NCBI GenBank assembly: GCA_903865435.1
Contig: CAIPJS010000002.1
Location: 1-64,000, forward strand
DNA from: an uncultured Bacteroidota bacterium
Lineage (GTDB): Bacteria; Bacteroidota; Bacteroidia; Chitinophagales; Chitinophagaceae
Length of the DNA stretch: 64,000 bases
Direction: 5' to 3'
Shown: one piece after another, positions 1 to 64,000 of the stretch
How the letters are laid out: each line of letters opens with the position of its first letter
How positions within the stretch are numbered: position 1 is the first letter of the stretch
Position numbers and translations under genes: made by a program
The notes under the pieces: generated by a model
The model's input: only the letters and a program-made list of their open reading frames with translations
What the model was told of the DNA's origin: nothing
Database searches by the model: none

Positions 1-225
1 TATTTTAATTTTGGGAAAGGTATTGTTTACAACACTTTTGATCAAAACAGGTTATCGGCTGGATTTTATTATTATTTGAATAAAGACAATATTTTTCAGT
101 TTGGCTATACCAATGTATATCAGCAATTAAGTGCTAAAAATAAATTTTCTAACTTAGATGTAATTAGAATTTCAATTTTCAATAATATTGATTTTAGAAA
201 TAAACAGACAAAATCTATCGATTAA
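1..225 (+). CDS. DUF2490 family protein, 3' end only
   Basis: An open frame runs from the first base to TAA at 223-225 and encodes the last 74 residues of a protein whose start lies outside the window. The residues alternate as in amphipathic beta strands. They contain an FDQNR segment followed by a Tyr-rich strand and an FGYTNVYQ strand, the layout of the C-terminal strands of DUF2490 outer-membrane barrel-like proteins. The function of that family is unknown. The call rests on pattern memory of the family, without a search. The next gene is convergent and ends 11 bases away. Confidence 0.6.
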   Translation, partial: YFNFGKGIVYNTFDQNRLSAGFYYYLNKDNIFQFGYTNVYQQLSAKNKFSNLDVIRISIFNNIDFRNKQTKSID

Positions 226-236
226 AAAATTACCAT

Positions 237-1352
237 TTATTTAGTATAAACTGTTTTTCCAGTTTTTGCTGAAAGTTTGGCAGCTTCTAAAATTCGATTT
301 ACCACAATATTATTTTCGATCGAGTACAACCCAAAGGGTTCTATTTTTTCATTCCCTCTTAGCACAGCATGTAAATAAGAAAATGGGTCTGTAAATACAT
401 GAATGTCTTTGTCGGTTACATTTCTTTCATATTCAGGCAAAGCTTCTTTATTTCTAAAACGCATTCTATTGGCATTCACTGCAATCATATAAGCGCTATC
501 TCCATATACTTCCATATCTTTTCTTGCAAAAGTCCAATCCCAAGAGGCTTGCAAAATGGCTTGTGTTTTTGGGTAGTTTAAAATGATGGTAGCGTCATCA
601 TCTACCTTAGGATACAATTTGGGTTTGAATTGATTGGTTACTGCTATGACAGATAGAGGCATCTGACCATGCATCAAATAAGTAATTAAATTGGCACCAT
701 AACAGCCAAAGTCAACAATCGCACCGCCACCATTTTTGATAGGATCGCTTAACCAATTGTAAAACTCATCACTCACCCCAATTTCTTTTGGTCCTTGATG
801 TCCATGATGAAATACTACTTTTCTTATTTGTCCTACATAATTACTATCCTTTATCATTCTAAAAGTTTCGTAGGTAGATGGATACCAAGAAGTTTCAAAA
901 TTGGTTAACAGTGTAACATGATATTTTTTTGCTAAAGCTTCCATTTGCAATGCATCTGATAAGCTTGCTCCTAAAGGTTTTTCTACCATAATATGAATAC
1001 CTCTTGGTGCAGCTTCTTGCACGACCAATAAATGCTCTTTGATGGAACCAAATGCCACAACTGCTTCTGGTTTTTTAGCATCCAATACTTTACCTAAATT
1101 GTTATAAAACAAAGCAGGATCCAAATGGTATTTTTTTGCATTTTTTTCGGCGATGGCTTTATCGGGTTCGTAAATACCTACAATTTCCATTTCGGGTCGG
1201 ATGGGCTTATTTAATATCCAGGCAGCATGTCCATGGGAGGTTCCAGCCACCACCACTCTTACAGCACCTGTCTTTTTAGTTTGTGCTTGAACAGCGATGT
1301 TTAAAAATAAGCAAGAGGCAATGAGCCAAGTTGATAGAGCATTCGTTTTCAT
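237..1352 (-). CDS. Secreted Gfo/Idh/MocA-family oxidoreductase
   Basis: The 371-residue protein starts with a signal peptide of about 23 residues ending VQAQ, so it probably acts in the periplasm. An N-terminal Rossmann half (about 30-150) has a nucleotide-binding turn reading GTSHGHAA rather than GxGxxG. The family EKP motif follows at residues 124-126. The substrate-domain motif reads DFGCYG, with Tyr where many members have the DxGxH His. Family members oxidise or reduce sugars with a tightly bound NAD(P). Secreted forms often accompany DUF1080 and ThuA proteins, both present further along, in 3-keto-sugar metabolism. It is transcribed divergently from the GH97 gene, with 72 bases between them. 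The substrate cannot be read from the sequence. Confidence 0.88.
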   Translation of the reverse strand: MKTNALSTWLIASCLFLNIAVQAQTKKTGAVRVVVAGTSHGHAAWILNKPIRPEMEIVGIYEPDKAIAEKNAKKYHLDPALFYNNLGKVLDAKKPEAVVAFGSIKEHLLVVQEAAPRGIHIMVEKPLGASLSDALQMEALAKKYHVTLLTNFETSWYPSTYETFRMIKDSNYVGQIRKVVFHHGHQGPKEIGVSDEFYNWLSDPIKNGGGAIVDFGCYGANLITYLMHGQMPLSVIAVTNQFKPKLYPKVDDDATIILNYPKTQAILQASWDWTFARKDMEVYGDSAYMIAVNANRMRFRNKEALPEYERNVTDKDIHVFTDPFSYLHAVLRGNEKIEPFGLYSIENNIVVNRILEAAKLSAKTGKTVYTK

Positions 1353-1389
1353 AGTTCTTAGTTTATACTTTCAATTTAAGCTTATTTAT

Positions 1390-1397
1390 TATCTTTA
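1390..1397 (+). promoter_or_regulatory. Possible -7 element upstream of GH97 gene
   Basis: TATCTTTA resembles the Bacteroidota -7 consensus TAnnTTTG except for the last base, and lies 27 bases before the GH97 start codon in the short divergent intergenic region. No convincing -33 TTTG is seen at the right distance, so this is a weak call. Confidence 0.3.
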
Positions 1398-1424
1398 ATT
1401 AGGTTTGACAATAAAAATACATGA

Positions 1425-3404
1425 ATGAAAAAATATTTTCTGCTTGCTAGCTTGTGTTTTGGTTTTTATTTTTCTTTTGCGAGCAATAAAGACAGCATAC
1501 ACTTAAGTTCTCCCAACAAAAACCTAGTGCTTACTATTTGGATGAATCATGCACTTTATTATAATATGTATTTTAAAGGGCAGTTGCTTGTAAAAGCGGC
1601 GCTGGTCGATTTAAAAATAAAAAACAAGGGGGCGCTTTCTGATCATAACAGCATTGTTAAATCTTATTATGCTCAAAACAATACGATTGTTGAATCACAG
1701 GTGCCAGAGCGCAATCAATTCATGAAAGACGAGTACAATGAAGTGGCCATTTTATTTAAGCAAGCTTATGGAATAAAATTTAGGGCATACAACGAAGGGG
1801 TTGCTTATCAACTGGCTACGCAGTTTAAAGACAGCATCTATATAGAAAACGAAATAGCACAATTTAATTTTGAAAATCAAGCCAGTGCATATATTCCGCT
1901 GATTCATAAAAGAGCTGATGGTGATATTTTTCATACTTCTTTCGAAGAACAATATCCTTTAACCGCGCTTACTAAAATTTCCAATACTGACTTGGCGTAC
2001 AATCCGGTATTGGTTTGTCCCAACAACAGTCCGAAAATTGCCATTACAGAATCTGATTTATTAGATTATCCAGGCATGTTTTTGACGGGCTATCAAAACA
2101 ATTCTTTGGTAGCTGGTTTTGCACCTTATCCTGCAAAAGACAGTACAACAAGGGAGCTTTATCCCGAAATTATTGTTACCAAAAGAGAAGATTATATTGC
2201 TTATACCAAAGGCACAAGAACCTTGCCCTGGCGTATTTTGATGGTAGCTGAGCAAGATAAATTGTTGCCCAACAACAATATGGTTTATTTGTTGGCCAGT
2301 AAGACCAAAGTGGCTGATGCCAGTTGGGTGCATCCCGGTAAAATAACAGACGAGTGGATCATCAACACCAATGTATTTAATGTGCCTTTTAAATCGGGGG
2401 TCAATACAGCGACCTATAAATATTATATTGATTTTGCCAAGCGTTTTGGTTTTGATAGAATTATGATGGATGCCGGTTGGAGTGATTATACAAATTTGTT
2501 TAAAGTGATTCCAGAAATCAATATGGACAGTTTAGTAGACTATGCTAAAAAACAAAATATTAAAATTAGCATGTGGACCATTGCACTTACATTGGACAAA
2601 CAATTAGAAGCTGCGCTTACACAATTTAATAAATGGGGAGTTGATTTTATCATGACCGATTTTATTGATCGTGACGATCAAAAAATGGTTCAGTTTTATG
2701 AAAGAATTGCTCAAGCTTGTGCGCAACATAAAATAATGATCATGTTTCATGGAGCATATGCCCCTAAAGGATTTAACAGAACTTATCCCAATGCCATAAC
2801 ACGTGAAGGTGTTCTAGGATCGGAATACAATATTTGGAGTGACAAGGTAAGTATGGAACATAATTTAGTGCTTCCATTTACAAGAATGTTGGCGGGCCCA
2901 ATGGATTATGAACCTGGCTTTTTAAACAATGCAACACAAAAATCTTTTAGAAATGTAGAAGGCAATCCAATGAGTTTAGGAACTAGGAGCAATCAATTGG
3001 CCATGTATATTGTGTATGACAATCCGATGCAATTTTTTTCGGGCAATCCATCTCAAGGGTTTCAAGAACCTCAATTCATGGAATTATTGGGTAGCATACC
3101 TGCAGGATGGGAAGAAACAAATATCCTAGATGCTAAAGTGGGTAATTATATTATTAGTGCAAGAAGAAAAAATCAAGATTGGTTTATTGGAGGCATGTGC
3201 GATTGGTCTGGTAAAACCGCTGCCATCAATTTATCATTTTTACCCGCTGGCAAATACTTAGCTACCCTATGTAAAGATGGCGTGAATGCAGATAAATTTG
3301 CTGCTGATTATACCATCGACAGTCAAATAGTAGATCCTACTACGGTATTGAATTTGCAAATGGCTCCTGGGGGAGGGTTCTTCGTTAAATTAATTAAGCA
3401 ATAA
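1425..3404 (+). CDS. Glycoside hydrolase family 97 (alpha-glucosidase/alpha-galactosidase type)
   Basis: The 659-residue secreted enzyme (signal peptide about 1-20) has the three-part GH97 plan: an N-terminal beta-sandwich, a central TIM barrel and a C-terminal beta domain. Visible family landmarks are FDRIMMDAGW near 340-350, MTDFIDRDDQ near 410-419, FHGAYAPKGFNRTYPN near 440-455 and REGVLGSEYN near 459-468, which includes conserved acidic residues. GH97 enzymes hydrolyse alpha-glucosides or alpha-galactosides and need calcium; SusB of Bacteroides is the classic example. Whether this one is inverting or retaining depends on aligning the acidic residues and is not decided here. The length is normal for the family. 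It is divergent from the secreted oxidoreductase and not part of a SusCD operon. Confidence 0.93.
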   Translation: MKKYFLLASLCFGFYFSFASNKDSIHLSSPNKNLVLTIWMNHALYYNMYFKGQLLVKAALVDLKIKNKGALSDHNSIVKSYYAQNNTIVESQVPERNQFMKDEYNEVAILFKQAYGIKFRAYNEGVAYQLATQFKDSIYIENEIAQFNFENQASAYIPLIHKRADGDIFHTSFEEQYPLTALTKISNTDLAYNPVLVCPNNSPKIAITESDLLDYPGMFLTGYQNNSLVAGFAPYPAKDSTTRELYPEIIVTKREDYIAYTKGTRTLPWRILMVAEQDKLLPNNNMVYLLASKTKVADASWVHPGKITDEWIINTNVFNVPFKSGVNTATYKYYIDFAKRFGFDRIMMDAGWSDYTNLFKVIPEINMDSLVDYAKKQNIKISMWTIALTLDKQLEAALTQFNKWGVDFIMTDFIDRDDQKMVQFYERIAQACAQHKIMIMFHGAYAPKGFNRTYPNAITREGVLGSEYNIWSDKVSMEHNLVLPFTRMLAGPMDYEPGFLNNATQKSFRNVEGNPMSLGTRSNQLAMYIVYDNPMQFFSGNPSQGFQEPQFMELLGSIPAGWEETNILDAKVGNYIISARRKNQDWFIGGMCDWSGKTAAINLSFLPAGKYLATLCKDGVNADKFAADYTIDSQIVDPTTVLNLQMAPGGGFFVKLIKQ

Positions 3405-3592
3405 TGTACGCACTTCATTAAGCAATCACCAGCCTTTTTCAAAGTAACTTAAAAATAACTTAATATCTATATTTCTATTCTCGCCATTTATCCAATTTCT
3501 GGTATTATTTCAATCGAATGCCTTGGTATTCATACAAATAGTTCTATATTGAATTAGAGTAACTGTTCTAAATGGTTGTTTAATTTTTGCTT

Positions 3593-4336
3593 ATGCGGTT
3601 TATAAAAATCATTTTTGCATCTTGTTTTTTTTTATTTGCAGCGTTCATCAATACTGCAAATGCTCAATTATCGGTGCATGACAGCCTGCTGTATACGCAT
3701 GCGGTAAAAAATGTAGTAGATGTTTACCATCAAAATTTAACAGATCAATCTGGAATTTTTAATGGCAGTCAATATGAGGGTTACAAAGTTTCTTTCAATG
3801 ATGGACATCCTTATTATAAAAATGATGTTTTAGAAAAAGGTAATATCATTTACGATCATGTAGCTTATGAAAATGTAGGCATGTTGTATGATTTGGTTCG
3901 TGATTTAATTGTTGTACAAGACAGCACGCATCGCATACAATTGGTGAATGAGCGAATCAATGAATTTAATTTGTATGGAGATCGCTTTATAAGAATTGAA
4001 AAAAAGGAAAGTCGCTCAGCCCTTATTGCTACTGGTTTTTACAATGTAATGTATGTAGGTAATATAGGGTTATATAAAAAAGTAGTTAAAAGGATTAGAG
4101 AAAAAATTTCTAATACCAATGAGCTCACTGCTTTGTTTGAAGTTACCAATTACTATTACATCAAGAAGGACAATGTTTTTTATACCATTGATAAAAAAAA
4201 GGATGTACTTAGATTGTTTAAAAACAAACAAAAAGAAATCGAGCGTTATATAGACGAAGAGCAATTAAATTTCAGAAAAGACAAAGACAATATGCTTACT
4301 AAAGTTGTTACTTATTACGATCAATTCACAAAATAA
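3593..4336 (+). CDS. Secreted protein of unknown function upstream of TonB-dependent receptor
   Basis: The ATG at 3593 was chosen over an in-frame TTG six bases upstream because it gives a clean signal peptide ending in TANAQ. The mature part, about 220 residues, is rich in Lys, Tyr, Asn and charged helices, with a central segment GFYNVMYVGNIGLYKKVVKR, and shows no recognised domain. The stop codon is followed after one base by the ATG of the TonB-dependent receptor, so the two are almost certainly co-transcribed and translationally coupled. This arrangement suggests an accessory surface or periplasmic partner of the receptor. No enzymatic motif is visible. Confidence 0.8.
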   Translation: MRFIKIIFASCFFLFAAFINTANAQLSVHDSLLYTHAVKNVVDVYHQNLTDQSGIFNGSQYEGYKVSFNDGHPYYKNDVLEKGNIIYDHVAYENVGMLYDLVRDLIVVQDSTHRIQLVNERINEFNLYGDRFIRIEKKESRSALIATGFYNVMYVGNIGLYKKVVKRIREKISNTNELTALFEVTNYYYIKKDNVFYTIDKKKDVLRLFKNKQKEIERYIDEEQLNFRKDKDNMLTKVVTYYDQFTK

Positions 4337-4337
4337 T

Positions 4338-7121
4338 ATGAAACAACTTCGAACTATTATTTGGTTGATTGTTTTTTTACAAATTGCCATGCCCGGATTT
4401 GGCCAAAAAGATTCAAGCACATTGGTGACTTTGAATCTTTCTAATGTATCTATAAAAGAATTGGTCACTCAAATTGAAATGCAGACGGATTATCGTTTTT
4501 ATTACGATTCCACTCTTTTTGTAAGCAATACCTTTTCCATCAACATTAAAGATCAAAAATTAGCCAAAGTCTTAGATCAGGTTTTTACAAATTTGGCTAT
4601 TTATTATGCTGCTGATGACTTTTTTCATGTCTTTATCACCAAAGGCGTCATTCTTAATTTTAGTTTGCCTGATGAATTTGTAAAAAATGGAAAATTAGGT
4701 AAAGAAAAAATTAAACAAGAATTGTCTAATTTATTGTCTGAGCCAGAAGAATTAAATCCAGTGCAGGAAGCACTGGTTGATAAAAAAATATACGAGATAG
4801 GTGAGAAGTCATTAGCAGGTTCGCAATCAATTATTGCTGTTGCCGGATACATTAAAGATGGTAAAACTGGTGAGCCTATTGCTGGCGCTTCTATTTATAT
4901 TGATAAGCCACGCATTGGTGCCACCACAGATCAATATGGTTATTACTCCATTTCATTACCCAAAGGACGTCACATCTTAAACATTCAAAGTATTGGAATG
5001 CGTGATGTTAAAAGACAAGTGGCTTTGTACAGTGATGGTAAAATGAATGTGGATTTACAAGGCAGTATGTTGTCTTTAAAAAAGGTAGTGATTTCAGCAC
5101 AAAAAATAAGCAATGTAAGAGGTACACAAATGGGCGTTCAAAAGATAGACATTAAAACAGTCAAACAAGTACCTGTAATTTTTGGAGAAGCAGATATATT
5201 AAGAGTGGTGACCACTTTACCAGGTGTTAAGACGGTAGGTGAAGCAAGCACGGGTTTGAATGTGCGTGGAGGTGCTGCGGATCAAAATTTAATTTTATTG
5301 AACGATGCCACCATCTACAATCCTTCTCACTTTTTTGGAATGTTCTCGGCTTTTAATCCTGAAATTATCAACAACGTTGAATTGTACAAGAGCAGCATTC
5401 CTGCTAGTTATGGGGGCCGGTTGTCCTCGGTATTAGACATCACCAGTAGAGAGGGCAATAAAAAAGAAGTGACGGGCTCTGCAGGTATTGGTTTGTTGAC
5501 CAGCAGAATTGACATTGAAGGCCCTTTGGTAAAAGATAAATCGTCTTTTATCTTAGGTGGGCGTACTACTTATTCAAATTGGTTGTTTAATTTATTACCT
5601 GATCAATTTAAAAATAGCGGTGCTTCCTTTTACGATTTAAACTTAAACGTAACGCATGAAATTGATAAGAAGAATACTTTGTATCTAACAGGTTATTTAA
5701 GCAATGACCATTTTAATTTGAACAGCGATACTTTGTATGGATACGGAAATCAAAATGTTTCTCTAAAATGGAAACATATTTTTACCAATAAATTAAATAG
5801 CATTGTTACTACAGGGTATGACAAGTATGAATACAATGTGAGTAGCGATGCACTTCCTTTGAGTGCATACAAATTAAGTTTTGACATCAATCAAACTTAT
5901 TTTAAAGCGCATTTTAATTATTACATGAACAACAAACATAGTATTGACTTTGGTTTAAACTCATTGTATTACGCTTTACATCCAGGTAATTTTGATCCAT
6001 TGGGCAATAAATCTTTGGTGGTGCCTGATGCATTGCAAGCGGAACATGCTTTGGAAAGTGCTTTGTACATGAGTGATCATTATACCATTACCAGCGCATT
6101 GAAATTGGATGCAGGTGTTCGTTTGTCTATGTTTAATGTTTTAGGCCCACTAAATGTAAATACGTATGCAGCAGGTATGCCCCGAACGCCAGATGATATT
6201 TTAAAAGTGGTCCCCTACAATAACGGCGATATTATTAAAACCTATGGGGGTCCGGAGTATAGAGTTTCTTTAAGGTATGTGATAGATGAAACCCTGTCTT
6301 TAAAAGCTGGCTACAATACCCAACGTCAATACATCCATTCCCTTTCCAATACAACGGCAATGGCACCTACCGATGTTTGGAAATTAAGTGACCCCAATAT
6401 CAAACCACAATTTGGAGATCAAATCTCACTTGGTTTGTATAAAAATTTAAAATCCAATACCATTGAAACTTCATTAGAAGTGTATTATAAGAATATTGAT
6501 AATTATTTAGATTATAAGAGTGGCGCAGTGTTGATCATGAATCATCACATTGAAACCGATGTAGTGGGCACGCAAGGAAAAGCTTATGGCGTTGAATTTT
6601 TAATCAAGAAATTAACAGGTAAATTAAATGGTTGGATTAGTTATACCTGGTCTCGCATTTTATTAAAAATGGACGATCCTTCTGCTGGCGAAATCATTAA
6701 TAAAGGGCAATATTATCCTGCCAATTATGATAAACCCAATGATGTTACTTTTATTGGCAACTATCGCTTTAGTCATCGTTTTAGTATTTCATTTAACAGT
6801 ACCTATAGTACTGGAAGGCCCATTACATTGCCTATAGGCTTATTCAATTATGGGGGCTCGGTGAGAACCCTGTATGCAGATAGAAATGCTTACCGCATAC
6901 CAGATTATTTTAGAACAGATTTTTCTATGAATATTGATGGCAATCATAAAGTAAATCAATTGACACATAATTCTTGGTCCATTGGTGTATACAATTTAAC
7001 AGGCAGAAGGAATCCTTATTCGGTGTATTATGTTTCTGAGAATGGGAGTGTGAATGGATACAAGCTTTCTATTTTTGGCAATGCCATTCCTTATGTGAAT
7101 TTAAATATCAGATTTAAATAG
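4338..7121 (+). CDS. TonB-dependent receptor with STN and carboxypeptidase-regulatory-like domains
   Basis: The ATG at 4338 gives a signal peptide ending in GFGQ; an upstream in-frame TTG would add 11 residues without sense. The domains in the 927 residues are: STN (secretin/TonB short N-terminus, about 28-110), a CarboxypepD_reg-like beta sandwich (about 165-250, VAGYIKDGKTGEPIAGASIY), a plug with LNVRGGAADQNLILLNDATI, and a 22-strand-type barrel ending in aromatic-rich LNINIRFK-like residues. STN domains normally receive signals for FecR/ECF sigma systems, but no such pair lies beside this gene. Together with the DUF4249 and MG2-like genes it forms a recurring Bacteroidota surface operon of unknown cargo. 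Confidence 0.92.
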   Translation: MKQLRTIIWLIVFLQIAMPGFGQKDSSTLVTLNLSNVSIKELVTQIEMQTDYRFYYDSTLFVSNTFSINIKDQKLAKVLDQVFTNLAIYYAADDFFHVFITKGVILNFSLPDEFVKNGKLGKEKIKQELSNLLSEPEELNPVQEALVDKKIYEIGEKSLAGSQSIIAVAGYIKDGKTGEPIAGASIYIDKPRIGATTDQYGYYSISLPKGRHILNIQSIGMRDVKRQVALYSDGKMNVDLQGSMLSLKKVVISAQKISNVRGTQMGVQKIDIKTVKQVPVIFGEADILRVVTTLPGVKTVGEASTGLNVRGGAADQNLILLNDATIYNPSHFFGMFSAFNPEIINNVELYKSSIPASYGGRLSSVLDITSREGNKKEVTGSAGIGLLTSRIDIEGPLVKDKSSFILGGRTTYSNWLFNLLPDQFKNSGASFYDLNLNVTHEIDKKNTLYLTGYLSNDHFNLNSDTLYGYGNQNVSLKWKHIFTNKLNSIVTTGYDKYEYNVSSDALPLSAYKLSFDINQTYFKAHFNYYMNNKHSIDFGLNSLYYALHPGNFDPLGNKSLVVPDALQAEHALESALYMSDHYTITSALKLDAGVRLSMFNVLGPLNVNTYAAGMPRTPDDILKVVPYNNGDIIKTYGGPEYRVSLRYVIDETLSLKAGYNTQRQYIHSLSNTTAMAPTDVWKLSDPNIKPQFGDQISLGLYKNLKSNTIETSLEVYYKNIDNYLDYKSGAVLIMNHHIETDVVGTQGKAYGVEFLIKKLTGKLNGWISYTWSRILLKMDDPSAGEIINKGQYYPANYDKPNDVTFIGNYRFSHRFSISFNSTYSTGRPITLPIGLFNYGGSVRTLYADRNAYRIPDYFRTDFSMNIDGNHKVNQLTHNSWSIGVYNLTGRRNPYSVYYVSENGSVNGYKLSIFGNAIPYVNLNIRFK

Positions 7122-7126
7122 AAATA

Positions 7127-8290
7127 ATGAAAACAAAATATATTTTTTACATTTTTATTTTATTTGCATTTAGTTGTAAGGAAAAATACATTTCGCCTGT
7201 GGTATCGCCTAAGACTGGATACTTAGTAGTGGAAGGAATTGTAAACAGTGGCGCAGGCAATACCAATATTGTTTTAAGCAGAACCACGCCATTGGATAAT
7301 TTAAGTGTACAATACGAAACAGGAGCGCAAGTAATAGTAGAAGGAGAAGACAATTCAACGCATGCACTTAAGGAAGTTACTCCAGGTCATTACACGGTAG
7401 TGAGTTTAAATTTAAATAGCACCAAAAAATATCGTTTGAATATTGCTACCAATGATGGTAAAAAATATTTATCAGATTTTGCGGCCATTCAAAACAATCC
7501 AGCCATTGATAGTTTGAACTGGAGAATTCAAGACAATGGGGTACAGATTTTTGTGAATGCACATGACCCTTCCAACAAGGCCCAATATTATCAATGGGAG
7601 TATGACGAAACCTGGGAAATCCATTCTGCTTATCTTTCTTATTTAAAATATCAGATTGTTAAAAAAACAGGGGGTGATATTTACAGTGTTGTATTTAGCG
7701 ATTCTACCAGATTCTCCTATGATCTTGGCAAATATTTTTGTTGGAGAACGGAACCTTCTACCCAACTTTTAATTAGTTCTACAGCAACTTTATCTCAGGA
7801 TGTAGTAAATGTACCTTTGACATATATTCCACCTTCTTCATGGAAATTGGGTGTGAAATACAGCATCAATGCAAAACAATATAGTTTAAGCAAGGATGGC
7901 TATGAATTTTTACAAAGAATGAAAAAAAACACAGAAGGTACGGGTTCTATATTTGATGCACAACCTTCTGAATTGAATGGGAATATTCATTGTGTAAGCA
8001 ATCCTACAGAACCTGTCATTGGCTATGTGAATATTTGTGCGGTACAAGAAAAAAGAATTTTTATTAATAGCAAGGAGGTTCCAGATTGGACCTACAATCC
8101 CTATTGTACTCAAATTGAAGTGCCCAACAATAGTGATAGCATTCATATCAAAGCCATTGATTTATTACCCACTAACTATGTAAAAAGCAATCCTATGACA
8201 GGGGCCATTATTAGTTTTTATGCGGCGCCGCCTGATTGCGTGGATTGTAGATTACGTGGTAGCAATGTCAAACCAGCTTTTTGGCAATAA
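7127..8290 (+). CDS. DUF4249 lipoprotein
   Basis: The 387-residue protein has a lipobox ending FAFSC (Cys17), so it is probably anchored in the outer membrane. The opening YLVVEGIVNSGAGNTNIVLSRTTPL is the characteristic DUF4249 start, followed by a beta-rich region and a C-terminal Cys pair (PDCVDCR). DUF4249 proteins are almost always encoded beside a TonB-dependent receptor and are thought to be surface partners of the barrel, though their function is not established. The gene follows the receptor by five bases and precedes the MG2-like gene by 15, so all are in one operon. Confidence 0.88.
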   Translation: MKTKYIFYIFILFAFSCKEKYISPVVSPKTGYLVVEGIVNSGAGNTNIVLSRTTPLDNLSVQYETGAQVIVEGEDNSTHALKEVTPGHYTVVSLNLNSTKKYRLNIATNDGKKYLSDFAAIQNNPAIDSLNWRIQDNGVQIFVNAHDPSNKAQYYQWEYDETWEIHSAYLSYLKYQIVKKTGGDIYSVVFSDSTRFSYDLGKYFCWRTEPSTQLLISSTATLSQDVVNVPLTYIPPSSWKLGVKYSINAKQYSLSKDGYEFLQRMKKNTEGTGSIFDAQPSELNGNIHCVSNPTEPVIGYVNICAVQEKRIFINSKEVPDWTYNPYCTQIEVPNNSDSIHIKAIDLLPTNYVKSNPMTGAIISFYAAPPDCVDCRLRGSNVKPAFWQ

Positions 8291-8305
8291 ATAGAATAAG
8301 TAATT

Positions 8306-10741
8306 ATGAAAAAACATTTGAACCATTCTTTTTATACATCAGCTATTAATAAATTAACTCAATGCGTATTGGGTACTGTGATGCTATTGCTTACTATGCT
8401 TACAATGGCTAATGCGCAAGAAACTACTGGTAATAAAATACAAGCTGATCTGGAAGCTTATTCACAACAACATTTACAAGAAAAATTATTTTTACATGTA
8501 GACAAGAATGTGTACTTATCAAATGAAATATGTTGGTTTAAAATATACAATGTAGATGCCTTTTTTCATCATCCGTTGGGCATTAGTAAAATAGCTTATG
8601 TAGAATTATTGGATGCAAAAAATAGCGCTGTCATACAAACTAAAATTAATTTATCAGTAGGCGAAGGAGATGGTTCTTTTCAAATACCTGCTACCATTAC
8701 AACAGGCAATTATGTTTTACGCGCTTATACCAATTGGATGAAGAACAGCAGCGCCAATTTCTTTTTTGAAAAATCCATAACGATTATCAATACGCTTACA
8801 AAGTTTTCAAGTATTTCCGAAATAAAAAAAGAGGAACGTACAATACGCTTTTTCCCAGAAGGGGGCAACTTGGTCCATCATATACAAAGTACCGTTGCTT
8901 TTCATGTTACCAATCAATATGGAAAAGGCCTGGATGCTGCCGGGATTATTGTTAATGAGAAAAATGAAACCATTACAAATTTCAACACAACAAAATTAGG
9001 CATTGGGCGATTTAATTTTCAACCAGATATAGCACATCAATATAAAGCCATTATTAATTTTGCAGACGGAAGCGTTTTGAAACAGGACCTACCTACCATT
9101 TATACCAATGGGATGGTTTTACATTTAGAAGACAACAACAATCAATTAAAGCTAAGCGTTCAATCTAGCCAAAAGTCAAATGATGTAATTTATTTATTGG
9201 TGCATACTAGAGGTATTGTAAAAAAAGTACAAAGTTTAATCTTGCAAAATGGAAATATAGAATTTATGTTGGATAAAAATGAACTAGGAGATGGCATTGC
9301 TACTTTTACTTTATTTGATCAACAAAAGCAACCCATTTGCGAAAGATTGTTTTTTAAACAACCTACACAAGCACTTGACCTGGGTGTAAAAATAGAATCT
9401 TCTGAATACGAATTTAGAAAAAAAGTGAATGTACAAATTAATAGCAATAATGAAGCTGGTGCTGGTATTTCGGCTAATTTATCTATGGCGGTATATAAAA
9501 CAGATTCATTACAGTCAATAGATGCCATGGACATTCGCAGCTATTTATTAATAAGCGCTGATTTAGCAGGCGCTGTAGAAATGGCCAGTTCTTATTTTAA
9601 TACTACAGATGCCAATAATGCGCTTGCCTTAGATAATTTAATGCTAACACATGGCTGGAGAAGATTTAGTTGGGAAAATATTTTAGCAAATAAGAAAACA
9701 TATTTTGAATTTTTACCTGAATATGCAGGACATTTTATTAACGGTAAAATAAATAATAAAACCAATGCTTCAAATCTAAAAGACAAAGCTGTATTTGTTT
9801 CAGTGCCTGGTTTAAATACACAGTTTAGATCCACTTCAAGCAATGAAACGGGGAATATCAAATTTGAAATGAAAGACTTTTACAATAAAGGTCAAATTGT
9901 AGTGCAGCTAGACAGCATTCAAAAAAATTCTTCTACCATTGAAATAGCTTCTCCCTTCTCCAATAAATTCTCTAATAAAACTTTATTGACTCCGATTGTT
10001 TATGATCAAATGAGCACAACTTCATTATCGCAACACCATGTAGCCAATTTGGTTTTAAACAATTATAAAAATGCAGATTTAAATAAATTTAATCTACCCA
10101 CTTTAGATACCAATGCATTTTATTCCCATCCAGACAGAATTTATTTGTTAGATAATTTTGTAAGATTTACAACATTAGAAGAAGTCATCAGAGAGTATGT
10201 GACGCCATTAAGTTTAACCAAGAGTAATGGCAGGTTTCATTTAAATGTCTATGACGAAGAAAACAAACAATTTTTTGATGCGCCACCTTTGGTATTGTTA
10301 GATGGTGTATTTGTTCCAGATTTAAATAAGTTAATCGAATACAATCCTTTAAAAATTAGAAAATTGGAAGTAGTATCTCGTACTTATTATTTAGGCAATT
10401 TAAGTTTTAATGGAATTGCTAACTTTAGTACTTACAATGGTAAGACAGAAGGTTATGAATATGATCCTTCTGCATTGGTTCTTGATTACGAAGGGCTGCA
10501 ACAACAAAGACAGTTTAGTGCACCCTTGTATGAAAATCAAAAAGAGATAGACAACAGGCTACCCGATTTTAGAAATTTACTTTTTTGGCAACCAACCATT
10601 ACCACCTCTGGCACTGGAAATAAATCCTTATCATTTTACACTTCTGACATTGCAGGTAAATATGTAATAGTTTTACAAGGCATGACCAAAGACGGCCAAT
10701 TGGGCGTTAAGCATCTAGAATTTGAAGTAAAAGGGCATTAA
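8306..10741 (+). CDS. Secreted MG2/macroglobulin-like multidomain protein
   Basis: The 811-residue protein has a long N-terminal signal segment (about 1-38, ending MANAQ). The mature start carries LFLHVDKNVYLSNEICWFK and FQIPATITTGNYVLRAYTNW, typical of the MG2-like domain of alpha-2-macroglobulin-type proteins common in Bacteroidota. Several beta-sandwich domains follow. Near residues 630-700 a segment with VVLLDGVFVPDL-like residues resembles a carboxypeptidase-regulatory or plug-like module. No thioester Cys-Gly-Glu-Gln motif is seen. It ends the receptor operon and is followed by a hairpin terminator. A role in handling an extracellular protein or peptide ligand of the neighbouring receptor is an inference. 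Confidence 0.78.
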   Translation: MKKHLNHSFYTSAINKLTQCVLGTVMLLLTMLTMANAQETTGNKIQADLEAYSQQHLQEKLFLHVDKNVYLSNEICWFKIYNVDAFFHHPLGISKIAYVELLDAKNSAVIQTKINLSVGEGDGSFQIPATITTGNYVLRAYTNWMKNSSANFFFEKSITIINTLTKFSSISEIKKEERTIRFFPEGGNLVHHIQSTVAFHVTNQYGKGLDAAGIIVNEKNETITNFNTTKLGIGRFNFQPDIAHQYKAIINFADGSVLKQDLPTIYTNGMVLHLEDNNNQLKLSVQSSQKSNDVIYLLVHTRGIVKKVQSLILQNGNIEFMLDKNELGDGIATFTLFDQQKQPICERLFFKQPTQALDLGVKIESSEYEFRKKVNVQINSNNEAGAGISANLSMAVYKTDSLQSIDAMDIRSYLLISADLAGAVEMASSYFNTTDANNALALDNLMLTHGWRRFSWENILANKKTYFEFLPEYAGHFINGKINNKTNASNLKDKAVFVSVPGLNTQFRSTSSNETGNIKFEMKDFYNKGQIVVQLDSIQKNSSTIEIASPFSNKFSNKTLLTPIVYDQMSTTSLSQHHVANLVLNNYKNADLNKFNLPTLDTNAFYSHPDRIYLLDNFVRFTTLEEVIREYVTPLSLTKSNGRFHLNVYDEENKQFFDAPPLVLLDGVFVPDLNKLIEYNPLKIRKLEVVSRTYYLGNLSFNGIANFSTYNGKTEGYEYDPSALVLDYEGLQQQRQFSAPLYENQKEIDNRLPDFRNLLFWQPTITTSGTGNKSLSFYTSDIAGKYVIVLQGMTKDGQLGVKHLEFEVKGH

Positions 10742-10747
10742 AAAGTA

Positions 10748-10772
10748 GGGCTTCTTTTAAGCCCTTCCTTTA
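10748..10772 (+). terminator. Intrinsic terminator of receptor operon
   Basis: A GGGCTT/AAGCCC stem with a five-base loop, followed by a T/C-rich tail, begins seven bases after the stop codon of the MG2-like gene. It fits a terminator ending the four-gene operon. Confidence 0.6.
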
Positions 10773-10865
10773 TTGATAATCAATAAGATAACCTAGATCA
10801 ATTATTTTATCATTTTTTAACTTATGCTATTAAAAATAGTGTTAAGTTAGAGAAACGATACAATC

Positions 10866-11546
10866 ATGAAAACCAAGGTTTTATTCTTATTTGCGCTACT
10901 GCTTAGCCTTCAAGTGCAGTCCCAAAGCAATTCAACTTCTTCAATAACAAATACCAAGGGTTGGAAAAATTTATTTGGTGAAAAATTAGAACATGCGCAA
11001 TACGATCCTACTATATGGAAAGATTCTGCAGGCGTATTAACTGCCTCTAAAGATGAATCTATTTGGAGTACAGATATGTATGACGATTTTATTTTAGACT
11101 TAGATTTTCAAACAGCCAATGGAACCAATAGCGGCGTGATTGTACATGCAACAGAAATTAAAGAATGGATACCACATTCTGTTGAAATACAAATTGCAGA
11201 TGATTATTCAGAAGTTTGGGGTAAGGCCGATGCTACTTGGCAATGTGCGGCCATTTTTGGTCATCAAGCAGCGACCAATAAAGATTTAAAAAGACCCGGT
11301 GAGTGGAATCATTATACCATTACTTGTATTGGTAAAAAAATAAACATCGAATTGAATGGAAGATTGGTGAATGAGTGCAATATGGATGATTTTACTTCTA
11401 GTAAAAAAAATCCTAATGGTAGCAACATCCCAGGATGGTTGTACAATCCAATGTCCACCCTTGCATTGCATGGGCATATTGGATTGCAAGGTAAACATGC
11501 TGGTGCGCCTATTTATTTTAGAAATGTTAAAATAAAAACTTTGTAA
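10866..11546 (+). CDS. Secreted DUF1080 (3-keto-disaccharide hydrolase-like) protein
   Basis: The 226-residue protein has a signal peptide ending VQSQ and a concanavalin-like beta-jelly roll typical of DUF1080. Visible family features are GWKNLFGEKLEHA near the start, DFILDLDFQTANGTNSGVIVHA, VEIQIADDY, the GEWNHYTITCIGKKINIELNGRLVNE stretch (seen in parts) and GHIGLQGKHAGAPIYFRNVKIK at the end. Some DUF1080 proteins cleave 3-keto-glycosides made by Gfo/Idh-type dehydrogenases. Its position ten bases before the sugar porter suggests it opens the downstream operon, releasing a sugar in the periplasm for uptake. Confidence 0.88.
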   Translation: MKTKVLFLFALLLSLQVQSQSNSTSSITNTKGWKNLFGEKLEHAQYDPTIWKDSAGVLTASKDESIWSTDMYDDFILDLDFQTANGTNSGVIVHATEIKEWIPHSVEIQIADDYSEVWGKADATWQCAAIFGHQAATNKDLKRPGEWNHYTITCIGKKINIELNGRLVNECNMDDFTSSKKNPNGSNIPGWLYNPMSTLALHGHIGLQGKHAGAPIYFRNVKIKTL

Positions 11547-11555
11547 AAAATAATT

Positions 11556-12959
11556 ATGTCATCAGAACAATCTAAAAAAAATTATATCAACACATTAGCC
11601 ATCATTGCTTCTTTGGGTGGTTTTTTATTTGGATATGACACTGCAGTAATTTCAGGAACAATTAATTTTGTTGCGACTCAATTTAATTTAGATGCGGTGA
11701 GTACAGGCTGGTATGTGAGCTCTGCCTTAATCGGCTGCATCAGCGGTGTGGCTATGGCAGGTATTTTAAGTGATCAATACGGAAGAAAAAAGGTACTTAT
11801 TTTATCTGCTTTATTTTTTGCCGTATCTGCCATTGGTTGCACATTCGCTGTTGGATTTCAAGACTTAGTGGTGTATCGCTTTATAGGTGGATTGGGCATT
11901 GGCGTTGCCTCCATGGTTTCACCTTTGTATATTTCAGAATTATCCCCTGCACATAAAAGAGGACGCTTGGTGGCATTGTATCAATTTGCCATTACGATTG
12001 GGATACTCTGTTCTTATTTTAGCAATGCATATTTACTCAAACTTTCTCATTCTGTTTTTTTACAACACACTACAGGAAATGTATATCAGATAATGGTGGC
12101 AGAAGTATGGAGAATCATGTTAGGCACATCTGCGCTTCCTGCATTTATATTCTTATTGCTTTTACAATTAGTGCCTGAAAGTCCAAGATGGTTGACCATC
12201 CAAAACAAGGAAGTAGAAGCGCTTGCAATTTTACAAAAAATAGTACCCAATGAAGAAGCAAGTAAAGAAATTGCAGACATTAAATCTAATTTAGCCAAAG
12301 AGAGTGGTAGCTTTAGTATTGTTTTTAAAGGCAGTTTTAGATTACCTATGTTGATGGGCATGTCTCTTGCTTTTTTAACACAGATTAGCGGCATCAATGC
12401 CATCATATATTACGGTCCACGTATTTTAGAATCGGCTGGATTGCCTATTGCAGATGCATTAGGGAGCCAGGTGATTATTGGCTTAGTGAATGTCTTGTTT
12501 ACTTTAATTGCTATTTGGAAAATAGATCAACTGGGTCGCAGGCCCTTGTTGATAGCAGGCGTGATAGGCATTTTATCTTCTTTAATTATTGTAGGTGCTT
12601 TATTTTATTTCAATATCAACAATACGTATTTGTTGCTTACTTTTATTTTGTTTTTTATTGCTTGTTTTGCATTCTCTTATGGCCCTGTGATTTGGGTTTT
12701 ACTGTCTGAAATATTTCCAGCTAAAATTAGGGGACAGGCCATGGCCTTGGCTACTTTCACGTTATGGATTGGAACAGCATTGGTAGGACAACTTACTCCA
12801 TTGCTTTTAGAAAAACTACATCCTGCAGGTACGTTCTGGTTATTTGCATTGGTCACTACACCTGCTTTATATTTGTCCATTAAAATTATTCCTGAAACAA
12901 AAGGGAAGAGTTTAGAAGAAATTGAAAATTATTGGATAACTAAAAACGCAAAAAAATAA
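11556..12959 (+). CDS. Sugar porter family MFS transporter (XylE-like)
   Basis: The 467-residue inner-membrane protein has 12 predicted transmembrane helices and all the sugar-porter signatures: GGFLFGYDTAVISG at the N-terminus, SDQYGRKKVL after helix 2, ISELSPAHKRGRLVALYQ, PESPRWL before the central loop, QISGINAIIYYGP in helix 7, DQLGRRPLL after helix 8, and PETKGKSLEEIE at the C-terminus. These proteins take up hexoses or pentoses with protons. The gene lies in a tight row (spacings 4-25 bases) with the SDR, CoA-transferase and hydratase genes, so its substrate probably feeds that pathway. Confidence 0.94.
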   Translation: MSSEQSKKNYINTLAIIASLGGFLFGYDTAVISGTINFVATQFNLDAVSTGWYVSSALIGCISGVAMAGILSDQYGRKKVLILSALFFAVSAIGCTFAVGFQDLVVYRFIGGLGIGVASMVSPLYISELSPAHKRGRLVALYQFAITIGILCSYFSNAYLLKLSHSVFLQHTTGNVYQIMVAEVWRIMLGTSALPAFIFLLLLQLVPESPRWLTIQNKEVEALAILQKIVPNEEASKEIADIKSNLAKESGSFSIVFKGSFRLPMLMGMSLAFLTQISGINAIIYYGPRILESAGLPIADALGSQVIIGLVNVLFTLIAIWKIDQLGRRPLLIAGVIGILSSLIIVGALFYFNINNTYLLLTFILFFIACFAFSYGPVIWVLLSEIFPAKIRGQAMALATFTLWIGTALVGQLTPLLLEKLHPAGTFWLFALVTTPALYLSIKIIPETKGKSLEEIENYWITKNAKK

Positions 12960-12963
12960 TTGC

Positions 12964-13734
12964 ATGAGATTAAAAGATAAAGTAGCCATCATCACGGGCG
13001 CTGCCAATGGCATTGGACTTTCGATTGCAGAAGCGTTCGCAAAGGAAGGGGCTGTGGTAGTATTGGCAGATATTGATGAAAAAAAAGTGTTAGAAGAAGC
13101 CAAACAAATTTCAATATCGGGTGCCATTGCGCTTGGCATTAAATGTGATGTTGGCCATACCGAAGCGGTAAAAAATTTAATTCAAACCGTGATGGGGCAA
13201 TTTGGTAAAATAGATATTTTAGTCAACAATGCAGCCGTAGCCATTGGAGGCAATATTGTAGAGATGCCAGAATCGGATTGGGATACTTTAATGAACATCA
13301 ATTTAAAAAGTGTGTATCGTACCATCAAAGAATCCTTGCCACATATGCTGCAACAAAAATCGGGCAGTGTGATTAATATTTCATCTACACAAGCTTTTCG
13401 TAGTTGGTACAATTGGACAGCCTATGCAGGTGCAAAAGGTGCCATGCTTGCCATGACCAATCAATTGGCTGGACAATTTGGTGCAAGCAATGTTCGTTTT
13501 AATAGCATTTCACCAGGTGCCATCAACACACCTATGAATGCAAAAAGAGCGGAGATAGAAGGCACGGCTTTTTTAGAAAAAAGTGCTGCGCAGCATGCCA
13601 TGAATCGTTTGGGCACTCCTACAGAAGTGGCTATGACTGCGGTTTTCCTTGCATCGGATGAAGCAGGTTTTATTACAGGCGAAGACATTAAAGTGGACGG
13701 GGGCTTATGTACCTTACCACGCTATACAGAATAA
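12964..13734 (+). CDS. Short-chain dehydrogenase/reductase
   Basis: The 256-residue classical SDR has the cofactor motif TGAANGIG near residues 11-18, an Asp after the second beta strand (ADID) that favours NAD, the NNAA motif, and catalytic Ser near 140, Tyr154 and Lys158 (YAGAK). The C-terminus GGLCTLPRY follows the usual DGG motif. It starts four bases after the sugar porter gene and probably oxidises the imported sugar or polyol to a lactone or keto-sugar, a role also suggested by the lactonase-like gene downstream. The exact substrate is unknown. Confidence 0.92.
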   Translation: MRLKDKVAIITGAANGIGLSIAEAFAKEGAVVVLADIDEKKVLEEAKQISISGAIALGIKCDVGHTEAVKNLIQTVMGQFGKIDILVNNAAVAIGGNIVEMPESDWDTLMNINLKSVYRTIKESLPHMLQQKSGSVINISSTQAFRSWYNWTAYAGAKGAMLAMTNQLAGQFGASNVRFNSISPGAINTPMNAKRAEIEGTAFLEKSAAQHAMNRLGTPTEVAMTAVFLASDEAGFITGEDIKVDGGLCTLPRYTE

Positions 13735-13753
13735 AATATAAAGTGTACAAACA

Positions 13754-14968
13754 ATGAAGCAGGCATTAGCAGGTTTAAAAGTGATTGATTTTTCACAATT
13801 GTTACAAGGCCCATACGCCACACAAATGTTGGGCGATTTAGGTGCCGATGTTATTAAAATAGAAAGATATGGTTCGGGTGATATTTATCGTGGCATGACA
13901 TTTTTTAATCAATGGATTGCAGGAGATGAGTCCCCTTGTTTTATGGCTTGGAATAGAAACAAACGTTCTATTGCCATTGACATGAAAAAAGAAGCAGGCA
14001 AGAAAATTATTTTACAATTAATAGAACAGGCCGATATCGTAGTTGAAAATTTTAGACCCGGTGTGATGGAACGTTTGGGTTATGGTTATGAAGCGTTAAA
14101 AAAAATAAATCCAAAAATTATTTATTGTTCTGCATCAGGCTGGGGTAGTGATGGGCCTTATTTAAAAAGACCAGGCCAAGACTTATTGGTACAAAGTGTA
14201 AGCGGCGCGATTATGACGAGTGGAAAAAAATCGGATGGTCCAGTTGCATTGGGTACGGCACTATGCGATCAAGTCAATGCATTTAATTGTGTGTATGCCA
14301 TTTTAGCGGCACTTTATTTTAGAGAAAAAACAGGCATAGGTCAGGAAATACAAACCAATTTACTTTCTTCCGCCATTGCTTTTCAAATGCAGGATTATTT
14401 TACCATTCAAAATATGGGTGTACAATTTGAAAGACCAGAATCGGGTATTGGTCATCCCGGCAATCCAGCACCTTTTGGAACGTATAAAACAAAAGATGGT
14501 TATTTAGCCATTGCCATGAATCCCTTTGCGACATTGGTGGAAGCACTAGGGGATCCAAGTTTGTTGGTGTACAATGACAGTCAGGTTTTGTTTGATAAAA
14601 GAGATGAAATCTATTACCGCATACAAGCTGTCACCATTACAAAAACAACTCAAGAGTGGCTTACAATTATGTTGGGTTATGATTTATGGGTTTCGCAAGT
14701 GAACAGTCAATCGGCAGTGGCCAATGACCCACAAGTGATCCATAACAATACTTTTGTAAACATTCAACATCCTAAAGCAGGAAATTTAAAAGTAACCAAT
14801 ATTCCATTTACGATGAGTGAAACACCAGGGGCCATTACTAGACCTTCGCCTATGATTGGTGAACATGGCCCAGAAATTTTACAAGAATTAGGCTATGACC
14901 AAACCATGATTGATGCTTTATTAAACGATAAAATTATTTCAGTTGAAACATTAAAAGTGAAACAGTAA
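13754..14968 (+). CDS. CaiB/BaiF (family III) CoA-transferase
   Basis: The 404-residue protein shows family III CoA-transferase hallmarks: LKVIDFSQLLQGPYATQMLGDLGADVIKIE at the start (read in parts), NKRSIAIDMK, VVENFRPGVMERLG, and RPGQDLLVQSVSG, whose Asp143 is the residue that carries the mixed anhydride in formyl-CoA transferase. HPGNPAPFGTYKTKDGYLAIA marks the second domain. These enzymes move CoA between carboxylic acids. Finding one inside a sugar uptake operon, immediately before an enoyl-CoA hydratase, implies that a sugar-derived acid may be processed as a CoA thioester. No donor or acceptor can be named from the sequence. Confidence 0.93.
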   Translation: MKQALAGLKVIDFSQLLQGPYATQMLGDLGADVIKIERYGSGDIYRGMTFFNQWIAGDESPCFMAWNRNKRSIAIDMKKEAGKKIILQLIEQADIVVENFRPGVMERLGYGYEALKKINPKIIYCSASGWGSDGPYLKRPGQDLLVQSVSGAIMTSGKKSDGPVALGTALCDQVNAFNCVYAILAALYFREKTGIGQEIQTNLLSSAIAFQMQDYFTIQNMGVQFERPESGIGHPGNPAPFGTYKTKDGYLAIAMNPFATLVEALGDPSLLVYNDSQVLFDKRDEIYYRIQAVTITKTTQEWLTIMLGYDLWVSQVNSQSAVANDPQVIHNNTFVNIQHPKAGNLKVTNIPFTMSETPGAITRPSPMIGEHGPEILQELGYDQTMIDALLNDKIISVETLKVKQ

Positions 14969-14992
14969 AAAAATTATAAAGAAATTTAAAGA

Positions 14993-15772
14993 ATGAAATA
15001 TCAGCATTTACTTTTGGAGATTAATAATAAAATTGCTTGGATTAAGTTTAACAGACCTGATCAATTAAATGCCATGAACGCAGTGATGATGGATGAAATT
15101 ATAGATGCCTTGCAAGTAGTGGATAAGACAAGTAGCCATGAAGTAGCTGTAGTGGTGCTCTCTGGCATGGGTAAAGCTTTTATGGCAGGGGCCGATATTA
15201 AAGAATATGCACAACAAACCCAAAGTGAGTTTGATGCTTTTCAAAAAAAAGGTCATGGTATGTATGCTGCCATTGAAAACAATTCTAAAATAATGATAGC
15301 TGCCTTAAATGGTTATGCTTTTGGTGGCGGCTTTGAAATTGCTTTGGCATGTGATATGATGGTAGCGGCCACAGGAACTAAAATGGGCTTACCCGAAATA
15401 CTTTTAAATTTAATTCCAGGTGGTGGTGGCACACTCCGATTGGCAAGAAAAATAGGTACCAATTTAACCAATGAAATAGTGATGACAGGTCGAACACTAT
15501 TGGCAGAAGAAATGGAAGCAAGCGGCCTGATCAATCACATCTATCCTAGAGAAAACTTTATGGAAAGTGTTACTGAATTTGCAAATAGTTTCGCCAATCA
15601 ATTGCCAGATAGATTGCAGGCCATCAAAGAATTGTCTAATGAAGCATTGAATGGCATTACGCCGACCTTGCAAGCAAAAGAAGCAGCGGCTTTGGGTAAA
15701 TTTTATCAATCTAAAGAAGGGCAGGAAAAAATACAAGCTTTTTACAATAAGAGCCTGGATAAAAAATCTTAG
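14993..15772 (+). CDS. Enoyl-CoA hydratase/isomerase (crotonase) family
   Basis: The 259-residue crotonase-fold protein has the oxyanion-hole segments AGADIKEY and FGGGFEIALACD. Both catalytic Glu positions of true hydratases are occupied (Glu115 and Glu135, the latter in LPEILLNLIPGGGGT). That supports hydration, dehydration or retro-aldol-like lyase chemistry on a CoA thioester rather than simple isomerisation. The gene follows the CoA-transferase by 24 bases and is probably co-transcribed with it. The C-terminal part is helical and of normal length. Substrate unknown. Confidence 0.92.
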   Translation: MKYQHLLLEINNKIAWIKFNRPDQLNAMNAVMMDEIIDALQVVDKTSSHEVAVVVLSGMGKAFMAGADIKEYAQQTQSEFDAFQKKGHGMYAAIENNSKIMIAALNGYAFGGGFEIALACDMMVAATGTKMGLPEILLNLIPGGGGTLRLARKIGTNLTNEIVMTGRTLLAEEMEASGLINHIYPRENFMESVTEFANSFANQLPDRLQAIKELSNEALNGITPTLQAKEAAALGKFYQSKEGQEKIQAFYNKSLDKKS

Positions 15773-15833
15773 AAATCACTTCATTAAATAACATGGCTCT
15801 ATTTTTTCAAAAATTTCTAATCAAGCGTTTCTA

Positions 15834-16976
15834 ATGATTAAACTCAAAGGCATTACTTGGGATCATGCAAGAGGATACGATCCGCTTATAGTTGCTTCTG
15901 CACTGTATTTAAAGGAAACAGGAATACAAATAGAATGGCAAAAAAGATCCCTTACTAATTTTGGAGATCAATCTTTAGAAACACTTGCTCAACAATTTGA
16001 TTTAATTATAATAGATCATCCGCATGTGGGTGTTGCAGAAGCGAGTAATTGTATCACAGCTTTTGATGATTTATTAGATGCTACCCAATTGGAGCAACTC
16101 CAAAAGCATTCAGCAGGCCCTAGCTTTGAGAGTTATCAATATCGTAATAAACAATGGGCATTGCCCATTGATGCTGCCATGCAATGCGCTAGCAGCAGAC
16201 CAGATTTATTAAATGAAGCCTCATTGCCCACTAATTGGGAAGAAGTTTTTGCATTGGCTAATTTTTTAAAGACTAAAAATTTATATGTAGGTATGGCTTT
16301 GTGCCCAACAGATTGTTTATGTAGTTTTTTAAGTCTTACTGCACAATTGGGTTCGCCCATTACTGAAAATAATAAACAATTGGTAGATCCAATTTTGGGC
16401 ATCAAAGCATTGGAGATGCTCCGAAGGATGCGAAATCAATTTCATGCTAAAGCATTGGATTGGAATCCCATTGCTTTGTATGATCATATGTCTAATGAAA
16501 ATGAAATTGCTTATAGCCCACTTGCATTTTGTTATACCAATTATTCTAGAGATGGATTTAGAAAAAATATATTATCCTATCATAATGCACCAACAACAAA
16601 ACAAACCGTTTTAGGAGGTGCAGGCATTGCCATAACAAGTACTTGTACAGAAAAAACAGCAGCAGCCAATTTTGCTGCTTGGATATGTGGCGATTTGATA
16701 CAATCCACCATTTATGTACAAGCGCAGGGTCAACCTGGTAATAAAATGGCCTGGGAAAATACAGCTGCCAATGCACACACAAATAATTTTTTTACACAAA
16801 CGCTTGATACATTAACCCATGCTTATGTAAGGCCTAGATATCAAGGCTGGCCTCATTTTCAGCAGTGGTTAGGTGAAAAAATACATGCTTTTTTATTGCA
16901 CGATACCTCTGCAGAATTGCTTTTAAAAACATTAGAAGCAGGGTATCAAAACTCTTATCAATTTCAAAATAAATAA
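15834..16976 (+). CDS. Extracellular-solute-binding-protein-like protein without signal peptide
   Basis: The 380 residues have the layout of a periplasmic binding protein family 1 fold: LIIIDHPHVGVAEASN in lobe one, WALPIDAAMQ, LLNEASLPTNWEEVFALANFL in the hinge region, and a C-terminal AAWICGDLIQSTIYVQAQGQPGN segment. These match ABC sugar-binding proteins. It starts directly at MIKLKGITWDHARGYD with no signal peptide or lipobox, and no ABC permease or ATPase gene is nearby. It may therefore work as a cytoplasmic ligand-binding protein, or the true start may differ. It is embedded between the hydratase and lactonase genes in the same orientation. Confidence 0.75.
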   Translation: MIKLKGITWDHARGYDPLIVASALYLKETGIQIEWQKRSLTNFGDQSLETLAQQFDLIIIDHPHVGVAEASNCITAFDDLLDATQLEQLQKHSAGPSFESYQYRNKQWALPIDAAMQCASSRPDLLNEASLPTNWEEVFALANFLKTKNLYVGMALCPTDCLCSFLSLTAQLGSPITENNKQLVDPILGIKALEMLRRMRNQFHAKALDWNPIALYDHMSNENEIAYSPLAFCYTNYSRDGFRKNILSYHNAPTTKQTVLGGAGIAITSTCTEKTAAANFAAWICGDLIQSTIYVQAQGQPGNKMAWENTAANAHTNNFFTQTLDTLTHAYVRPRYQGWPHFQQWLGEKIHAFLLHDTSAELLLKTLEAGYQNSYQFQNK

Positions 16977-16983
16977 TTTAGCA

Positions 16984-18093
16984 TTGAACACAGTGAAGGA
17001 TACTTATATTTTATATGTGGGCACTTATACCGAAATGATTGATGAAAATTTTGGAGGGCATGGTGCGGGCATCAATTGTTTTGAATTTAATGCAAGTACT
17101 GGTGAATTAAAATTATTAAATCAAACATTTCAAATTAATCCAAGTTATTTAACAGTTTTTAATTTAAATAATACATCTGAAACTAATGCTGCTGAACCAT
17201 GCTTGGTTGCTGTAGCTGAAGTAGTTGCTTCCAAAAAACCAGCGTTATATTTTTATTCCATCCATCAAGACCATTCTCTGCATGCATCCTATACAGCATC
17301 TATTAATGGAGGCTGTCCCTGCCAGCTTACTTTTTTTAAAAGTAATGAAGGGGATGCATTTATAGCTATTGCTTGTTATGAAACTGGAAATATCATTGTT
17401 TATGATGTGCATGCAAAAATGGAACCTATTTCAATTCAACATAGTGGTCATAGTCAACACCCTGCAAGACAAACAGCGGCACATGCCCATTGTGTATGTT
17501 TTGATGCAGCAACGAATAAATTACTGGTAGCTGATTTAGGATTGGATCAAGTTGTAGTGTATTCGATACAAAACAATAAGGGAAAGATAGAAGCCACCGA
17601 AATTCAAATCATGCATACACCGGCAGGAAGCGGTCCTAGGCATATTTGTTTTGATAGGAATCAACATTTTGGATTTATTTTGAATGAACTAAATGGCACC
17701 ATTTGCCTAATTATACACGAGCAAGATCAATATTTAATAAAAGATATTTTCCCAAACAATGCACCTAATTCAACTAATGTTGATAGGGGTGCTGCCGCCA
17801 TTCGTGCTTCCGCCAATGGAAAATTTGTATATACAAGTATTAGATCCAACAATACCATCAGCTTGTATGCATTGGATCCAATAAAAGCATCTCTTGATTT
17901 TATCGAAGCCTATCCAACAGGAGGCGATACGCCAAGGGATTTTACCTTAGATCCAACAGGCAATTGGCTTTTAGTGGGCCATCAATATTCAGATACAATC
18001 AGCATTTTTAATGTAAATTCATACAATGGAAAGCTGAGTTTGTTTAAAATAGTTGAAAATATAAATTCACCCGTTTCTTTTTCATGGGCCTAA
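16984..18093 (+). CDS. Lactonase-family beta-propeller protein (6-phosphogluconolactonase-like)
   Basis: The 369-residue protein lacks a signal peptide and reads as a seven-bladed propeller of the YbhE/Pgl type: YILYVGTYTEM at the start, AAHAHCVCFDAATNKLLVADLG, GSGPRHICFDRNQHFGFILNEL, and a final blade GDTPRDFTLDPTGNWLLVGHQ (read in parts). Members hydrolyse sugar lactones. No ATG is available near the conserved start, so translation probably begins at TTG 16984 or GTG 16993. Behind an SDR and a sugar porter, a lactonase fits oxidation of a sugar to its lactone and then to the acid. Confidence 0.85.
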   Translation: MNTVKDTYILYVGTYTEMIDENFGGHGAGINCFEFNASTGELKLLNQTFQINPSYLTVFNLNNTSETNAAEPCLVAVAEVVASKKPALYFYSIHQDHSLHASYTASINGGCPCQLTFFKSNEGDAFIAIACYETGNIIVYDVHAKMEPISIQHSGHSQHPARQTAAHAHCVCFDAATNKLLVADLGLDQVVVYSIQNNKGKIEATEIQIMHTPAGSGPRHICFDRNQHFGFILNELNGTICLIIHEQDQYLIKDIFPNNAPNSTNVDRGAAAIRASANGKFVYTSIRSNNTISLYALDPIKASLDFIEAYPTGGDTPRDFTLDPTGNWLLVGHQYSDTISIFNVNSYNGKLSLFKIVENINSPVSFSWA

Positions 18094-18108
18094 ATAAAAT
18101 AAATAGCA

Positions 18109-19152
18109 ATGCAAAATAATAACATCATTCAAAAATGTGGCATCACCGATGATTGGTCTTATAAAGGGATGAAAGTGGTTTATCTAGAAAATGCTTTTTT
18201 ACGCATTGGTATATTGGCTGATCGCGGTGCAGATATTTTTGAATTTAAATACAAGCCTTTACAACTAGATTTTTTATTAAGATTGGAAAAAGGAATCAGC
18301 AATCCTGCGCAAGAATTTTCTCAAATGAGAAATACGAGCAATCAATTTGAAGATTATTATTATGGAGGCTGGCAGGAGATGCTTCCTAATAGTCCAGCTT
18401 TTAATTATAGAGGTGCTTCTTTAGGATTGCATGGAGAAGTTGCATTAATTCCATGGAACTATGCTATTGTAAAAGATACTCCGGATGAAGTTGCTGTTAA
18501 ATTTTGGACACGTCCTTTAAGAATGCCCTTGCTTATCGAAAAAATAGTAAGCATTAAGAAAAACAGTACTCAATTAAATATCTCAGAACAACTCACCAAT
18601 GAAAGTGCTACTCATTTAGACATCATGTGGGGGCATCATATTGCATTTGGACTTCCTTTTTTAAATGAAGGTGCCCATATTGAAACCAATGCTAAAACAA
18701 TGGAAGTACATAATGAAATTCCTGCACCACGGAGATTCAAGTCTGGTAAGACATATCAATGGCCCCATGTAGAAGATGCTTCAGGAAAAATGATGGATGC
18801 AAGCATTATTCCAGATACAGCTGCCCCTGCTTATAGCGATCTTGCATTTCTAACTAATTTTAAAACAAATAACAATAAAGCTTTTTATTCCATTACCAAT
18901 CCAAAACAAAAAGTGGGTTTTAAAGTAGAATGGGATGCCTCTGTTTTTAAATGTTTGTGGTTATGGCAAGAAAGAAATGCAACGCAAGATTTTCCATGGT
19001 GGGGCAAATGCTATACGGTAGCATTAGAACCTTGGACATCTAAATTTACCAATGCGCCCAATGAAGCCATCAATAATGGAGAATGGTTGCACCTAAGTGC
19101 AGGCGAAGTGGTTACTACTAGTTTGACAGCTGGTGCTTTTGAAAAAGTATAA
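18109..19152 (+). CDS. DUF4432 / aldose-1-epimerase-like protein
   Basis: The 347-residue cytoplasmic protein has the galactose-mutarotase-like beta sandwich: LRIGILADRGADIFEFKYK near the start, YYYGGWQEMLPNSPAF, LGLHGEVALIPWNY, LDIMWGHHIAFGLPFL and GWE-less C-terminal strands. DUF4432 members bind monosaccharides and may be mutarotases or sugar isomerases. The conserved His and acidic positions (LHGE, WGHH) are present. It closes the tight gene run that starts at the DUF1080 gene and probably acts on the same sugar. Confidence 0.82.
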   Translation: MQNNNIIQKCGITDDWSYKGMKVVYLENAFLRIGILADRGADIFEFKYKPLQLDFLLRLEKGISNPAQEFSQMRNTSNQFEDYYYGGWQEMLPNSPAFNYRGASLGLHGEVALIPWNYAIVKDTPDEVAVKFWTRPLRMPLLIEKIVSIKKNSTQLNISEQLTNESATHLDIMWGHHIAFGLPFLNEGAHIETNAKTMEVHNEIPAPRRFKSGKTYQWPHVEDASGKMMDASIIPDTAAPAYSDLAFLTNFKTNNNKAFYSITNPKQKVGFKVEWDASVFKCLWLWQERNATQDFPWWGKCYTVALEPWTSKFTNAPNEAINNGEWLHLSAGEVVTTSLTAGAFEKV

Positions 19153-19299
19153 AGCTAAAGGCAATATTGATTTGCACTACAGAATCTTTGTAGATCTACA
19201 TTTATATAAGTTGTGCTTGCATGATTCATCATATTAATTTTATTAAACAGCATAAATTGATTATTTTTAGTAAGCTTCAAAATCTATAATATCAACACC

Positions 19300-20079
19300 A
19301 TGAAATATATACAAAAAACAATTTTACTAAGTTTATTCATTCTTGGATCTTCTTATCATTCATTTGCACAAAAACAGTTCAATGCTTTACTTGTAACCAC
19401 TACAAGAGGTTGGCATCATGAATCTATACATGCAGGTGTACTAGCCATTCAACAGTTAGGTGTTAAACATAATTTTAATGTAAACTTATTAGAAGACAAC
19501 TATGGTTTTACAGATAAAACTTTATCCAATTATCAAGTAGTGATATTTTTAAATACCACTGGTGATATTTTAAACAATGAGGAACAAAAAGTAATGGAGC
19601 GCTTTATTCAATCTGGTAAAGGGTTTATGGGCATTCATAGTGCCTCTGATACAGAGTATGATTGGGCATGGTATACACAACTCGTTGGAAGAATGTTTCA
19701 TATACATCCTGCTATTCAGTCGGCTCGTTTAAATGTGCTAGATGCTTCTTTCCCTGGGCTTGAAGGTTTTGCGAATAATAAACAATGGACAGACGAGTGG
19801 TATGAATTTGGTCCAGATCAAGTAAAAGATTTAAAAACAATATTATCGGTTGATGAAAAATCATATGACCCTAAAGCAGATTGGGCAGCTAATCCACAAA
19901 GAGCAGCGGTATCAGGAAAAGGCATGGGTGCCTTTCACCCCATTGCATGGTACCATAATTTTGATGGAGGCCGTGCATTTTATACCAATCTTGGTCATGT
20001 GCCAAGCGACTTTACAGATCCAACCTATTTAAGTCATATTACTGCTGGCATTATTTGGGCTGCTACTGGGAAAAAATAG
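19300..20079 (+). CDS. Secreted ThuA domain protein
   Basis: The 259-residue protein has a signal peptide ending HSFAQ, then one ThuA domain: FNALLVTTTRGWHHESIHAG, a class-I glutamine-amidotransferase-like fold, the IHSASDTEYDW motif near residues 108-118, and a C-terminal HNFDGGRAFYTNLGH that is strongly conserved in the family. ThuA proteins are linked to trehalose and 3-keto-sugar utilisation, and often accompany DUF1080 and Gfo/Idh proteins as here. It lies 147 bases after the DUF4432 gene, so it may have its own promoter. The biochemical reaction of this family is only partly known. Confidence 0.88.
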   Translation: MKYIQKTILLSLFILGSSYHSFAQKQFNALLVTTTRGWHHESIHAGVLAIQQLGVKHNFNVNLLEDNYGFTDKTLSNYQVVIFLNTTGDILNNEEQKVMERFIQSGKGFMGIHSASDTEYDWAWYTQLVGRMFHIHPAIQSARLNVLDASFPGLEGFANNKQWTDEWYEFGPDQVKDLKTILSVDEKSYDPKADWAANPQRAAVSGKGMGAFHPIAWYHNFDGGRAFYTNLGHVPSDFTDPTYLSHITAGIIWAATGKK

Positions 20080-20112
20080 CTCTGTTTATCAATCAACTAA
20101 AGATCTGACTAA

Positions 20113-21981
20113 TTATTTAGATTTGGGTTGAATGGCCTTTTTAATTTTAGTAAACAATTCAGTGTTTTCGTAAACGCCATCAAATAAGAAAGATTGATAA
20201 CCATAGCTAAATACTGGCACGGGAATACCCGTGTGGTCATTGGTGGCAAATTGAGCAGTAAGACTTTGTTTTTTATAATCTCCATCATGAAGGGTAAGCC
20301 CACCGGTTTCATGGTCACCAGTAATAATAACAAGAGTGCCTTTGTTTTCATCTGCGTATTGAATTGCTTTGCCAATTAAAGCATCGAAGTCAATCACTTC
20401 TTTAACCACATACTCAATATTGTTAGCATGTCCTCCATAATCTATTTGAGCAGCTTCCAGCATCATAAAAAATTGCTTGCTTTTATTTAATTCAAGAGCA
20501 GCCTTTGTTTTTTCAAACGCATTGCTTAACCAATTACCCCTTCCTTCTTGCATGGACAATCCAGCTTGTGGATCAAGCACCAACATTTTATGATTGGTTG
20601 GAGTTGACAATGCATTGATTGAATGTTCTATTTTATAATTGGGTAATAAGCTGTCAAGTAGTTGGTTGTTTAAAACAGCCACTTGCTTTTTTTGTAGAAT
20701 GCTTATTTTATTTATTTTATTATTCCCCGCACCTGCTAAAATTTGAACCCCAGAATTTTTTAATTGTTGAATAATTTGTATGGAACTATCTCTTTCTTTT
20801 TCATGTGCATAAAAAGCTGCAGGTGTAGCATCAGATACATCCCCACTACTAATTAATCCAACACTATAATTTTTATTTACTAAATAATCGGTAATTAATT
20901 TTAAGGGTTCGCCTTTGGGGTTAATACCTAAATGTCTGTTCTCCATTTTTTCACCCGTAGCTATGGAACTAGCACCTGGTGCCGAATCGGTTACATAATT
21001 ATCTGCAGAGCTAGTTTTTGAAAATCCAATATGCTTTAAATGAAAAGTAGTTAAAGCCCCGCCATTAGCGGTATAGCCCGCATACCACTGTGGTAAACTA
21101 CAACCATCCCCAATCAATAAAATAATTTTAGTAACCGGAAGGTCAACACCATCGTTTTTATATTTAGGTAGATAGACTGCTTGTTTGTTTGACAGACGCA
21201 CATGGGTCGTACTCCATTCATTTAAAAACTTAGCCAAGGATACGATATGATCTGTATTGATATAGTCTACCTTCATTTTTATAAACTGTTGCCAAGCATT
21301 TAAATAATCAGGGCTGGCCCAAAATCTAATTTTTTTACCTTTCTCATGTGTACTACTAATAATAGAATCAATTTTTATACGCTCTGCTTTTACCATGATG
21401 CCTTTACCATTCCAATGCGCGTAATTGGTAAAATCTGCACTGAATAAACCAATTTTAGCTAATTCAGTTACCGAGTAATGTTTATCTAAATCGCCATCAA
21501 AAAAAATGTAATTAGGATAGCTAGCAAACTCATTGGGCTTAGGTCTATTGCCTGTGATGACAATTTTAATTTTACCAGCATTGATGATAGATGAATAGGT
21601 ATCAAGTAGGACTACTAATTTTTGTAGGGTCCTAATGGGGTCTGTCTTAATATCTATGAGTAATTGTAATGGCTTTGTACTATCTGCATAAGGATAACCA
21701 TGATTTGCATTGATTTTATTTTTTAGCGGGTCAAGATAAAATGCTTGAAGGGTTCTTTTCTTTTGAATATCATTAAAAGTATGGCCCACAAATAAGCTAT
21801 CATTAAAATAAAAGATATCTGCTTCTATAGATCCAAAACCATTTTCATATGCTGTAAAAAAGGGTATGGGGTTTTCGTAATCGTTATGAGAATGCGCATT
21901 GGAGGTCGTATAGTTTTGACCAAAAGCAGTATTAAAAATTACAATAGTAAATAGTAATGCAATTCGTTTATTTATTTTCAT
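20113..21981 (-). CDS. Secreted GDPD/PI-PLC-like domain fused to alkaline phosphatase
   Basis: The signal peptide ends AFGQ. Residues about 25-260 form a phosphodiesterase TIM-barrel-like domain with paired His30/His32 (NAHSHND), Glu53 and Asp55 (SIEADI) and His67 (FVGH), as in GDPD and PI-PLC proteins. Residues about 283-610 are an alkaline phosphatase: LLIGDGCSLPQWYAG, the nucleophile motif TDSAPGASSIATG with Ser333, HADFE-like metal segments and TGDHETGGL near the end. One protein could thus cleave a phosphodiester and then release phosphate. It shares a four-base ATGA overlap with the upstream PhnO-like gene. The phosphatase part is certain; activity of the first domain is inferred. Confidence 0.9.
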   Translation of the reverse strand: MKINKRIALLFTIVIFNTAFGQNYTTSNAHSHNDYENPIPFFTAYENGFGSIEADIFYFNDSLFVGHTFNDIQKKRTLQAFYLDPLKNKINANHGYPYADSTKPLQLLIDIKTDPIRTLQKLVVLLDTYSSIINAGKIKIVITGNRPKPNEFASYPNYIFFDGDLDKHYSVTELAKIGLFSADFTNYAHWNGKGIMVKAERIKIDSIISSTHEKGKKIRFWASPDYLNAWQQFIKMKVDYINTDHIVSLAKFLNEWSTTHVRLSNKQAVYLPKYKNDGVDLPVTKIILLIGDGCSLPQWYAGYTANGGALTTFHLKHIGFSKTSSADNYVTDSAPGASSIATGEKMENRHLGINPKGEPLKLITDYLVNKNYSVGLISSGDVSDATPAAFYAHEKERDSSIQIIQQLKNSGVQILAGAGNNKINKISILQKKQVAVLNNQLLDSLLPNYKIEHSINALSTPTNHKMLVLDPQAGLSMQEGRGNWLSNAFEKTKAALELNKSKQFFMMLEAAQIDYGGHANNIEYVVKEVIDFDALIGKAIQYADENKGTLVIITGDHETGGLTLHDGDYKKQSLTAQFATNDHTGIPVPVFSYGYQSFLFDGVYENTELFTKIKKAIQPKSK

Positions 21982-22409
21982 GAAAGTGTTTTTGTAAATT
22001 TTAAATGTGATTGTTGAAAGCCCATTTTTGTATAAAATTCGTGTGTATCTAATCTTTTATTTTGTGCTGTAACTTCAAAAGAAATGCAATCTAATGCTAT
22101 TAATTCTTGCTCAATAAATTTCACCAATTGCGCGCCAACATTTTGTCCTCTGTATTCTTGTTTAACAAAAAGCTCTTGAATTTCTGCTACTTTTCCACAG
22201 TGATGAAGTAACGGTTGTATATAGCAACTTATAAAGCCTAAGGCCTCCCCATTAAGCCTTTCAGCTAGGTAATACAATATGTTTTCATTATTCATATTGT
22301 GTATAAATATCTTTTCAAACTCATTGATATTGAAAGTAAAATCTTCTAATAAACAAATTTGTTCATATACAGTTAACATATCTTTTTGCTCTACTTTTCT
22401 AATGTACAT
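21978..22409 (-). CDS. phnO: PhnO-like aminoalkylphosphonate N-acetyltransferase (GNAT)
   Basis: The 143-residue GNAT protein resembles enterobacterial PhnO along its whole length, as far as I recall that sequence: an ICLLEDFTFN helix, LHH before EIQELFV, the acetyl-CoA loop RGQNVGAQL, and a C-terminal block with KR, D, H, FY and QSHLKFTKTL. PhnO acetylates aminoalkylphosphonates such as 2-aminoethylphosphonate. The gene overlaps the start of the phosphatase fusion by four bases, and a phosphonate operon lies 6 kb away, which supports this name over a generic GNAT. The assignment needs an alignment to be firm. Confidence 0.75.
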   Translation of the reverse strand: MYIRKVEQKDMLTVYEQICLLEDFTFNINEFEKIFIHNMNNENILYYLAERLNGEALGFISCYIQPLLHHCGKVAEIQELFVKQEYRGQNVGAQLVKFIEQELIALDCISFEVTAQNKRLDTHEFYTKMGFQQSHLKFTKTLS

Positions 22410-22448
22410 TTCAATTTTATTTTTCTAATGTTATGAAATTATAAAGTG

Positions 22449-22467
22449 AATATTACCCCAATATTAA
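22449..22467 (-). promoter_or_regulatory. Possible Pho-box-like 11-bp repeat upstream of phnO/phosphatase genes
   Basis: Read on the minus strand, TTAATATT (22467-22460) and GTAATATT (22456-22449) are spaced exactly 11 bases apart, about 40-58 bases before the phnO start; a TTAAC lies a further nine bases upstream. The 11-bp phase matches PhoB/PhoP-type operators. The region is AT-rich, so chance is possible. Confidence 0.35.
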
Positions 22468-22540
22468 ATTTGTTAAAAAGGTACCATTATTAATACTACA
22501 GTAATATTAAACATGTTAAAATTGCATAAAAATTTAACAT

Positions 22541-25500
22541 ATGCAAGTATTTTTCAAGAAAATGTTAATAGGGGTGATGCTATTAACTTTTTTATTTACA
22601 AAAGTTTTTTCGCAAGACAGTAAAGTGGTTGCAGGAAAAATTTCAAATTCAAATGGAAGTGGAATTTCAGGTGCAGTAATTAGAATATTGCCTTCAAGAA
22701 AGGTGATTACTTCTGACAATACTGGTGAATTCAAAATTACTATTAATGGTTCTGATAAATCATTAGAAATTAGTTCTATTGGATTTATCAGTCAAACAAT
22801 CACAATAAGTAGTTTAAATTCTTATAACATTGTATTAAAAGATGATCCAAATGTTTTAACAGATGTAGTTGTAACTGCATTTGGTATCAAAAAGGAAATT
22901 AAAAGATTGGGCTATGATATTCAAGAATTGAAGGGGGCTGATTTGGCACAATCAAGAGATGCAAACCCAATTAATTCTTTAGTAGGTAAAGTGGCAGGTT
23001 TAACTGTTGGTGGCAACGCAGAAATGTTAGGTCGCCCTGAATTAGTTTTAAGAGGCTCTAAGGATCTTTTATTTGTTGTAGATGGGACTCCTATTAATTC
23101 TGATACTTGGAACATTAGTCCAGATGATATCGAATCTTATACTATTTTAAAAGGTACTAACGCCTCAGCTGTATATGGTTTTAGAGGTTTAAACGGTGCC
23201 ATTGTTATTACTACTAAATCTGGATCTAAAGATAAAAAAGGATGGCAAGTTGATTTCAATAATAGCACTTTTGTTGAGCCAAGCTTCTTAACATTACCAG
23301 AAAGTCAATATGAGTATGGACGTGGTAAAGTTTTTACATATTCTTATGGTGATAGGTTATATGATAATGCACAACGTTTACCAGAATGGGGCCCTCGATT
23401 TGAAGGTCAATTGATTAAACAATACAATAGTCCTTACGATCCATTGACTGGTATTAGAACAGCAACTCCGTGGACTGCAAAGGGTATCAATAACTTCCAA
23501 AACTTCATGCAGACAGGTTTAACAACCAATACAAATATTTCCATGTCTGCTGCAACTGATAGATCTGATATCAGAATTTCAATGTCAAACATGTATCAAA
23601 AAGGTACTGCACCAAATACTAATTTATACACTTATAATTTAGCAATTAAAGGTGGGTATAATATTTCTGATAAATTAAGATTAGAAGCTAGTTTGAACTT
23701 GAACAAGCAAAATTCACCAAATATTCCAGATGTGAACTATGGCCCTAACTCATATATTTACATGTTTAAGGTTTATGGTTCATCAGATTATGATATCAAT
23801 GATTTAAAAGATGTATTTAAAGGACCAACTGGTGTGAAAGGTTTAATGCCATATGCGCAAGAGTATGGTCGTGAAAACAGTGCTGTGTATATGGCAAATT
23901 ATTGGTTACGTACTCATGACAAAACAGATATCAATGGATACGTTAAAGCAACATATAAATTTAATTCTTCTTTAAGTTTAAATCTAAAATCTCAAATTAC
24001 AACTTGGAATCAAACAAGACAAGAGGATGTACCTGCTGGAGCTAATTTACAAACATATACTCCATGGTGGTATTTTGGTTGGTACGGTGATTATCGTTTA
24101 GATAAAAGAAACCTATTTGAAAACAATAATGATTTGACACTTAATTATGATCATAGATTTAAGGATTGGAATGTATCTGGTTTCGCTGGTATTAGCGATC
24201 GTTCCTTTAACTATAATTCATTTTTTGGAACTACTAAAGCATTAGCTGTTCCCGGCTTATATGCATTATCTAACTCCATTAATCCAGCATTGGAATATAC
24301 ATGGGGTTCTAGAATGCAAGTATATAGTGCTTTTTATTCTATGGATTTTACCTATAAAAAATTCTTTACTTTATCACATACTGGTAGGGTAGATCAATTG
24401 TCTACTTTGCCTAATGGAAACAATACTTTTTATTATCCTTCAGTTTCTTTGAGTACAGTATTAACTGATTATTTAGACATTCCAAAGTTTATTTCTTTTG
24501 CTAAGCTTAGAGCATCTTATGCAAATGTGAAAGGTGGATTGACTCAATCTAATGTACCTAGTGCTTTCTCTATGATTTCTGGACAAAGTATCAATGGTGG
24601 CTTATTAGGTTATAGCACTGATTTGTATTCATCTTATGATGGCCCATCTTATAATAATCAAAACTCTTATTCAATTGCAACATATTATAATGGACTTTCA
24701 TCTGTAAACTTTTCTAATACCATTGCAAATCCAAATTTAAAGCCATTTTCAAGAACAAGCTATGAAGGCGGTATTGATTTGAAATTTTTGAAAAATAGAT
24801 TAGGTTTAGATTTTACTTATTTTTCTTCTTTGAATGGACCTCAAATTTATGCATTACCAGTTCCATCTTCTACTGGATATAGTTCTCAAAATGTAAATGG
24901 TATTACTACTAAGAAAGATGGTTTTGAAATTTCATTAAATGGTAGTCCATTGAAATCAGCTAATGGGTTGAACTGGGATGTAATGTTAAACTATTCAACT
25001 TACAAGGAAACTTTAAATGAAATTTATGGCACTGAAAAATATTTAACATTAAATGGACATAACTATACAGTTGGCGAAAGATTGGATGCATTTTATAGCA
25101 CTGGTTATGTTACAGATGGTAAAGGTAACAACATCATAAGTGGAGGTCTTCCATTAAGAGCTCCATCTGATATTGACAACAATAAGTTCTTAGGTTTTAT
25201 GAATCCTGATTTTACATTAGCTTTTGCAAATAAATTCAGTTATAAAAATTTTAACTTCAGCTTCCAACTTGATGGAAGATTTGGTGGTCAAATTTATGAT
25301 GAAGTATACAAGGATGGTATGAATGGAGGAACCGCTATTGAAAGTGCTACAGGTGCTTTTGGTGCTGCTCGTTTAGCAGAATGGCAATCTACTAATAATC
25401 AAACCACAACAGTTGTACCAAAATACATTGCACCAGGTGTTAAAATTGTATCGGGTACCCCAATTTATAAAAATGGATTAATCACCAACTTATCGGCTTT

Positions 25501-25846
25501 GACTTTTGCTAATAATGATGTTGCAAGTACTGTTCAAAACTATCTTTCTTCAGGTCTTGGAGGTATGACAGAGCCATGGATGATAGATCGCACATTCATA
25601 AAATTACGTGAAGTTTCATTTGGTTACACTATGCCTCAATCAATGCTTAAATCTAAAGCTATCAAATCAATTACATTTTCTTTAGTGGGCAAAAACTTAT
25701 TATATTTTGCTGCAAGAAAAGATTTTGATATTGAACAATTTGCTTCTGGTTATAACGCAGGAGATTTATCATTGCAGAATGGTGGAGGTGTTTTACAAAG
25801 TGTTACTTCTAAAAGATTTGGTTTTAACATTAATGTTAGCTTCTAA
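22541..25846 (+). CDS. SusC/RagA-family TonB-linked outer-membrane protein
   Basis: The 1101-residue protein has a signal peptide ending KVFSQ, a carboxypeptidase-regulatory-like domain (about 28-105, ISNSNGSGISGAVIRI), a DVVVTAFG linker, the plug (LLFVVDGTPINSD, NASAVYGFRGLNGAIVITTKSG read in parts) and a long beta barrel ending RFGFNINVSF with a terminal Phe. SusC proteins pair with SusD lipoproteins to import large nutrients. No glycanase, regulator or sigma/anti-sigma gene flanks it. Its neighbours are phosphatase and phosphonate genes, so the cargo may be an organophosphorus compound. That is inference from position. Confidence 0.95.
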   Translation: MQVFFKKMLIGVMLLTFLFTKVFSQDSKVVAGKISNSNGSGISGAVIRILPSRKVITSDNTGEFKITINGSDKSLEISSIGFISQTITISSLNSYNIVLKDDPNVLTDVVVTAFGIKKEIKRLGYDIQELKGADLAQSRDANPINSLVGKVAGLTVGGNAEMLGRPELVLRGSKDLLFVVDGTPINSDTWNISPDDIESYTILKGTNASAVYGFRGLNGAIVITTKSGSKDKKGWQVDFNNSTFVEPSFLTLPESQYEYGRGKVFTYSYGDRLYDNAQRLPEWGPRFEGQLIKQYNSPYDPLTGIRTATPWTAKGINNFQNFMQTGLTTNTNISMSAATDRSDIRISMSNMYQKGTAPNTNLYTYNLAIKGGYNISDKLRLEASLNLNKQNSPNIPDVNYGPNSYIYMFKVYGSSDYDINDLKDVFKGPTGVKGLMPYAQEYGRENSAVYMANYWLRTHDKTDINGYVKATYKFNSSLSLNLKSQITTWNQTRQEDVPAGANLQTYTPWWYFGWYGDYRLDKRNLFENNNDLTLNYDHRFKDWNVSGFAGISDRSFNYNSFFGTTKALAVPGLYALSNSINPALEYTWGSRMQVYSAFYSMDFTYKKFFTLSHTGRVDQLSTLPNGNNTFYYPSVSLSTVLTDYLDIPKFISFAKLRASYANVKGGLTQSNVPSAFSMISGQSINGGLLGYSTDLYSSYDGPSYNNQNSYSIATYYNGLSSVNFSNTIANPNLKPFSRTSYEGGIDLKFLKNRLGLDFTYFSSLNGPQIYALPVPSSTGYSSQNVNGITTKKDGFEISLNGSPLKSANGLNWDVMLNYSTYKETLNEIYGTEKYLTLNGHNYTVGERLDAFYSTGYVTDGKGNNIISGGLPLRAPSDIDNNKFLGFMNPDFTLAFANKFSYKNFNFSFQLDGRFGGQIYDEVYKDGMNGGTAIESATGAFGAARLAEWQSTNNQTTTVVPKYIAPGVKIVSGTPIYKNGLITNLSALTFANNDVASTVQNYLSSGLGGMTEPWMIDRTFIKLREVSFGYTMPQSMLKSKAIKSITFSLVGKNLLYFAARKDFDIEQFASGYNAGDLSLQNGGGVLQSVTSKRFGFNINVSF

Positions 25847-25875
25847 TTAAATAATAAAAGATAAATTATAATTTT

Positions 25876-27465
25876 ATGAAAATAAATTTCAAAAATTTAC
25901 TACTTTCTGTAGTAATTATTACAGTAGCCTTTACCAGCTGTCAAAAAGGCGACTTAATATCAAACCCAAATGTGGCTGCTGAATCTTCAACCATACCTAC
26001 TTCATTAATTTTGAATCATATAACTGCGAATTTAATGAAAGAAGAAGAGCCGATTATTTCTCAAGTATATAAACAAGATCAATTTATTGTTTCCAACTAC
26101 CCTTATTATTTTGGTTCTAATTCATATAGTTTTGGACCAAGTGCTAATATGTACGATCAAATCAAATATTGTACAAAATTAGAAGAACAAGCTTTAAAAC
26201 AATATAACAGCAAAACAAACAATCCTTATTTTGCATTGAGTAAGTTTTTTCAAGCCTATTCTTTAATTTGGTATACTCAAAGAGTGGGAGATATTCCTGC
26301 AAGCCAAGCAGTAAATTCTAATTATACAAATCCTAAATATGATACGCAACATGATGTGTATAAATATGCATTAAGTTTACTGGATAGTGCAAATATTTTA
26401 TTATCAGTACAAATTACAAGTTCTAACGCAAGCACTAAAGTGGATGCATCTGGTGATATTTTTGGTTTGACTTATTTACAATGGCAGAAAGTTATTAATA
26501 CTTATAAATTAAGGACTTTAATAAGTTTAAGTAAAAGAGCTGATGACAATGCTGATTTAAATATTAAATCTCAATTTGCAACTATCATCAATAATCCAAC
26601 TCAGTATCCTATAATGTCTTCTACAAGCGATAACTTAGTTTATAAGTATAATTCCATTAATTATTATCCACCCAATAGAGCAGGGTATGTTCCATACAAT
26701 TTATGTGAAAACATAAGTACCACGTATATGAATTTGTTAACTACAAATAAGGATCCAAGAACATTTGTTGTTGCCACACCAGCTAGTGCTCTATTATCTT
26801 CTACAACAGTAGCAGATTTTAATGCATATGTAGGTGAGGACAACTCAAAATCTCAAAGTTTTATGAGTAATTTTACAGCAGATGGCAAACATGCTTCATT
26901 GAATTGGAATAGATATTTTTCATCTGCCAGTGGGGCAAATGCTGAACCTTATACAATTTTAGGTTACGCTGAATTATGTTTCAATATTGCAGAAGCTGCT
27001 AATAGAGGTTGGATCACAACTCAATCTGCAAGCACTTGGTATGGTAAAGGAGTAGATGCATCATTATCTATCTATGGTATTACAGATGGTAAATTGTTAA
27101 CTATTGGAAATGGTGATGGAACTAAAACAAATATTGGAACGGTAACAGCAGATGTGGTTACTTTTAAATCAAAAATTGCATATGCTGGAGATAATGCAAC
27201 AGGTTTATCACAAATTTTAACTCAAAAATATGTTGCATTTTTTATGAATTCTGGTTTCGAAGCTTATTACAATTGGAGAAGAACTGGTGTTCCTACTTTT
27301 AGTCAGAATGGTCCTGGTATAGGAACTACAGACAATATGATTCCTTATCGTTGGCAATATCCTAATGATGAAAAAACTTCAAATTCTACAAATGTAAACG
27401 CAGCCATTTCATCTCAATTTGGAGGTACAGACGATTTGACTGGTAAAATGTGGTTAATTAAATAG
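25876..27465 (+). CDS. SusD-like nutrient-binding lipoprotein (SusD-like_2 type)
   Basis: The 529-residue protein has a lipobox ending FTSC (Cys22) and the helical TPR-like plan of the RagB/SusD superfamily. The segments ISQVYKQDQFIVSNYPYYFG, FQAYSLIWYTQRVGDIPASQA, YAELCFNIAEAANRG and the C-terminal YRWQYPNDEKTSN are typical of the second SusD subfamily. It caps the SusC barrel from the cell surface and binds the ligand. It follows susC by 29 bases and is followed by a strong terminator, so the pair forms a two-gene operon. Confidence 0.93.
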   Translation: MKINFKNLLLSVVIITVAFTSCQKGDLISNPNVAAESSTIPTSLILNHITANLMKEEEPIISQVYKQDQFIVSNYPYYFGSNSYSFGPSANMYDQIKYCTKLEEQALKQYNSKTNNPYFALSKFFQAYSLIWYTQRVGDIPASQAVNSNYTNPKYDTQHDVYKYALSLLDSANILLSVQITSSNASTKVDASGDIFGLTYLQWQKVINTYKLRTLISLSKRADDNADLNIKSQFATIINNPTQYPIMSSTSDNLVYKYNSINYYPPNRAGYVPYNLCENISTTYMNLLTTNKDPRTFVVATPASALLSSTTVADFNAYVGEDNSKSQSFMSNFTADGKHASLNWNRYFSSASGANAEPYTILGYAELCFNIAEAANRGWITTQSASTWYGKGVDASLSIYGITDGKLLTIGNGDGTKTNIGTVTADVVTFKSKIAYAGDNATGLSQILTQKYVAFFMNSGFEAYYNWRRTGVPTFSQNGPGIGTTDNMIPYRWQYPNDEKTSNSTNVNAAISSQFGGTDDLTGKMWLIK

Positions 27466-27490
27466 TTTTAAGTATAGGGAGAATGTTTAC

Positions 27491-27520
27491 AGTGGGGAGT
27501 GTTGAGCTCCCCACTTTTTT
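27491..27520 (+). terminator. Strong intrinsic terminator after SusCD
   Basis: A perfect nine-base stem AGTGGGGAG/CTCCCCACT with a seven-base loop is followed by six T residues, 26 bases after the SusD stop. It cleanly ends the SusCD operon and excludes the in-frame upstream start of the next gene. Confidence 0.9.
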
Positions 27521-27542
27521 AATTTATAATAAAAACGGGACT

Positions 27543-28364
27543 ATGAAAATTATAGTGTTATATTTTTCAATGATTATTATTGCTTCTACTAGCCATGCTC
27601 AAATTGCAGACAGTAGTAGTAGAGAAGTAAAATTACAAGGCGCCGTAAATTTTAGAGATATTGGTGGCTATACTACAAAGAATGGCAGAAAGGTTAAAAT
27701 GGGCCTATTATACCGCTCCGCAGCCTTAAATACTTTAACAGATGCCGACCTAGCTAAATTAGAAGCCCTGCACATAAAATATGATTTTGATTTTAGAGGC
27801 CCTTATGAAGTAAAAACTGCACCTGATAAAATACCATCAGGCACTACGCGTATTTCTTTACCAGCGGGTAGTGAAAATGTAGGAGATAGCAACTACATGA
27901 AGAATATGGGTAAGTATATGAAATCGGATTCTTTTTTAATTAGTTTTTATACTGTTTTGACACCATTTAAAGACCGTTATACACCTTTGTTTGATAGTTT
28001 AGTATCCAATACTAAAGCAAGTCCAATGCTATTTCATTGCACTGCTGGTAAGGATAGAACAGGTATTGCAGCTGCTTTAATTTTGTATGCTTTAGGCGTG
28101 GATGAACAAACCATTTTTGATGACTACGAAGCCACTAACTATTATAGACGAAATGAAAATGCTAAATCCATAGCACAAATGACCAAATATTATGGTTTGG
28201 ATGAAAAAACTGCGAATAATTTAATGGGAGCTAAAAAAGAATATATAGCAGCTACTTTTGCTACCATAAGAAGTAAATATAGCAGTATAGATACTTATCT
28301 AGAAAAAGAATTGGGGTTGACACCTCTAATAATTAAAAAGCTAAGAGCTATCTATACCAATTAG
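27543..28364 (+). CDS. Secreted tyrosine/serine phosphatase (Y_phosphatase3 type)
   Basis: The ATG at 27543 was chosen because it follows the SusCD terminator and gives a signal peptide ending SHAQ; an upstream in-frame ATG lies before the terminator hairpin. The 273-residue protein has the family opening VNFRDIGGYTTKNGRKVK and MGLLYRSAAL, and the CX5R signature HCTAGKDRTG with Cys166 and Arg172. Such bacterial enzymes dephosphorylate phosphotyrosine, phosphoserine or phosphoinositides. Exported and placed in a phosphorus locus, it may release phosphate from organic esters. Confidence 0.9.
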   Translation: MKIIVLYFSMIIIASTSHAQIADSSSREVKLQGAVNFRDIGGYTTKNGRKVKMGLLYRSAALNTLTDADLAKLEALHIKYDFDFRGPYEVKTAPDKIPSGTTRISLPAGSENVGDSNYMKNMGKYMKSDSFLISFYTVLTPFKDRYTPLFDSLVSNTKASPMLFHCTAGKDRTGIAAALILYALGVDEQTIFDDYEATNYYRRNENAKSIAQMTKYYGLDEKTANNLMGAKKEYIAATFATIRSKYSSIDTYLEKELGLTPLIIKKLRAIYTN

Positions 28365-28409
28365 TATTGGATCTGATTTTGTTTAATTAATAGAGTAATA
28401 TCTAAAACG

Positions 28410-28442
28410 CTTAACATTAAGTTAATATATAGTTAACTATTT
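28410..28442 (+). promoter_or_regulatory. Pho-box-like triple 11-bp direct repeat upstream of phosphonate operon
   Basis: TTAAC, TTAAT and TTAAC occur at 28411, 28422 and 28433, each preceded by C or G, in exact 11-base phase, 60-95 bases before the DUF5690 start. Period and core resemble PhoP/PhoB operators (TTAACA-type repeats in Bacillus). No binding data exist for this genome, so the site is proposed from pattern alone. Confidence 0.5.
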
Positions 28443-28502
28443 CATTACATTGTTTTAAATGAAATAAATAGATTGTTACTTAGGTTTGATAAGCAAATTT
28501 CA

Positions 28503-29774
28503 ATGATCAATCTAAGTTTTAAAAAAGACAATCAAGCTGGAGCTTCCATCTATATCGCTATTGTATGCTTTTGTACCTATGCGTGTGTGTATGCCTTTAG
28601 AAAGCCTTTCACCATTGGTTTGTACGAAGATATGCCTAGTTATTTGGGCATTGAATATAAAAACTTATTAGTCATTGCACAGGTCTTAGGCTATACAGCC
28701 AGTAAAGTATTTGGCATCAAATTTATCTCAGAATTAAAAAATATTGGAAGGGGAAAATTAATTCTACTATTGATTGTTTTATCATGGATTCCTTTGTTAT
28801 TATTTCCTGTTTTACCAGCACCTCTTAATATATTTTGCTTTTTTTTAAATGGGTTCCCTTTAGGGATCATATGGGGCATCGTATTTTCTTTTGTGGAAGG
28901 CAGAAGAGCGACTGATTTTCTTGGTGCTGCATTGGCAGTAAGTTTTATTGTATCGTCTGGTGTTGTTAAATCTATTGCAAAGTGGATTCAAATGAGTTTT
29001 AATATTTCGGAAATGTGGGTACCTTTTTATACTGGCTTAGTTTTTATTTTGCCCATCATTTTATTTATTTATTTACTTGAAAAAATTCCTGCCCCAACCC
29101 CTGAAGAAATTGAATTAAAAGCACCAAGGCTACCCATGACCAAATTGGATCGCCATTCTTTTTTTAAGGAATTTAAAATAGGCATCATTGCTTTTGTTTT
29201 TATTTATTTAATACTGACTTTGTTTAGAGATTTAAGAGACAATTTTGCTGCAAATATTTGGAACGATTTGGGTTATGGAAACAATGCAAGTGTATTTACC
29301 AATACCGAATTACCCATTGCTTTTATTGTATTGATTTTGATTGCAAGTATGATTGTTATCAAAAAAAATAAACTTGCTTTTTTAATAAGTATTGTAATTA
29401 TTATGTTAGGATTTATAATAGTTGGATTAAGTACCTTATTTTTTAAAATGAATATTTTAAACGGATACCATTGGATGTTATTAGTGGGCCTTGGCTTGTA
29501 TATGGGTTATATACCATTTAATTCATTGTTATTTGACCGAATGATTGCTACTTTCAGAATCAAAGGCAATGTTGGCTTTCTTATTTATTTATTGGATTCT
29601 TTTGGATATTTGGCTTCAGTTATTGTTATTAGTATCAAAGGAACTGCACATTTACAATTGAATTGGGCAGAATTTTATTCTAAGGGCGTCTTATATTTTT
29701 CTATCCTTGGCTTATTGGCTTCTTTAGCAGCATACTTATATTATGCCAAAAAAATTAAAACATTAAACTATTAA
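28503..29774 (+). CDS. DUF5690 family MFS-like membrane protein, candidate phosphonate transporter
   Basis: The ATG at 28503 is preferred to an in-frame TTG 30 bases upstream. The 423-residue protein has about 12 hydrophobic helices and begins with a CFCTYACVYAFRKPFTIG-like segment seen in organophosphate/hexose-phosphate antiporter-like proteins, with FNGFPLGIIWG-type glycine-rich helices and VEGRRATDFLGA in the central part. DUF5690 has no assigned function. It is the first gene of a tight run with four phosphonate-associated genes (spacing three bases to the next), so transport of a phosphonate across the inner membrane is a reasonable inference. Confidence 0.8.
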   Translation: MINLSFKKDNQAGASIYIAIVCFCTYACVYAFRKPFTIGLYEDMPSYLGIEYKNLLVIAQVLGYTASKVFGIKFISELKNIGRGKLILLLIVLSWIPLLLFPVLPAPLNIFCFFLNGFPLGIIWGIVFSFVEGRRATDFLGAALAVSFIVSSGVVKSIAKWIQMSFNISEMWVPFYTGLVFILPIILFIYLLEKIPAPTPEEIELKAPRLPMTKLDRHSFFKEFKIGIIAFVFIYLILTLFRDLRDNFAANIWNDLGYGNNASVFTNTELPIAFIVLILIASMIVIKKNKLAFLISIVIIMLGFIIVGLSTLFFKMNILNGYHWMLLVGLGLYMGYIPFNSLLFDRMIATFRIKGNVGFLIYLLDSFGYLASVIVISIKGTAHLQLNWAEFYSKGVLYFSILGLLASLAAYLYYAKKIKTLNY

Positions 29775-29777
29775 TAC

Positions 29778-30905
29778 ATGAGTGACAAAACAGCAATCGT
29801 AGTAGGGGCTGGGATCTTGGGAATGGCTACTGCCCGTGCTTTGGCTTTAAAAGGGTACAAAGTTACGATTTTTGAAAAATCACAACAATCCCTTGGAGCC
29901 TCTATTAGAAACTTTGGTATGTTATGGCCTATTGGTCAACCTGATGGAAAATTGTATGATCGAGCCATCAGGTCTAGAGAAATTTGGAAAGAATATTTAA
30001 CCAATGCAAAAATTAATTTTGACCCTTGTGGTAGCTTGCATTTGGCCTATGACAAAGAGGAGCAGGATGTGTTGGAAGAATTATATGAACATTTTACAAA
30101 ACACAATAGGCCCGTTACTTTAATGCAACCCAATACCATCTTGGAAAAATTTAATGGTATTAATGGTGAAAATTTAAAAGCAGGTTTATTTAGTAGTGAT
30201 GAAACCATTATAGATCCTAGAGAGGGCATTAAAAATTTACCCGCTTATTTAAAAGATTATTATAACATTAAAATTATTTGGGGCACAGCCATCACCAATG
30301 TAACAACCAATACTGTATGGTCTTTTAAAACCAAATACAATGCCGACTTAATTTGTATTTGTTCTGGAGCCGATTTTGAAACACTTTATCCAGAAAATTT
30401 TAAAGAATTGCCCATTATTAAGTCAAAATTGCAAATGATGCGATTTGTGCCAAATGACCCAAATTATAAAATTGGAACTTCTATTTGTGGTGGTCTATCC
30501 TTATTGCATTATAAAAGTTTTACCGCATCAAAATCTTTAGATATTTTAAAAGCAAAAATTGACTTAGAACTTCCAGAATACATTAAAAACGGAATTCATG
30601 TCATGGTATCACAAAACCATCAAGGGGAATTAACCGTAGGGGATTCACACGAATATGCTTTAGATTTTGAACCCTTTGACAAACATACTGTCAACGAATT
30701 GATTTTGAAATATTTAAAAAAGTTAATTCATATTGATAATTGGACATTGCAACAATCATGGAATGGGGTGTATCCCATGATGACCAATGGCACAACTGAT
30801 TTGCTTTTAAAAGTGGAGCCAGGCGTATACATTATCAATGGAATTGGTGGAAATGGTATGACATTGTCTTTTGGTTTTGCAGAAGAAGCTGTAAACAAAA
30901 TTTAA
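29778..30905 (+). CDS. TIGR03364-type FAD-dependent oxidoreductase of phosphonate operons
   Basis: The 375-residue DAO-superfamily flavoprotein has an N-terminal dinucleotide motif GAGILG, then the subfamily block GASIRNFGMLWPIGQPDG, and a C-terminal FAD motif INGIGGNGMTLSFGFAEE. The TIGR03364 clade is defined by co-occurrence with phosphonatase-like hydrolases, and members are thought to deaminate aminophosphonates oxidatively, 2-aminoethylphosphonate or N-methyl or hydroxy derivatives. Here the next genes are an HD oxygenase and exactly that phosphonatase-like hydrolase, so the context agrees. The product would be a phosphono-aldehyde. Confidence 0.88.
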   Translation: MSDKTAIVVGAGILGMATARALALKGYKVTIFEKSQQSLGASIRNFGMLWPIGQPDGKLYDRAIRSREIWKEYLTNAKINFDPCGSLHLAYDKEEQDVLEELYEHFTKHNRPVTLMQPNTILEKFNGINGENLKAGLFSSDETIIDPREGIKNLPAYLKDYYNIKIIWGTAITNVTTNTVWSFKTKYNADLICICSGADFETLYPENFKELPIIKSKLQMMRFVPNDPNYKIGTSICGGLSLLHYKSFTASKSLDILKAKIDLELPEYIKNGIHVMVSQNHQGELTVGDSHEYALDFEPFDKHTVNELILKYLKKLIHIDNWTLQQSWNGVYPMMTNGTTDLLLKVEPGVYIINGIGGNGMTLSFGFAEEAVNKI

Positions 30906-30916
30906 ATTTTAAACGT

Positions 30917-31474
30917 ATGAATAATATCGTTGATTTTATTATTGATGTATTTTTAAAAAAAGGGCATGAATTATACGGCGGGGAAGCTGTAACACAGTTG
31001 GAGCATGGCTTACAGGCTGCCCATTTTGCAAAAGAATCAAATGCTTCTGAAAATTTAATTGCTGCTGCCTTAATGCATGATATTGGACATTTATTGCATG
31101 ATTTACCAGATGATGCCACCAATAATGGCATTGATGACGTTCATGAAGCTTTAGGTGCTGAATTTTTAATCCAATATTTCAAAGAAGAAGTAGTGGAAGC
31201 AGTTAAGTTGCATGTACCTGCTAAAAGATACCTATGCTTGGTAGATCCCGAATATTATGAAGCATTATCATCCGTTTCAAAAGCAAGTTTAATATTACAA
31301 GGAGGCATTATGTCCATGGAAGAGAAAAATAATTTTGAATTGAATGAATATTTTAAAGAAGCAGTTGCATTAAGAAGATGGGACGATCAAGCTAAAATCC
31401 CCAATTTAAAGGTGGATGATATCTATACTTATAGAAGCATATTAGAACAATCATTATTAAAAAATAGTTTATGA
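30917..31474 (+). CDS. PhnZ/TmpB-like HD-domain mixed-valent diiron oxygenase
   Basis: The 185-residue protein carries every residue expected for the PhnZ group: the lid pair Tyr20 and Glu23 (YGGE), iron ligands His30, His54-Asp55, His76, His99 and Asp156 (in RRWDD), and Lys103 after the fifth ligand. PhnZ cleaves the C-P bond of 1-hydroxy-2-aminoethylphosphonate to glycine and phosphate, and TmpB does the analogous reaction on the trimethylated compound. These enzymes need an alpha-hydroxylated substrate, normally made by PhnY* or TmpA. No such 2-oxoglutarate hydroxylase is present in the window. The stop overlaps the next start (ATGA). Confidence 0.88.
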   Translation: MNNIVDFIIDVFLKKGHELYGGEAVTQLEHGLQAAHFAKESNASENLIAAALMHDIGHLLHDLPDDATNNGIDDVHEALGAEFLIQYFKEEVVEAVKLHVPAKRYLCLVDPEYYEALSSVSKASLILQGGIMSMEEKNNFELNEYFKEAVALRRWDDQAKIPNLKVDDIYTYRSILEQSLLKNSL

Positions 31475-32148
31475 GCATAAAGATGATCGTATTTGATATG
31501 GCAGGAACGACTATTGATGAAGACAATATTGTATATAAAACTTTACATAAAAGCATCAATCAATATGGTGTTACAGTTGATTTGTCTGCTGTTTTAGAGA
31601 TAGGGGCAGGGCAAGAAAAATTAACTGCCATCAAAGACATTGTTTCAAAGTATGGCACACAAGAAGATTTGCTAAAGGCTAATGATATGTATCATTATTT
31701 TATCAATCATCTTCAAACTGCCTATGAAGAATTTGATATTCAAGCCATGCAGCATGCTGAAACTGTGTTGACCTATATAAGAAGCAAAAATATATTGGTT
31801 GTATTAAATACAGGCTATGACCGAGCTACTGCACAATTTATTTTAAATAAGATTAATTGGGTACAACTATATCATTATGATTTATTGGTATCCGCTACAG
31901 ATGTTAAGAACAATAGACCATCACCTGATATGATTCATTTTGCAATGAATTTATTTTCTATCAATGATCCTAAGGAGGTAGTAAAAATTGGGGACTCCAA
32001 AATCGATATCGAAGAAGGCCAAAACGCCCATTGTTTATATAGTATTGGTATTACTACTGGTGCACAAACTAAAGCACAGTTAGCTGAGGCAAAACCTGAT
32101 CAAATTATTGATAACCTAAACGATTTAATTAGTTTTTTAAATATTTAA
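31471..32148 (+). CDS. Phosphonatase-like HAD hydrolase (TIGR03351 type)
   Basis: The 225-residue HAD protein opens with the phosphonatase version of motif I, FDMAGTTID (Asp9, Ala11, Gly12, Thr13), instead of DxDxT. Lys50 in GAGQEK lines up with the Schiff-base lysine of PhnX, and Arg149 in NNRPSPDM replaces the usual motif III lysine, as in phosphonoacetaldehyde hydrolase. Motif IV is KIGDSKIDIEEG. PhnX hydrolyses phosphonoacetaldehyde to acetaldehyde and phosphate; the natural substrate of the TIGR03351 clade is not settled. It overlaps the HD oxygenase gene by four bases, indicating translational coupling. Confidence 0.88.
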   Translation: MSIKMIVFDMAGTTIDEDNIVYKTLHKSINQYGVTVDLSAVLEIGAGQEKLTAIKDIVSKYGTQEDLLKANDMYHYFINHLQTAYEEFDIQAMQHAETVLTYIRSKNILVVLNTGYDRATAQFILNKINWVQLYHYDLLVSATDVKNNRPSPDMIHFAMNLFSINDPKEVVKIGDSKIDIEEGQNAHCLYSIGITTGAQTKAQLAEAKPDQIIDNLNDLISFLNI

Positions 32149-32151
32149 TAT

Positions 32152-32595
32152 ATGTTGGTAAAAAATTGGAAAATTAGAAAGGCAAACTTAATTGATGTAA
32201 ATTATTTCCATCAATCTATAGAACAAATTCATTCAATGAAAATACAGTTTGATGTATTTACTGAACAATTTAAAAAGAAGTTAAAAAATAAAAACTGTTT
32301 ACTATATGTAATTGAAACTACATTAGGTAGCCAAATTGGTTGTATCTGCTGTGAAAAGGAAGAAAGTTTCTTAACCAGTAGACCCATTATACAAATAAAA
32401 GAATTTTACATTTCTCCAGCCTATAGAAAATTAAATATTGCGGATGATTTATTTTTATTTATTTATGAAAAGTCTATTCAATTAGGCATGGATAAGATAG
32501 AAGTACTTTGCAATTTAAATTCTACGACCACACAAAACTTTTATTCACAAAAAAAGTTTATTCCAGTTAAAAAATTGTATGTAAAAAGTATCTAA
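32152..32595 (+). CDS. GNAT-family acetyltransferase, last gene of phosphonate operon
   Basis: The 147-residue GNAT protein starts three bases after the phosphonatase-like gene. It keeps the IQIKEFYISPAYRKLNIADDL acetyl-CoA region (read in parts) and a C-terminal FYSQKKF motif. The layout resembles PhnO, but the glycine-rich loop is degenerate (RKLNIADD instead of RGxGxG), so it is a diverged relative of the PhnO-like gene at 22 kb. It may acetylate an aminophosphonate or its product. It ends one base from the convergent phosphatase gene. Confidence 0.8.
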   Translation: MLVKNWKIRKANLIDVNYFHQSIEQIHSMKIQFDVFTEQFKKKLKNKNCLLYVIETTLGSQIGCICCEKEESFLTSRPIIQIKEFYISPAYRKLNIADDLFLFIYEKSIQLGMDKIEVLCNLNSTTTQNFYSQKKFIPVKKLYVKSI

Positions 32596-32596
32596 T

Positions 32597-34009
32597 TTAC
32601 TTTATAATTGTAAAATTATCTACCACTTTACCTGAGCTTGCAATTTGTTTAAATGTAAATATATTTTTTTCAATTGTCACATAACTTAATGAATTGTCTG
32701 TTGAGAAAAATTTGTCAGTAAATGGCTGCCATGAATTGGGCATATTGGTTTGTTCTGGATTGTATAAATCTTGACCACCTGCACCTGTTACTATATATAC
32801 AACTCCTTTTGGCTTTTTATTTTTAATCCCATCAAAGTTTTTATCTAATACCCAATCTCCGCCTACTTGTTCTCCTTTTCTTTTTGTTGTAGATGCTATC
32901 TCTTTTTTTGAAGATGTATCTGGCTTAAAGGTTAATGGGAATGATCTTTGATAATTATGTACATGCCCATTAAATACTATATCTACCTTGCCAGCTTCAA
33001 AAATAGGAGATAATAACCTCATATGTTGTTCTTCAAAATGTTCTTTGGAGGAGTTAAAACCTGGTTGGTGAAACATCACAAAACGCCACTGTGCACTGGC
33101 TGCTTTTTTTAAATCTTCTTTCACCCATTCTTGCAAATCTTTATTAGTCCAATCAACATAATAATCTGCATCAATCACGGTCCAATGCGCATTGCCATAA
33201 TCATAGGAATAGGTAGTCATCTTTGGGTAGGCTTTTTGAGCAGCGGTATAAAAAGCATTTTTATTTGTTTCATTGCCTTTTAGCATTGGTATCAGTGGCG
33301 AACCTTCTTTATAATCTGGACCATTCAAAGGTTGTTCCCAGAAATAATAATAAGACAAAGCATCAGGTGTTTTGTCCATATCTCTATCATTGGCATCATG
33401 ATTGCCTACAGAGGCAAAGAATGGAATTTTTCTCATTAATGGTGCACCACTGCTGTCATTTTTATCGGCATTGTATATGGGCCAAAATTTTGTTGTATAA
33501 TCTTTAATCAAACCACTATTGTATACGATGTCTCCTGGAACTGCCACAAAATCTGGATTCAGATCATACATGATATTGGCTAATTTCTTTTGGTTTTTGG
33601 TTAATGCACCAATATCACCTATTACCACAAATTTATAATTTTGATTCTTAGTTTTAGGCGCATGTGCAGTTGATTCAAATACTAATTTTTTATTCTTAGA
33701 TACTCTATAAGTAAAATCAATACCACTTTCTAGTTGTGCTAATGTGGCATGATATACTACAAATGGACTGTAATTTTTTATATTTACTTTATTGAAATAA
33801 ATATTTTTACTATTTATCCAACTATTTTTTGTCTTTACTTCTACTTTCCATTCACTAGTTGTATCAGCACAATGCCATAACAAAGACAAATTTTTAGGAT
33901 TTGCATCATATCCAATTTGAAGATAAGGAGCAGTGATAAAATCTTTTTGAGCTGCTAACTGGTTGATTGAAAATAGAACACAAAATAAAAATGTTAATAA
34001 ATTTTTCAT
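32597..34009 (-). CDS. Secreted purple-acid-phosphatase-like metallophosphoesterase
   Basis: The 470-residue protein has a signal peptide ending LAAQ, an N-terminal fibronectin-III-like domain (about 25-115, APYLQIGYDANPKNLSLLWH) and a metallophosphoesterase domain. The metal motifs are GDIGAL, GDIVYNSG, GNHDAND, HQPGFNS and GHVHNYQRS, which follow the purple acid phosphatase order. Such enzymes hydrolyse phosphomonoesters outside the cytoplasm. It is the last gene of a reverse-strand trio beginning with the propeller-phosphoesterase fusion, with only nine bases to its upstream neighbour. Confidence 0.92.
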   Translation of the reverse strand: MKNLLTFLFCVLFSINQLAAQKDFITAPYLQIGYDANPKNLSLLWHCADTTSEWKVEVKTKNSWINSKNIYFNKVNIKNYSPFVVYHATLAQLESGIDFTYRVSKNKKLVFESTAHAPKTKNQNYKFVVIGDIGALTKNQKKLANIMYDLNPDFVAVPGDIVYNSGLIKDYTTKFWPIYNADKNDSSGAPLMRKIPFFASVGNHDANDRDMDKTPDALSYYYFWEQPLNGPDYKEGSPLIPMLKGNETNKNAFYTAAQKAYPKMTTYSYDYGNAHWTVIDADYYVDWTNKDLQEWVKEDLKKAASAQWRFVMFHQPGFNSSKEHFEEQHMRLLSPIFEAGKVDIVFNGHVHNYQRSFPLTFKPDTSSKKEIASTTKRKGEQVGGDWVLDKNFDGIKNKKPKGVVYIVTGAGGQDLYNPEQTNMPNSWQPFTDKFFSTDNSLSYVTIEKNIFTFKQIASSGKVVDNFTIIK

Positions 34010-34018
34010 AATTTTAAT

Positions 34019-34522
34019 TTAAAATGTAACGCCAAATTGTAATCCTATACCTACTGAGGCAGGTGAACTATTTCCAAATCTTGCTGGAATAGGGACGGAA
34101 ACCCAATAACTATTCATTTTGGTTTTATAGAGTACCTTATTAAAAACCAAATTGGTACCATATCGGCCTCCTGTCTCAAAGGCAAGCCTAGTAAGTACAT
34201 TAAAACCTTTGGGGTATCTAAAGATAAGACCCGGTTGAATAGACAAATTACTTGTTTTAGTTATCCCTTTTGTTGAATTGAGTGTTGGAACTATTTCAAT
34301 ACTATAAGCCAACTTATCTGATTTAATAATATTAATTCCAATGGGAAAGCCAACAGTATAGGAATGGTCAAAATTGTAAGCAGGTAAATTTGAAGAAATG
34401 GTAAGTAATGGATGATTGATGCTAAAATAAGCGGCTACTTTAGGGTATTCATTTGAATTCTGGGCATTTACATATCCATTGAGTATAAAAAAGCTAAGTA
34501 TAGTTAAAATAGAATTTTTCAT
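34019..34522 (-). CDS. Small outer-membrane beta-barrel-like protein
   Basis: The 167-residue protein has a signal peptide ending YVNAQ and mature sequence with alternating polar and hydrophobic residues, Gly turns and a terminal Phe (GLQFGVTF), as in small eight-stranded outer-membrane barrels. No family is recognised. It sits nine bases upstream of the purple-acid-phosphatase-like gene and 28 bases downstream of the phosphoesterase fusion, so it belongs to that operon and may anchor or assist the phosphatases. Confidence 0.75.
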   Translation of the reverse strand: MKNSILTILSFFILNGYVNAQNSNEYPKVAAYFSINHPLLTISSNLPAYNFDHSYTVGFPIGINIIKSDKLAYSIEIVPTLNSTKGITKTSNLSIQPGLIFRYPKGFNVLTRLAFETGGRYGTNLVFNKVLYKTKMNSYWVSVPIPARFGNSSPASVGIGLQFGVTF

Positions 34523-34550
34523 TCATTATTTAGTTAAGCCGCTGATTGAA

Positions 34551-37256
34551 TTATTTCTTTTCTTTTTTATAATGTGCTTTTCTCATATCTTCTTCGTCAT
34601 CCATATCTGGACCTTTCTCTACTTTTCTCCAATCCACATCTCTGTTGTAACGCTTCATGGCGTTGGTCGTATTGAATATATCTTTAGAGGGAAATACTAA
34701 GCTGTAAGGCTTATAATTAGGTTTATCGGTAAAAAAGTCTTCCAATAAACTAGCGGTAGCATCGTATTGATTCACATAGGGAACATCTAAAATATTATAA
34801 ATTACTTTTAATATTGAACCAAAATTAGCATGTGTATTGGAAGTATAATTTCTTTTTACATAAGGTCCTGCCATCATTAAAATACTTCTGTGCGCATCTA
34901 TATGGTCTACACCCCCTTGAGGATCATCTTCGGTAACGATCACCAACATATTTTTCCAATAGGGCGTTCTAGATAAAAAATGTAAAATTCTACCTACTGC
35001 TAAATCATTGTCTGCAACATAAGATTCATGATAGGGATAGCCATCTTTAGGTCTTGGATCGGCAGTATGGTCATTGGGTACCTGCATGGTGATTAAGCTT
35101 GGCAATGCTTTGTGTTTGTTGAGCCACAATTTTTTAAACTCAGTTTCGAATTGCTCCATTCTAAATTGATCTGGAATATTGCAATTAAATCCTGCGTAAT
35201 TATGACTTGTATTTTTCCATAAAGCTTTTTGCATGGGCACCATTACTGCATGTCCACTTCCAGTGGCTGTATCATTCCATTCTTCTCTATTGTGCGCTGT
35301 TTCATTGGCTTCACCAAAATTATAGAAAGGAACATTTTTTCTTTCCAATGCTTCCCATAGCCCACCTCTTTCTGCATAATCCTCAGGATCTATGCTTCCA
35401 GTGGTTCCCGGGAATCTTCTACCAGAAGCATTTGAAAATATTTTTGCCGATTTATTCACACTTGAATTGGTTTCTACCCATTCGTTGGGAATCACGCCCA
35501 TCATCCAATGATGTCCATGGATAGAAGCGTCACCATCACAATAAAAATTATCCGAAAAGGCAAATTCTTGTGCCAACTTTGAATGATTGGGTGTAATGTC
35601 AAAACCTACCGCATTTTTACTTTGAAAGCCCATTCTTACATGATTACCAAATCTTGCTATACTTGAATCACCTCGGCCTGTTTTTAATTGACCTAGCACT
35701 TCATCATAAGTTCTATTTTCTTTGGTGATGTATACTATATATTTAATGGGGCTTTTACGAATGCCGGCTTTAATGGGTAATGGGTTTTTTACATCATCTA
35801 CCTTAGCAATCGTTTTATACGTATTGTTTAAAGTTGTTTTGGTATAATTTTTTAATTCCTCTAAAGTGGGCACTTTTATTTTTTGGAAACTACCTAATTG
35901 AATGTCGCCAATATAAGTACCTTGTTCTGGTTTTTTAAAACCAATACCACCATTAGGCCCTGCACCATAACCTCTACAAGAAATGACATACATTTCTTTT
36001 TCGTCATTACTCAACCTGATTTTTGAGGTACCCCATCCGCTTGGAATAAATCCAATAGTCTTTCTTTTCTCAAGATCAATCACTGCTACTGCATTAAATC
36101 CTAATAAGGCAACATACAATGTTTTCTCGTCCTTGGTCATGGTCATGCCAAAAGGAAGATAGCCTCTATATTGATCAATGGCATCATTCATTTTAATAGG
36201 AATACTTCCAACTATTTTATGATTTTTATAATCAATGATAGAAATATTATCATTCGTAGCATTGGATACATAGGCCAATTCATTACCTATTGTTATTGAG
36301 TTTGGACTTGCGCCTCCTACTACCTCAGCGCCCTCAATCATTTCCCCAATTTGATAGCCTGTTTTAAATTTATCTACTACTTGATTTGTACTAAGATCAA
36401 TGTTAAAAACACTCATTGCATTAGGTGATAAGGGGTCGCCAACGCCAGGTATCAATCTTCCATTATACGTAATACCATTTATTGATTCTTTTGTGTTGTT
36501 TCCATAAGGATGCCAAGGCATCAGCATGGTATCATAATTTTCCTTGGTAATATCTGGAATGATTGGGTAATCATACATGCCTACATTGGCCACCATGACG
36601 AATTCTTTGTTGGGGCTTAATGCTAAATTAAAAGGTTGACGTCCTGTTTTAATGGAAGCTTTTATTTTTTTTGTTGCCAAGTCAATCCTAACCAATCTAA
36701 AATTGCCTCTATCTAAAACCAACAATTCATTTTCCTTTTCATTGTAGATGATATCTGAAGTAAAGCTGTCGTCGTAACTAATTCCATCAATAGTTCCATT
36801 TAAGGAAATAGAATCTATTTTTTTGAACTGTTTGATATCATAAACCATCACGGCACCTGCATCACCGGCACTTAAATACACTAAGTCATTATTATTACTT
36901 GCAAAGGTGATACCCAAAAAAGATCCCTTTTTTAAAATGGTATCAATTTTTTTATCATAACTAGGAACTCTAATGGCTTTTAGATTATCATTGTTGATAA
37001 TTGTTATGACGCCATTGTGTAAGGTCACTGTTTTAGTTCCATCGGGTGAAACGGCCATCCCAAAAGGGCTACGTGTGATTTGAATAGTAGCACCGGCTGG
37101 GGTAATGTATCTGCCACTTGGTAAAACTGTGTGATTGTTTTTATCAATATTGGTGTATTCTTTATCACCAGGCACTGATAAATAATTGTAAGTTTTTTGA
37201 GCAATCAATGTATTGGATAGTACAATTAATTGCAAGTATAATAATATACTTTTCAT
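34551..37256 (-). CDS. YncE-like beta-propeller fused to phosphoesterase (PLC/acid phosphatase) domain
   Basis: The 901-residue secreted protein (signal peptide ending LIAQ) has a propeller of YncE/lactonase type over about residues 40-480 (repeats such as NKEFVMVANVGMYDYP and KTLYVALLGFNAVAVIDLEK). A phosphoesterase domain follows from about 500: ITKENRTYDEVLGQL, AFSDNFYCDGDASIHGHHWM and VTEDDPQGGVDHIDAHRS, with the acidic and His metal ligands of that family. Family members cleave phosphodiesters or phosphomonoesters. It heads a three-gene reverse operon, and 11-bp repeats lie upstream. Fusions of this kind recur in Bacteroidota; the propeller role is unknown. Confidence 0.9.
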   Translation of the reverse strand: MKSILLYLQLIVLSNTLIAQKTYNYLSVPGDKEYTNIDKNNHTVLPSGRYITPAGATIQITRSPFGMAVSPDGTKTVTLHNGVITIINNDNLKAIRVPSYDKKIDTILKKGSFLGITFASNNNDLVYLSAGDAGAVMVYDIKQFKKIDSISLNGTIDGISYDDSFTSDIIYNEKENELLVLDRGNFRLVRIDLATKKIKASIKTGRQPFNLALSPNKEFVMVANVGMYDYPIIPDITKENYDTMLMPWHPYGNNTKESINGITYNGRLIPGVGDPLSPNAMSVFNIDLSTNQVVDKFKTGYQIGEMIEGAEVVGGASPNSITIGNELAYVSNATNDNISIIDYKNHKIVGSIPIKMNDAIDQYRGYLPFGMTMTKDEKTLYVALLGFNAVAVIDLEKRKTIGFIPSGWGTSKIRLSNDEKEMYVISCRGYGAGPNGGIGFKKPEQGTYIGDIQLGSFQKIKVPTLEELKNYTKTTLNNTYKTIAKVDDVKNPLPIKAGIRKSPIKYIVYITKENRTYDEVLGQLKTGRGDSSIARFGNHVRMGFQSKNAVGFDITPNHSKLAQEFAFSDNFYCDGDASIHGHHWMMGVIPNEWVETNSSVNKSAKIFSNASGRRFPGTTGSIDPEDYAERGGLWEALERKNVPFYNFGEANETAHNREEWNDTATGSGHAVMVPMQKALWKNTSHNYAGFNCNIPDQFRMEQFETEFKKLWLNKHKALPSLITMQVPNDHTADPRPKDGYPYHESYVADNDLAVGRILHFLSRTPYWKNMLVIVTEDDPQGGVDHIDAHRSILMMAGPYVKRNYTSNTHANFGSILKVIYNILDVPYVNQYDATASLLEDFFTDKPNYKPYSLVFPSKDIFNTTNAMKRYNRDVDWRKVEKGPDMDDEEDMRKAHYKKEKK

Positions 37257-37292
37257 TGAAGTAATTTAGTCCCACAATCTATACCATGCTTA

Positions 37293-37319
37293 CTTAGCGT
37301 GGTATTAAGTTTCTATTAA
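37293..37319 (-). promoter_or_regulatory. Pho-box-like 11-bp repeats upstream of phosphoesterase operon
   Basis: On the minus strand, TTAAT, TTAAT and CTAAG end at 37315, 37304 and 37293 in exact 11-base phase, 37-63 bases before the start of the phosphoesterase fusion. Spacing and core match the repeat set before the phosphonate operon. The third unit is imperfect. Confidence 0.42.
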
Positions 37320-37372
37320 ATATTATACAAGGTGAGATAAGGGTAGGTCGGTCAAGTGATGAATAGGTATAA

Positions 37373-37406
37373 AAAAAGCCTTCCCGATAATTCGAAAAGG
37401 CTTTTT
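37373..37406 (-). terminator. Intrinsic terminator, probable former terminator of the tRNA-like RNA
   Basis: The stem AAAAAGCCTT/AAGGCTTTTT is perfect and bidirectional, with a CCCGATAATTCGAA loop region. On the minus strand it lies four bases beyond the left 16-bp repeat that copies the 3' end of the RNA gene at 39.6 kb. It could therefore have been that RNA's terminator before the cassette arrived. Confidence 0.75.
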
Positions 37407-37409
37407 AAT

Positions 37410-37425
37410 TGCTGTAGGGGGAGGG
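37410..37425. repeat. Left 16-bp direct repeat (att-like)
   Basis: Identical to 39618-39633. It reproduces the 3' strand of the T-stem, the 3' acceptor strand and the last three bases of the RNA gene but has no matching 5' RNA half beside it, so it is a fragment rather than a second gene. Confidence 0.75.
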
Positions 37426-37543
37426 CTAAAATATTTAAGCTATTAAGAACCAATTACTTAGGAATTTATATTTTCCCCATATAGTATCTATTTTTTAAAC
37501 CGTACATTTGATTACCCCCAAAGGATAGTTTAAAACTTAAACT

Positions 37544-39469
37544 ATGAATAAAGTAATTATTGCTTTGGGAATTTTATTTTTATTTGCTTCCTGCAAAAAA
37601 GAGATCCCTCAAAAACAATTAACAGTAAATGTAACACCAGCTGTTGGTGGCACAGTTACTCCAACTTCCGGGTCTTATGGTATGGGTTCAACTGTACAAC
37701 TAATAGCAACACCTTCTGCTGAATATATATTTAAAGAATGGAATGGAGGATATACTGGAACTACGAATCCAGCAAATATTGTAATGGATGCGGATAAAAC
37801 TGTTACTTGTGTTTTTGAGAAAAGACAATATCCACTTAGTTTAACTATTGTTGGATCTGGAACTGTGAAGGAAGAAATTATTAAAGTTGCTGCTGCATCA
37901 ACTAATTATACATCGGGTACAACAGTGCGTTTAACACCAGGGCCAAGTGATGGATATCAATTTAAAGGATGGTCTGGAGATAATACTTCAACAACATCAC
38001 CACTAGATTTAGTCATATCAAAAGCTACTAATCTAACTTGTACTTTTGAAAAAATGGCAATAACTACTTTAAAAATTGATAATCTTTTAGATACATTGAC
38101 TATTTCAAAAACACACAAATACATTGTCAAAGGGCTTTATTCAAATGGAGTTGCCATTGATTTAAGTGATAGTGTTAAGATAACAGCTTCAACATCTGGA
38201 GTAAATATTTTAACTAATAAAAATCTTGTAGGTGCTCAATCAGGCGGTGTTGTTGTAACCATAGCATTCAATAATCTTACTTTAAAAGATACAGTGTATG
38301 TTTCTGAGATTGAAAATGTTGATTTAAGTACTCTATCATTCTTAACAACTCCTTCAAATCCTAATGCAAAAATTATTGTACCTGTTGTTGTAATTAATTA
38401 CTATCCTACTTTAAATGGTATAGATATTGATACAAAAAGAGCACCTGGTTATGGCAGCTTATCACCAATTACAATACAGGATTTAAAAAATAGAACTACT
38501 GACTATATAACCTTGACTAAATATGGTTTAGAGGAAGCAAGTAAATATAGAGGTTATAGTAATCCTTCCCAAACATCAAACGTAAGTTTTAAAATAGTAA
38601 AATATGTTAATGTATATGAGATAAAAAGAGGTTTAAAAGATAAGCCAGATGCATCTTTAAGTGCTCAAGAGAAACTTACACCAGTTTTTCAGCCTGATTA
38701 TGTTGATATTTTTTCTAAAATAAGTTTACAATCATTAGTTGAAGGGAGTGGTGTTAAGGAGGTTTGGTTTTCATTAAGGCCATTGAGCTCTGAATATCCT
38801 ATTGTGAAGGACTCTTTAACTAATGGACTAACAGCCGCTAATTTTTTAAATTTACCTGAATCGAATATGGCAAGTCCAACAGGAAACGTTTCAAATAGTT
38901 GGTGGAGTGGTATTAAAACTAATAATTTGCCATTGCCAATATATAATAAAACATATGTAGTGTATGGCTATAATTTAGAAACTTCTCCTGGCAATAATAT
39001 ACATAATAGAGGGCATCAAATTGAATCTCAACTTCAATCTTTAGATTCTGGGATTTTTGGATTAAATACTGCAACGTTTTTAAATAAATTTGTAGGAATA
39101 ACAATTGGACAAAATAACAATAAACCCTTAGGTAGAGCTGGTATGACACATTTTCCTCCAAATACAACCGTTGATTATGATTACGATAATAAAACTTTAG
39201 TAGAAAGTGATATTGAAGATTGGAAACCATTAGGGGGCACTAAAAAATTAATTAATAGCGATAGATGGATTGGGTCTCAGCTTCTAAAATACCCTAGTTT
39301 AATTTCAACAAAAGATGATTATAATAAAGATCCTCAATATAAGTGGCTAATATTTTGGATGCAAAGTATCCCAGGATATAATAATGGTATAAGCGGAGTG
39401 AATGATTGGTGGGATTTATTTTATAATTGGGATAATTCAATCAAGAATAATTCAAAATTGAATAACTAA
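37544..39469 (+). CDS. Cassette lipoprotein with InlB-type B repeats, Big-like domain and unknown C-terminus
   Basis: The 641-residue protein has a lipobox ending FASC (Cys17). Two InlB B-repeat/bacterial-repeat modules follow (about 25-90 and 95-168), each ending in CVFEK or CTFEK after a GW or EW core (FKEWNGGYTG, FKGWSGDNTS). A Big-like beta sandwich spans about 172-255. The last 385 residues match nothing I recognise; they contain HNRGHQIESQL, GRAGMTHFPPNTT and a Trp-rich end (WWDLFYNWDNS). An extracellular adhesion or enzymatic role is possible. Its low-GC, Asn/Thr-rich composition differs in feel from neighbours, consistent with transfer. Confidence 0.82.
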   Translation: MNKVIIALGILFLFASCKKEIPQKQLTVNVTPAVGGTVTPTSGSYGMGSTVQLIATPSAEYIFKEWNGGYTGTTNPANIVMDADKTVTCVFEKRQYPLSLTIVGSGTVKEEIIKVAAASTNYTSGTTVRLTPGPSDGYQFKGWSGDNTSTTSPLDLVISKATNLTCTFEKMAITTLKIDNLLDTLTISKTHKYIVKGLYSNGVAIDLSDSVKITASTSGVNILTNKNLVGAQSGGVVVTIAFNNLTLKDTVYVSEIENVDLSTLSFLTTPSNPNAKIIVPVVVINYYPTLNGIDIDTKRAPGYGSLSPITIQDLKNRTTDYITLTKYGLEEASKYRGYSNPSQTSNVSFKIVKYVNVYEIKRGLKDKPDASLSAQEKLTPVFQPDYVDIFSKISLQSLVEGSGVKEVWFSLRPLSSEYPIVKDSLTNGLTAANFLNLPESNMASPTGNVSNSWWSGIKTNNLPLPIYNKTYVVYGYNLETSPGNNIHNRGHQIESQLQSLDSGIFGLNTATFLNKFVGITIGQNNNKPLGRAGMTHFPPNTTVDYDYDNKTLVESDIEDWKPLGGTKKLINSDRWIGSQLLKYPSLISTKDDYNKDPQYKWLIFWMQSIPGYNNGISGVNDWWDLFYNWDNSIKNNSKLNN

Positions 39470-39536
39470 ATATCTAGCAGATTTTCCATATTATTTTATA
39501 ACTAATTCTTATTAAAACGTCAATTTGAATCAAATA

Positions 39537-39559
39537 TTAGTGAAACTTTTAGTGAAACT
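39537..39559 (+). repeat. Tandem 11-bp direct repeat near right end of cassette
   Basis: TTAGTGAAACT occurs twice, at 39537-39547 and 39549-39559, separated by one base. Short direct repeats near an element end can be arm-type recombinase sites, but no recombinase is present to test this against. Confidence 0.5.
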
Positions 39560-39571
39560 AGTAAAAATAAT

Positions 39572-39612
39572 AAACCCTTTAAAACATTGTTAATCAATGA
39601 ATTAAAGGGTTT
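39572..39612 (-). terminator. Long hairpin terminator between cassette gene and tRNA-like gene
   Basis: An 11-base outer stem AAACCCTTTAA/TTAAAGGGTTT and an inner CATTG/CAATG stem form one long hairpin with T-rich flanks. It can serve both the cassette gene (plus strand) and the tRNA-like RNA (minus strand), whose 3' end is eight bases away. Confidence 0.7.
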
Positions 39613-39617
39613 TATTG

Positions 39618-39633
39618 TGCTGTAGGGGGAGGG
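39618..39633. repeat. Right 16-bp direct repeat (att-like) within RNA 3' end
   Basis: Identical to 37410-37425. It covers the RNA from the last T-loop base through the acceptor 3' strand to three bases past position 72. Confidence 0.75.
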
Positions 39634-39782
39634 ATCGAACCTCCAAGAGGCAGTTAGCTAAAACACAAAGTTGAGTGGTCTACCCTGGTCGCCTATTGCT
39701 AGACGGCTCTATGTTTCGTTTATCCCGTTATCCTCACCTCCGAGACAAGGAGGCATGTATGCCAAGATTTCATCACCCCACA
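39620..39782 (-). ncRNA. tRNA-like RNA with a ~90-nt insertion in the variable region
   Basis: On the minus strand a 163-nt sequence folds with tRNA ends: a seven-pair acceptor stem TGTGGGG/CCCTACA with one G-U, T8-G9, a short D-arm with ATG/CAT stem and a GG in the loop, a CCTCC/GGAGG stem with seven-base loop TTGTCTC, and a canonical T-arm GGAGG-TTCGATC-CCTCC followed by a G discriminator. The loop would place anticodon GTC, but positions 37-38 are T and C, unusual for a working tRNA. About 90 nt sit between the anticodon arm and T-arm, with internal ACGG/CCGT and TAGC/GCTA pairings. CCA is not encoded. tmRNA hallmarks are absent. The 474-base intergenic stretch 39470-39943 holds this, the terminator and an AT-rich leader only. 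Confidence 0.6.
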
Positions 39783-39943
39783 GTATTTAAGAACTTATCA
39801 TTTGAGTGGTTTATCTAATTTTTTCCCTCATTTGATAAATCAAAACTAAAGTATTGCCTTTTATGTTGCAAATATTTTAAGTATATTCTTTAAAATATAG
39901 AAAAATATTAATAAATTGCCATATTATTTAAAATCATATAAAT

Positions 39944-40432
39944 ATGGAGCCTAAAATGAACCCAAAATTGAACATTGACAAAAGCCTTGACAAGCTGGAT
40001 TTGCAAATTATACAAGCCATGATGCAAGATGCTGAAGTTTCCTATGCCGATTTAGGCAAGCAGTTTTTTGTATCGGGCGGTACCATTCACGTGCGTATTA
40101 AGAAACTAGAGGAGTTGGGCATTGTGAAAGGCAAGCGTTTAGCTGTTGATTTAAAAGTGTTGGGCTATGATATCATTGCCTTTATTGGTATTTACTTGGA
40201 AAAAAGTTCAATGTATGATACGGTGGCCTTGGCCTTAAAAAATATTCCTCAAGTAGTGCGTGTGAATTATACCACGGGTAATTATAGCATGTTTGTGGAA
40301 ATTGTTTGCAAAGACATTCAACAACTTCGTTTTGTACTACATGATGAACTGCAAAAAATTAAAGGAATTGAGCGAACTGAAACCTTAATTTCTTTGGAAG
40401 AAAGTTTTTCTCGTAATGTGAAGATTGTTTAA
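39944..40432 (+). CDS. Lrp/AsnC family transcriptional regulator
   Basis: The 162-residue protein has an N-terminal winged helix (about 12-70; DLQIIQAMMQDAEVSYADLG and the recognition helix GGTIHVRIKKLEELGIV) and a RAM/AsnC effector domain with YDIIAFIGIYLEKSS and a GNYSMFVEIVCKD strand. Lrp proteins bind amino acids or other small ligands and usually act on neighbouring genes. It is 34 bases upstream of the molybdenum-hydroxylase small subunit in the same direction, so it probably regulates or is co-expressed with that enzyme. Confidence 0.93.
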   Translation: MEPKMNPKLNIDKSLDKLDLQIIQAMMQDAEVSYADLGKQFFVSGGTIHVRIKKLEELGIVKGKRLAVDLKVLGYDIIAFIGIYLEKSSMYDTVALALKNIPQVVRVNYTTGNYSMFVEIVCKDIQQLRFVLHDELQKIKGIERTETLISLEESFSRNVKIV

Positions 40433-40466
40433 AATTTCGTTTGTAAATTACATCAAATCTAAGCTT

Positions 40467-41072
40467 ATGAATCCCTGTAATTCTTATAAAAGCAGAAGGG
40501 GCTTTTTAAAAAAATCTGCATCTATTGCAGCATTATATTTGGCACCTGCTACTTTAGTTAAAACTTTTGCCATAGACCGTGTAGTGCCTTTGCCAATTGC
40601 TAAAGAAAAATTAACCATTACCATCAATGGAAAATTAATGAATCTTGAAATAGATGCAAGAACTACTTTGCTTAATTTATTAAGAGAAGATTTAGCCTAT
40701 ACGGGTACGAAAAAAGGTTGTGAGATGGGACAATGTGGGGCATGTACCATTCACATCAATGGCAAAAGAACCAAGTCTTGTATTCAATTGGCCTTAAGCA
40801 ATCAAAACAATAAAATCACCACCATCGAAGGATTAAGCGATGGTACTGAATTACATCCTATGCAAGCTGCATTTTTAAAGAATGATGCTTTTCAATGTGG
40901 TTATTGTACAAGCGGTCAAATTATGTCGGCTGTTACTTGCGTAAGAGAAGGCAATGCAAAAACAAGAAAAAGTATTCAAGCTTATATGGATACAAATATT
41001 TGTAGATGCGGTGCGTATCAAAACATTGTAGATGCTATTGAAGAAGTAGCTAAATCGGGTGCTAAAATTTAA
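40467..41072 (+). CDS. Tat-exported [2Fe-2S] small subunit of molybdenum hydroxylase
   Basis: The ATG at 40467 exposes a twin-arginine leader, SRRGFLKK followed by a hydrophobic stretch; an upstream in-frame TTG inside the regulator gene is less likely. The 201-residue protein has a plant-type ferredoxin cluster (GCEMGQCGACTIHINGK with a fourth Cys in SCIQL) and the second helical cluster domain (CGYCTSGQIM and NICRCGAYQNI). This is the iron-sulfur subunit of xanthine-dehydrogenase-family aldehyde or N-heterocycle oxidoreductases. The exported assembly would pass electrons to a periplasmic or membrane acceptor. Confidence 0.92.
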   Translation: MNPCNSYKSRRGFLKKSASIAALYLAPATLVKTFAIDRVVPLPIAKEKLTITINGKLMNLEIDARTTLLNLLREDLAYTGTKKGCEMGQCGACTIHINGKRTKSCIQLALSNQNNKITTIEGLSDGTELHPMQAAFLKNDAFQCGYCTSGQIMSAVTCVREGNAKTRKSIQAYMDTNICRCGAYQNIVDAIEEVAKSGAKI

Positions 41073-41090
41073 ATACTTTAATTCAACCTT

Positions 41091-43328
41091 ATGAAATCAA
41101 ATAATAATACCCTATTGATAGAAGATGAAAGAGTGGATGGCTCCGACAAAGTAACAGGCAAAGCCAAATATGCTGCTGAACATAGTTTACCCAATATGGC
41201 TTATGCAGTATTTGTTACCAGTACCATTGCCAAAGGAAACATTAAAACTTTAGATACTTCCAAAGCCTTGGCTTCACCAGGTGTATTGGATGTAATTTAT
41301 TATGCCAATTGCCCTGCTGTGCCTGGTTATGCTAGCAATGCTGCAGACAGACCAAAAAATGTATCTGAGTGGAGAGGCTATAAAGTTTTGTATGACAATA
41401 AAGTACGCTTTTTTGGGCAGCCCATTGCCTTAGTGGTAGCAGATAGTTTTGAGAATGCCAATGCTGCAGTTAGATTGGTGAAAGCCGAATATGAGATTGA
41501 AAAATTTGAAACTAATTTTGATAAAGCACGATTAGATCCTACGCTTTTAAAATCACCCGTTAATTATAAAAGAGGTACAGAAAAAAAATTCAAAGAAGCT
41601 GCTAGCTTTGTTGAAGCAGAATACAATATTCCTATTGAAGTGCACAATGCAATGGAATTGTTTGCTACCATTGCTTTTTGGGAAGGAGAAGATAGAGTTA
41701 CTTTATACGATAAAACACAAGGTCCTAAAAGCACACAGTCTACGGTAGTAAGAACTTTTGGACTGACTGATAAAAATGTTAGAGTGATTACCGAAAATGT
41801 GGGTGGTGCGTTTGGAAGTGGTTTAAGAACTTGGGCCAATGTACCTGCTGCATGTATTGCTGCAAAAAAATTAAATCGTCCAGTGAAGTTGGTGTTGACT
41901 CGACCTCAAATGTTTACATTGGTTGGCTATCGACCACAATCCTGGCAAAAAGTGGGTATTGGTGCAGATGCGTCTGGAAATTTTATGGGCATATCGCATG
42001 AAGCCATCAGCAATTGTGCTAGATACGAAGATTTTAGAGAAGGTATTGTAGAAGCTTCTAAATTTTTATATGCATGTGAAAATGTGGATACCAAACACAG
42101 CATACTTCCTTTGGATATGAGTTCGCCAATTTGGATGCGTGGTCCTGGAGAAGCTACCGGTTGCTTTGCTTTGGAATCGGCCATTGATGAGTTAGCGTAT
42201 AAATTAAATATGGATCCAGTCCAATTGAGAATCAAAAATTTCACAGCGATTAATCCAGACAATAAATTACCCTTCTCTGATATCAATATTAAAGATTGCT
42301 ATGCATATGGTATGGAAAAAATTGGATGGAAAAATCGTCCCATGGTGCCAGGTTCTTTAAAAGAAAATGGAATGCTGATTGGCTATGGTATGTCGGTGGG
42401 TGTCTTTGGTGCAGGTAAGGGAACAGCATCAGTAAGAATTGTATTGAGCAATGACGGTAAATTGATATTGGAATGTGCAGTTAGTGATATGGGTCCGGGC
42501 ACAATGACTTCTATGACAAAAATTGCTGCTGAAGCAATGCAAATGCCGATGCAAAAAATTAAATTCAAATTAGGTGATTCTGATTTGCCTCCAGGTCCAT
42601 CACAAGGTGGATCGGGTACAACTTCTACTGTAGGATCTGCTGTGGATATGGCTTGCAAAACAGTGCAACTCAAATTAAAAGAATTGGCCATTCAGTTCGC
42701 ACCTGCATTCACAGGCATGACTGCGGACGCCTTAGAAGTAAAAAATGAAATGGTGGTAGCCAAAGCCAATGCAGCTATTAAAATTGAAGTGCCAAGTTTA
42801 TTAAAATTGGCCAATCAAGATAAAATTGATTTAACCATAACTTCTTCTGGTAAAACTGCTGAACAACTTAAGTATACCAGTAATTCTTTTTCAGCACACT
42901 TTGTAAAATTGGCAGTGAATCCAAAAGATGGAACTATAAAAGTGTTGAATGTAGTTACTACAGGAGATGCTGGTAAAATTGTAAGTCCTAAAACTGCGAG
43001 AAGCCAAATGCTGGGTGGCGTAGTAGGTGGCATTGGCATGGCATTAACCGAAAAAGTAGAGATGGATCATACTACAGGACAAATTATCAATGCTAGTTTT
43101 GGTGGATACCATGTTCCTTTACATTCTCAAATTCCAAATACCGAAGTTTACTTTGTCAATAAACCTGATCCACATGTCAATGATATCGGATCTAAAGGTA
43201 TTGGAGAAATTGCATTGATTGGGTTTGCTGGAGCTATTGCCAATGCGGTTTATAACGCTACAGGTAAAAGAGTAAGAGACCTACCTATTACACCAGATAA
43301 ACTGGGTTATAAAATTGTAAAAGCATAA
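41091..43328 (+). CDS. Molybdopterin-binding large subunit, xanthine dehydrogenase family
   Basis: The 745-residue catalytic subunit has the family segments VDGSDKVTGKAKYAAEHSLP, FGQPIALVVADS, GGAFGSGLRTW, WMRGPGEATGCFALE, QGGSGTTSTVGSAVD and the terminal GSKGIGEIALIGFAGAIANA, which contains the Glu that activates the Mo-bound water. It lacks its own leader and would be carried out with the Tat-bearing small subunit. No FAD subunit gene is present, as in isoquinoline 1-oxidoreductase-type enzymes that use cytochromes. The substrate, an aldehyde or N-heterocycle, is not predictable. Confidence 0.93.
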   Translation: MKSNNNTLLIEDERVDGSDKVTGKAKYAAEHSLPNMAYAVFVTSTIAKGNIKTLDTSKALASPGVLDVIYYANCPAVPGYASNAADRPKNVSEWRGYKVLYDNKVRFFGQPIALVVADSFENANAAVRLVKAEYEIEKFETNFDKARLDPTLLKSPVNYKRGTEKKFKEAASFVEAEYNIPIEVHNAMELFATIAFWEGEDRVTLYDKTQGPKSTQSTVVRTFGLTDKNVRVITENVGGAFGSGLRTWANVPAACIAAKKLNRPVKLVLTRPQMFTLVGYRPQSWQKVGIGADASGNFMGISHEAISNCARYEDFREGIVEASKFLYACENVDTKHSILPLDMSSPIWMRGPGEATGCFALESAIDELAYKLNMDPVQLRIKNFTAINPDNKLPFSDINIKDCYAYGMEKIGWKNRPMVPGSLKENGMLIGYGMSVGVFGAGKGTASVRIVLSNDGKLILECAVSDMGPGTMTSMTKIAAEAMQMPMQKIKFKLGDSDLPPGPSQGGSGTTSTVGSAVDMACKTVQLKLKELAIQFAPAFTGMTADALEVKNEMVVAKANAAIKIEVPSLLKLANQDKIDLTITSSGKTAEQLKYTSNSFSAHFVKLAVNPKDGTIKVLNVVTTGDAGKIVSPKTARSQMLGGVVGGIGMALTEKVEMDHTTGQIINASFGGYHVPLHSQIPNTEVYFVNKPDPHVNDIGSKGIGEIALIGFAGAIANAVYNATGKRVRDLPITPDKLGYKIVKA

Positions 43329-43333
43329 ATAAA

Positions 43334-43367
43334 AAAGAGTCCCACATTATAATTTGCGGGACGCTTT
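43334..43367 (+). terminator. Hairpin terminator between convergent genes
   Basis: AAAG-A-GTCCC pairs with GGGAC-G-CTTT across an AT-rich loop, starting six bases after the hydroxylase stop and 30 bases from the acyl-CoA dehydrogenase stop. It can terminate both directions. Confidence 0.55.
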
Positions 43368-43396
43368 GTACTTACTACATATATTTTTATTTAATC

Positions 43397-45181
43397 TTAT
43401 AATTTATAACCATCATCGGCTACCAACTGCGCGCAAATTCTTCTACGTGCTTCTTTGCTGTTAAAGGCATCTACTTTGGTAAATCGCTTTAATCCAATAT
43501 TCATCATACGCAATTCATCCCCTTCGGCAAAACTATTTACTGCATCTTTACCAGCTTTGTTAATGGCATCGGCTGCATCATAAATATAAGTGCGCACGAT
43601 ATCGGCTTGCACAGCAACAGCTGCTTCACCTTTCATGGTGGTTAACTTTTCTAATCTTAACAAAGCAGATTCGGCATGAAAAGTGATAATGGACATGTCT
43701 GCAATGTTCATTAATATTTCTTGTTCCTTATTTAAGGTCATCATTAATTTTTGAACGGCTGCACCTGCTACCATCAAAATACATTTCTTAAAATTTGCGA
43801 TGGCTTGTTTTTCTTTGGCGAATGGAGTTTCATCTCCACCACCAAAATCAGGAATGCTCATTAATTCTTTTTGCACATTCATGGCAGGGCCCATTAAATC
43901 TAGTTTGCCTTTCATGGCTCGTTTTAAAACCATGTCTACCGTTAGCAATCTATTGATTTCATTGGTGCCTTCGTAAATTCTATTGATACGACTATCGCGG
44001 TATGCTTTTGAAATAGCATATTCATCACTGTAGCCATTGCCTCCATGTATTTGTACGCCTTCGTCTACTACAAAATCTAAAACCTCACTACCAAATACTT
44101 TTAAGATGGCACACTCAATAGCATATTCTTCGGCAGCACCTAATAATGATTCTGACAATGATTTTCCTTGGGCCAATAATATTTGTTCTTGCTCATCTAT
44201 ATTGTAAGAGACTCTGTACAAAGCACTTTCGCCCACCCACATACGAATGGCCATTTCGGCCAATTTATGTCGGATGGCGCCAAATTTTACAATGGGTAAT
44301 TTAAATTGTTCTCTTGTTTTTGCATATTGTACCGATTCGCTCAATGCACGTCTCGCACCGCCTAAGGTAGCTCCGCCTAATTTTAATCTTCCAATATTTA
44401 AAATATTAAACGCAATGATATGTCCTTTGCCAATTTCACCCAATACATTTTCTACAGGCACTTTACAATCTTGAAAATACAATTGCACAGTAGAAGATCC
44501 TTTGATGCCCATCTTATGTTCTTCGGGTCCTTGTGTGAAACCTTCTGTACCTCTTTCTATAATGAATGCAGTAAATTGTTCTCCATCTATTTTTGCAAAC
44601 ACAGTATATACATCTGCAAAGCCACCATTGGTGATCCAGCATTTTTGTCCATTGATGATATAGTGTTTTCCATCGGCAGATAATTTTGCGGTGGTCTTGG
44701 CACTCAATGCATCAGAACCACTATTAGGTTCGGTCAATCCATAAGAACCTTTGTATTCACCTGTAGCCAATTTGGTTACATATTTTTGTTTTTGTGCTTC
44801 TGTGCCAAAATACAAAATGGGTAAAGTACCAATACCTGAATGTGCCGCATTGGCAACAGAGAAAGAATAACCAGCACCTAAATATTCTGCAACAATAACA
44901 GAAGTCACAAAATCTTTTCCAGATCCACCGTAAGCTTCGGGTACGGTAATGCCTAATAAGCCCTGTGCGCCTGCTTTTTCAAGTAAGGAAGGCATTAAAC
45001 CTGGTTCTAACTTATCAATTCTATCTGCAACAGTCAATACTTCGGTATCAATAAACTGCGTACACATGTCACGTACCATCAATTGCTCTTCATTGTATTG
45101 TTCAGGTACAAATATTTCATCGGCTTGAACTTCTCTAATGATCCATTCGCCTCCTTTAATTACTGTTTTGGTAGTTTCCAT
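43397..45181 (-). CDS. Acyl-CoA dehydrogenase with extended C-terminal domain
   Basis: The 594-residue flavoenzyme has the three acyl-CoA dehydrogenase domains: YGLTEPNSGSDALSAKTTA and CWITNGGFADVYTVFAK in the middle beta domain, and VQIHGGNGYSDEYAISKAYRDSRI with RIYEGTNEINRLL in the C-terminal helical domain. An extra C-terminal domain of about 170 residues is typical of the VLCAD-like bacterial group. It catalyses the first step of fatty acid beta-oxidation. A MarR regulator gene lies directly upstream on the same strand, as is common for this gene in Bacteroidota. Confidence 0.94.
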   Translation of the reverse strand: METTKTVIKGGEWIIREVQADEIFVPEQYNEEQLMVRDMCTQFIDTEVLTVADRIDKLEPGLMPSLLEKAGAQGLLGITVPEAYGGSGKDFVTSVIVAEYLGAGYSFSVANAAHSGIGTLPILYFGTEAQKQKYVTKLATGEYKGSYGLTEPNSGSDALSAKTTAKLSADGKHYIINGQKCWITNGGFADVYTVFAKIDGEQFTAFIIERGTEGFTQGPEEHKMGIKGSSTVQLYFQDCKVPVENVLGEIGKGHIIAFNILNIGRLKLGGATLGGARRALSESVQYAKTREQFKLPIVKFGAIRHKLAEMAIRMWVGESALYRVSYNIDEQEQILLAQGKSLSESLLGAAEEYAIECAILKVFGSEVLDFVVDEGVQIHGGNGYSDEYAISKAYRDSRINRIYEGTNEINRLLTVDMVLKRAMKGKLDLMGPAMNVQKELMSIPDFGGGDETPFAKEKQAIANFKKCILMVAGAAVQKLMMTLNKEQEILMNIADMSIITFHAESALLRLEKLTTMKGEAAVAVQADIVRTYIYDAADAINKAGKDAVNSFAEGDELRMMNIGLKRFTKVDAFNSKEARRRICAQLVADDGYKL

Positions 45182-45255
45182 AAAATTTATTTAAAATTTC
45201 TTTGTTAAATTATGTTGAATTTATCTTTTTCAATTAATTTTTTGTTGTCAATCAT

Positions 45256-45711
45256 TTAGAGTAAATCCTTGTTGGTTAAATTATCATACACTCTTTGAAA
45301 AACATTTTTTACGATATCAATTTCTTCTTTGCTAATGTTTAACAATGCTTCATTCATGGTTTGATTGGCCAATTCATAAGTAATTTGTTGTAAAGGTTTG
45401 GCGATATCCGTTAAGTACACCAAATTAATACGTCGATCATCTTTCGATGCAACACGCACTACCAATTCTTGTTTTTCTAAATTATCAATAAGTCGGGTCG
45501 TACTTGCTTTGTCTCTAAAAGTTCGATTGCCTAATTCCAATTGACTGAGTCCATCTTCTTTCCAAAGATGATATAAGACAGACCATTGCTCAATGGTAAT
45601 ATCGAGTCCGGCTTTTCTAAAATTCTTTTGTAATCGACGGGCAACAGCCGTTGTAGCCATGCCATTGATGACACTGTAGAGTTCTCCTCTTTTAAATTGG
45701 TTGTTTGACAT
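45256..45711 (-). CDS. MarR family transcriptional regulator
   Basis: The ATG at 45711 gives 151 residues beginning MSNNQFKRGELYS; an in-frame TTG 33 bases upstream would place a palindromic operator inside the coding sequence. The winged helix shows ITIEQWSVLYHLWKEDGLSQLEL and the wing VRVASKDDRRINLVYLT, with DDRR typical of MarR. It lies 74 bases upstream of the acyl-CoA dehydrogenase on the same strand and may control it and itself in response to an acyl or aromatic ligand. Confidence 0.92.
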   Translation of the reverse strand: MSNNQFKRGELYSVINGMATTAVARRLQKNFRKAGLDITIEQWSVLYHLWKEDGLSQLELGNRTFRDKASTTRLIDNLEKQELVVRVASKDDRRINLVYLTDIAKPLQQITYELANQTMNEALLNISKEEIDIVKNVFQRVYDNLTNKDLL

Positions 45712-45715
45712 ATAG

Positions 45716-45731
45716 TTAGTTATGCAACTAA
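45716..45731 (-). promoter_or_regulatory. Candidate MarR operator
   Basis: TTAGTT-ATGC-AACTAA is an inverted repeat with six-base arms and a four-base spacer, ending five bases before the marR-type start codon. Arms and spacing resemble MarR-family operators, suggesting autoregulation. Confidence 0.5.
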
Positions 45732-45804
45732 TATAAATGTACAATCAATTTTGTATATTTTGCTAAATATTTGCCCTTTTTTGTATTTTTTTGAATGATT
45801 TTAC

Positions 45805-45841
45805 CCCATTTTGGGTCAAAATGGGCCATTTTAGCTAAAAT
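45805..45841. repeat. Two adjacent palindromes
   Basis: CCCATTTTG-GGT-CAAAATGGG (45805-45825) is followed two bases later by the perfect 14-base palindrome ATTTTAGCTAAAAT (45828-45841). They lie between the end of the kinase fusion and the MarR gene. No T-run follows on the minus strand, so they may be operators or RNA structure rather than a terminator. Confidence 0.55.
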
Positions 45842-45895
45842 AGAAAAAGGAGAAAAAGGGGTAATTTCGTGGATTAAGGCATCAGATTTGAGCGA

Positions 45896-47044
45896 TTACA
45901 TTAAATTTTTACGTCTAATTTTAATTTGAATGGCGTTTTCGATTTCCTTTTCGGAGATCAATATCAAATAGCCACCACCACCAGCCCCTGATAATTTATA
46001 GCCAATACTTTTTGATGCATATTGATCAATGATGGGATGAATGGTTTCGTCAACCATATTAGGGAACATGGCAATTTGTGCATGGAAGGATGCTAAAAAA
46101 GCGCTTCCAAAAGTTTTTAAATCTTTTTTTAATATTGCCTCCCAACAGTTGATTGCCGCATCTGCTAAATTTTTGGCACCTTCTTTTGTAATATTTGTAT
46201 TGGCAAGTACATTGTAATTACTAGTTCTTGGATCGAGTGGAATTAAATACAAATGTTTTTCGAGCCAACTTAAAATGGATTCATCATCAATTGATTTTAT
46301 TTCAGTAGGCCAATAACAATCTTGACTATAATGATGATAATTTAAACAAGGCATTACAATTCCTAATGCATCTTGAGCGCCTGCTACATCTTTTGTACCT
46401 GGAGGATTTTCGTAACTAAATAAAATTTTACTCAATAGTATTGGATCTCCCTCGGGTAATTGTGCCTTCCATAATTCAATGGCTTTGTTTCTTGTGCTAC
46501 TGGCCATACCACTTCGATTGTTAAATTCTATGGTAGGTTCAATGGATATAGTGAGCACTGGGCCTGGATATAATTTATTGACATAAGGTTGATCCAACCA
46601 GCCCCCTGCTAAATCAATACGAAAAGGAATGATTGAATTGGTTCTTAAACTGGTAGTAGACCTTGCAGGTAGGCCTTCAGTGGGTACTCGGTCTAATACG
46701 ATCAACTCGATATTTTTTGTTTTGCACAATTCAATTTTGTTAGGTGTGTTCCCATCTTCATTCACCACAAAAACATGGGGTTGGATTTCTTCTAATTCAG
46801 CCATGAAGTCTAGTAAACCACTGCCTTTATTAATTTTACATTCTTTTACACAGGCAAGGTTTTCAATCATGTACTTTCTTTCATCCTGTGTAATTACTGG
46901 ATACCTTCCTTTTAGACCATGCACTGTTTTATCTGAACCAATACAAACATATAAGTCACCATAGTTAGCTGCATTTTTTAAAAAAGCAACATGACCACTA
47001 TGTAATAAATCAAAACAACCACTCACTAAAACTTTCTTTTGCAT
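45896..47044 (-). CDS. Cytidylyltransferase-like domain fused to GHMP kinase
   Basis: Residues 1-125 of 382 form a cytidylyltransferase-type nucleotidyltransferase: VSGCFDLLHSGHVAFLKNA with the HSGH nucleotide-binding motif at 15-18, YVCIGSD, and an RTNS-like end. From about 135 a GHMP kinase follows: PFRIDLAGGWLDQP as substrate motif, GMASSTRNKA in the place of the ATP loop, and KLSGAGGGGYLI at 352-363 as the third motif. The order resembles fucokinase/GDP-fucose pyrophosphorylase (FKP) in combining a sugar kinase with a nucleotidyltransferase, but the transferase is of a different fold. It heads no obvious biosynthetic cluster; its neighbours are deoxy-sugar-acid catabolic genes. A sugar-1-phosphate activation role is inference. 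Confidence 0.85.
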   Translation of the reverse strand: MQKKVLVSGCFDLLHSGHVAFLKNAANYGDLYVCIGSDKTVHGLKGRYPVITQDERKYMIENLACVKECKINKGSGLLDFMAELEEIQPHVFVVNEDGNTPNKIELCKTKNIELIVLDRVPTEGLPARSTTSLRTNSIIPFRIDLAGGWLDQPYVNKLYPGPVLTISIEPTIEFNNRSGMASSTRNKAIELWKAQLPEGDPILLSKILFSYENPPGTKDVAGAQDALGIVMPCLNYHHYSQDCYWPTEIKSIDDESILSWLEKHLYLIPLDPRTSNYNVLANTNITKEGAKNLADAAINCWEAILKKDLKTFGSAFLASFHAQIAMFPNMVDETIHPIIDQYASKSIGYKLSGAGGGGYLILISEKEIENAIQIKIRRKNLM

Positions 47045-47091
47045 AAAATTGGGTACCCTGTTAAAAATCGAAACTACAATTTAATTCTGAA

Positions 47092-47871
47092 TTATAAAGC
47101 CCTGTCTAAATGTACATAGCCGCCATCCACATGTATCAGCTGACCAGTCGTATGGCTTGATTTTTCAGACAATAAAAAAGCTACGGTATGGGCAATTTCC
47201 TCTTTGGTGGTGAAACGGTTGCCTAATGGAATTTTTGTAAGTATGGATTTTAATTTTTCTTCGGGATTAGGCAAGTTGTTGATCCATTTTTCATATAAGG
47301 GCGTAAAACATTCTGCGACAATCACTGCATTGACACGGATGCCATATTTTAATAATTCCACAGCCCATTCTCTTGTGAGTGCATTGCGCCCCCCATTGGC
47401 TGCAGCATAAGCCGAAGTACCTCCTTGTCCTGTTTCTGCTGTCTTTGAATTGATGTTGACAATATTGCCTTTTGATTTTTTTAAATAGGGTAGGGCATGA
47501 TGCGCTAATAAATAATAGTGCACTAAATTTTTATGCATGCTTTGCATAAATAATTCATAGTTGCCATTTTCTAAACCAACACTATCGTTTTCTCCTGCAT
47601 TATTTACCAAGCCGTCTATCTGGCCATATTTGGTAATTATTTTATTGATGGCCTGTTCACATTCAAGAGGATTGGTTAATTCTGCTACCACCTGATCGGC
47701 TTGAAAACCTTGTTGTTGAATCAATTTTACCAATATCAAATTATGTTCTTCACTTCTTCCTATAATAATGGGCAGGGCTCCTTCTGCTGCCAAGACATTC
47801 GTGATGCCTTCGCCAATACCTCTGGCACCACCAGATACTATGATAATCTTTCCTTGTAATTGTAAGTCCAT
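47092..47871 (-). CDS. SDR dehydrogenase with Asn at the catalytic Lys position
   Basis: The 259-residue SDR has GGARGIG (14-20), NNAGEND (90-96), Ser142, and Tyr155, but the YxxxK motif reads YAAAN, so position 159 is Asn. The C-terminus DGGYVHLDRAL is complete, and no frameshift is visible, so the gene is not obviously broken. By context it would be the sugar or keto-acid dehydrogenase of a non-phosphorylating L-fucose-type pathway. Whether it is active with Asn159 or uses another Lys is not clear. It is three bases upstream-adjacent to the amidohydrolase gene, in one operon. Confidence 0.88.
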   Translation of the reverse strand: MDLQLQGKIIIVSGGARGIGEGITNVLAAEGALPIIIGRSEEHNLILVKLIQQQGFQADQVVAELTNPLECEQAINKIITKYGQIDGLVNNAGENDSVGLENGNYELFMQSMHKNLVHYYLLAHHALPYLKKSKGNIVNINSKTAETGQGGTSAYAAANGGRNALTREWAVELLKYGIRVNAVIVAECFTPLYEKWINNLPNPEEKLKSILTKIPLGNRFTTKEEIAHTVAFLLSEKSSHTTGQLIHVDGGYVHLDRAL

Positions 47872-47874
47872 ATT

Positions 47875-48702
47875 TTAAAGTTTATAAAATTTTATTGCAT
47901 TGCTTGCAAAAAAAGCTTCTTGTTCGTTTTGGTTAAATGTATTGAAATAATTTTGTACAGTGTTTAACCATTTTGAATAGGTACTCGCCACCAAACATAC
48001 AGGCCAATCGCTTCCAAACATTATCCGATTGGTTCCAAAAGCGGCTACCACCAAATCTAGGTAAGGTTTTAGATCGTCCATCGTCCAGCTTTCCCAATTT
48101 GCCTCGGTTGCCATGCCACTTATTTTACAATAGACATTGGGGTTTTGAGCAATTTGGATGATTTCTTTTTTCCAGTTTTCTATTGCTCCTTTTTTGATAT
48201 TGGGTTTAGCGATATGATCTATAACAATAGGTAATGTTGGCAAATGTTTGACCAATTCATTTGCTTCTTTTAATTGATGGGCATTGATCAATAAATCATA
48301 TGTATAATGATGCGTATTTACTATTTTTAATCCATTGATAAAATTGGTTTGTAACATAAATCCGTCGGCTTCGTCTTGCAAAACATGTCTAAAACCTTTT
48401 AGTAAATTTTGCTTAGTGTATTTTTCTAATGTTTGCTCCATTTTTGGATCGCATACATCTATCCAACCAACAACTCCTTGTATAAAAGGAAACTGATTTG
48501 CTTGCGCTAATAAGAATTCTGTTTCTTCTTTACTTTGAGCTGCTTGCACACTAATGCATCCATCAATCTTGTTTTCTTTTAATAGGGGAGCTAAGTCTGC
48601 TGGTAAAAAATCTTTTTGAATGGCCTGCATGTCTTGATTGATCCAATCTTGTTTTTTGGCTTCGTATTTCCAAAAGTGTTGATGTGTATCAATAATTTTC
48701 AT
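47875..48702 (-). CDS. Amidohydrolase-2 family lactonase (L-fuconolactonase-like)
   Basis: The 275-residue TIM-barrel protein begins MKIIDTHQHFWKY with the metal-binding HxH at 7-9. It has VVGWIDVCDP, GFRHVLQDE, VIDHIAKPNI near 195-205 and the terminal motif FGSDWPVCL with catalytic Asp. This is the layout of sugar-lactone hydrolases such as L-fuconolactonase and L-rhamnono-lactonase. In the gene order here it would open the lactone made by a dehydrogenase. Five bases separate it from the FAH-family gene upstream. Confidence 0.88.
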   Translation of the reverse strand: MKIIDTHQHFWKYEAKKQDWINQDMQAIQKDFLPADLAPLLKENKIDGCISVQAAQSKEETEFLLAQANQFPFIQGVVGWIDVCDPKMEQTLEKYTKQNLLKGFRHVLQDEADGFMLQTNFINGLKIVNTHHYTYDLLINAHQLKEANELVKHLPTLPIVIDHIAKPNIKKGAIENWKKEIIQIAQNPNVYCKISGMATEANWESWTMDDLKPYLDLVVAAFGTNRIMFGSDWPVCLVASTYSKWLNTVQNYFNTFNQNEQEAFFASNAIKFYKL

Positions 48703-48707
48703 GCTTC

Positions 48708-49556
48708 TTATTGTTGATAAGCCACCACTGTTTGTTTGCTTACGCCTAATCCATCAATACCTAACTCTACTACATCGCCTGGCTTTAAATAAATATTGGG
48801 GCTAAAGCCCAAACCCACACCAGCAGGGGTTCCCGTACTAATTACATCACCTGGTAATAAAGTCATAAAGTGACTGCAATAAGAAATAAGTTGTGGAATA
48901 TTAAATATTAAATCATCGGTATTGCTGTCCTGCATCATTTTCCCATTTAAACTCAACCACAATCTTAATGCATGTGGATTAGGAATTTCATCTTTGGTCA
49001 CCAGCCATGGGCCCAGTGGCGCAAAACTATCACAACCTTTTCCTTTGTCCCAAGTACCACCTCTTTCTAATTGAAATGATCTTTCACTTACATCGTTGTG
49101 CAATACATAACCTGCTACATAATCCATGGCTGCTGCTTCGGTTACATAACTTGCTTTCTTTCCAATGACTACTGCCAACTCTACTTCCCAATCTGTTTTT
49201 TCTGAATTTTTTGGAATGATGATAGGATCAAAAGGGCCTGTTAATGAGGTAGTGGACTTCATAAATAAAATTGGCTCAGTTGGAATGGCTGCTCCTGTTT
49301 CTTTGGCATGCTTGGCATAATTTAACCCAATGCATAAAATTTTTGAGGGCCTTGCTACGGAAGATCCTATTCTTTCCCTATCGTTAATGGGAACTAATTT
49401 TTCTTTAGCAATTACTGCAGTTAATTTTTCTATACCTTGATTCGTGAAAAAACTTTCATCGTAATCTTTTACAAATGGGCTCACATCATAATTCTTACCA
49501 TCAATGTGCACGCCTGGTTTTTCTTGTCCTTCTTTTCCAAATCTGATTAATTTCAT
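48708..49556 (-). CDS. Fumarylacetoacetate hydrolase family protein (2,4-diketo-3-deoxy-acid hydrolase-like)
   Basis: The 282-residue protein has the FAH-family catalytic domain from about residue 70: ILCIGLNYAKHAKETGA, EPILFMKSTTSLTGPFDPI, the metal-binding DWEVELAVVIG, GYVLHNDVSERSFQLERGG (read in parts) and VISTGTPAGVGLGF. In the non-phosphorylating L-fucose pathway a member of this family splits 2,4-diketo-3-deoxy-L-fuconate into pyruvate and L-lactate. The neighbouring SDRs, lactonase and dehydratase make that the best reading. Other diketo acids are possible. Confidence 0.9.
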   Translation of the reverse strand: MKLIRFGKEGQEKPGVHIDGKNYDVSPFVKDYDESFFTNQGIEKLTAVIAKEKLVPINDRERIGSSVARPSKILCIGLNYAKHAKETGAAIPTEPILFMKSTTSLTGPFDPIIIPKNSEKTDWEVELAVVIGKKASYVTEAAAMDYVAGYVLHNDVSERSFQLERGGTWDKGKGCDSFAPLGPWLVTKDEIPNPHALRLWLSLNGKMMQDSNTDDLIFNIPQLISYCSHFMTLLPGDVISTGTPAGVGLGFSPNIYLKPGDVVELGIDGLGVSKQTVVAYQQ

Positions 49557-49571
49557 TCTATTTCTTTTTTC

Positions 49572-50336
49572 TTAACTATTTAATGTAACGAATCCTCCAT
49601 CAATTGCATAATCGCTTCCTGTAATAAACCCTGCTTCGTCACTACACAAATACAATACTTGATGAGCAATTTCTATGGGTTTGCCCATTCTTCCAATGGG
49701 TTGTGTTTTAGATAATTTTTCAAACATTTCCGTTTCTTGCCCAGGGTAATTCTTTTTTAAAAATCCATCTACAAATGGCGTATGCACTCTGCCTGGTGAT
49801 AGGCTATTGCATCTAATGCCGTCTTTGATAAAATCCTTTGCTACACTTAATGTCATTGCATGCACAGCACCTTTGCTCATACCATAAGCAAAACGATCGG
49901 ATACACCCACTTTGGCAACAATTGAACTAATATTTACAATCGAACCACCACCTGCTTTTTGCATTAAGGGGATGCCCGCATGCAAACTATTGTAAACGCC
50001 TTTTACATTCACATTAAATATTTTTTCAAAATCTGCTTCGTGGGTATTGATGGCATTCCCAATATGAGAGATGCCTGCACAATTGACCATGATATGCATG
50101 TTCCCAATGCTTGCATATGCTTGTACCATTGCACTTTGATTGGTCACATTTATTTCGATGGCATTGGCTTGGCCCCCTTCTTTTATAATTGCTTGCACTG
50201 TTGCTTCGGCTTGATCTTTATTTAGGTCCAATACAAATACTTTTGCACCTTGTTTTGCAAGTACATTACAAACTTCTTTTCCTATGCCACTTCCGCCACC
50301 AGTAACTACCGCTATTTTATTATTTAGTAAAAACAT
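49572..50336 (-). CDS. SDR oxidoreductase (2-keto-3-deoxy-sugar-acid dehydrogenase candidate)
   Basis: The 254-residue classical SDR has TGGGSGIG (12-19), Asp37 after the second strand that favours NAD, NCAG near 85-88, Ser137/138, and a normal YGMSK motif with Tyr151 and Lys155. The C-terminal ITGSDYAIDGGFVTLNS is complete. It lies between the FAH hydrolase and dehydratase genes with 14-16 base gaps. In this operon it would oxidise 2-keto-3-deoxy-fuconate to the 2,4-diketo acid. The alternative is that it is the entry sugar dehydrogenase and the Asn159 SDR does the later step. Confidence 0.92.
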   Translation of the reverse strand: MFLLNNKIAVVTGGGSGIGKEVCNVLAKQGAKVFVLDLNKDQAEATVQAIIKEGGQANAIEINVTNQSAMVQAYASIGNMHIMVNCAGISHIGNAINTHEADFEKIFNVNVKGVYNSLHAGIPLMQKAGGGSIVNISSIVAKVGVSDRFAYGMSKGAVHAMTLSVAKDFIKDGIRCNSLSPGRVHTPFVDGFLKKNYPGQETEMFEKLSKTQPIGRMGKPIEIAHQVLYLCSDEAGFITGSDYAIDGGFVTLNS

Positions 50337-50349
50337 ATTTTTTTATTTT

Positions 50350-52002
50350 TTATAAGGATACACCTCTTTTCCAAGGAATAAAATCGTCTTGTTGCAATTG
50401 AACTGCTTTTGGAATGACTTCTCCGCTTGCTGCAAGAATGCAATAATCTAAAATCTCTTCACCCAGTTGTTCGATGGTTTTAATGCCATCAATAATTTCA
50501 CCAGTGTTGATGTCGATGATGTCTGACATTCTATTGGCGAGTTTTGTATTGGTGGCTACTTTAATTACTGGACAAACTGGATTGCCTGTGGGTGTGCCTA
50601 ATCCAGTAGTGAATAAAATTAAAGTTGCACCACTTGCTGCTTTTCCAGTAGTGGCTTCTACATCATTGCCAGGCGTACACACTAAGCTCAAGCCTGCTTT
50701 GGTAGCTGGTTCGGTGTAATCCAATACATCTACCACTGGCGCTGTGCCCCCTTTTTTACAGGCACCTGCACTTTTAATGGCATCGGTAATTAAGCCATCT
50801 TTAATATTTCCTGGAGAAGGATTCATGTGAAAACCACTTCCAACAGCATGCGCCATTTTATTGTAGTCTTCCATCAATCGAATAAATTTATTGGCAATTT
50901 TTTCATCCACACATCTGTCTATTAATTCCTGTTCTGCTCCACACAATTCTGGAAATTCTGCCAATAAAATTTGACCACCCAATGCCACCAATAAATCTGC
51001 AGTATGGCCCACGGCTGGATTGGCAGAAATTCCACTAAAGCCATCACTGCCGCCACATTTTACCCCAATACATAATTTGCTTAAGGGCGCTGGTTTTCTT
51101 TCTATTTTATTTACTTCAATTAATTCTTTGATGGTGGCTTGTATGGATGCTTTTATTAACTGCTCTTCGCTTTGTGCTTGTTGTTGTTCAAATACAATGA
51201 GCGGTTTGTTAAATTTTGGATTTCTTTGTTTCAGGTCATTTTTAAAATCATCAATTTGCAAATGTTGACAGCCTAAACTTAATAAGGTAATGCCTGCCAC
51301 ATTAGGATGATCGGCATAAGCTGCCAATAAATCACTAAGTGTTGCGGCATCTTGTCTAGTGCCACCGCAACCTCCATTGTGGTTCAAGAATTTGATGCCG
51401 TCTATATTTTTAAACACCCTTTTGTTTTGGATGGGGGCGCATGCAGCTTGTTCATCTATGATGCTATTTTTCTCATTGCCCATATTATTCACTACTTGCT
51501 CTGCAAATGTTTTGTATTTGTCTGTGATGGTATATCCCAATGCATAATGCAATGCTTCTTTAATTACATCTAAGTTTCTATTTTCACAAAATACAGTTGG
51601 AATGAATAACCAATAATTGGCAGTACCTACTTTTCCATCATTGCGGTGGTAGCCATTGAAATTTTTATTTTCATATTTAGTAATGACGGGTGCCTGCCAT
51701 TGGTATTTTGCATTTCTATAAGCATAGGCATCTGCTTCATGTTTGGTATTTTCAACCGACATTCTTTCGCCTACTGCAACCTGATTGGTTGTAATTTTAC
51801 CTACTGTAATGCCATACATGGTAATGAGTTCGCCCTTTGACAAAGGCTGTATAAAAAATTTATGTTTCTCTGCTATATCTTCTTTTAAGCTATAAGTTTG
51901 TTGATGGTAAACAATGACATCCCCTTTTTTTAAATTGGCTAAGGCAACCAACACATTGTCCTTGGGATGTATTTGCAAAACAAGTTGCTTTTGAATGCTC
52001 AT
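50350..52002 (-). CDS. UxaA/GarD-family sugar-acid dehydratase (altronate/fuconate dehydratase-like)
   Basis: The 550-residue protein joins an N-terminal SAF domain (about 1-95, LVALANLKKGDVIVY) to the large UxaA/GarD domain with HRNDGKVGTANYWLFIPTVF, NHNGGCGGTRQDAATL, LCIGVKCGGSDGFSGISANP and PTGNPVCPVIKVATN, containing the Cys residues associated with iron binding. Relatives dehydrate altronate or galactarate to 2-keto-3-deoxy acids. As first gene of the reverse operon it would dehydrate the aldonate made by the lactonase. L-fuconate is inferred from the accompanying enzymes; an enolase-type fuconate dehydratase is absent. Confidence 0.9.
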   Translation of the reverse strand: MSIQKQLVLQIHPKDNVLVALANLKKGDVIVYHQQTYSLKEDIAEKHKFFIQPLSKGELITMYGITVGKITTNQVAVGERMSVENTKHEADAYAYRNAKYQWQAPVITKYENKNFNGYHRNDGKVGTANYWLFIPTVFCENRNLDVIKEALHYALGYTITDKYKTFAEQVVNNMGNEKNSIIDEQAACAPIQNKRVFKNIDGIKFLNHNGGCGGTRQDAATLSDLLAAYADHPNVAGITLLSLGCQHLQIDDFKNDLKQRNPKFNKPLIVFEQQQAQSEEQLIKASIQATIKELIEVNKIERKPAPLSKLCIGVKCGGSDGFSGISANPAVGHTADLLVALGGQILLAEFPELCGAEQELIDRCVDEKIANKFIRLMEDYNKMAHAVGSGFHMNPSPGNIKDGLITDAIKSAGACKKGGTAPVVDVLDYTEPATKAGLSLVCTPGNDVEATTGKAASGATLILFTTGLGTPTGNPVCPVIKVATNTKLANRMSDIIDINTGEIIDGIKTIEQLGEEILDYCILAASGEVIPKAVQLQQDDFIPWKRGVSL

Positions 52003-52103
52003 ATATTATTGGTATCTGTGATGGCTATGGAATGGATATACAATTTAAATAAAACAATCAAAAAATCCTATTTCTGCCATGGAAAAGCAATTAACTTTGT
52101 AAC

Positions 52104-53252
52104 ATGCACCACCTTTTAGATTGGTCTGTAGCCTTTTTAACCCTTTTGTATTCCATTTTGTTAATGGCTTACTGGTATTGGTTTGGGCGTTTACGTTATT
52201 TTAAATCGGATACAGGTTTTCAATCGGTGCCACCTGCACATCCCACTCGTTTTTCTATCGTTATTCCTGCACGCAATGAAGCTGCCAATATCAAAACCTG
52301 CGTGGAGTCCATTTTAGCTCAAAATTATCCTGCTGATTTTTTTGAAATTATTGTGATGGATGATTTTTCAGAAGATGATACTGCTTTTATTGTTAAAGCA
52401 CTTCATGCGCAAAACGCCAATGTGCATTTATTAAGTTTGTCAGATTATTTTAAACAAGAGGAAATAAGTGCTTATAAAAAGAAAGCCATAGAAAAAGCAA
52501 TTTTACATGCCCGAGGAAATTGGATTGTAACCACAGATGCAGATTGTATTGCACCTCCCAATTGGTTATTATTATTTCATCAATACATCGAAAAATATCA
52601 ACCTGTTTTTATAGCAGCGCCCGTAATGTTTATTAAAGAAAAAGGGTTTTTAAATCAATTCCAATTACTAGATTTTTTAGCCTTACAAGGTATTACGGCT
52701 GCTGCAGTAGGCGCTGGCAAACATTCTATGAGCAATGGGGCCAATTTGGCTTTTGAAAAATCGGCTTTTGTTGCAGTTGGAGGCTATCAAGGAGTGGATG
52801 AAATTGCAAGTGGAGATGATATGTTTTTAATGCATAAAATGAAAATGACTTTATCTAATCGAATTGGATATTTATTTCATCCCGATGCCATTGTTTTAAC
52901 AAAGGCGATGCAAGATTGGAAAAGTTTTTTGATGCAAAGAATTAGATGGTCCAGCAAAGCGCGTTTTTATGATGACCGTTCTATTTTTTGGGTATTGCTA
53001 TTTGTCTATCTTTTTAATTTTAGTTTTTTACTCCTATTATTAATGGGTCATTTTGGAAGTTTATGGATTGCCTTAGCCTTTAAAACTTTTTTTGAATTGT
53101 TTTTTTTAGATCCTGTGGCCAAGTTTTACAACTTACAAACCCAATTAAAGTACTTTGTTTTGTATCAACCTTTTCATATTGCGTATACCATTCTGGCCGG
53201 TCTTTTTGGCCAAGTAAAAACCTATACTTGGAAGGGTAGAAGGGTAAAATAA
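52104..53252 (+). CDS. Membrane-bound processive-type glycosyltransferase family 2
   Basis: The 382-residue protein has an N-terminal membrane helix (about 8-27), a GT-A domain with FSIVIPARNEAANIKTCVES, the acidic motifs MDDFSEDD and TTDADCIAPP, an IASGDDMFLMHKM segment with the base, and QRIRWSSK, the Q/RxxRW motif of hyaluronan- and cellulose-synthase-like enzymes. Two or more C-terminal helices follow (about 295-345). It would polymerise or extend a glycan or glycolipid at the inner membrane. It stands alone between a divergent dehydratase and korB, and no exopolysaccharide cluster surrounds it. Confidence 0.9.
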   Translation: MHHLLDWSVAFLTLLYSILLMAYWYWFGRLRYFKSDTGFQSVPPAHPTRFSIVIPARNEAANIKTCVESILAQNYPADFFEIIVMDDFSEDDTAFIVKALHAQNANVHLLSLSDYFKQEEISAYKKKAIEKAILHARGNWIVTTDADCIAPPNWLLLFHQYIEKYQPVFIAAPVMFIKEKGFLNQFQLLDFLALQGITAAAVGAGKHSMSNGANLAFEKSAFVAVGGYQGVDEIASGDDMFLMHKMKMTLSNRIGYLFHPDAIVLTKAMQDWKSFLMQRIRWSSKARFYDDRSIFWVLLFVYLFNFSFLLLLLMGHFGSLWIALAFKTFFELFFLDPVAKFYNLQTQLKYFVLYQPFHIAYTILAGLFGQVKTYTWKGRRVK

Positions 53253-53370
53253 GGGTCTGTGGAAGCAATTCACCTTAAAATTGGCTTTTTGCTTGCCATT
53301 TGCTCCTATTTTAAACCTAAAAACGATATATAATTTGAAGTTTTATAGCTTTAAATTGACCTTCTTTATG

Positions 53371-53378
53371 TAATTTTG
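53371..53378 (+). promoter_or_regulatory. Possible -7 promoter element of korB
   Basis: TAATTTTG fits the Bacteroidota TAnnTTTG -7 consensus and lies 22 bases before the korB start codon. The -33 TTTG partner is not obvious. Confidence 0.4.
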
Positions 53379-53400
53379 CCTACTTAAAAATTGAATTGAT

Positions 53401-54441
53401 ATGTCGACAGAAACAGTAGAAAGCACCGTAGCTGCTTTAACCGCCAAAGATTTTGTAACAGACCAAGAAGTGCGTTGGTGCCCTGGATGTGGTGATTATT
53501 CCATTTTAGCTTCTGTACAAAGAGTGATGCCCACCATTGGCGTTGCCAAAGAAAACATTGTAATCATTAGTGGGATTGGTTGCAGCAGTCGTTTCCCTTA
53601 TTATATGAATACTTACGGTATGCATTCTATTCATGGTCGTGCTACTGCGATTGCTAGCGGTTTAAAAGCAAGTCGTCCAGAGCTAAGTGTTTGGATCGTA
53701 GCGGGTGATGGAGATTCAATGAGTATTGGTGGTAACCATACCATTCATATGTTGAGAAGAAATTTAAACGTTAATTTTTTAGTGTTCAATAACCAAATTT
53801 ATGGTTTGACCAAGGGTCAATATTCACCTACTTCTGAAGTGAATAAGGTAACTAAGAGTTCTCCTCAAGGAAGTATTGATCATCCATTCAATCCTGCTGC
53901 TTTGGCATTAGGTGCTGATGCTAGTTTTGTAGGTCGTACTATGGATCGTGATCCTAAACACATGCAAACAATGATTGCTCGTGCCGAAAAACATCAGGGT
54001 ACTTCTTTTTTAGAGATCTATCAAAACTGTAACATATTCAACGACGGCGCTTTTGAAATTTTTACTGAAAAATCAACCAAGCAAGTTCATGGTTTATACG
54101 TAGAGCAAGGAAAGCCATTGACTTTTGGGGCCAATGGAGAAATGGGTATTCGTTTTGATGGCATGCGTCCAGAAGTAGTGGAGATTGGAACCAAATACAG
54201 TGCTGATGATATGTGGATTCATGATGAAAAAGATTTTTACAAAGCACAAATATTAACGCGCTTGTTTGACAATCCTTCTGAAGAAGGTGCAGTGTTCCCA
54301 AGACCATTTGGTGTTTTCTATACCAATGACCGCCCTTGTTATGAGGAAATGATGAGCTTGCAAATTCAAGAAGCGTTGGCTAAAGGCGCAGGCGATTTAG
54401 ATAAATTGATTCGTGGTAAAGAAACTTGGGAGATTAAATAA
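53401..54441 (+). CDS. korB: 2-oxoglutarate:ferredoxin oxidoreductase beta subunit
   Basis: The 346-residue thiamine-diphosphate subunit has VRWCPGCGDYSILASVQ with the cluster/TPP Cys motif, IISGIGCSSRFPYYMNTYG, HSIHGRATAIASGLKASRP, AGDGDSMSIGG and NNQIYGLTKGQYSPT. It decarboxylates 2-oxoglutarate oxidatively to succinyl-CoA with the alpha subunit, reducing ferredoxin. KorA is not in the window; the upstream gene is a glycosyltransferase and the downstream one is on the other strand. Length and motifs are complete. Confidence 0.93.
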   Translation: MSTETVESTVAALTAKDFVTDQEVRWCPGCGDYSILASVQRVMPTIGVAKENIVIISGIGCSSRFPYYMNTYGMHSIHGRATAIASGLKASRPELSVWIVAGDGDSMSIGGNHTIHMLRRNLNVNFLVFNNQIYGLTKGQYSPTSEVNKVTKSSPQGSIDHPFNPAALALGADASFVGRTMDRDPKHMQTMIARAEKHQGTSFLEIYQNCNIFNDGAFEIFTEKSTKQVHGLYVEQGKPLTFGANGEMGIRFDGMRPEVVEIGTKYSADDMWIHDEKDFYKAQILTRLFDNPSEEGAVFPRPFGVFYTNDRPCYEEMMSLQIQEALAKGAGDLDKLIRGKETWEIK

Positions 54442-54465
54442 TTTCAACTTAAGTTTTTAAAATAA

Positions 54466-54499
54466 AAAAATAAGCCTTCAAAAGAGGCTTATTTTTTTT
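54466..54499. terminator. Bidirectional intrinsic terminator
   Basis: A perfect 12-base stem AAAAATAAGCCT/AGGCTTATTTTT with a seven-base loop and flanking A and T runs lies between the convergent korB and LuxR-type regulator genes, 24 and 18 bases from their stops. Confidence 0.88.
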
Positions 54500-54517
54500 G
54501 CTCAATTTCCATGTGCA

Positions 54518-55165
54518 TTATAAGTCTATATAATTTCTTTTAAGTGCCGTCATCACCATGGCGGTTCTCTGCCTTACTTTTAATTTTTTAAATATGCGAT
54601 CGCGATAACCATAAATGGTATGTACACTTTTGTTTAAAGCCCTTGCAATTTCATCATAACTCATATCCTTACTGCATTGCTGTATAAATAAGATTTCATT
54701 CTTTGTTAGGGGAGATCGATTGTAATTAAATTCCTTGATATTTATTTCTCCTAACACATTACTAGTAATCATTTTTGTTTTGTCTGCTGATAAATTAAAT
54801 CTTGTTCTGTTGCGCACAGTATACTTTAAATCAATCAAGGGCTCGTCGGTAAAAAATATGCCATGCAGTCCGTTCTTCATTAAAAAACAAATTGACTTTA
54901 TAAATTTTGAATCGGACTTTAATAAGATAAATGGGTGATTGCTTTTTGATTTGATGGCTTTAATTACCGTTTGCAATTGGATGTAATTATATGAATCTGA
55001 TAATATACATAAATCGGGAATCAATGTACTTGTATGTATAAACCTGCAAAAATCCTCTACACAGCCAGTACTGTATTGAACTTTGCATGCTTCTTGTTTT
55101 TCAATTGCCAATTGAAATGCACTGCGTGTCGCAATTTTTTCTTCAAGATAAAGGATAGAAAACAT
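54518..55165 (-). CDS. LuxR-type HTH response-regulator-like protein
   Basis: The 215-residue protein has a C-terminal LuxR/GerE helix-turn-helix (about 148-212): LTKNEILFIQQCSKDMSYDEIARALN, then VHTIYGYRDRIFKKLKV (read in parts). The first 125 residues have receiver-like alternation (CILSDS, FILLKSD) but lack a clear set of acidic pocket residues and a switch Lys, so phosphorylation is uncertain. No histidine kinase gene is next to it. The target is unknown. Confidence 0.82.
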   Translation of the reverse strand: MFSILYLEEKIATRSAFQLAIEKQEACKVQYSTGCVEDFCRFIHTSTLIPDLCILSDSYNYIQLQTVIKAIKSKSNHPFILLKSDSKFIKSICFLMKNGLHGIFFTDEPLIDLKYTVRNRTRFNLSADKTKMITSNVLGEINIKEFNYNRSPLTKNEILFIQQCSKDMSYDEIARALNKSVHTIYGYRDRIFKKLKVRQRTAMVMTALKRNYIDL

Positions 55166-55237
55166 AGCTTAATTGTTTCTACAAATTAAATATAAATTGA
55201 TTGGAATAAAAACAGGTAGATTTGTATCCTACACTTT

Positions 55238-55846
55238 ATGCTAATTAGAATACACCCCGAGAATCCGCAAGCTAGACAACTTACTATGGTTAAAGCATGT
55301 TTAGACGATGGCGGCATCATTGCTTATCCCACGGATACCATTTATGGGCTTGGTTGTTCCATATTACATCATGAAGCTGTTGAGAAAATTTGTGCTATAA
55401 AAAAAGTAGATCCTGAAAAAGCACAATTAAGTTTTATTTGTGCCGATTTAAGTGATTTGAGTGCTTATGCTAAAAGTATAGACAATGCTTTATACAGAGT
55501 TTTGAAAAAAACTTTACCTGGACCCTTTACTTTTATTTTACCCGCCAGCAAACAAGTGCCAAAAATTTTACAATCCAAGAAAAAAACAATTGGCTTACGT
55601 ATACCTAATAATAAAATTGCGCTCTCTATTATTGAAACTTTAGGACATCCTATTTTATCGGCTTCTTTTCCTGGAGAAAATGTAGAAGACTATACCGATC
55701 CTGAAATTATTTATGAAAACTGGAGCAATCAAATTGATATGGTGGTGGATGGAGGCATTGGAGGTATTGTCCCTTCTACTGTGATTGATTGTACTGCCGA
55801 CGAATATGTATTACTGCGCCAAGGCCTGGGTGTTTGGGAGTATTAA
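55238..55846 (+). CDS. Sua5/YciO/YrdC family protein (threonylcarbamoyl-AMP synthase-like)
   Basis: The 202-residue protein has the YrdC fold markers GGIIAYPTDTIYGLGCS, KKTLPGPFTFILPAS, KKKTIGLRIPNN and PILSASFPGE. Family members either make threonylcarbamoyl-AMP for the t6A modification of tRNAs (TsaC/Sua5) or belong to the YciO branch, whose role is less clear. The length without a Sua5 domain and the VDPEKAQLSF segment look more YciO-like. No other t6A gene is adjacent. Confidence 0.88.
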   Translation: MLIRIHPENPQARQLTMVKACLDDGGIIAYPTDTIYGLGCSILHHEAVEKICAIKKVDPEKAQLSFICADLSDLSAYAKSIDNALYRVLKKTLPGPFTFILPASKQVPKILQSKKKTIGLRIPNNKIALSIIETLGHPILSASFPGENVEDYTDPEIIYENWSNQIDMVVDGGIGGIVPSTVIDCTADEYVLLRQGLGVWEY

Positions 55847-55939
55847 TACTAATCTGCAATGAATCCTAATTCAAATAGGGTAATTAAAAATATCATTATA
55901 AAAATAAGACCTACACTTATAGAAATTTGTAATTGAAGT

Positions 55940-56542
55940 TTATAACAAGCTTAGTTGTGCTGGTAGTATCTTAAAACTTTTTCGATGTTCGAAACATAAA
56001 CCATATTGGGCAATGGCCGCGCGGTGTGCGGCCGTCCCATATCCTTTATTTTTATCCCAACCATATTGCGGGTACTTCTTATGTAATTTTTGCATCCAAC
56101 TATCACGCGCCGTTTTAGCCAGGATACTGGCTGCGGCTATATTGGCATATAGCCCATCGCCCTTAATGATAGTTTGATGCGGAATTTTTTTATAGGCATA
56201 AAAACGATTACCATCTACTGCAATAAATTTTGCTTTGGGTTTTAATTGGTCCAAGGATAAATGCATGCATTTGATGGCTGCCTTTAAAATATTAGAGGCG
56301 TCAATTTCTGCAGCCGATTGCCTCGCCACAGCCCATGTAATGGCTGCCTCTTTTATAATAGGTACCAATTCTTCTCTCTGTTTTTCAGTGAGCTGTTTGC
56401 TGTCGTTGAGCATGGGGTGATAAAAATCTTTAGGTAATATCACAGCTGCTGCAAATACAGGCCCAGCATAACAACCACGGCCTGCCTCATCGCAGCCGGC
56501 TTCTAATAATAAGTCTTGATATTGATTCAGTAGTTTAGGCAA
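55940..56542 (-). CDS. rnhB: Ribonuclease HII
   Basis: The 200-residue enzyme has the RNase HII active-site motif CDEAGRGCYAGPVFAAAVIL near residues 18-37 (Asp and Glu of DEAGRG), LNDSKQLTEKQRE, FIAVDGNRFY with the third Asp, GDGLYANIAAASILAKTARD (read in parts), and YGWDKNKGYGTAAHRAAI. It cuts the RNA strand of RNA-DNA hybrids and starts ribonucleotide removal. The length is normal, and it stands as a single gene. Confidence 0.95.
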   Translation of the reverse strand: MPKLLNQYQDLLLEAGCDEAGRGCYAGPVFAAAVILPKDFYHPMLNDSKQLTEKQREELVPIIKEAAITWAVARQSAAEIDASNILKAAIKCMHLSLDQLKPKAKFIAVDGNRFYAYKKIPHQTIIKGDGLYANIAAASILAKTARDSWMQKLHKKYPQYGWDKNKGYGTAAHRAAIAQYGLCFEHRKSFKILPAQLSLL

Positions 56543-56734
56543 GTTATATGATGAAGTGTAATCTTATGGTTTATGTATAGTGTTTCTAAGGGGTATATCA
56601 AGTGTTATCTATATTTTAAAAATTGTTCAGTTTTGCTTTAAAGTATTGCTGTAAAATTGAAACATATTGAGCAGAAACCAAAATCAATCTATAATAAAGC
56701 AAAACCAATCTCGCTTCTTTGTTTGATTCCTTTG

Positions 56735-56742
56735 TACCTTTG
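56735..56742 (+). promoter_or_regulatory. Probable -7 element upstream of ctaA
   Basis: TACCTTTG matches the Bacteroidota TAnnTTTG -7 consensus exactly and lies 17 bases before the GTG start; TTTG copies sit 13-17 bases upstream, somewhat close for a -33 element. A very short leader would result. Confidence 0.45.
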
Positions 56743-56759
56743 TAGCCTAAATTAAAGCC

Positions 56760-57833
56760 GTGGATTTGAACGATCATAAATCAAAAAAAGTAGCCAATTG
56801 GCTATTAGTAGGGGTGATCATGACGGTGATTCAAATTGCCTTAGGCGGCATTACGCGTTTAACAGGATCTGGCCTTTCTATTACGGAGTGGGATGTAGTC
56901 ACAGGGTCCTTGCCTCCTATGAGTGAAAGCGCATGGCAAATCTTATTTGAGAAGTATAAAACCACGCCTCAATTTCAATTACTCAATTTTGATTTTACCA
57001 TTAGTAACTTTAAGTTCATCTTTTTTTGGGAATGGTTTCACCGTTTATGGGCGCGCAGCATTGGCTTGGTATTTGCTTTTGGTTTTATTTATTTTTTAGT
57101 GAAAAAATATTTTCAACCTAGAATGATCAAACCTTTACTCATTTTATTTTTATTAGGTGCTATGCAAGGAGCCATTGGTTGGATTATGGTGGCAAGTGGT
57201 TTAGAAGGTGATGCTGTTTATGTAAAGCCTACGCGTTTGGCACTTCATTTTATTTTTGCATTAGGATTACTTTGTTATACTTATTGGTTTGCCTTATCGC
57301 TAACAGTACAACCCATACGTAGAAATTCGGGCAATCAGGATGCAAGTAATAAAATAAGTACCATTCGAAATTTTGCTTGGCTTATTTTATTGATTTTATT
57401 TTTTCAATTAATATATGGGGCTTTAATGGCAGGCCATAAGGCTGCTAATGTAGCAAGCACCTGGCCCACCATTAATGGAGAGTGGATGCCTTCGAGTTTA
57501 ATACAGGGTAGTAACTTTTTTTTGAATGCCATTAACAATACTATTTGGATTCATTTTGTACATAGAGGACTTGCTTATATATTATTAGCGCTCATTATAG
57601 TTTGGAGCCTGCGTTTATTAAAATTACAAGGCAATCCATTTTGGGTGCGTGCTAGAATTGCCCCTGTTTTGTTGGTGTTCATACAAGTTCTTTTAGGTAT
57701 TTTTACAGTGTTATCCAGTGTACATATCATTCCGGGTGTTTGGGCTGGCTTTGAGTGGTTGGCGCAATTGCATCAGTTGGTGGGAATGCTTTTATTATTG
57801 TCGGTCATCAATATATTGTACGCTACTAAATAA
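56760..57833 (+). CDS. ctaA: Heme A synthase (COX15/CtaA)
   Basis: The 357-residue inner-membrane protein has about eight helices and the family blocks ALGGITRLTGSGLSITEWDV, FFWEWFHRLWARSIGL with heme-ligating His, GAIGWIMVASGL, YVKPTRLALHFIFAL and IHFVHRGLAYIL. It oxidises heme O to heme A for aa3-type cytochrome oxidase. Translation starts at GTG, since no ATG lies near the conserved start. The pdxH gene follows by seven bases. Confidence 0.94.
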   Translation: MDLNDHKSKKVANWLLVGVIMTVIQIALGGITRLTGSGLSITEWDVVTGSLPPMSESAWQILFEKYKTTPQFQLLNFDFTISNFKFIFFWEWFHRLWARSIGLVFAFGFIYFLVKKYFQPRMIKPLLILFLLGAMQGAIGWIMVASGLEGDAVYVKPTRLALHFIFALGLLCYTYWFALSLTVQPIRRNSGNQDASNKISTIRNFAWLILLILFFQLIYGALMAGHKAANVASTWPTINGEWMPSSLIQGSNFFLNAINNTIWIHFVHRGLAYILLALIIVWSLRLLKLQGNPFWVRARIAPVLLVFIQVLLGIFTVLSSVHIIPGVWAGFEWLAQLHQLVGMLLLLSVINILYATK

Positions 57834-57840
57834 TTAATGT

Positions 57841-58482
57841 ATGCAAAAAGATATTGCTTCTATACGCCGCGATTATCAAATGGCTTCCTTAGATGAAGCA
57901 GCTAGCGCAGCCAATCCCATGGATCAGTTCACACATTGGTGGGAAGAGGCGACTACTAGTAATATCGATGAAGTCAATGCCTTTGTACTTTCCACTGTTG
58001 ATGCTAACCGCGCTCCTGCGTCGCGCGTAGTACTTCTCAAAGGCTACACCCCTGAAGGTTTTATTTTCTTTACCAACTACGATAGCGATAAAGGCAAAGA
58101 GATAGCTGCTAACCCTAATGTAGCCATGAATTTTTTCTGGAAAGAATTAGAGCGTCAAGTGCGTATTACTGGAACGATTAAAAAAATAAGCTCAGAAGAA
58201 TCTGCTGAATACTTTCATTCACGCCCCTTGGGAAGTCAAGTAGGGGCTTGGGCTTCACCACAAAGTCAGGTAATTTCGAATAGAGCATTTCTTGAAAAAA
58301 ACTTTACTGAACAAACAGAAAAATATAAAGAAGGAACCGTACCCTTACCTCCACATTGGGGTGGTTATATCGTACATCCAACGCAGGTTGAATTTTGGCA
58401 AGGTCGCAGTTCACGCTTGCACGATCGTATTCGTTATCGTTTTGAAAACCATCAATGGACGAAAGTTAGATTAGCGCCTTAG
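57841..58482 (+). CDS. pdxH: Pyridoxamine 5'-phosphate oxidase
   Basis: The 213-residue flavoprotein has ASRVVLLKGYTPEGFIFFTNYDSDKG with FMN-binding residues, NFFWKELERQVRITG, SRPLGSQVGAWASPQSQVI and the terminal FWQGRSSRLHDRIRY and RLAP, matching the family from end to end. It makes pyridoxal 5'-phosphate from pyridoxine or pyridoxamine phosphate. It is probably co-transcribed with ctaA. Confidence 0.96.
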   Translation: MQKDIASIRRDYQMASLDEAASAANPMDQFTHWWEEATTSNIDEVNAFVLSTVDANRAPASRVVLLKGYTPEGFIFFTNYDSDKGKEIAANPNVAMNFFWKELERQVRITGTIKKISSEESAEYFHSRPLGSQVGAWASPQSQVISNRAFLEKNFTEQTEKYKEGTVPLPPHWGGYIVHPTQVEFWQGRSSRLHDRIRYRFENHQWTKVRLAP

Positions 58483-58501
58483 GGTATTATATCTTTATTA
58501 G

Positions 58502-59080
58502 TTAGACATTATCTCCTTTTATAAAGCCAATTCTAGTTCTATTATCCCATTTATTTTTTGCAACTGTTTCATCCATTATATTTTCAATGGCATCATATAT
58601 TTGATTCAATTGTGCATCGTAGCCACTTAATCTATCTTTTATAAGATCAAGCTGTAGTTTAAAATCAGATTTAATTAATAGAATTCTTCTAAGCTCCACA
58701 AAAGCGCGCATGATAGCAATATTCATTTGTATTGCTTTATCTGAGTTAATAATGCCACTCATCATTGCTACACCCTGCTCCGTGAAGGCGTTTGGTAAAT
58801 ATCGATTCCCACCCCAGGACTCCAAACTTGAGGTCACAATTTGTGACCTCAAGTTTGGAGTGAGCTCATTAACCTGTTTCTTTTGTAATCTTAATAGCTC
58901 TAATTCTTCTTTTGTTAATTGAAACATAAAATCAAGTGGAAATCGTTTAATATTTCTATTTACAGCTTGATTTAACACTTTTGTTTCTATTTCATATAAA
59001 AAAGCAATATCCTTGTCTAGTATTACTCTTTGTCCACGTATCTGATAAATCCTATTTTGAACACTTTGTATAATTTCCAT
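58502..59080 (-). CDS. ORF6N domain protein
   Basis: The 192-residue protein opens with the ORF6N domain: IYQIRGQRVILDKDIAFLYEIETKVLNQAVNRN (read in parts), RFPLDFMFQLTKEE, and GNRYLPNAFTEQGVAMMS. The C-terminus is a helical region with FKLQLDLIKDRLSGYDAQLNQ. ORF6N domains are DNA-binding modules first seen in phages and common in Bacteroidota chromosomes. The gene contains a perfect 21-base inverted repeat at residues 74-87. It is a lone gene convergent with pdxH. Confidence 0.88.
   Translation of the reverse strand: MEIIQSVQNRIYQIRGQRVILDKDIAFLYEIETKVLNQAVNRNIKRFPLDFMFQLTKEELELLRLQKKQVNELTPNLRSQIVTSSLESWGGNRYLPNAFTEQGVAMMSGIINSDKAIQMNIAIMRAFVELRRILLIKSDFKLQLDLIKDRLSGYDAQLNQIYDAIENIMDETVAKNKWDNRTRIGFIKGDNV
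58819..58861. repeat. Perfect 21-bp inverted repeat inside ORF6N gene
   Basis: The arms 58819-58839 and 58841-58861 are exact reverse complements around one T at 58840 (start of left arm ACTCCAAACTTGAGG). The segment is in frame and encodes TPNLRSQIVTSSLE within a part of the protein that includes conserved family residues. Confidence 0.9.
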
Positions 59081-59205
59081 TTGCTTAAATTTTTAAGCCG
59101 GAAAATTAAAAGAAGAAATCTGTAAATTAATCTAAAGTTATTCGTTCGGAAATTTTCTCAATGTTAATATCAAATACTTAGTTCTCCAAGAAACTTTAAT
59201 TATAA

Positions 59206-59239
59206 AAAAAGTCCCTCCGAATTATCGAAGGGACTTTTT
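59206..59239 (-). terminator. Intrinsic terminator of transketolase gene
   Basis: AAAAAGTCCCT pairs perfectly with AGGGACTTTTT around a loop containing CGAATTATCG (plus strand), 22 bases past the transketolase stop. The loop is the reverse complement of the loop core at 37.39 kb. Confidence 0.85.
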
Positions 59240-59260
59240 ATTTTATAACTCTTTAAGTAA

Positions 59261-60226
59261 TTACTTCTTCCTTGCAAGCACTTTCTTCGCTGCTTCTACA
59301 ATATTCGGTGTATCTAATCCGTACTTCGCTAATAATTGATTTGGTGTGCCACTTTCTCCAAATGTATCTTTCGTTCCTACATATTCAATAGGAATAGGGC
59401 AATGTGTTGCTGCCACTTGTGCAATGCAATCGCCCATACCACCAATAATATTATGCTCTTCGCAAGTGACTGCGCAGCCTGTTTTTGAAATACTTTCTAC
59501 AATAGCTGCAACATCTAAAGGTTTAATGGTATGTATATTAATGACTTCAACACTTACACCGGTTGCTTCCAAAATTTTACCTGCTTCAATAGCCTTCCAA
59601 ACTAAGTGACCACAAGCAAACAAAGTAATGTCTTTACCATCACTTAATTTTTGTGCTTTACTAATTACAAAATCAGAGCCATCTTCCTTGGTGAAATTTG
59701 GCCACTTCGGTCTTCCAAAACGTAAGTACACCGGACCATGATAATTAGCAATCGCCTTGGTGGCAGCCTTGGTTTGGTTAAAGTCACATGGTACTACCAC
59801 GGTCATGCCAGGTAGCATTTTCATCAGTCCAATGTCTTCTAATATTTGATGGGTGGCACCATCTTCTCCTAAAGTTAAACCTGCATGCGATGCACAAATT
59901 TTTACATTTTTATCGGAGTAAGCAACACTTTGTCTAATTTGATCATACACTCTACCTGTACTAAAATTCGCGAAGGTAGTCGTGTAAGGAATTTTGCCAC
60001 CAATGGTTAAACCCGCTGCCATACTAATCATATTGGCTTCTGCAATGCCTACTTCTATAAAACGATCTGGAAATTCTTTTATAAAGGGTCCTAATTTAAA
60101 TGAACCTGCTAAGTCGGCAGTAAGTACAACTACTTCACTATTTTCTTTAGCCAATTCATGAATGCCTTCGCCAAATCCAGCTCTGGTTTCTTTTTCATTT
60201 AAGGCTACAATGTCTTTTACGTTCAT
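59261..60226 (-). CDS. Transketolase C-terminal section (split transketolase beta subunit)
   Basis: The 321-residue protein covers the pyrimidine-binding and C-terminal domains of transketolase: VLTADLAGSFKLGPF, FIEVGIAEANMISMAAGL with the catalytic Glu, SHAGLTLGEDGATHQ, and the transketolase-C domain CEEHNIIGGMGDCIAQVA. Split transketolases need a partner carrying the thiamine-binding N-terminal half. That gene is normally immediately upstream, but here the upstream gene is carB. The partner must be elsewhere in the genome, or this is part of a different TPP enzyme. Confidence 0.9.
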   Translation of the reverse strand: MNVKDIVALNEKETRAGFGEGIHELAKENSEVVVLTADLAGSFKLGPFIKEFPDRFIEVGIAEANMISMAAGLTIGGKIPYTTTFANFSTGRVYDQIRQSVAYSDKNVKICASHAGLTLGEDGATHQILEDIGLMKMLPGMTVVVPCDFNQTKAATKAIANYHGPVYLRFGRPKWPNFTKEDGSDFVISKAQKLSDGKDITLFACGHLVWKAIEAGKILEATGVSVEVINIHTIKPLDVAAIVESISKTGCAVTCEEHNIIGGMGDCIAQVAATHCPIPIEYVGTKDTFGESGTPNQLLAKYGLDTPNIVEAAKKVLARKK

Positions 60227-60273
60227 AGTATTTAGTTTTCTTTAATTAGTTGTATAGAATTCGATGGGTTGAA

Positions 60274-61920
60274 TTAATTTTCAAAGGTGGAATAAAAATA
60301 GGGGGTCTTGGCTTCAAATTCGGCGCTACAAGTATCTACCATTTTGTAAACCCTTGTAATACCCCAAGCCTTTCTTTTTTCATAGACCGCATCGTCGTTC
60401 GTATTGCCCGTTAATAGTTTAGCAATTTGCATATCGCTAAAACCATGTTGCTTGGCTTCTTTCATTAATTCTATGGTAATCGTTTCAAGAGAATGCTTCA
60501 TTAATTCTTTTTCAACATTGCAGATAATTCTTATTTGGTATAAAAACCAGTTGTCAATGCCCGTGGCTGCTGCAATGGAACGCACCGTAGATCCTTGCAT
60601 CAATGCATCTTTAATTCTAAAGATGCGATCCCATTTTGGAACTTTTATATATTCCATTAGCTCCTCATTCTTCATTAAACTCTTTCCATAATAGCCTAAA
60701 CCAATGGCTTCATTCTCTAAACTTTGACAAGCTTTTTGAATGGCTTCCGTAAAGCTTCTTCCAATGGCCATTACTTCTCCCACACTTTTCATTTGTAATC
60801 CTAAAGTATCGTTGGCGCCTTTGAACTTATCAAAATTCCATCTTGGCATTTTTACAATCACATAATCTAATGCGGGTTCAAAGTAGGCAGAAGTAGTTTG
60901 CGTGATTTGATTTTTTAATTCATCTAATCTATAACCAATGGCTAGTTTCGCTGCAATTTTTGCAATAGGGTAACCAGTGGCTTTTGATGCAAGTGCAGAG
61001 GAACGTGATACCCTTGGATTAATTTCCACTGCAATTAATTCTTCAGTTACTGGGTTTTGTGCAAACTGTACATTACATCCTCCTGCAAAATTTCCTAAAC
61101 TACGCATCATGAGCATGGCTTTGTTACGCATGTCTTGGAAAGAAGTGTCGCTCAAAGTCATGGCAGGCGCTACGGTGATAGAATCTCCTGTATGCACTCC
61201 CATGGGGTCCAAGTTTTCTACGGTACATATAATGACTACGTTATCGGCTTGGTCTCTTAATAATTCTAATTCATATTCTTTCCAACCTAATACTGCTTTC
61301 TCTACTAACACTTCGTGAATAGGAGAGGCTTTCAAACCTTTTTCTAATGCTGCATCTAATTCAGATGCGTCGTGCACAAATCCTCCACCGGTTCCACCTA
61401 AGGTGAAGGATGGACGTATAACCAATGGAAAACCGATTACTTGTGCAAATTCTTTTCCTTCTAAAAAACTATTGGCTACTCTACTGGGTGCAACAGCTAC
61501 TCCAATTTTTACCATCAATTGTCTGAACTGCTCTCTATCTTCTGCTAAATCAATGGCTGCTACATCCACACCAATCATTCTACAATTGTATTGTTTCCAT
61601 AAACCAATTTCATCTGCTTCCTTACATAAGTTTAATGCAGTTTGTCCGCCCATCGTAGGAAGCACGGCATCAATTTGATTTTCTTGTAAAATTTGTTCAA
61701 TGCTTTCAATGGTCAATGGCAATAAATAAACTTTATCTGCCATCATGGGGTCGGTCATGATCGTAGCCGGATTGCTATTAATGAGGATGACCTTGATACC
61801 TTCCTCTCTTAAAGAACGGGCTGCTTGTGACCCAGAGTAATCAAATTCGCAGGCTTGACCAATAATAATGGGTCCAGAACCTACAATTAATATCGTTTTT
61901 AAGGAATTGTCTTTTGGCAT
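60274..61920 (-). CDS. carB: Carbamoyl-phosphate synthase large subunit, N-terminal half only
   Basis: The ATG at 61920 gives MPKDNSLKTILIVGSGPIIIGQ; an in-frame ATG 72 bases upstream adds a non-homologous stretch. The 548 residues contain the first ATP-grasp unit (IRPSFTLGGTGGGFVH, VAVEINPRVSRSSALASKATGYP-like motif) and the oligomerisation domain, ending DTCSAEFEAKTPYFYSTFEN. This equals E. coli CarB residues 1 to about 553. The second ATP-grasp half and allosteric domain are absent, and the next gene is unrelated. The stop is clean with no visible frameshift, suggesting a naturally split CarB whose other half is elsewhere. Confidence 0.9.
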   Translation of the reverse strand: MPKDNSLKTILIVGSGPIIIGQACEFDYSGSQAARSLREEGIKVILINSNPATIMTDPMMADKVYLLPLTIESIEQILQENQIDAVLPTMGGQTALNLCKEADEIGLWKQYNCRMIGVDVAAIDLAEDREQFRQLMVKIGVAVAPSRVANSFLEGKEFAQVIGFPLVIRPSFTLGGTGGGFVHDASELDAALEKGLKASPIHEVLVEKAVLGWKEYELELLRDQADNVVIICTVENLDPMGVHTGDSITVAPAMTLSDTSFQDMRNKAMLMMRSLGNFAGGCNVQFAQNPVTEELIAVEINPRVSRSSALASKATGYPIAKIAAKLAIGYRLDELKNQITQTTSAYFEPALDYVIVKMPRWNFDKFKGANDTLGLQMKSVGEVMAIGRSFTEAIQKACQSLENEAIGLGYYGKSLMKNEELMEYIKVPKWDRIFRIKDALMQGSTVRSIAAATGIDNWFLYQIRIICNVEKELMKHSLETITIELMKEAKQHGFSDMQIAKLLTGNTNDDAVYEKRKAWGITRVYKMVDTCSAEFEAKTPYFYSTFEN

Positions 61921-62035
61921 GGCGTACAAAAATATAAATTGCGCAAACCTACTAAAATTTGCCCGAATTTGCCCTATTTTAAGCCTAAACATTTTTGTCC
62001 TTTTTAAATGCTATCTTCACCGCCAATTCAAGTAT

Positions 62036-62500
62036 ATGGCAGTTATTAAAGAAGGTTCCAAAGCACCCGCCTTTAAAGGCGTTGATCAGCATGGCAATAC
62101 AGTTTCTATAGCCGATTTTAAGGGCAAAAAGCTTGTCCTTTATTTTTACCCAAAAGACGACACACCAGGATGTACCGCCCAGGCTTGTAACTTGCGCGAT
62201 AATTATAAAGCCCTGCAAAAGAAAGGTTTGCAAATTTTAGGCATCAGTGTGGACTCGGTGAAGTCGCATGAGAAGTTTATTGCTAAGTACGATTTACCTT
62301 TTTCTTTAATTGCAGATGAGGACAAGAAAATTGTAGACAAATACAATTTATGGGGCCAGAAGAAATTCATGGGCCGCACTTATATGGGTACTACCCGTAC
62401 CACTTTTTTGATTGATGAAGCGGGAATGGTTAGACATATTATTGATAAGCCCGACACCAAGGACCACACTAAAGAAATTTTAGCCATTAGTGGTTGGTAA
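62036..62500 (+). CDS. bcp: Thioredoxin-dependent peroxiredoxin, BCP type
   Basis: The ATG at 62036 was chosen: the family start MAVIKEGSKAPAFKG follows, while an upstream in-frame start would overlap carB on the other strand. The 154-residue enzyme has FYPKDDTPGCTAQACNLRD with peroxidatic Cys46 and Cys51 as possible resolving Cys, and a Thr-Arg pair near the end (TTRTTFLID). It reduces hydroperoxides with thioredoxin. It is divergent from carB, with 115 bases between them. Confidence 0.95.
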   Translation: MAVIKEGSKAPAFKGVDQHGNTVSIADFKGKKLVLYFYPKDDTPGCTAQACNLRDNYKALQKKGLQILGISVDSVKSHEKFIAKYDLPFSLIADEDKKIVDKYNLWGQKKFMGRTYMGTTRTTFLIDEAGMVRHIIDKPDTKDHTKEILAISGW

Positions 62501-62550
62501 TCATTAAACTATTTCAATAAATTGCAATCCTAATTATAATATAGCTAGGC

Positions 62551-63330
62551 ATGCAAATAAGATTTTTCACTTTTCTGAGTATTTCTATTTTTATAGCAGC
62601 TTGTTCTAAAAGTTCAAGTACCACTACTACTGTAGATTATAGCAACACGAGTAATCCAGCCAATACCAATACAGTGGTACCTGATATTTATAAGAAAATA
62701 TATGGGGCCAGTAGTATTACTTCTGATGGTACATTTATTACTATCAAATCTAATGGGCTACCCGATCACAAGAGTTCTTACTATGCTACCACCAATGCAT
62801 TGTATGATAATTTTTCTGGAACCACTTTTGGAGGCTACACTTTTTCAAAAAATCCAAATTCAATTGTAGAAAAGGTATATGTATTTAAAATTCCAATAGA
62901 CCCTAAGGTAGCGAGCATGCATGCACCCACTCCATTAGGTGCGATTGGTGTTTCATTAAATGGGGTTCCATTTTTTAATCAGTATGCAGGGCCAAATCAA
63001 CCCTTAACAGGCGAGGTGGTTTCTTTTGATAGGTATTGGGGTCATCCTGCACCCACAGGACAATATCATTATCATGTGGAGCCATTGTATTTAACAACAG
63101 TCAAAGCTACAAAGTCTTCTTTATTGGGTTTTTTATTAGATGGTTTTCCAGTATATGGCCCGGAGGAAAATGGAGCTACTATTGATAATGCTAAATTGGA
63201 TGCTTACCATGGGCATACGACTGTCACAGCAGATTATCCTAGTGGTATCTATCATTACCATACTACGCTTACCGATCCATACATTAACGGGTCCGGCTAT
63301 TATGGAACACCAGGTACGATTTCACAATAA
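62551..63330 (+). CDS. YHYH domain lipoprotein
   Basis: The 259-residue protein has a lipobox ending IAAC (Cys18) and a YHYH domain: GQYHYHVEPLYL, LLGFLLDGFPVYGPEENG and IYHYHTTLTDPYI, the His-rich motifs that name the family. YHYH proteins are secreted and poorly characterised; metal binding by the His motifs is plausible. The stop codon is directly followed by the ATG of the YwqK-like gene, so the two are translationally coupled. Confidence 0.9.
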   Translation: MQIRFFTFLSISIFIAACSKSSSTTTTVDYSNTSNPANTNTVVPDIYKKIYGASSITSDGTFITIKSNGLPDHKSSYYATTNALYDNFSGTTFGGYTFSKNPNSIVEKVYVFKIPIDPKVASMHAPTPLGAIGVSLNGVPFFNQYAGPNQPLTGEVVSFDRYWGHPAPTGQYHYHVEPLYLTTVKATKSSLLGFLLDGFPVYGPEENGATIDNAKLDAYHGHTTVTADYPSGIYHYHTTLTDPYINGSGYYGTPGTISQ

Positions 63331-63963
63331 ATGAAATTTATTTTTTATATTCTTTGTATGATTACTTGTCTTTTTTTTCAAGCATGTAATCATTCCAATC
63401 ATACTATTTTATCAAAAAAATCAATCACAATTGACAGCGAAGATATAAATAGTAAAATCACAGATGTGGTCATCAATGGTAAGGACTCTTTTTTGCAAAT
63501 GCATCAGGACACCCTCTTTTTCCATGACAAAAAATTCAGCGGAATTATTTTTAATCTTTATCCCAATGGAGATACTTCCATGATGGGCCATTTTTTGAAT
63601 GGATTGGAACAAGGTGTCTTTAAGAAATGGTATGCAAATAAGCAGTTGGCCGAGTCTAGGTTTTATGAGGAAGGTAAAAAAATTGGAAAGCATATTGGTT
63701 TTTGGGAAGATGGAAAACCCAGATTTGAATTTTATTTTACCCAGGGAGAACATGACGGTACCGCCAATGAATGGTATGCCAATGGCCAAGCCTATAAAGC
63801 GTTTCATTATAGTATGGGCTATGAAAAGGGCAGTCAAAAAATGTGGTGGGAAAACGGGGTGATACGGGCCAATTATGTGGTGAAGCAAGGCAGAAGATAT
63901 GGCCTTATTGGATTAAAATTATGTATGACGCCAAAAGATTCAATTAATTATAAATTTAAATAA
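63331..63963 (+). CDS. YwqK/MORN-repeat-like lipoprotein
   Basis: The 210-residue protein has a lipobox ending FQAC (Cys19) and at least four YwqK/MORN-like repeats of about 22 residues, each with a YxNG or FxDGK core followed by E, G and W: LYPNGDTSMMGHF, WYANKQLAESRFYEEGKKIG, FWEDGKPRFEFYFTQGEHDG, WYANGQAYKAFHYSMGYEKG and WWENGVIRANYVVKQG. Although often named as an antitoxin, the repeats only indicate a surface beta sheet. It is coupled to the YHYH gene. Confidence 0.88.
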   Translation: MKFIFYILCMITCLFFQACNHSNHTILSKKSITIDSEDINSKITDVVINGKDSFLQMHQDTLFFHDKKFSGIIFNLYPNGDTSMMGHFLNGLEQGVFKKWYANKQLAESRFYEEGKKIGKHIGFWEDGKPRFEFYFTQGEHDGTANEWYANGQAYKAFHYSMGYEKGSQKMWWENGVIRANYVVKQGRRYGLIGLKLCMTPKDSINYKFK

Positions 63964-63970
63964 GGGGGAG

Positions 63971-64000
63971 ATGTTACCATATAAATTTTTGATTGCTTTT
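63971..64000 (+). CDS. Start of next gene, partial
   Basis: An ATG seven bases after the YwqK-like stop, preceded by a purine-rich GGGGGAG, opens a frame reading MLPYKFLIAF to the window end. This looks like the start of a signal peptide. Nothing more can be said of its identity; it is probably the third gene of the YHYH operon. Confidence 0.5.
   Translation, partial: MLPYKFLIAF

Follow-up and report, generated by a model that had tools for sequence, protein, structure and literature searches.

A class III CoA-transferase and a crotonase in a conserved sugar operon of a Bacteroidota genome: a candidate CoA-dependent route for sugar-acid dehydration

The analysed window is a stretch of 64,000 nucleotides from the genome of an uncultured Bacteroidota bacterium. 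Open reading frame and Pfam analyses, together with measurement of the gaps, confirmed the eight genes of the original prediction at 10866-19152, all on one strand and separated from their neighbours by 4-61 bases. From 10866 onward the successive gaps were 9, 4, 19, 24, 61, 7 and 15 bases, followed by 147 bases before a ThuA gene. The features are:

10866..11546, + strand: DUF1080/3-keto-disaccharide hydrolase-like protein (3keto-disac_hyd; PF06439, 112.6 bits)
11556..12959, + strand: sugar porter (MFS, Sugar_tr; PF00083, 380 bits; NCBIfam TIGR00879 over cut-off)
12964..13734, + strand: SDR dehydrogenase (Pfam; NCBIfam PRK07231 'glucose 1-dehydrogenase' subfamily over cut-off)
13754..14968, + strand: CaiB/BaiF (class III) CoA-transferase of the PGQD clade with Asp143 (CoA_transf_3; PF02515, 365.8 bits)
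14993..15772, + strand: crotonase/enoyl-CoA hydratase with Glu115 and Glu135 (ECH_1; PF00378, 192 bits)
15834..16976, + strand: cytosolic sugar-binding-protein homologue (SBP_bac_8; PF13416, 34 bits)
16984..18093, + strand: 7-bladed lactonase (PF10282, 236.6 bits)
18109..19152, + strand: DUF4432 protein, aldose-1-epimerase-like (PF14486, 88.5 bits)
19300..20079, + strand: ThuA-domain protein (PF06283, 216 bits)

The ThuA gene, preceded by the 147-base gap, probably lies outside the core. No aldonate dehydratase was detected among the open reading frames and Pfam matches at 10866-20079, and the same analyses revealed no ABC permease or ATPase in the operon. The operon genes included neither a CoA ligase nor a 2-keto-3-deoxy-acid enzyme, and Pfam gave no aldehyde dehydrogenase, thiolase or acyl-CoA dehydrogenase among them. 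A scan of genome contigs with a single protein yielded two close relatives only, in which the order MFS-SDR-CaiB-ECH-SBP-lactonase-DUF4432 was kept (L039/L040; sugar porter 89-91% and lactonase 53-55% identical). Operons of this type also recur across phyla (see below). The DUF1080 gene is absent upstream of the MFS gene in both relatives; it was dropped as a core pathway member and is a variable attachment of the operon.

The CoA_transf_3 match of the transferase, which is encoded by the only such gene in the genome, is near full-length (profile positions 1-365 of 366). Asp143, already noted in the original prediction, occupies the GxD position in the alignment with formyl-CoA transferases, which we take to be that of the catalytic Asp of class III CoA-transferases, and 62/62 further CaiB-type proteins in the alignment share this Asp. 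By domain and Asp the product is a class III CoA-transferase, for which CoA transfer between carboxylic acids is predicted. Its closest solved relatives are succinate-hydroxymethylglutarate and formyl-CoA transferases, from which it differs in belonging to a separate clade whose catalytic Asp lies in a PGQD motif; the relatives of CaiB also include alpha-methylacyl-CoA racemases. In the tree the transferase was grouped with that of Shinella (L042, SH-aLRT 98) inside the E-type half. The crotonase is encoded in the same operon after a 24-base gap, and the two Glu residues previously ascribed to it are indeed there as Glu115 and Glu135, aligned to solved hydratases. Its identity is 47% to the crotonase of locus L196 and just 30-38% to the crotonases at most other loci. 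Hydroxycinnamoyl-CoA hydratase-lyase is among its weaker solved relatives.

The binding-protein homologue has the N-terminus MIKLKGITWDHARG and lacks a signal peptide, and none was recognised in 40/40 aligned sequences of this protein, the N-termini being judged by eye. Like ABC sugar-binding proteins (trehalose/maltose-binding protein, LpqY, SmoF), it belongs to their sequence family and has its best PDB profile matches there (trehalose/maltose-binding protein 1eu8 at 4e-19); unlike them, it has no signal peptide, is accompanied by no permease or ATPase in the window operon and is paired with a CoA-transferase. Since a signal peptide is missing, the protein is not an uptake component, and its earlier description as a binding protein of sugar uptake had to be replaced by that of a cytosolic homologue. 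Proteobacterial loci such as L041, L043 and L047 carry an ABC set with a separate binding protein of its own. In a 24-row alignment 36 columns were invariant. An AlphaFold2 model of the protein computed from a three-row alignment reached pLDDT 36 and was discarded.

Across 395 Bacteroidota genomes, the binding protein and the PGQD transferase were found in the identical 19, in which the transferase scored 516-577 bits and the next match 360. The binding protein adjoins the transferase in 17/18 other Bacteroidota loci, and at the 18th the transferase pair lies on the same contig at a distance of about 60 kb. Spacing between the two genes was 19 bases or less in 17/17 annotated named loci, with overlap in 10/17. 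The pairing is obligate in Bacteroidota, and the binding protein is proposed to be a partner of the PGQD CoA-transferase that holds the sugar acid. It is dispensable for some members, as several E-type loci lack it (L048, the second locus of L050, L053, L061, L197, L198).

Operons of this type, with genes for a mutarotase, an SDR, a lactonase, a CoA-transferase, a binding protein, an enoyl-CoA hydratase and a sugar transporter, are found again in alpha- and betaproteobacteria and in Streptomyces. Variovorax, two Sinorhizobium, Pararhizobium and Streptomyces have the set of epimerase, SDR, transferase, binding protein and hydratase, to which lactonase and sugar ABC genes are added in some cases; Shinella has the gene set with an SMP-30 lactonase and no annotated mutarotase, and the Martelella set lacks the binding protein. 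Genes annotated as 'aldose 1-epimerase family' are present in like operons at L047, L050, L056, L059, L060 and L062, and a CoA ligase (AMP-binding gene), as in the carnitine operon caiTABCDE, adjoins the module at L058 and L061. At L-fucose/L-rhamnose-like loci a sister module carries MaoC in place of the crotonase. Because so unusual a gene set is found again in distant bacteria, it probably represents a real pathway.

In this survey the PGQD transferase was found mostly in sugar loci. Within 9 kb, a hydratase was present at 44/48 PGQD-clade loci and 1/21 control CaiB loci, a lactonase at 25/48 versus 0/21 and a sugar transporter at 26/48 versus 0/21, in a comparison of non-random loci with search sequences drawn from the PGQD clade's own loci and with 21 controls taken non-randomly, mostly from the better-scoring, out of 54 lower-scoring CaiB matches. 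The 48 loci were picked partly by the binding protein, so that its own count of 42/48 is circular. Omitted were L033, where the binding protein has no adjoining transferase (the transferase pair from that genome entered the count as L199), and L055, which duplicates L044 in S. meliloti. In the family survey, transferase matches came up in 44 further genomes, from which seven new loci were examined (L196-L198, L200-L203); outside Bacteroidota, plasmid records were sampled. That transferase/hydratase homologues usually occur without sugar genes, which the original prediction had named as evidence against itself, was not what this comparison with 21 controls revealed.

On the basis of these sequence comparisons, the operon may encode a non-phosphorylative sugar catabolic route with dehydration on a CoA thioester and catalytic use of CoA, a reading to which a probability of about 0.52 is assigned. 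For the individual reactions, the use of CoA and the role of the binding protein we infer the following order. A sugar would be imported via the MFS porter, acted on by the DUF4432 protein as mutarotase and oxidised at C1 by the SDR as aldose 1-dehydrogenase, and the lactonase would open the aldonolactone to the aldonate. The CoA-transferase and the cytosolic binding protein would then put CoA onto the aldonate, the thioester would acidify the C2 proton, and the crotonase would take water out across C2-C3. After tautomerisation of the enol to a 2-keto-3-deoxy acyl-CoA, the transferase would hand the CoA to the next aldonate and free the 2-keto-3-deoxyaldonate. CoA would be catalytic, like in the interconversion of L-carnitine and crotonobetaine by CaiB/CaiD, and the transferase/crotonase pair would stand in for a metal-dependent sugar-acid dehydratase. 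The earlier suggested order of sugar, lactone, acid, CoA thioester and dehydration or cleavage is favoured by comparative genomics, while dehydration rather than cleavage is a presumption on our part. Crotonases act on (3S)-hydroxyacyl-CoA, and aldonates with S at C3 (D-gluco, D-galacto, D-xylo and L-arabino type) are therefore the predicted substrates. Acids with R at C3, among them L-fuconate and L-rhamnonate, would match the MaoC sister module, and the hydratase class follows the presumed sugar, with MaoC at fucose/rhamnose-type loci, which counts for this route. It counts against the route that the best solved relative of the SDR is BbsD, a hydroxyacyl-CoA dehydrogenase; glucose 1-dehydrogenases stand further down the list.

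In favour of the route, enzyme families that act on 2-keto-3-deoxy acids are encoded in some of the operons. At L197 KDG-kinase-like and KDPG-aldolase genes are accompanied by an MFS gene of the aldonate type; L196 holds the same two enzyme genes plus a UxuA-like gene, so that kinase and aldolase may serve a UxuA-like route instead. An FAA-family protein adjoins the module at L047, L050, L060 and L062, that of L060 being related to 2-keto-3-deoxyarabinonate dehydratase, and M-type loci such as L021 and L203 carry an SDR with a 2,4-diketo-3-deoxy-acid-hydrolase-like FAA protein. The finished genome G343, where the flanking enzymes of such a pathway adjoin the M-type module (L036), also speaks for it. 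Its enolase-superfamily matches are two non-dehydratase types and enolase, its one IlvD match is presumed biosynthetic, and its single UxaA lies within a uronate locus with UxaC, KDG-kinase-like and KDPG-aldolase genes; no other candidate dehydratase was found among these three families. DapA-family and aldehyde dehydrogenase genes on another contig of the window genome (C14) are surrounded by housekeeping genes and were not considered further.

Several observations count against the proposed route: the lack of a CoA ligase and of 2-keto-3-deoxy-acid enzymes from the window operon, the absence of the binding protein at some E-type loci, and the coexistence with classical dehydratases. Each of the M-type loci L041, L043, L049 and L052 has an annotated L-fuconate dehydratase at its margin; G025, G170 and G324 encode, at another place in the genome, a UxaA-type dehydratase together with SDR and FAA proteins; G222 and G316 have a second UxaA match, by family match alone; and in the window genome, too, a UxaA-type gene lies at 50350-52002, alongside a second gene of the IlvD type elsewhere. 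As several carriers hold both systems, the idea that the module takes the place of a classical dehydratase in every carrier was given up. Further genomes checked carry other enolase-superfamily genes and were not counted as support.

Four other explanations were weighed. The crotonase superfamily includes hydratase-lyases, e.g. hydroxycinnamoyl-CoA hydratase-lyase, and the presence of this enzyme among the weaker solved relatives, together with aldehyde dehydrogenase genes adjoining the crotonase at L034 and L035 and near it at the Jannaschia locus, would agree with a split of aldonoyl-CoA between C2 and C3 into glycoloyl-CoA and an aldehyde two carbons shorter, with CoA handed on or glycolate freed. 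Such a lyase is rather unlikely: no aldehyde dehydrogenase is present in the window operon or annotated at L042, L047, L056, L059, L060 and L062, those found elsewhere may oxidise the aldose instead, and the 2-keto-3-deoxy-acid enzymes of the same operons would be left without explanation. Moreover, we know of no such lyases among MaoC-type enzymes, the crotonase substitutes of the sister module, which also counts against it. A short beta-oxidation-like module for a hydroxylated acid, in which CoA-transferase, crotonase and an SDR acting as 3-hydroxyacyl-CoA dehydrogenase work together as in benzylsuccinate degradation or a CoA-bound deoxyribonate pathway, would suit BbsD as the best solved relative, and a pathway of the latter kind has been proposed from Klebsiella fitness data (PMC6365646). 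We regard it as unlikely, given that thiolase and acyl-CoA dehydrogenase are likewise missing from the window operon and from the annotations of those six loci, and that lactonase, mutarotase and sugar transporters would go unexplained.

It is quite unlikely that the CoA thioester serves to epimerise a sugar acid at C2 or C3, by dehydration-rehydration or alpha-racemisation, and feeds an ordinary dehydratase elsewhere in the cell. This would account for the coexistence of both systems, given classical dehydratase families in many carriers including the window genome, and alpha-methylacyl-CoA racemases are among the CaiB relatives; yet G343 is without a follow-on dehydratase candidate in the three families searched, and from chemical reasoning a 2-hydroxy-enoyl-CoA is expected to tautomerise and not to rehydrate. 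Highly improbable is a chance neighbourhood of unrelated acyl-CoA genes within a sugar operon. The 30-38% crotonase identity to most other loci, which indicates that the transferase/crotonase pairs were not all inherited as one block, would fit it, but transferase and binding protein co-occur without exception across the 395 genomes, and this, the recurrence across phyla and the control comparison speak against it; conservation already disfavours it, barring grossly biased sampling.

The proposed CoA-cycling dehydration shares features with known systems. The carnitine operon caiTABCDE encodes CaiB CoA-transferase, CaiC ligase and CaiD crotonase, and in its hydration/dehydration of a hydroxy acid CoA is swapped between substrate and product (PMC3680233); like that operon, the window operon unites a class III CoA-transferase with a crotonase, for which hydroxy-acid hydration/dehydration is proposed here. 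Unlike it, the window operon has no betaine genes and no CoA ligase (found at L058 and L061), and instead a sugar porter, dehydrogenase, lactonase, mutarotase and cytosolic binding protein. With non-phosphorylative aldose pathways (pentose; L-fucose/L-rhamnose diketo route; PMC6336799) it shares the dehydrogenase and lactonase families and, in some relatives, 2-keto-3-deoxy-acid enzymes; it differs in having the CoA-transferase/hydratase pair in place of an IlvD/enolase/UxaA-type aldonate dehydratase. In the deoxyribonate catabolism of Klebsiella michiganensis a sugar acid is likewise proposed to be handled as a CoA thioester (PMC6365646), with a CoA synthetase, a hydroxyacyl-CoA dehydrogenase and a thiolase for cleavage. 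The window operon has neither synthetase nor thiolase, and its SDR could be a hydroxyacyl-CoA dehydrogenase.

Tentatively, and at somewhat less than even odds, the module may be a further solution to sugar-acid dehydration: a CoA-cycling aldonate dehydratase consisting of the PGQD transferase, a substrate-presenting cytosolic binding protein and a hydratase chosen by C3 configuration (crotonase for 3S, MaoC for 3R), in Bacteroidota, Pseudomonadota, Actinomycetota and, without the binding protein, haloarchaea. Full-text literature searches listed no description of this module. The stereochemical prediction can be tested with a few aldonates. Sugar-acid dehydratases set how non-phosphorylative sugar pathways are annotated; if the proposal is true, loci annotated as acyl-CoA or 'ABC transporter' genes would be sugar pathways missed by pathway-prediction tools, and a 'binding protein' would have turned into an intracellular enzyme partner.

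The eight genes of the operon share one strand in the window and are spaced 4 to 61 bases apart. The positions given for them in the original prediction were borne out by ORFs and family matches, and the catalytic residues it had named, Asp143 of the transferase and both glutamates of the crotonase, were found in place.

Genes of the operon and its downstream neighbour
10866-11546 (+), DUF1080 protein, first of the eight operon genes
second gene (+), sugar porter (MFS)
third gene (+), SDR
13754-14968 (+), class III CoA-transferase with Asp143
fifth gene (+), crotonase with Glu115 and Glu135
sixth gene (+), SBP_bac_8 binding protein
seventh gene (+), 7-bladed lactonase
eighth gene (+), DUF4432 protein
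19300-20079, ThuA protein, downstream of DUF4432 across a 147-base gap

The window genome has no CoA_transf_3 gene other than this transferase. DUF1080 and ThuA, which flank the operon on either side, are families known from 3-keto-glycoside systems; another ThuA gene occurs close to the Streptomyces module L062. Sediminibacterium metagenome assemblies (loci L039 and L040) were the closest named relatives found. Conservation of gene order, which had been proposed as a check, was confirmed there: the order MFS-SDR-transferase-crotonase-binding protein-lactonase-DUF4432 was identical in both loci, and DUF1080 was absent upstream of the operon in both. The identities to the window showed a striking spread across the operon, with 95% for the transferase, 89-91% for MFS, 82-83% for SDR, 78-79% for the crotonase, 78% for DUF4432, 70-72% for the binding protein and 53-55% for the lactonase. 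The value for the transferase, compared with 53-91% for its neighbours, may reflect unusually strong constraint or recent transfer.

The profile of the transferase clade scored 516-577 bits in 19 of 395 sampled Bacteroidota genomes, the next score being 360 bits. The binding protein was likewise present in 19 of the 395 genomes, window genome counted, and the two sets were identical; binding protein and clade transferase are obligate partners in the sampled Bacteroidota. Transferase and binding protein adjoined each other in 17 of the 18 non-window genomes, each of the 17 with two transferase genes, and in the 18th the transferase pair was located about 60 kb from the binding protein on the same contig. 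The plasmid sample comprised 22 regions, 14 from binding-protein matches (drawn from 145 records with a match) and 8 from transferase matches. In the former the transferase was adjacent in 13/14, including the unannotated L044, where it was identified by ORF search, and 4.5 kb distant in L051; in the latter the binding protein was adjacent in 5/8 and absent in L048, L053 and L061. Among 17 annotated pairs the two genes overlapped in 10, and the remaining pairs had gaps of no more than 19 bases. The motif at the catalytic Asp of the clade was PGQD, except for PGLD in one of 63 aligned rows, and the transferase tree was divided into two halves with full SH-aLRT support. The haloarchaeal plasmids L048 and L061 carry a PGQD-type transferase with MaoC and no binding protein, and crotonase, SMP-30, ligase or glycerate kinase genes are found near it.

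The N-terminus of the binding protein is MIKLKGITWDHARG. No signal peptide was seen by eye in any of 40 aligned binding proteins from three bacterial phyla, window included, a few of these ORFs being called from a longer upstream start. In a 24-row alignment 36 columns were invariant, including T8, W9, H11, R13, D61, H62, P63, D113, Y234, Y237, Q300, R333 and R335. Against the PDB the profile matched the trehalose/maltose-binding protein 1eu8 best (4e-19) and further sugar-binding proteins next; an AlphaFold2 model built from three sequences was unusable (pLDDT 36). Because of the missing signal peptide and these profile matches, the protein most likely descends from sugar-binding proteins and resides inside the cell.

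The neighbourhoods were compared within 9 kb for 48 clade loci (window excluded) and 21 control CaiB loci of other Bacteroidota. Hydratases were found in 44/48 clade loci vs 1/21 controls, lactonases in 25 vs 0, sugar dehydrogenase families in 37 vs 3, sugar transporters in 26 vs 0, mutarotases in 12 vs 0 and 2-keto-3-deoxy-acid enzymes in 16 vs 0, a comparison that favours the clade, since its loci supplied the search sequences and are related to one another, and the controls were not a random choice. Three of the four loci without a hydratase (L041, L043, L052) have an annotated MaoC gene slightly past 9 kb. The original prediction had named as refutation that transferase/hydratase homologues usually occur without sugar genes; the comparison, though biased towards the clade, still answers this test, with hydratase and sugar genes lying around the clade loci and not around the controls.

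The E-type module, which includes the window on the basis of its transferase, has a core of epimerase (DUF4432 or 'aldose 1-epimerase family'), SDR, transferase, binding protein and enoyl-CoA hydratase. Lactonase, FAA-family enzyme, sugar ABC genes and LacI accompany this core in varying combinations. It was found in Variovorax (L047), Sinorhizobium (L056, L059), Pararhizobium (L060), Streptomyces (L062), Martelella (second locus in L050, without binding protein) and Shinella (L042, where the lactonase is of the SMP-30 type and no mutarotase is annotated). The M-type module consists of a Gfo/Idh/MocA dehydrogenase, L-rhamnose-mutarotase-family protein, amidohydrolase-2 lactonase, one or two transferases, binding protein and MaoC hydratase, accompanied by IclR, RhaT, MFS or ABC genes; it occurs in L021-L032, L036-L038, L041, L043, L045, L046, L049, L050, L052, L054 and others, the full set of parts not being found in every locus. 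In L021 the best models, both scoring below cut-off, were L-fucono-1,5-lactonase for the lactonase and 2,4-didehydro-3-deoxy-L-rhamnonate hydrolase for the FAA protein. In Bacteroidota M-type loci (L022, L023, L027-L032, L036-L038, L045, L046) the transferases are followed by SBP2, a second homologue of the binding protein that is about 410 aa long and likewise lacks a signal peptide. The constant of both modules is the transferase, usually with the binding protein, and the chemical steps before CoA appear to be filled in both, often by unrelated families. The window operon has a mixed history: in the trees its transferase grouped with that of Shinella (support 98), its binding protein with homologues from M-type loci of Bacteroidota (support 81). 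In L196 the transferase and crotonase genes are separated by an M24 (Xaa-Pro peptidase-like) gene (10169-11347), and a gene annotated as Xaa-Pro peptidase is located near the module in L060.

Three locus contexts speak for dehydration, since the enzyme they chiefly lack is an aldonate dehydratase. The operon of L197 encodes transferase, crotonase, a GH88-like protein, MFS (best models HpaX and D-galactonate transporter family, below cut-off), a KDG-kinase-like PfkB (match below cut-off) and a KDPG aldolase family protein; L196 combines SDR, transferase, crotonase and binding protein with the same kinase and aldolase families and additionally carries a UxuA-like gene. An FAA-family protein adjoins the module in L047, L050, L060 and L062; that of L060 is a relative of 2-keto-3-deoxyarabinonate dehydratase 2q18 and resembles 9kkt very closely. 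FAH-family KDP dehydratases of bacterial pentose pathways are reported in PMC6336799. Some M-type loci, among them L021, L036 and L203, encode SDR and FAA proteins resembling those of the 2,4-diketo-3-deoxy route. The cleanest case is the finished genome G343, with one IlvD match, a single UxaA located with UxaC, a mannitol-dehydrogenase-family protein, PfkB kinase and KDPG aldolase, and two non-enolase MR_MLE matches that are 76-81% identical to proteins best fitting the racemase/epimerase and o-succinylbenzoate synthase NCBIfam models.

In CaiB/CaiD, CoA is swapped between substrate and product (PMC3680233). The module shares with this system a core of transferase and hydratase without thiolase or acyl-CoA dehydrogenase. 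A sugar acid would be dehydrated as its CoA thioester, and CoA would be recycled from the product to the next substrate; L058 and L061 also have a CoA ligase family gene comparable to CaiC beside the module. The hydratase domain of PaaZ is of the MaoC type. By nomenclature L-fuconate and L-rhamnonate are 3R, and D-gluconate, D-galactonate, D-xylonate and L-arabinonate are 3S, with the same priority order at C3 as in 3-hydroxyacyl-CoA. Crotonases form (3S)- and PaaZ-type hydratases (3R)-hydroxyacyl-CoA (PMC9007349). The hydratase class would then be set by the C3 configuration, crotonase for 3S and MaoC for 3R acids, and it fits the presumed sugars because configurations and unchanged priority order match the hydratase stereochemistry.

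Against this reading, many carriers of the module also have classical dehydratases. An L-fuconate dehydratase is annotated at the margin of L041, L043, L049 and L052, UxaA-SDR-FAA loci are present in genomes G025, G170 and G324, second UxaA matches in G222 and G316, and the window genome carries both a dehydratase of the UxaA type (50350-52002) and a second gene of the IlvD type. The module may therefore serve another stereoisomer than the coexisting enzyme, or may perform another reaction such as epimerisation. Neither a CoA ligase nor an enzyme acting on the proposed product was found in the window operon, and its SDR may be a hydroxyacyl-CoA dehydrogenase. The window crotonase also shares mostly only 30-38% identity with those of other loci (47% in L196), so the transferase/crotonase pair either came together several times or has diverged widely. 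A separate window cluster at 47092-52002 (-), with SDR, amidohydrolase-2, FAA hydrolase, SDR and the UxaA-type dehydratase, resembles a diketo pathway for L-fucose/L-rhamnose that uses a conventional dehydratase.

A description of the module was not found in the full-text literature searched, which covered few subscription journals. The nearest precedent is a route for CoA-bound deoxyribonate that was proposed on the strength of fitness data and employs other enzymes (PMC6365646). The module would join two known kinds, the CoA cycling of CaiB/CaiD and non-phosphorylative sugar oxidation, and the cytosolic binding protein is its unusual element.

Follow-up and report, generated by a model that had tools for sequence, protein, structure and literature searches.

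SusCD pairs mostly serve glycans. In Flavobacterium, Lidbury et al. (2020; PMC8115612) described SusCD complexes that are induced only by phosphate depletion, named PusCD, in loci (PUS) that include a GDPD-PhoA fusion and ‘phosphonate-degrading enzymes’ beside the pair; PusD1 and PusD2 carry PF07980/PF14322, and the authors regard PusD as polyphyletic. For phosphonates, passage across the outer membrane is presumed to proceed via porins such as PhoE (2023 review, PMC10574752), and further along the route PbfD1, a member of TIGR03364, yields phosphonoacetaldehyde by oxidation of N-methyl-AEP and AEP (PMC10590968). Here, we use the window, by which we mean the whole stretch of 64,000 nucleotides analysed, to describe a block of 13 genes (20113-37256) that we read, with a probability of about 0.68, as a PUS-type organic-phosphorus acquisition locus with a phosphonate catabolic cassette attached.

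All 13 genes (Table 1) are real and correctly placed, one of them needing a shifted start, and they run as two minus-strand genes, then eight plus-strand genes (22541-32595) in the order SusC, SusD, Y_phosphatase3, DUF5690, HpnW, Phn-HD, PhnX-like and GNAT, and then three more on the minus strand. The five plus-strand genes from DUF5690 to the second GNAT form an operon (28473-32595), and the SusC-GNAT segment has a GC content of 0.316, against 0.356 outside the block. A preliminary description had listed the phosphatase fusion, a GNAT, the SusCD pair, a CX5R phosphatase, the five-gene operon, a purple-acid-phosphatase-like enzyme and a propeller-phosphoesterase, each of which lies where it was reported; to these we add a 167-aa open reading frame (34019-34522), which probably belongs to the system, judging by homologues that adjoin SusD or Y_phosphatase3 at L039, L062 and L067. 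The order of the eight plus-strand genes, including the position of the second GNAT (32152-32595), is kept on three other MAG contigs (L036, L039 and L045), which argues that the grouping is not due to chance. Two of these, L036 and L039, additionally retain PhoA_GDPD-GNAT upstream, the fusion being 72% identical and in the same position. In these closest relatives a secreted AP-superfamily phosphodiesterase (L036:13742-14833, L039:13263-14369) separates Y_phosphatase3 from DUF5690; in the window this interval is just a short gap, and PropPE is found at the far end of the block instead. Two culturable relatives, Flavobacterium hibernum and Pinibacter soli, have the locus in the same layout.

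Table 1. Features of the block, with the match or other evidence on which each assignment is based
Feature	Position	Strand	Evidence
GDPD_2 + PhoA alkaline phosphatase fusion, periplasmic	20113..21981	-	PF00245 3.8e-39; PF13653 7.7e-8
PhnO-like GNAT acetyltransferase, divergent from SusC	21978..22409	-	PRK10146 1.7e-29, 103 bits
SusC-type TonB-dependent outer-membrane transporter	22541..25846	+	TIGR04056 420 bits, cutoff 368
SusD-like_2 surface lipoprotein, lipobox Cys22, Y branch	25876..27465	+	PF12771 9.4e-50
Terminator-like hairpin with T tract, gap between susD and phosphatase gene	27491..27515	+	10-pair stem
Secreted Y_phosphatase3, PTP fold	27543..28364 (ORF as called from 27483)	+	PF13350 8.4e-67
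DUF5690 inner-membrane transporter, MFS fold	28473..29774	+	PF18943 1.4e-152
HpnW/TIGR03364 FAD-dependent aminophosphonate oxidoreductase, PbfD family	29778..30905	+	402.6 bits, cutoff 285.1
Phn-HD oxygenase, PhnZ/TmpB-like	30917..31474	+	TIGR03276 210 bits, cutoff 214.6
PhnX-like HAD phosphonatase	31471..32148	+	TIGR03351 204 bits, cutoff 218.9
Second GNAT, weakly PhnO-like	32152..32595	+	PRK10146 6e-6
Secreted purple-acid-phosphatase-like metallophosphoesterase	32597..34009	-	PF00149 1.1e-17; PF14008 4e-5
Small exported protein, 167 aa, probably outer-membrane	34019..34522	-	synteny; without Pfam match
Exported beta-propeller + phosphoesterase (PropPE)	34551..37256	-	PF04185 4.9e-7

Upstream of the block lies a separate plus-strand cluster (3587-20079) that encodes a TonB-dependent receptor with DUF4249 and MG2-domain proteins, a 3-keto-disaccharide hydrolase, a sugar MFS protein, an SDR, a CoA-transferase III, an enoyl-CoA hydratase, a solute-binding protein, a 6-phosphogluconolactonase-like protein, DUF4432 and ThuA. 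Downstream, an exported protein (37544-39469) whose B-repeats (Flg_new_2) are of a divergent InlB type stands between the island and an Lrp/xanthine-dehydrogenase-like cluster.

Judged by alignment, the cassette holds the catalytic residues for aminophosphonate cleavage. HpnW scores above the TIGR03364 family cutoff, and the amine-removing enzyme of the hydrolytic aminophosphonate pathway is thus present by family score; a PDB search with HpnW returned nothing at 1e-10. The PhnX-like protein matches phosphonoacetaldehyde hydrolase in the PDB at 2.7e-10, and both its nucleophile motif D-x-A-G-T-T (DxAGTT) and GxxK50 are invariant in 28/28 homologues, GxxK50 corresponding by inspection to the Schiff-base lysine of PhnX (GLLK53) at a point where the HMMER alignment is gapped. 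Phn-HD matches TmpB (6npa, 6e-36) and PhnZ (4mlm, 4e-31); H30, H54, D55, H76, H99 and D156, together with E23, K103 and Q128, are invariant in 27 homologues, and the complete diiron ligand set of an HD oxygenase is present. These family calls are profile scores, with Phn-HD and the PhnX-like protein just below their cutoffs. Profile searches recognised no partner 2-oxoglutarate alpha-hydroxylase (PhnY/TmpA) within the block, so the substrate of Phn-HD would need prior alpha-hydroxylation, and the bacterium's own genome contains no match to PhnW (TIGR02326) or to the C-P lyase protein PhnJ (PF06007). The GNAT beside SusC (21978-22409) has as its best NCBIfam model PRK10146, an aminoalkylphosphonate N-acetyltransferase, at 103 bits against a cutoff of 142. 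For DUF5690, on which a literature search found no paper, the AlphaFold model (pLDDT 89) has a clear MFS fold, which makes an inner-membrane step likely; its Foldseek matches (sialin, G6PT, PiPT, GLUT and NorA, with TM about 0.6) pick out no substrate class, and we propose it from this model as a candidate importer of aminophosphonates across the inner membrane.

Among the exported enzymes, the GDPD_2-PhoA fusion matches a PDB alkaline phosphatase (2w5v) at 2e-54, and Y_phosphatase3 matches 8dhi (9e-37) and MptpB (1ywf, 8e-17), its P-loop HCTAGKDR (CX5R; pattern HCxAGKDRTG) being invariant in 61 homologues. The real start of Y_phosphatase3 is likely M21 (base 27543), which is likewise invariant in 61 homologues, rather than 27483, from where the called reading frame begins upstream of the hairpin at 27491-27515 and reads through it. 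The propeller of PropPE resembles 1l0q and YncE; the predicted model of the whole protein has a mean pLDDT of 73, and its top matches cover the propeller only. Another GDPD-PhoA fusion (37% identity; L148:7382-9298) directly adjoins a distant SusCD, as in Flavobacterium johnsoniae PUSII.

The association between transporter and cassette extends well beyond the window. SusD and HpnW were each searched for in 395 genomes of the class, taking as close those SusDs above 300 bits (n=19) and as distant the 59 next-best matches listed. Of the 19 close SusDs, 14 have HpnW within 10 kb, against 2 of the 59 distant ones (Fisher 1.2e-9), with identical counts for DUF5690, and HpnW is present in 17/19 genomes with a close SusD against 19/376 without, these co-occurrence counts being inflated by kinship among the genomes. 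Viewed from the cassette, SusD-like_2 is found within 10 kb of 16 of the 36 HpnW genes and is absent near the other 20, so the cassette works without SusD-like_2 as well. In one genome (G380), a phosphonate cluster with the phosphodiesterase (L156) and a Y-branch SusCD (L111) lie on different contigs, one on C1 and the other on C8, and cassette and SusCD can thus be unlinked.

The window SusD belongs to PF12771, with 3mx3, 3ejn and 4ler as its closest solved structures and Chitinophagaceae as the source of the nearest SusD loci. In a tree built by a quick method, with SH-aLRT as the only supports, it falls in a clade of 99 rows (support 100) with two branches: P, of 20 rows (support 85), and Y, of 79 rows that include the window (support 99). 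This division of a PF12771 SusD clade, with P within phosphonate clusters and Y accompanied by Y_phosphatase3, is newly found. The loci comprised 80 from a scan of named genomes and 40 further regions fetched, and their neighbourhoods were read from mechanical ORFs and BLAST against the window's proteins, an approach that misses remote or non-homologous phosphonate genes. Read in this way, at least two phosphonate genes lie beside 16/20 branch-P loci and 0/20 control SusDs (Fisher 1.5e-7), and 19/20 have either such a set of phosphonate genes or the characteristic phosphodiesterase or PropPE, again against 0/20. The gene after SusD in branch P is a secreted phosphodiesterase, for which a PDB search gave no match, or PropPE, whose orthologues of 57-66% identity are adjacent or close to SusD in 8/20 loci; at that position branch Y has a phosphatase most similar to enzymes of the MptpB type. 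The window mixes the two, having a Y-type pair and a PropPE orthologue. The comparison of close SusCD homologues that the preliminary description had proposed thus ties the close clade to phosphonate genes (14/19 against 2/59; 16/20 against 0/20).

Within branch Y, Y_phosphatase3 accompanies SusCD in 63/77 loci, a pairing with SusD for which a literature search found no paper. Phosphonate genes adjoin SusCD in 13/77, which alone is not significant against 0/20 controls (p=0.067); these cases fall at about ten separate places in the tree, and, as a 20-kb neighbourhood is about 0.4% of a 5-Mb genome, so many hits would hardly be expected by chance. Under parsimony, the phosphonate label takes 16 changes over the whole tree. 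Some relatives of the locus have PhnA (phosphonoacetate hydrolase, above cutoff) and HpnZ next door, replacing or beside parts of the cassette. That such varied phosphonate routes share one SusCD clade suggests that the transporter is what unites them. The GNAT found next to SusC in the window adjoins SusCD in 13/80 loci, and DUF5690 occurs elsewhere in the genome in 38/42 Y-branch genomes searched, seven of them with a local cassette.

Taken together, these features suggest the following route. At the cell surface, SusD would bind an organophosphorus conjugate, which SusC, driven by TonB, would then move into the periplasm; there the exported Y_phosphatase3, GDPD-PhoA, purple-acid-phosphatase-like enzyme and PropPE would cut phosphate or phosphonate esters. 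The freed aminophosphonate would be carried over the inner membrane by DUF5690, and in the cytoplasm HpnW may oxidise N-methyl-AEP or AEP to phosphonoacetaldehyde, whose C-P bond the PhnX-like protein would cleave via its Schiff-base lysine; Phn-HD would oxidatively cleave alpha-hydroxyphosphonates and the GNATs would acetylate aminophosphonates. We infer both a phosphonate or phosphate ester as the SusCD cargo and the substrates proposed for the exported enzymes. Porins should suffice for free AEP, and a TonB-driven pair therefore suggests that the ligand is either very dilute or a larger ester, perhaps an organophosphorus conjugate too large for porins. More tentatively, and with the odds somewhat against it, the whole SusCD clade might be dedicated to phosphonate conjugates, those of branch P being esters cut by PropPE or the small AP-superfamily phosphodiesterase, and the Y ligand also bearing phosphomonoesters removed by the PTEN/MptpB-like phosphatase, as might be the case for protist AEP-bearing glycosylinositol phospholipids or phosphonoglycans. 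The comparison does not establish the ligand class named in the preliminary description, because branch Y, where the window falls, goes primarily with a secreted Tyr-type phosphatase, has phosphonate genes in just 13 of 77 loci and carries SusD residues unlike those of P.

The best-surviving alternative, which we nonetheless consider unlikely, holds that the block houses two systems: a SusC-SusD-Y_phosphatase3 triad that imports a phosphomonoester, such as an inositol phosphate or phospho-oligosaccharide, and a phosphonate operon that is a separate phosphorus-stress module in the same island. The triad does stand alone in 52 Y-branch loci, with a GNAT as the only other recurrent neighbour, and the affinity of Y_phosphatase3 to MptpB-type phosphatases would suit such a role. 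In Y-branch SusD, W132, R136, R221 and Y274 hardly vary, and P has other residues there, a hint that the two branches may bind different ligands. The hairpin separates susD from the genes downstream and may reduce their expression, unless a promoter of their own serves them; a hairpin at the same position is found at 54/75 Y, 14/20 P and 12/20 control loci, and, being common in clade and control SusCDs alike, appears ordinary for susCD operons. Against a division into two systems stand the sister branch P, with its cassette in 16/20 loci, the joining of phosphonate genes to branch Y in about ten lineages, the PhnO-like GNAT that remains beside SusC in several Y-only loci, and the PhnX-like gene, which is present elsewhere in 30/35 Y-branch genomes that lack an adjacent cassette.

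A second alternative is that the cassette is substrate-induced and phosphate-independent, and that the locus serves carbon or nitrogen nutrition rather than phosphorus scavenging. Hydrolytic phosphonate pathways of this type are known (PMC10574752), and no clear Pho box was found in the SusC promoters of the clade or in the bacterium's own genome. A pair of TTAAC motifs 11 bases apart was considered as a candidate and rejected, being found in the SusC promoters of controls (4/19) as well as of branches Y (20/71) and P (6/20), and rarer genome-wide than its reversed pattern (10 matches to TTAACN6TTAAC against 35). One of the ten lies upstream of the phosphonate operon (28421-28436); seven others cluster within 4.6 kb on L151 (own genome, contig C58, 24-43 kb), a region that looks phage-like, with many small ORFs and a resolvase-like ORF. 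A sigma-70 promoter scan gave results at shuffle level, the sigma-70 model not fitting Bacteroidota promoters. The block's four genes for exported phosphatases or phosphoesterases, one of them with a fusion architecture that is phosphate-starvation-induced in Flavobacterium johnsoniae, make the nutritional reading very improbable, and we infer that phosphate starvation may control the block.

As for glycans, among the 25 commonest neighbour families at Y-only loci (113 immediate-neighbour proteins; single occurrences uncounted), GNAT domains lead with 9 and GH1, the sole glycosidase family, appears in 2; the corresponding list of 25 for control SusDs features sigma factors, FecR, GH92 and GH20. 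Glycan genes are therefore no recurrent neighbours of the close SusCD homologues, contrary to what the preliminary description had named as the outcome that would count against it. Its remark that the block is free of polysaccharide lyases and glycosidases also holds, as profile searches matched no glycosidase, lyase or other CAZyme between 20113 and 37256. The nearest glycosidase is a retaining alpha-galactosidase-like gene (1425-3404) about 17 kb upstream. A conventional polysaccharide utilisation locus, in which SusCD would import a glycan and the phosphatases would be incidental or strip phosphate decorations, could draw on the established role of most SusCD pairs and on this alpha-galactosidase, but is scarcely credible for a block without CAZymes whose nearest clade is tied to phosphonate genes and has a glycosidase family in only those 2 of 113 neighbours.

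Phosphonates make up a sizeable share of organic phosphorus, and the SusCD clade spans several Bacteroidota families alongside phosphonate genes, with selective import testable using purified SusD. Such a clade would extend a transporter family almost always read as glycan importers by a branch for phosphorus. If the more tentative reading of a clade dedicated to phosphonate conjugates is true, phosphonates would have an outer-membrane import route of their own in place of the presumed porins (PMC10574752). As a rule for annotation, wherever Y_phosphatase3, PropPE or HpnW accompanies a PF12771 SusD from this clade, the label polysaccharide utilisation locus should be withheld.

Among described systems, PUSI and PUSII of Flavobacterium johnsoniae (PMC8115612) are the nearest in kind, with SusCD beside phosphomonoesterase and phosphodiesterase genes as in the window, and PhoA1 of PUSII (Fjoh_3249), a GDPD_2-PhoA beside PusCD2, has the same architecture as the window's fusion. 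The gene-content features of a PUS are found in the block, namely a SusCD-like pair (TIGR04056, PF12771) with adjoining phosphomonoesterase and phosphodiesterase genes and no CAZymes, and the CAZymes co-located with SusCD that mark a PUL are not. The idea of a SusCD pair for organophosphorus compounds, put forward in the preliminary description, is thus supported by linkage and is not new as a kind, PusCD having been described in 2020. The window SusD is of a different subfamily from PusD1 and PusD2 (PF12771 rather than PF07980/PF14322), which does not exclude a PUS because PusD is polyphyletic. PUS loci are, by expression data, induced on phosphate depletion, and the window locus is described from its sequence. 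Unlike PhnZ/TmpB systems (4mlm, 6npa), whose metal ligands and K and Q residues are conserved in Phn-HD, the block has no recognised PhnY/TmpA partner, and HpnW is likened to the PbfD/TIGR03364 oxidoreductases (PMC10590968) by family membership only. The HpnW-PhnX-PhnHD operons of Achromobacter (PMC11203657) contain the same three catabolic genes, likewise with no PhnW in the operon, but take up their substrate through the PhnSTU ABC transporter, whereas the window has DUF5690, SusCD and exported hydrolases. What sets the window apart from the PUS loci as presented in the main text of PMC8115612 are the Y_phosphatase3 triad and the HpnW/PhnHD/PhnX/DUF5690 cassette.

Follow-up and report, generated by a model that had tools for sequence, protein, structure and literature searches.

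How does one gene come to stand between two exact copies of the 3' end of an RNA gene, with no integrase ORF anywhere in the interval (37410-39633)? The question is raised by a locus in a window (the whole stretch of DNA analysed) of 64,000 nt, positions 1 to 64,000 of contig CAIPJS010000002.1. The sequence-only reading had proposed a very small non-autonomous integrative element. This description fits the anatomy, but comparison with complete islands suggests a deletion derivative, not an evolved minimal element. The insertion is real, lacks an integrase and sits at a real hot spot; we put a probability of about two in three on its being the decayed, integrase-less remnant of a larger site-specific island, with one lipoprotein gene as cargo. 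It is probably a shrunken derivative of such an island, and an immobile one, its mobility apparently lost.

The insert and its target are made up of the following features:

37372-37409, minus strand: terminator hairpin beyond the left att copy (fold -18.2 kcal/mol, z -5.5)
37410-37425, minus strand: left att core copy, an exact repeat, reading CCCTCCCCCTACAGCA on the RNA strand
37544-39469, plus strand: cargo gene for a 641-aa putative surface lipoprotein (apparent lipobox, Flg_new_2/InlB B repeats)
39538-39547, minus strand: putative arm-type repeat, copy 2, AGTTTCACTA, exact
39550-39559, minus strand: putative arm-type repeat, copy 1, AGTTTCACTA, exact
39572-39612, minus strand: insert-borne terminator hairpin, now 3' of the RNA gene (fold -18.8 kcal/mol, z -6.7)
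39618-39633, minus strand: right att core copy, an exact repeat, forming the T-stem and acceptor 3' strand of the RNA gene
39620-39782, minus strand: tRNA-like RNA gene, placed by a covariance model (G73 at 39620, U1 at 39782)

The 16-mer TGCTGTAGGGGGAGGG that bounds the 2.2-kb insert is found exactly at 37410-37425 and 39618-39633, and these remain its only two sites in the window when up to 3 mismatches are allowed (0.13 in shuffles). The identity of the two repeats, the coincidence of the right one with the 3' end of a tRNA-like gene and the good terminator past each copy in the RNA's direction had all been noted from the letters, and all were borne out, the RNA gene being placed on the minus strand by the covariance model. 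A simple terminator scan of the window detected neither of the att-flanking hairpins; folding found both. The left hairpin would serve the RNA gene were the insert absent, and a similar one lies immediately 3' of the RNA at three other loci (L015, L056, and L116).

Within the insert, which has a GC content of 30.8% (vs 34.7% for the window), the lipoprotein gene is the sole ORF of note, in keeping with the earlier description of one surface lipoprotein and no integrase. A repeat with a 12-bp period, also described earlier, is indeed present: TAGTGAAACT occurs twice, starting at 39538 and 39550, 12 bp apart. What has changed is its reading, now a putative pair of integrase arm-type sites. The pair stands on the RNA side only; the far (left) end of the insert has none.

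Just one of the 59 other genomes searched (G024) encodes a full-length homologue of the lipoprotein, at 54% identity, and the 4.6 kb examined beside that homologue contains no att core. At the DNA level, the first 0.8 kb and a 40-bp leader are 78% identical between the two genes, with much lower identity over the remainder. Structure prediction of the lipoprotein was useless (mean pLDDT 31.7).

Is the repeat then a true attachment core? A 15-bp core was found in 27 of the 59 other genomes and is single-copy in every one of these, whereas the window's genome has two copies; among all 60 genomes, an exact second core is confined to the window's genome. A common dispersed repeat, which would have spoken against the proposal, is ruled out by this distribution (once per genome in all 27 other carriers). 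The other finding that would have told against it, namely relatives that all share the lipoprotein gene here, was not made either, as the gene is absent from every other RNA locus: neither the lipoprotein nor the window's 901-aa left neighbor lies 3' of the RNA elsewhere (0 to ~8 kb beyond the RNA). The exact duplication of the core, the wholeness of the RNA gene and the single-copy state in relatives support a site-specific insertion at the RNA 3' end.

Other cargo was expected at the same site and was found, including islands with integrase and defense genes. A set of at least 115 RNA loci was collected through exact matches to a 25-mer from the RNA 3' end; the set is no census, and the invariance of the 3' end among its members follows from their selection by that very end. 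With an arm-pair rule of our own (8 of 9 letters matching, plus a composition filter), pairs were detected 3' of the RNA at 31 of 115 loci, compared with 3 of 115 at a control offset and 2.9 in shuffled sequence (among the matches listed), some of the 31 being unlike arms (e.g., L027, L044, and L109). The words measure 8-10 bp and come in two copies, mostly 12-13 bp apart, after the RNA and its hairpin. They vary among loci (GGTGACACT, AGTTTCACT, TGGGGCAAA, AGTTGCCCG, and others) and are the same twice within one locus. From the anatomy of the islands described below, we infer that these words are arm-type integrase sites.

Complete islands were recognized in sister genomes. In G035, the RNA lies at 56.5 kb of contig C26 and a second core at 112.4 kb, delimiting an island of ~56 kb with an integrase beside the far core. 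In G034, the second core is on another contig (C11), beside a 448-aa integrase, and the identical arms suggest that the two ends belong to one island. Both genomes have AGGTGACACTA arm pairs at both ends, the far pair lying ~110 bp inside the far core, shortly before the integrase start. The integrases (428 or 448 aa) combine Arm-DNA-bind_5, Phage_int_SAM_5, and Phage_integrase domains. A third genome (G010) has a 9.4-kb island without an integrase, with AbiLi and AbiLii matches; at its far end, a single word of its own arm type remains. In all three, the far core is 1 or 2 bases off the core. These island integrases were found only by following the far-end cores. A local profile of 29 integrases returned none within up to 8-20 kb downstream of the RNA loci, so most arm-bearing loci are, within reach of the scan, as bare as that of the window.

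A second mini-insert was found at locus L087, where 1.2 kb contains ORFs of 70 aa and 150 aa, the latter Lipocalin_4-like. Its arms, too, stand on the RNA side only, their absence from the far end having been judged by eye. The contig ends ~45 bp past this mini-insert in a perfect palindrome, which may be an assembly artifact.

The genes behind the RNA elsewhere include matches to AbiH and Abi_alpha (G015), PDC-M11A (G034), and a Pycsar cyclase and effector (L133), as well as HipA-like, HigB-like, and Fic proteins. These loci were picked by eye, mostly for bearing arms, and thus give no frequency; at several arm-bearing loci, the genes look ordinary. A protein of 76-135 aa with an HTH-like character (MIREEVRLV...) recurs behind arm-bearing RNA loci (L194:1438-1665, L195, L204, and L010) and is possibly an excisionase, having a weak BldC-type HTH match. 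Contig ends fall within 8 nt of the RNA 3' end at 6 of 114 loci, making this the top 8-nt bin over the next 800 nt (among the matches listed), a pattern that a junction varying within populations would give.

The favored history would run as follows. An island integrase would recombine the RNA 3'-end copy of the element with the chromosomal one, whereby the incoming element would supply the last 16 bp of the RNA together with its own terminator, leaving the RNA gene whole. In the sequence, the old RNA 3' end and terminator lie displaced to the far side of the insert. Since the element brings a terminator and arms, the RNA can stay expressed. The two 10-bp repeats, by analogy with the sister-genome islands, would serve an integrase of the Arm-DNA-bind_5/Phage_int_SAM_5/Phage_integrase type as arm sites. 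An internal deletion would then have removed the integrase and the far-end arms and kept one lipoprotein gene. The insert is most likely what remains after such a deletion because complete islands have an integrase and far-end arms and it has neither; deletion within a larger island could explain both the window's insert and L087. No complete island with AGTTTCACTA arms was found, so that the parent remains unseen.

What lies to the left of the insert bears on a second account. Two relatives have the site without the insert, and the gene that directly adjoins the 3' end of their RNA lies far away in the window:

19300-20079, plus strand: ThuA gene, 17.3 kb left of the insert

In G012, the ThuA stop, a terminator, and the RNA follow one another, with 48 bp from the stop to the RNA end; in G020, this distance is 84 bp, with an arm pair in between. 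The empty site looked for in relatives was found in G012 and G020, which lack the insert and differ from the window over the whole 19.5-kb interval (20080-39618), of which the 2.2 kb is the RNA-side part, and not over the 2.2 kb alone. The DNA left of the insert is likewise not conserved. It forms a 17.3-kb block (20080-37409) with phosphatases, a TonB receptor/SusD pair, and an HD protein, absent between ThuA and the RNA in both relatives. The 901-aa gene of this block has homologues of ~60-68% identity elsewhere in several relatives.

Tandem accretion is accordingly a possible, though less probable, account, and one that is compatible with the decayed-island explanation. The left core would be the entry end of an older island (the 20080-37409 block with its phosphate-related genes) that has lost its arms, and the mini-insert would be the newest arrival. 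The 17.3 kb from ThuA to the left core, against 48 and 84 bp from the ThuA stop to the RNA in the two relatives, speaks for accretion, and in G019 the end of one island directly abuts the start of another. There is, however, no third core at the window's ThuA junction, no arms are seen beside the left core, and the relatives have the 901-aa gene on contigs or in places away from the RNA.

Rather improbable, in our estimation, is that the insert is a live, non-autonomous mini-element for which RNA-side arms and two cores suffice, excised and moved in trans by an island integrase that enters the cell and matches its arms. In favor of this, the window's cores are identical; the window and L087 are two separate mini-inserts of similar build with different putative lipoprotein cargo; and AGTTTCACT arms also occur 3' of the RNA in L103 and L120. 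On the other hand, both mini-inserts lack the far-end arms present in complete islands, and no matching integrase was found in the window's own genome. The Phage_integrase matches listed for it are spread over other contigs (C52, C66, C90, and C93), and the two compared as trans partners (C66 and C90) are without these arms and this core.

Tandem duplication in place of the RNA 3' end together with its terminator, the gene being gained later by ordinary recombination, has a counterpart in arrays of these two parts (period 95-102 bp) downstream of the RNA in L089, L097, and L147, but is very improbable here given that those arrays duplicate terminator and core together, the window's two terminators differ in sequence, and the insert contains an arm pair. 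The arrays themselves have an altered, palindromic T stem and a mostly intact att core.

A viral origin was also considered and rejected, as the RNA 25-mer had no match in viral contigs and the integrase query gave no confirmed one. The 15-mer is present in 42 viral contigs, of which only L306 encodes even a weak relative (27% identity); we treated all 42 as chance. Phage records gave only integrases below 60% identity.

How does the decayed-island reading relate to known systems? PICIs keep an integrase, and integron gene cassettes are single-gene units between recombination sites. The insert is likewise a single gene between sites, without an IntI-type gene and with the 3' end of an RNA gene as its core. 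With phage satellites such as PICIs (PMC10111431), it would share small size and dependence on others for movement, but it has no helper-related or packaging genes. Also close are the islands that tyrosine integrases insert into tRNA and tmRNA genes (for hot spots, see PMC11476347), which have in common with our locus the duplicated 3'-end core, the restored RNA gene, the cargo between cores, the arm-type sites, and, in the sister islands, the defense genes. Here, the target is no recognized tRNA or tmRNA, and the insert has arms at one end only and no integrase. The insert shows how small an insertion at this site can be, and it links Chitinophagaceae islands with defense genes to a single predictable location, readable in any genome of the group.

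The RNA holds more that is novel than the insert does. It has a 7-bp acceptor, a Leu-like D arm, a 5-bp anticodon stem, a giant structured variable arm, and a canonical T arm, and its CCA is not encoded. Folding of 65 sequences recovers the acceptor (7 bp plus a variable -1:73 contact), the anticodon stem, the variable arm, and the T arm; base -1 can pair with G73 in most, not all, copies. The variable arm (~85 nt, branched) consists of a GAGG/CCTC helix, a CAG/CTG helix, a 10-bp helix, and small hairpins. Among 69 model-found copies (56 loci), standard pairs make up 97.1% of the pair cells and 26 of 42 pairs have double changes, in an alignment fitted to the model itself with the D stem outside the model. 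None of 500 shuffles scored as high on any measure, and slid versions fell far below.

Neither ARAGORN nor Rfam reported this RNA, with Rfam 15 at a permissive threshold giving weak matches far below family cut-offs. A tmRNA was excluded, since the genome has one of its own on contig C23 and RF00023 has no match in the window; what the RNA shares with tmRNA is a tRNA-like end serving as integration site. The cloverleaf with a long variable arm is common to class II tRNAs, tRNA-Sec, and allo-tRNAs (PMC7609411). In contrast to these, the RNA combines 7/5 acceptor/T stems with a ~85-nt branched variable arm, a GUC anticodon, and a U33 that is not invariant, and it is ARAGORN-negative. The 8/4, 9/3, or 13-bp acceptor branch of allo-tRNA and tRNA-Sec was not found, the RNA having 7 + 5 bp. 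No title or abstract opening in the literature searched describes such an RNA, or integrase-less or Bacteroidetes islands of this kind. As far as Rfam 15 and these searches go, it appears to be an undescribed tRNA-like family.

Matches to the covariance model occur in 180 of the 298 genomes from the order and in 57 of the 395 from the phylum. Of these 57, 37 belong to the order or class (the weakest with an E of 8e-16), 3 belong to family f68, and 17 are probably plain tRNAs; these last, out of 20 matching genomes outside the class, were dropped for matching over 71-86 nt only at E 1e-10 or weaker. The RNA thus spreads beyond its order. Beyond the main family, its length falls in places to ~110 nt, and tandem pairs are frequent. 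Full-length tandem copies are seen at L044 and L142 and in genomes of families f18, f23, and f28, with at most 5 model matches per genome, while in L056 and L116 the RNA is ~127-129 nt long, having lost the inner variable-arm hairpins and kept the 3' end and the regulator.

This regulator is a conserved neighbor of the RNA. Three further features of the window matter here:

39742-39748, minus strand: anticodon-like loop UUGUCUC, from alignments (G34, U35, and C36 at 39746-39744, C38 at 39742)
39841-39872, minus strand: candidate Bacteroidetes-type RNA promoter, TTTG-N20-TAGTTTTG, from sequence
39944-40432, plus strand: AsnC/Lrp-type regulator, divergent from the RNA, a conserved neighbor

At all 93 genome-contig loci with enough upstream DNA (among the matches listed), a divergent AsnC/Lrp-type gene is found no more than 700 nt from the RNA, and 49 of 56 model loci across families have one within 1.5 kb. 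The window's regulator scores best with the NCBI AsnC model, below that model's cut-off. We take 39841-39872 to match the Bacteroidetes-type promoter consensus; similar motifs are found upstream of the RNA in 62 of 132 cases (12.0 when shuffled).

Which amino acid, if any, would such an RNA receive? Our identity counts come from the 65-sequence and 69-copy alignments, a loop-pattern set that was partly motif-preselected having been set aside. G34, U35, C36, C38, and G73 are present in all 69 aligned copies, and these determinants are also complete in 26 of 26 outside the main family (loci being split by number, with L247 counted in the main family and a few tandem copies with source-name labels placed under the same split). 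According to PMC9976931, the same five are the strong aspartate determinants, G10 is listed for bacteria, and G1-C72 and G2-C71 are strictly conserved in bacterial tRNA-Asp. The RNA shares the five and the minor G2-C71 (69 of 69, as for U1-A72) and differs from that tRNA at position 10 (A in 50, G in 14, and T in 5 of 69) and at G1-C72 (0 of 69). Position 33 is U in 54 copies, including the window's, C in 14, and G in 1. By a simple score against 22 tRNAs, the 5' and 3' parts of the RNA are nearest to tRNA-Asp and then to tRNA-Leu(UAG), and its D arm, compared by eye, resembles the genome's tRNA-Leu(UAG).

We hypothesize from these positions that the RNA may be charged with aspartate. More speculative, and in our judgment doubtful as a whole, is the wider picture of a new Bacteroidota family with a Leu-like body and a giant folded variable arm, charged by AspRS and mainly non-decoding (U33 varies and the genome has an ordinary tRNA-Asp), that would act as an aspartate reporter or carrier with the adjoining AsnC-type regulator and whose conserved 3' end would have become a family-wide landing site for defense islands. 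The RNA is in any case structured, deeply conserved, and apparently unnamed, with a fixed regulator neighbor and a testable amino-acid identity; were it charged, its use outside decoding, as a tRNA-like molecule, would be directly testable.

The 5' end of the RNA may receive insertions as well. In L021, L087, and L105, an ORF of ~130 aa, presumably HNH-like given its CxxC and CHRRK motifs, lies between the RNA promoter and the RNA and ends inside the RNA's acceptor strand. The regulator stands ~660 bp away at these loci, compared with the usual ~150, and the ORF may represent a homing-type insertion.
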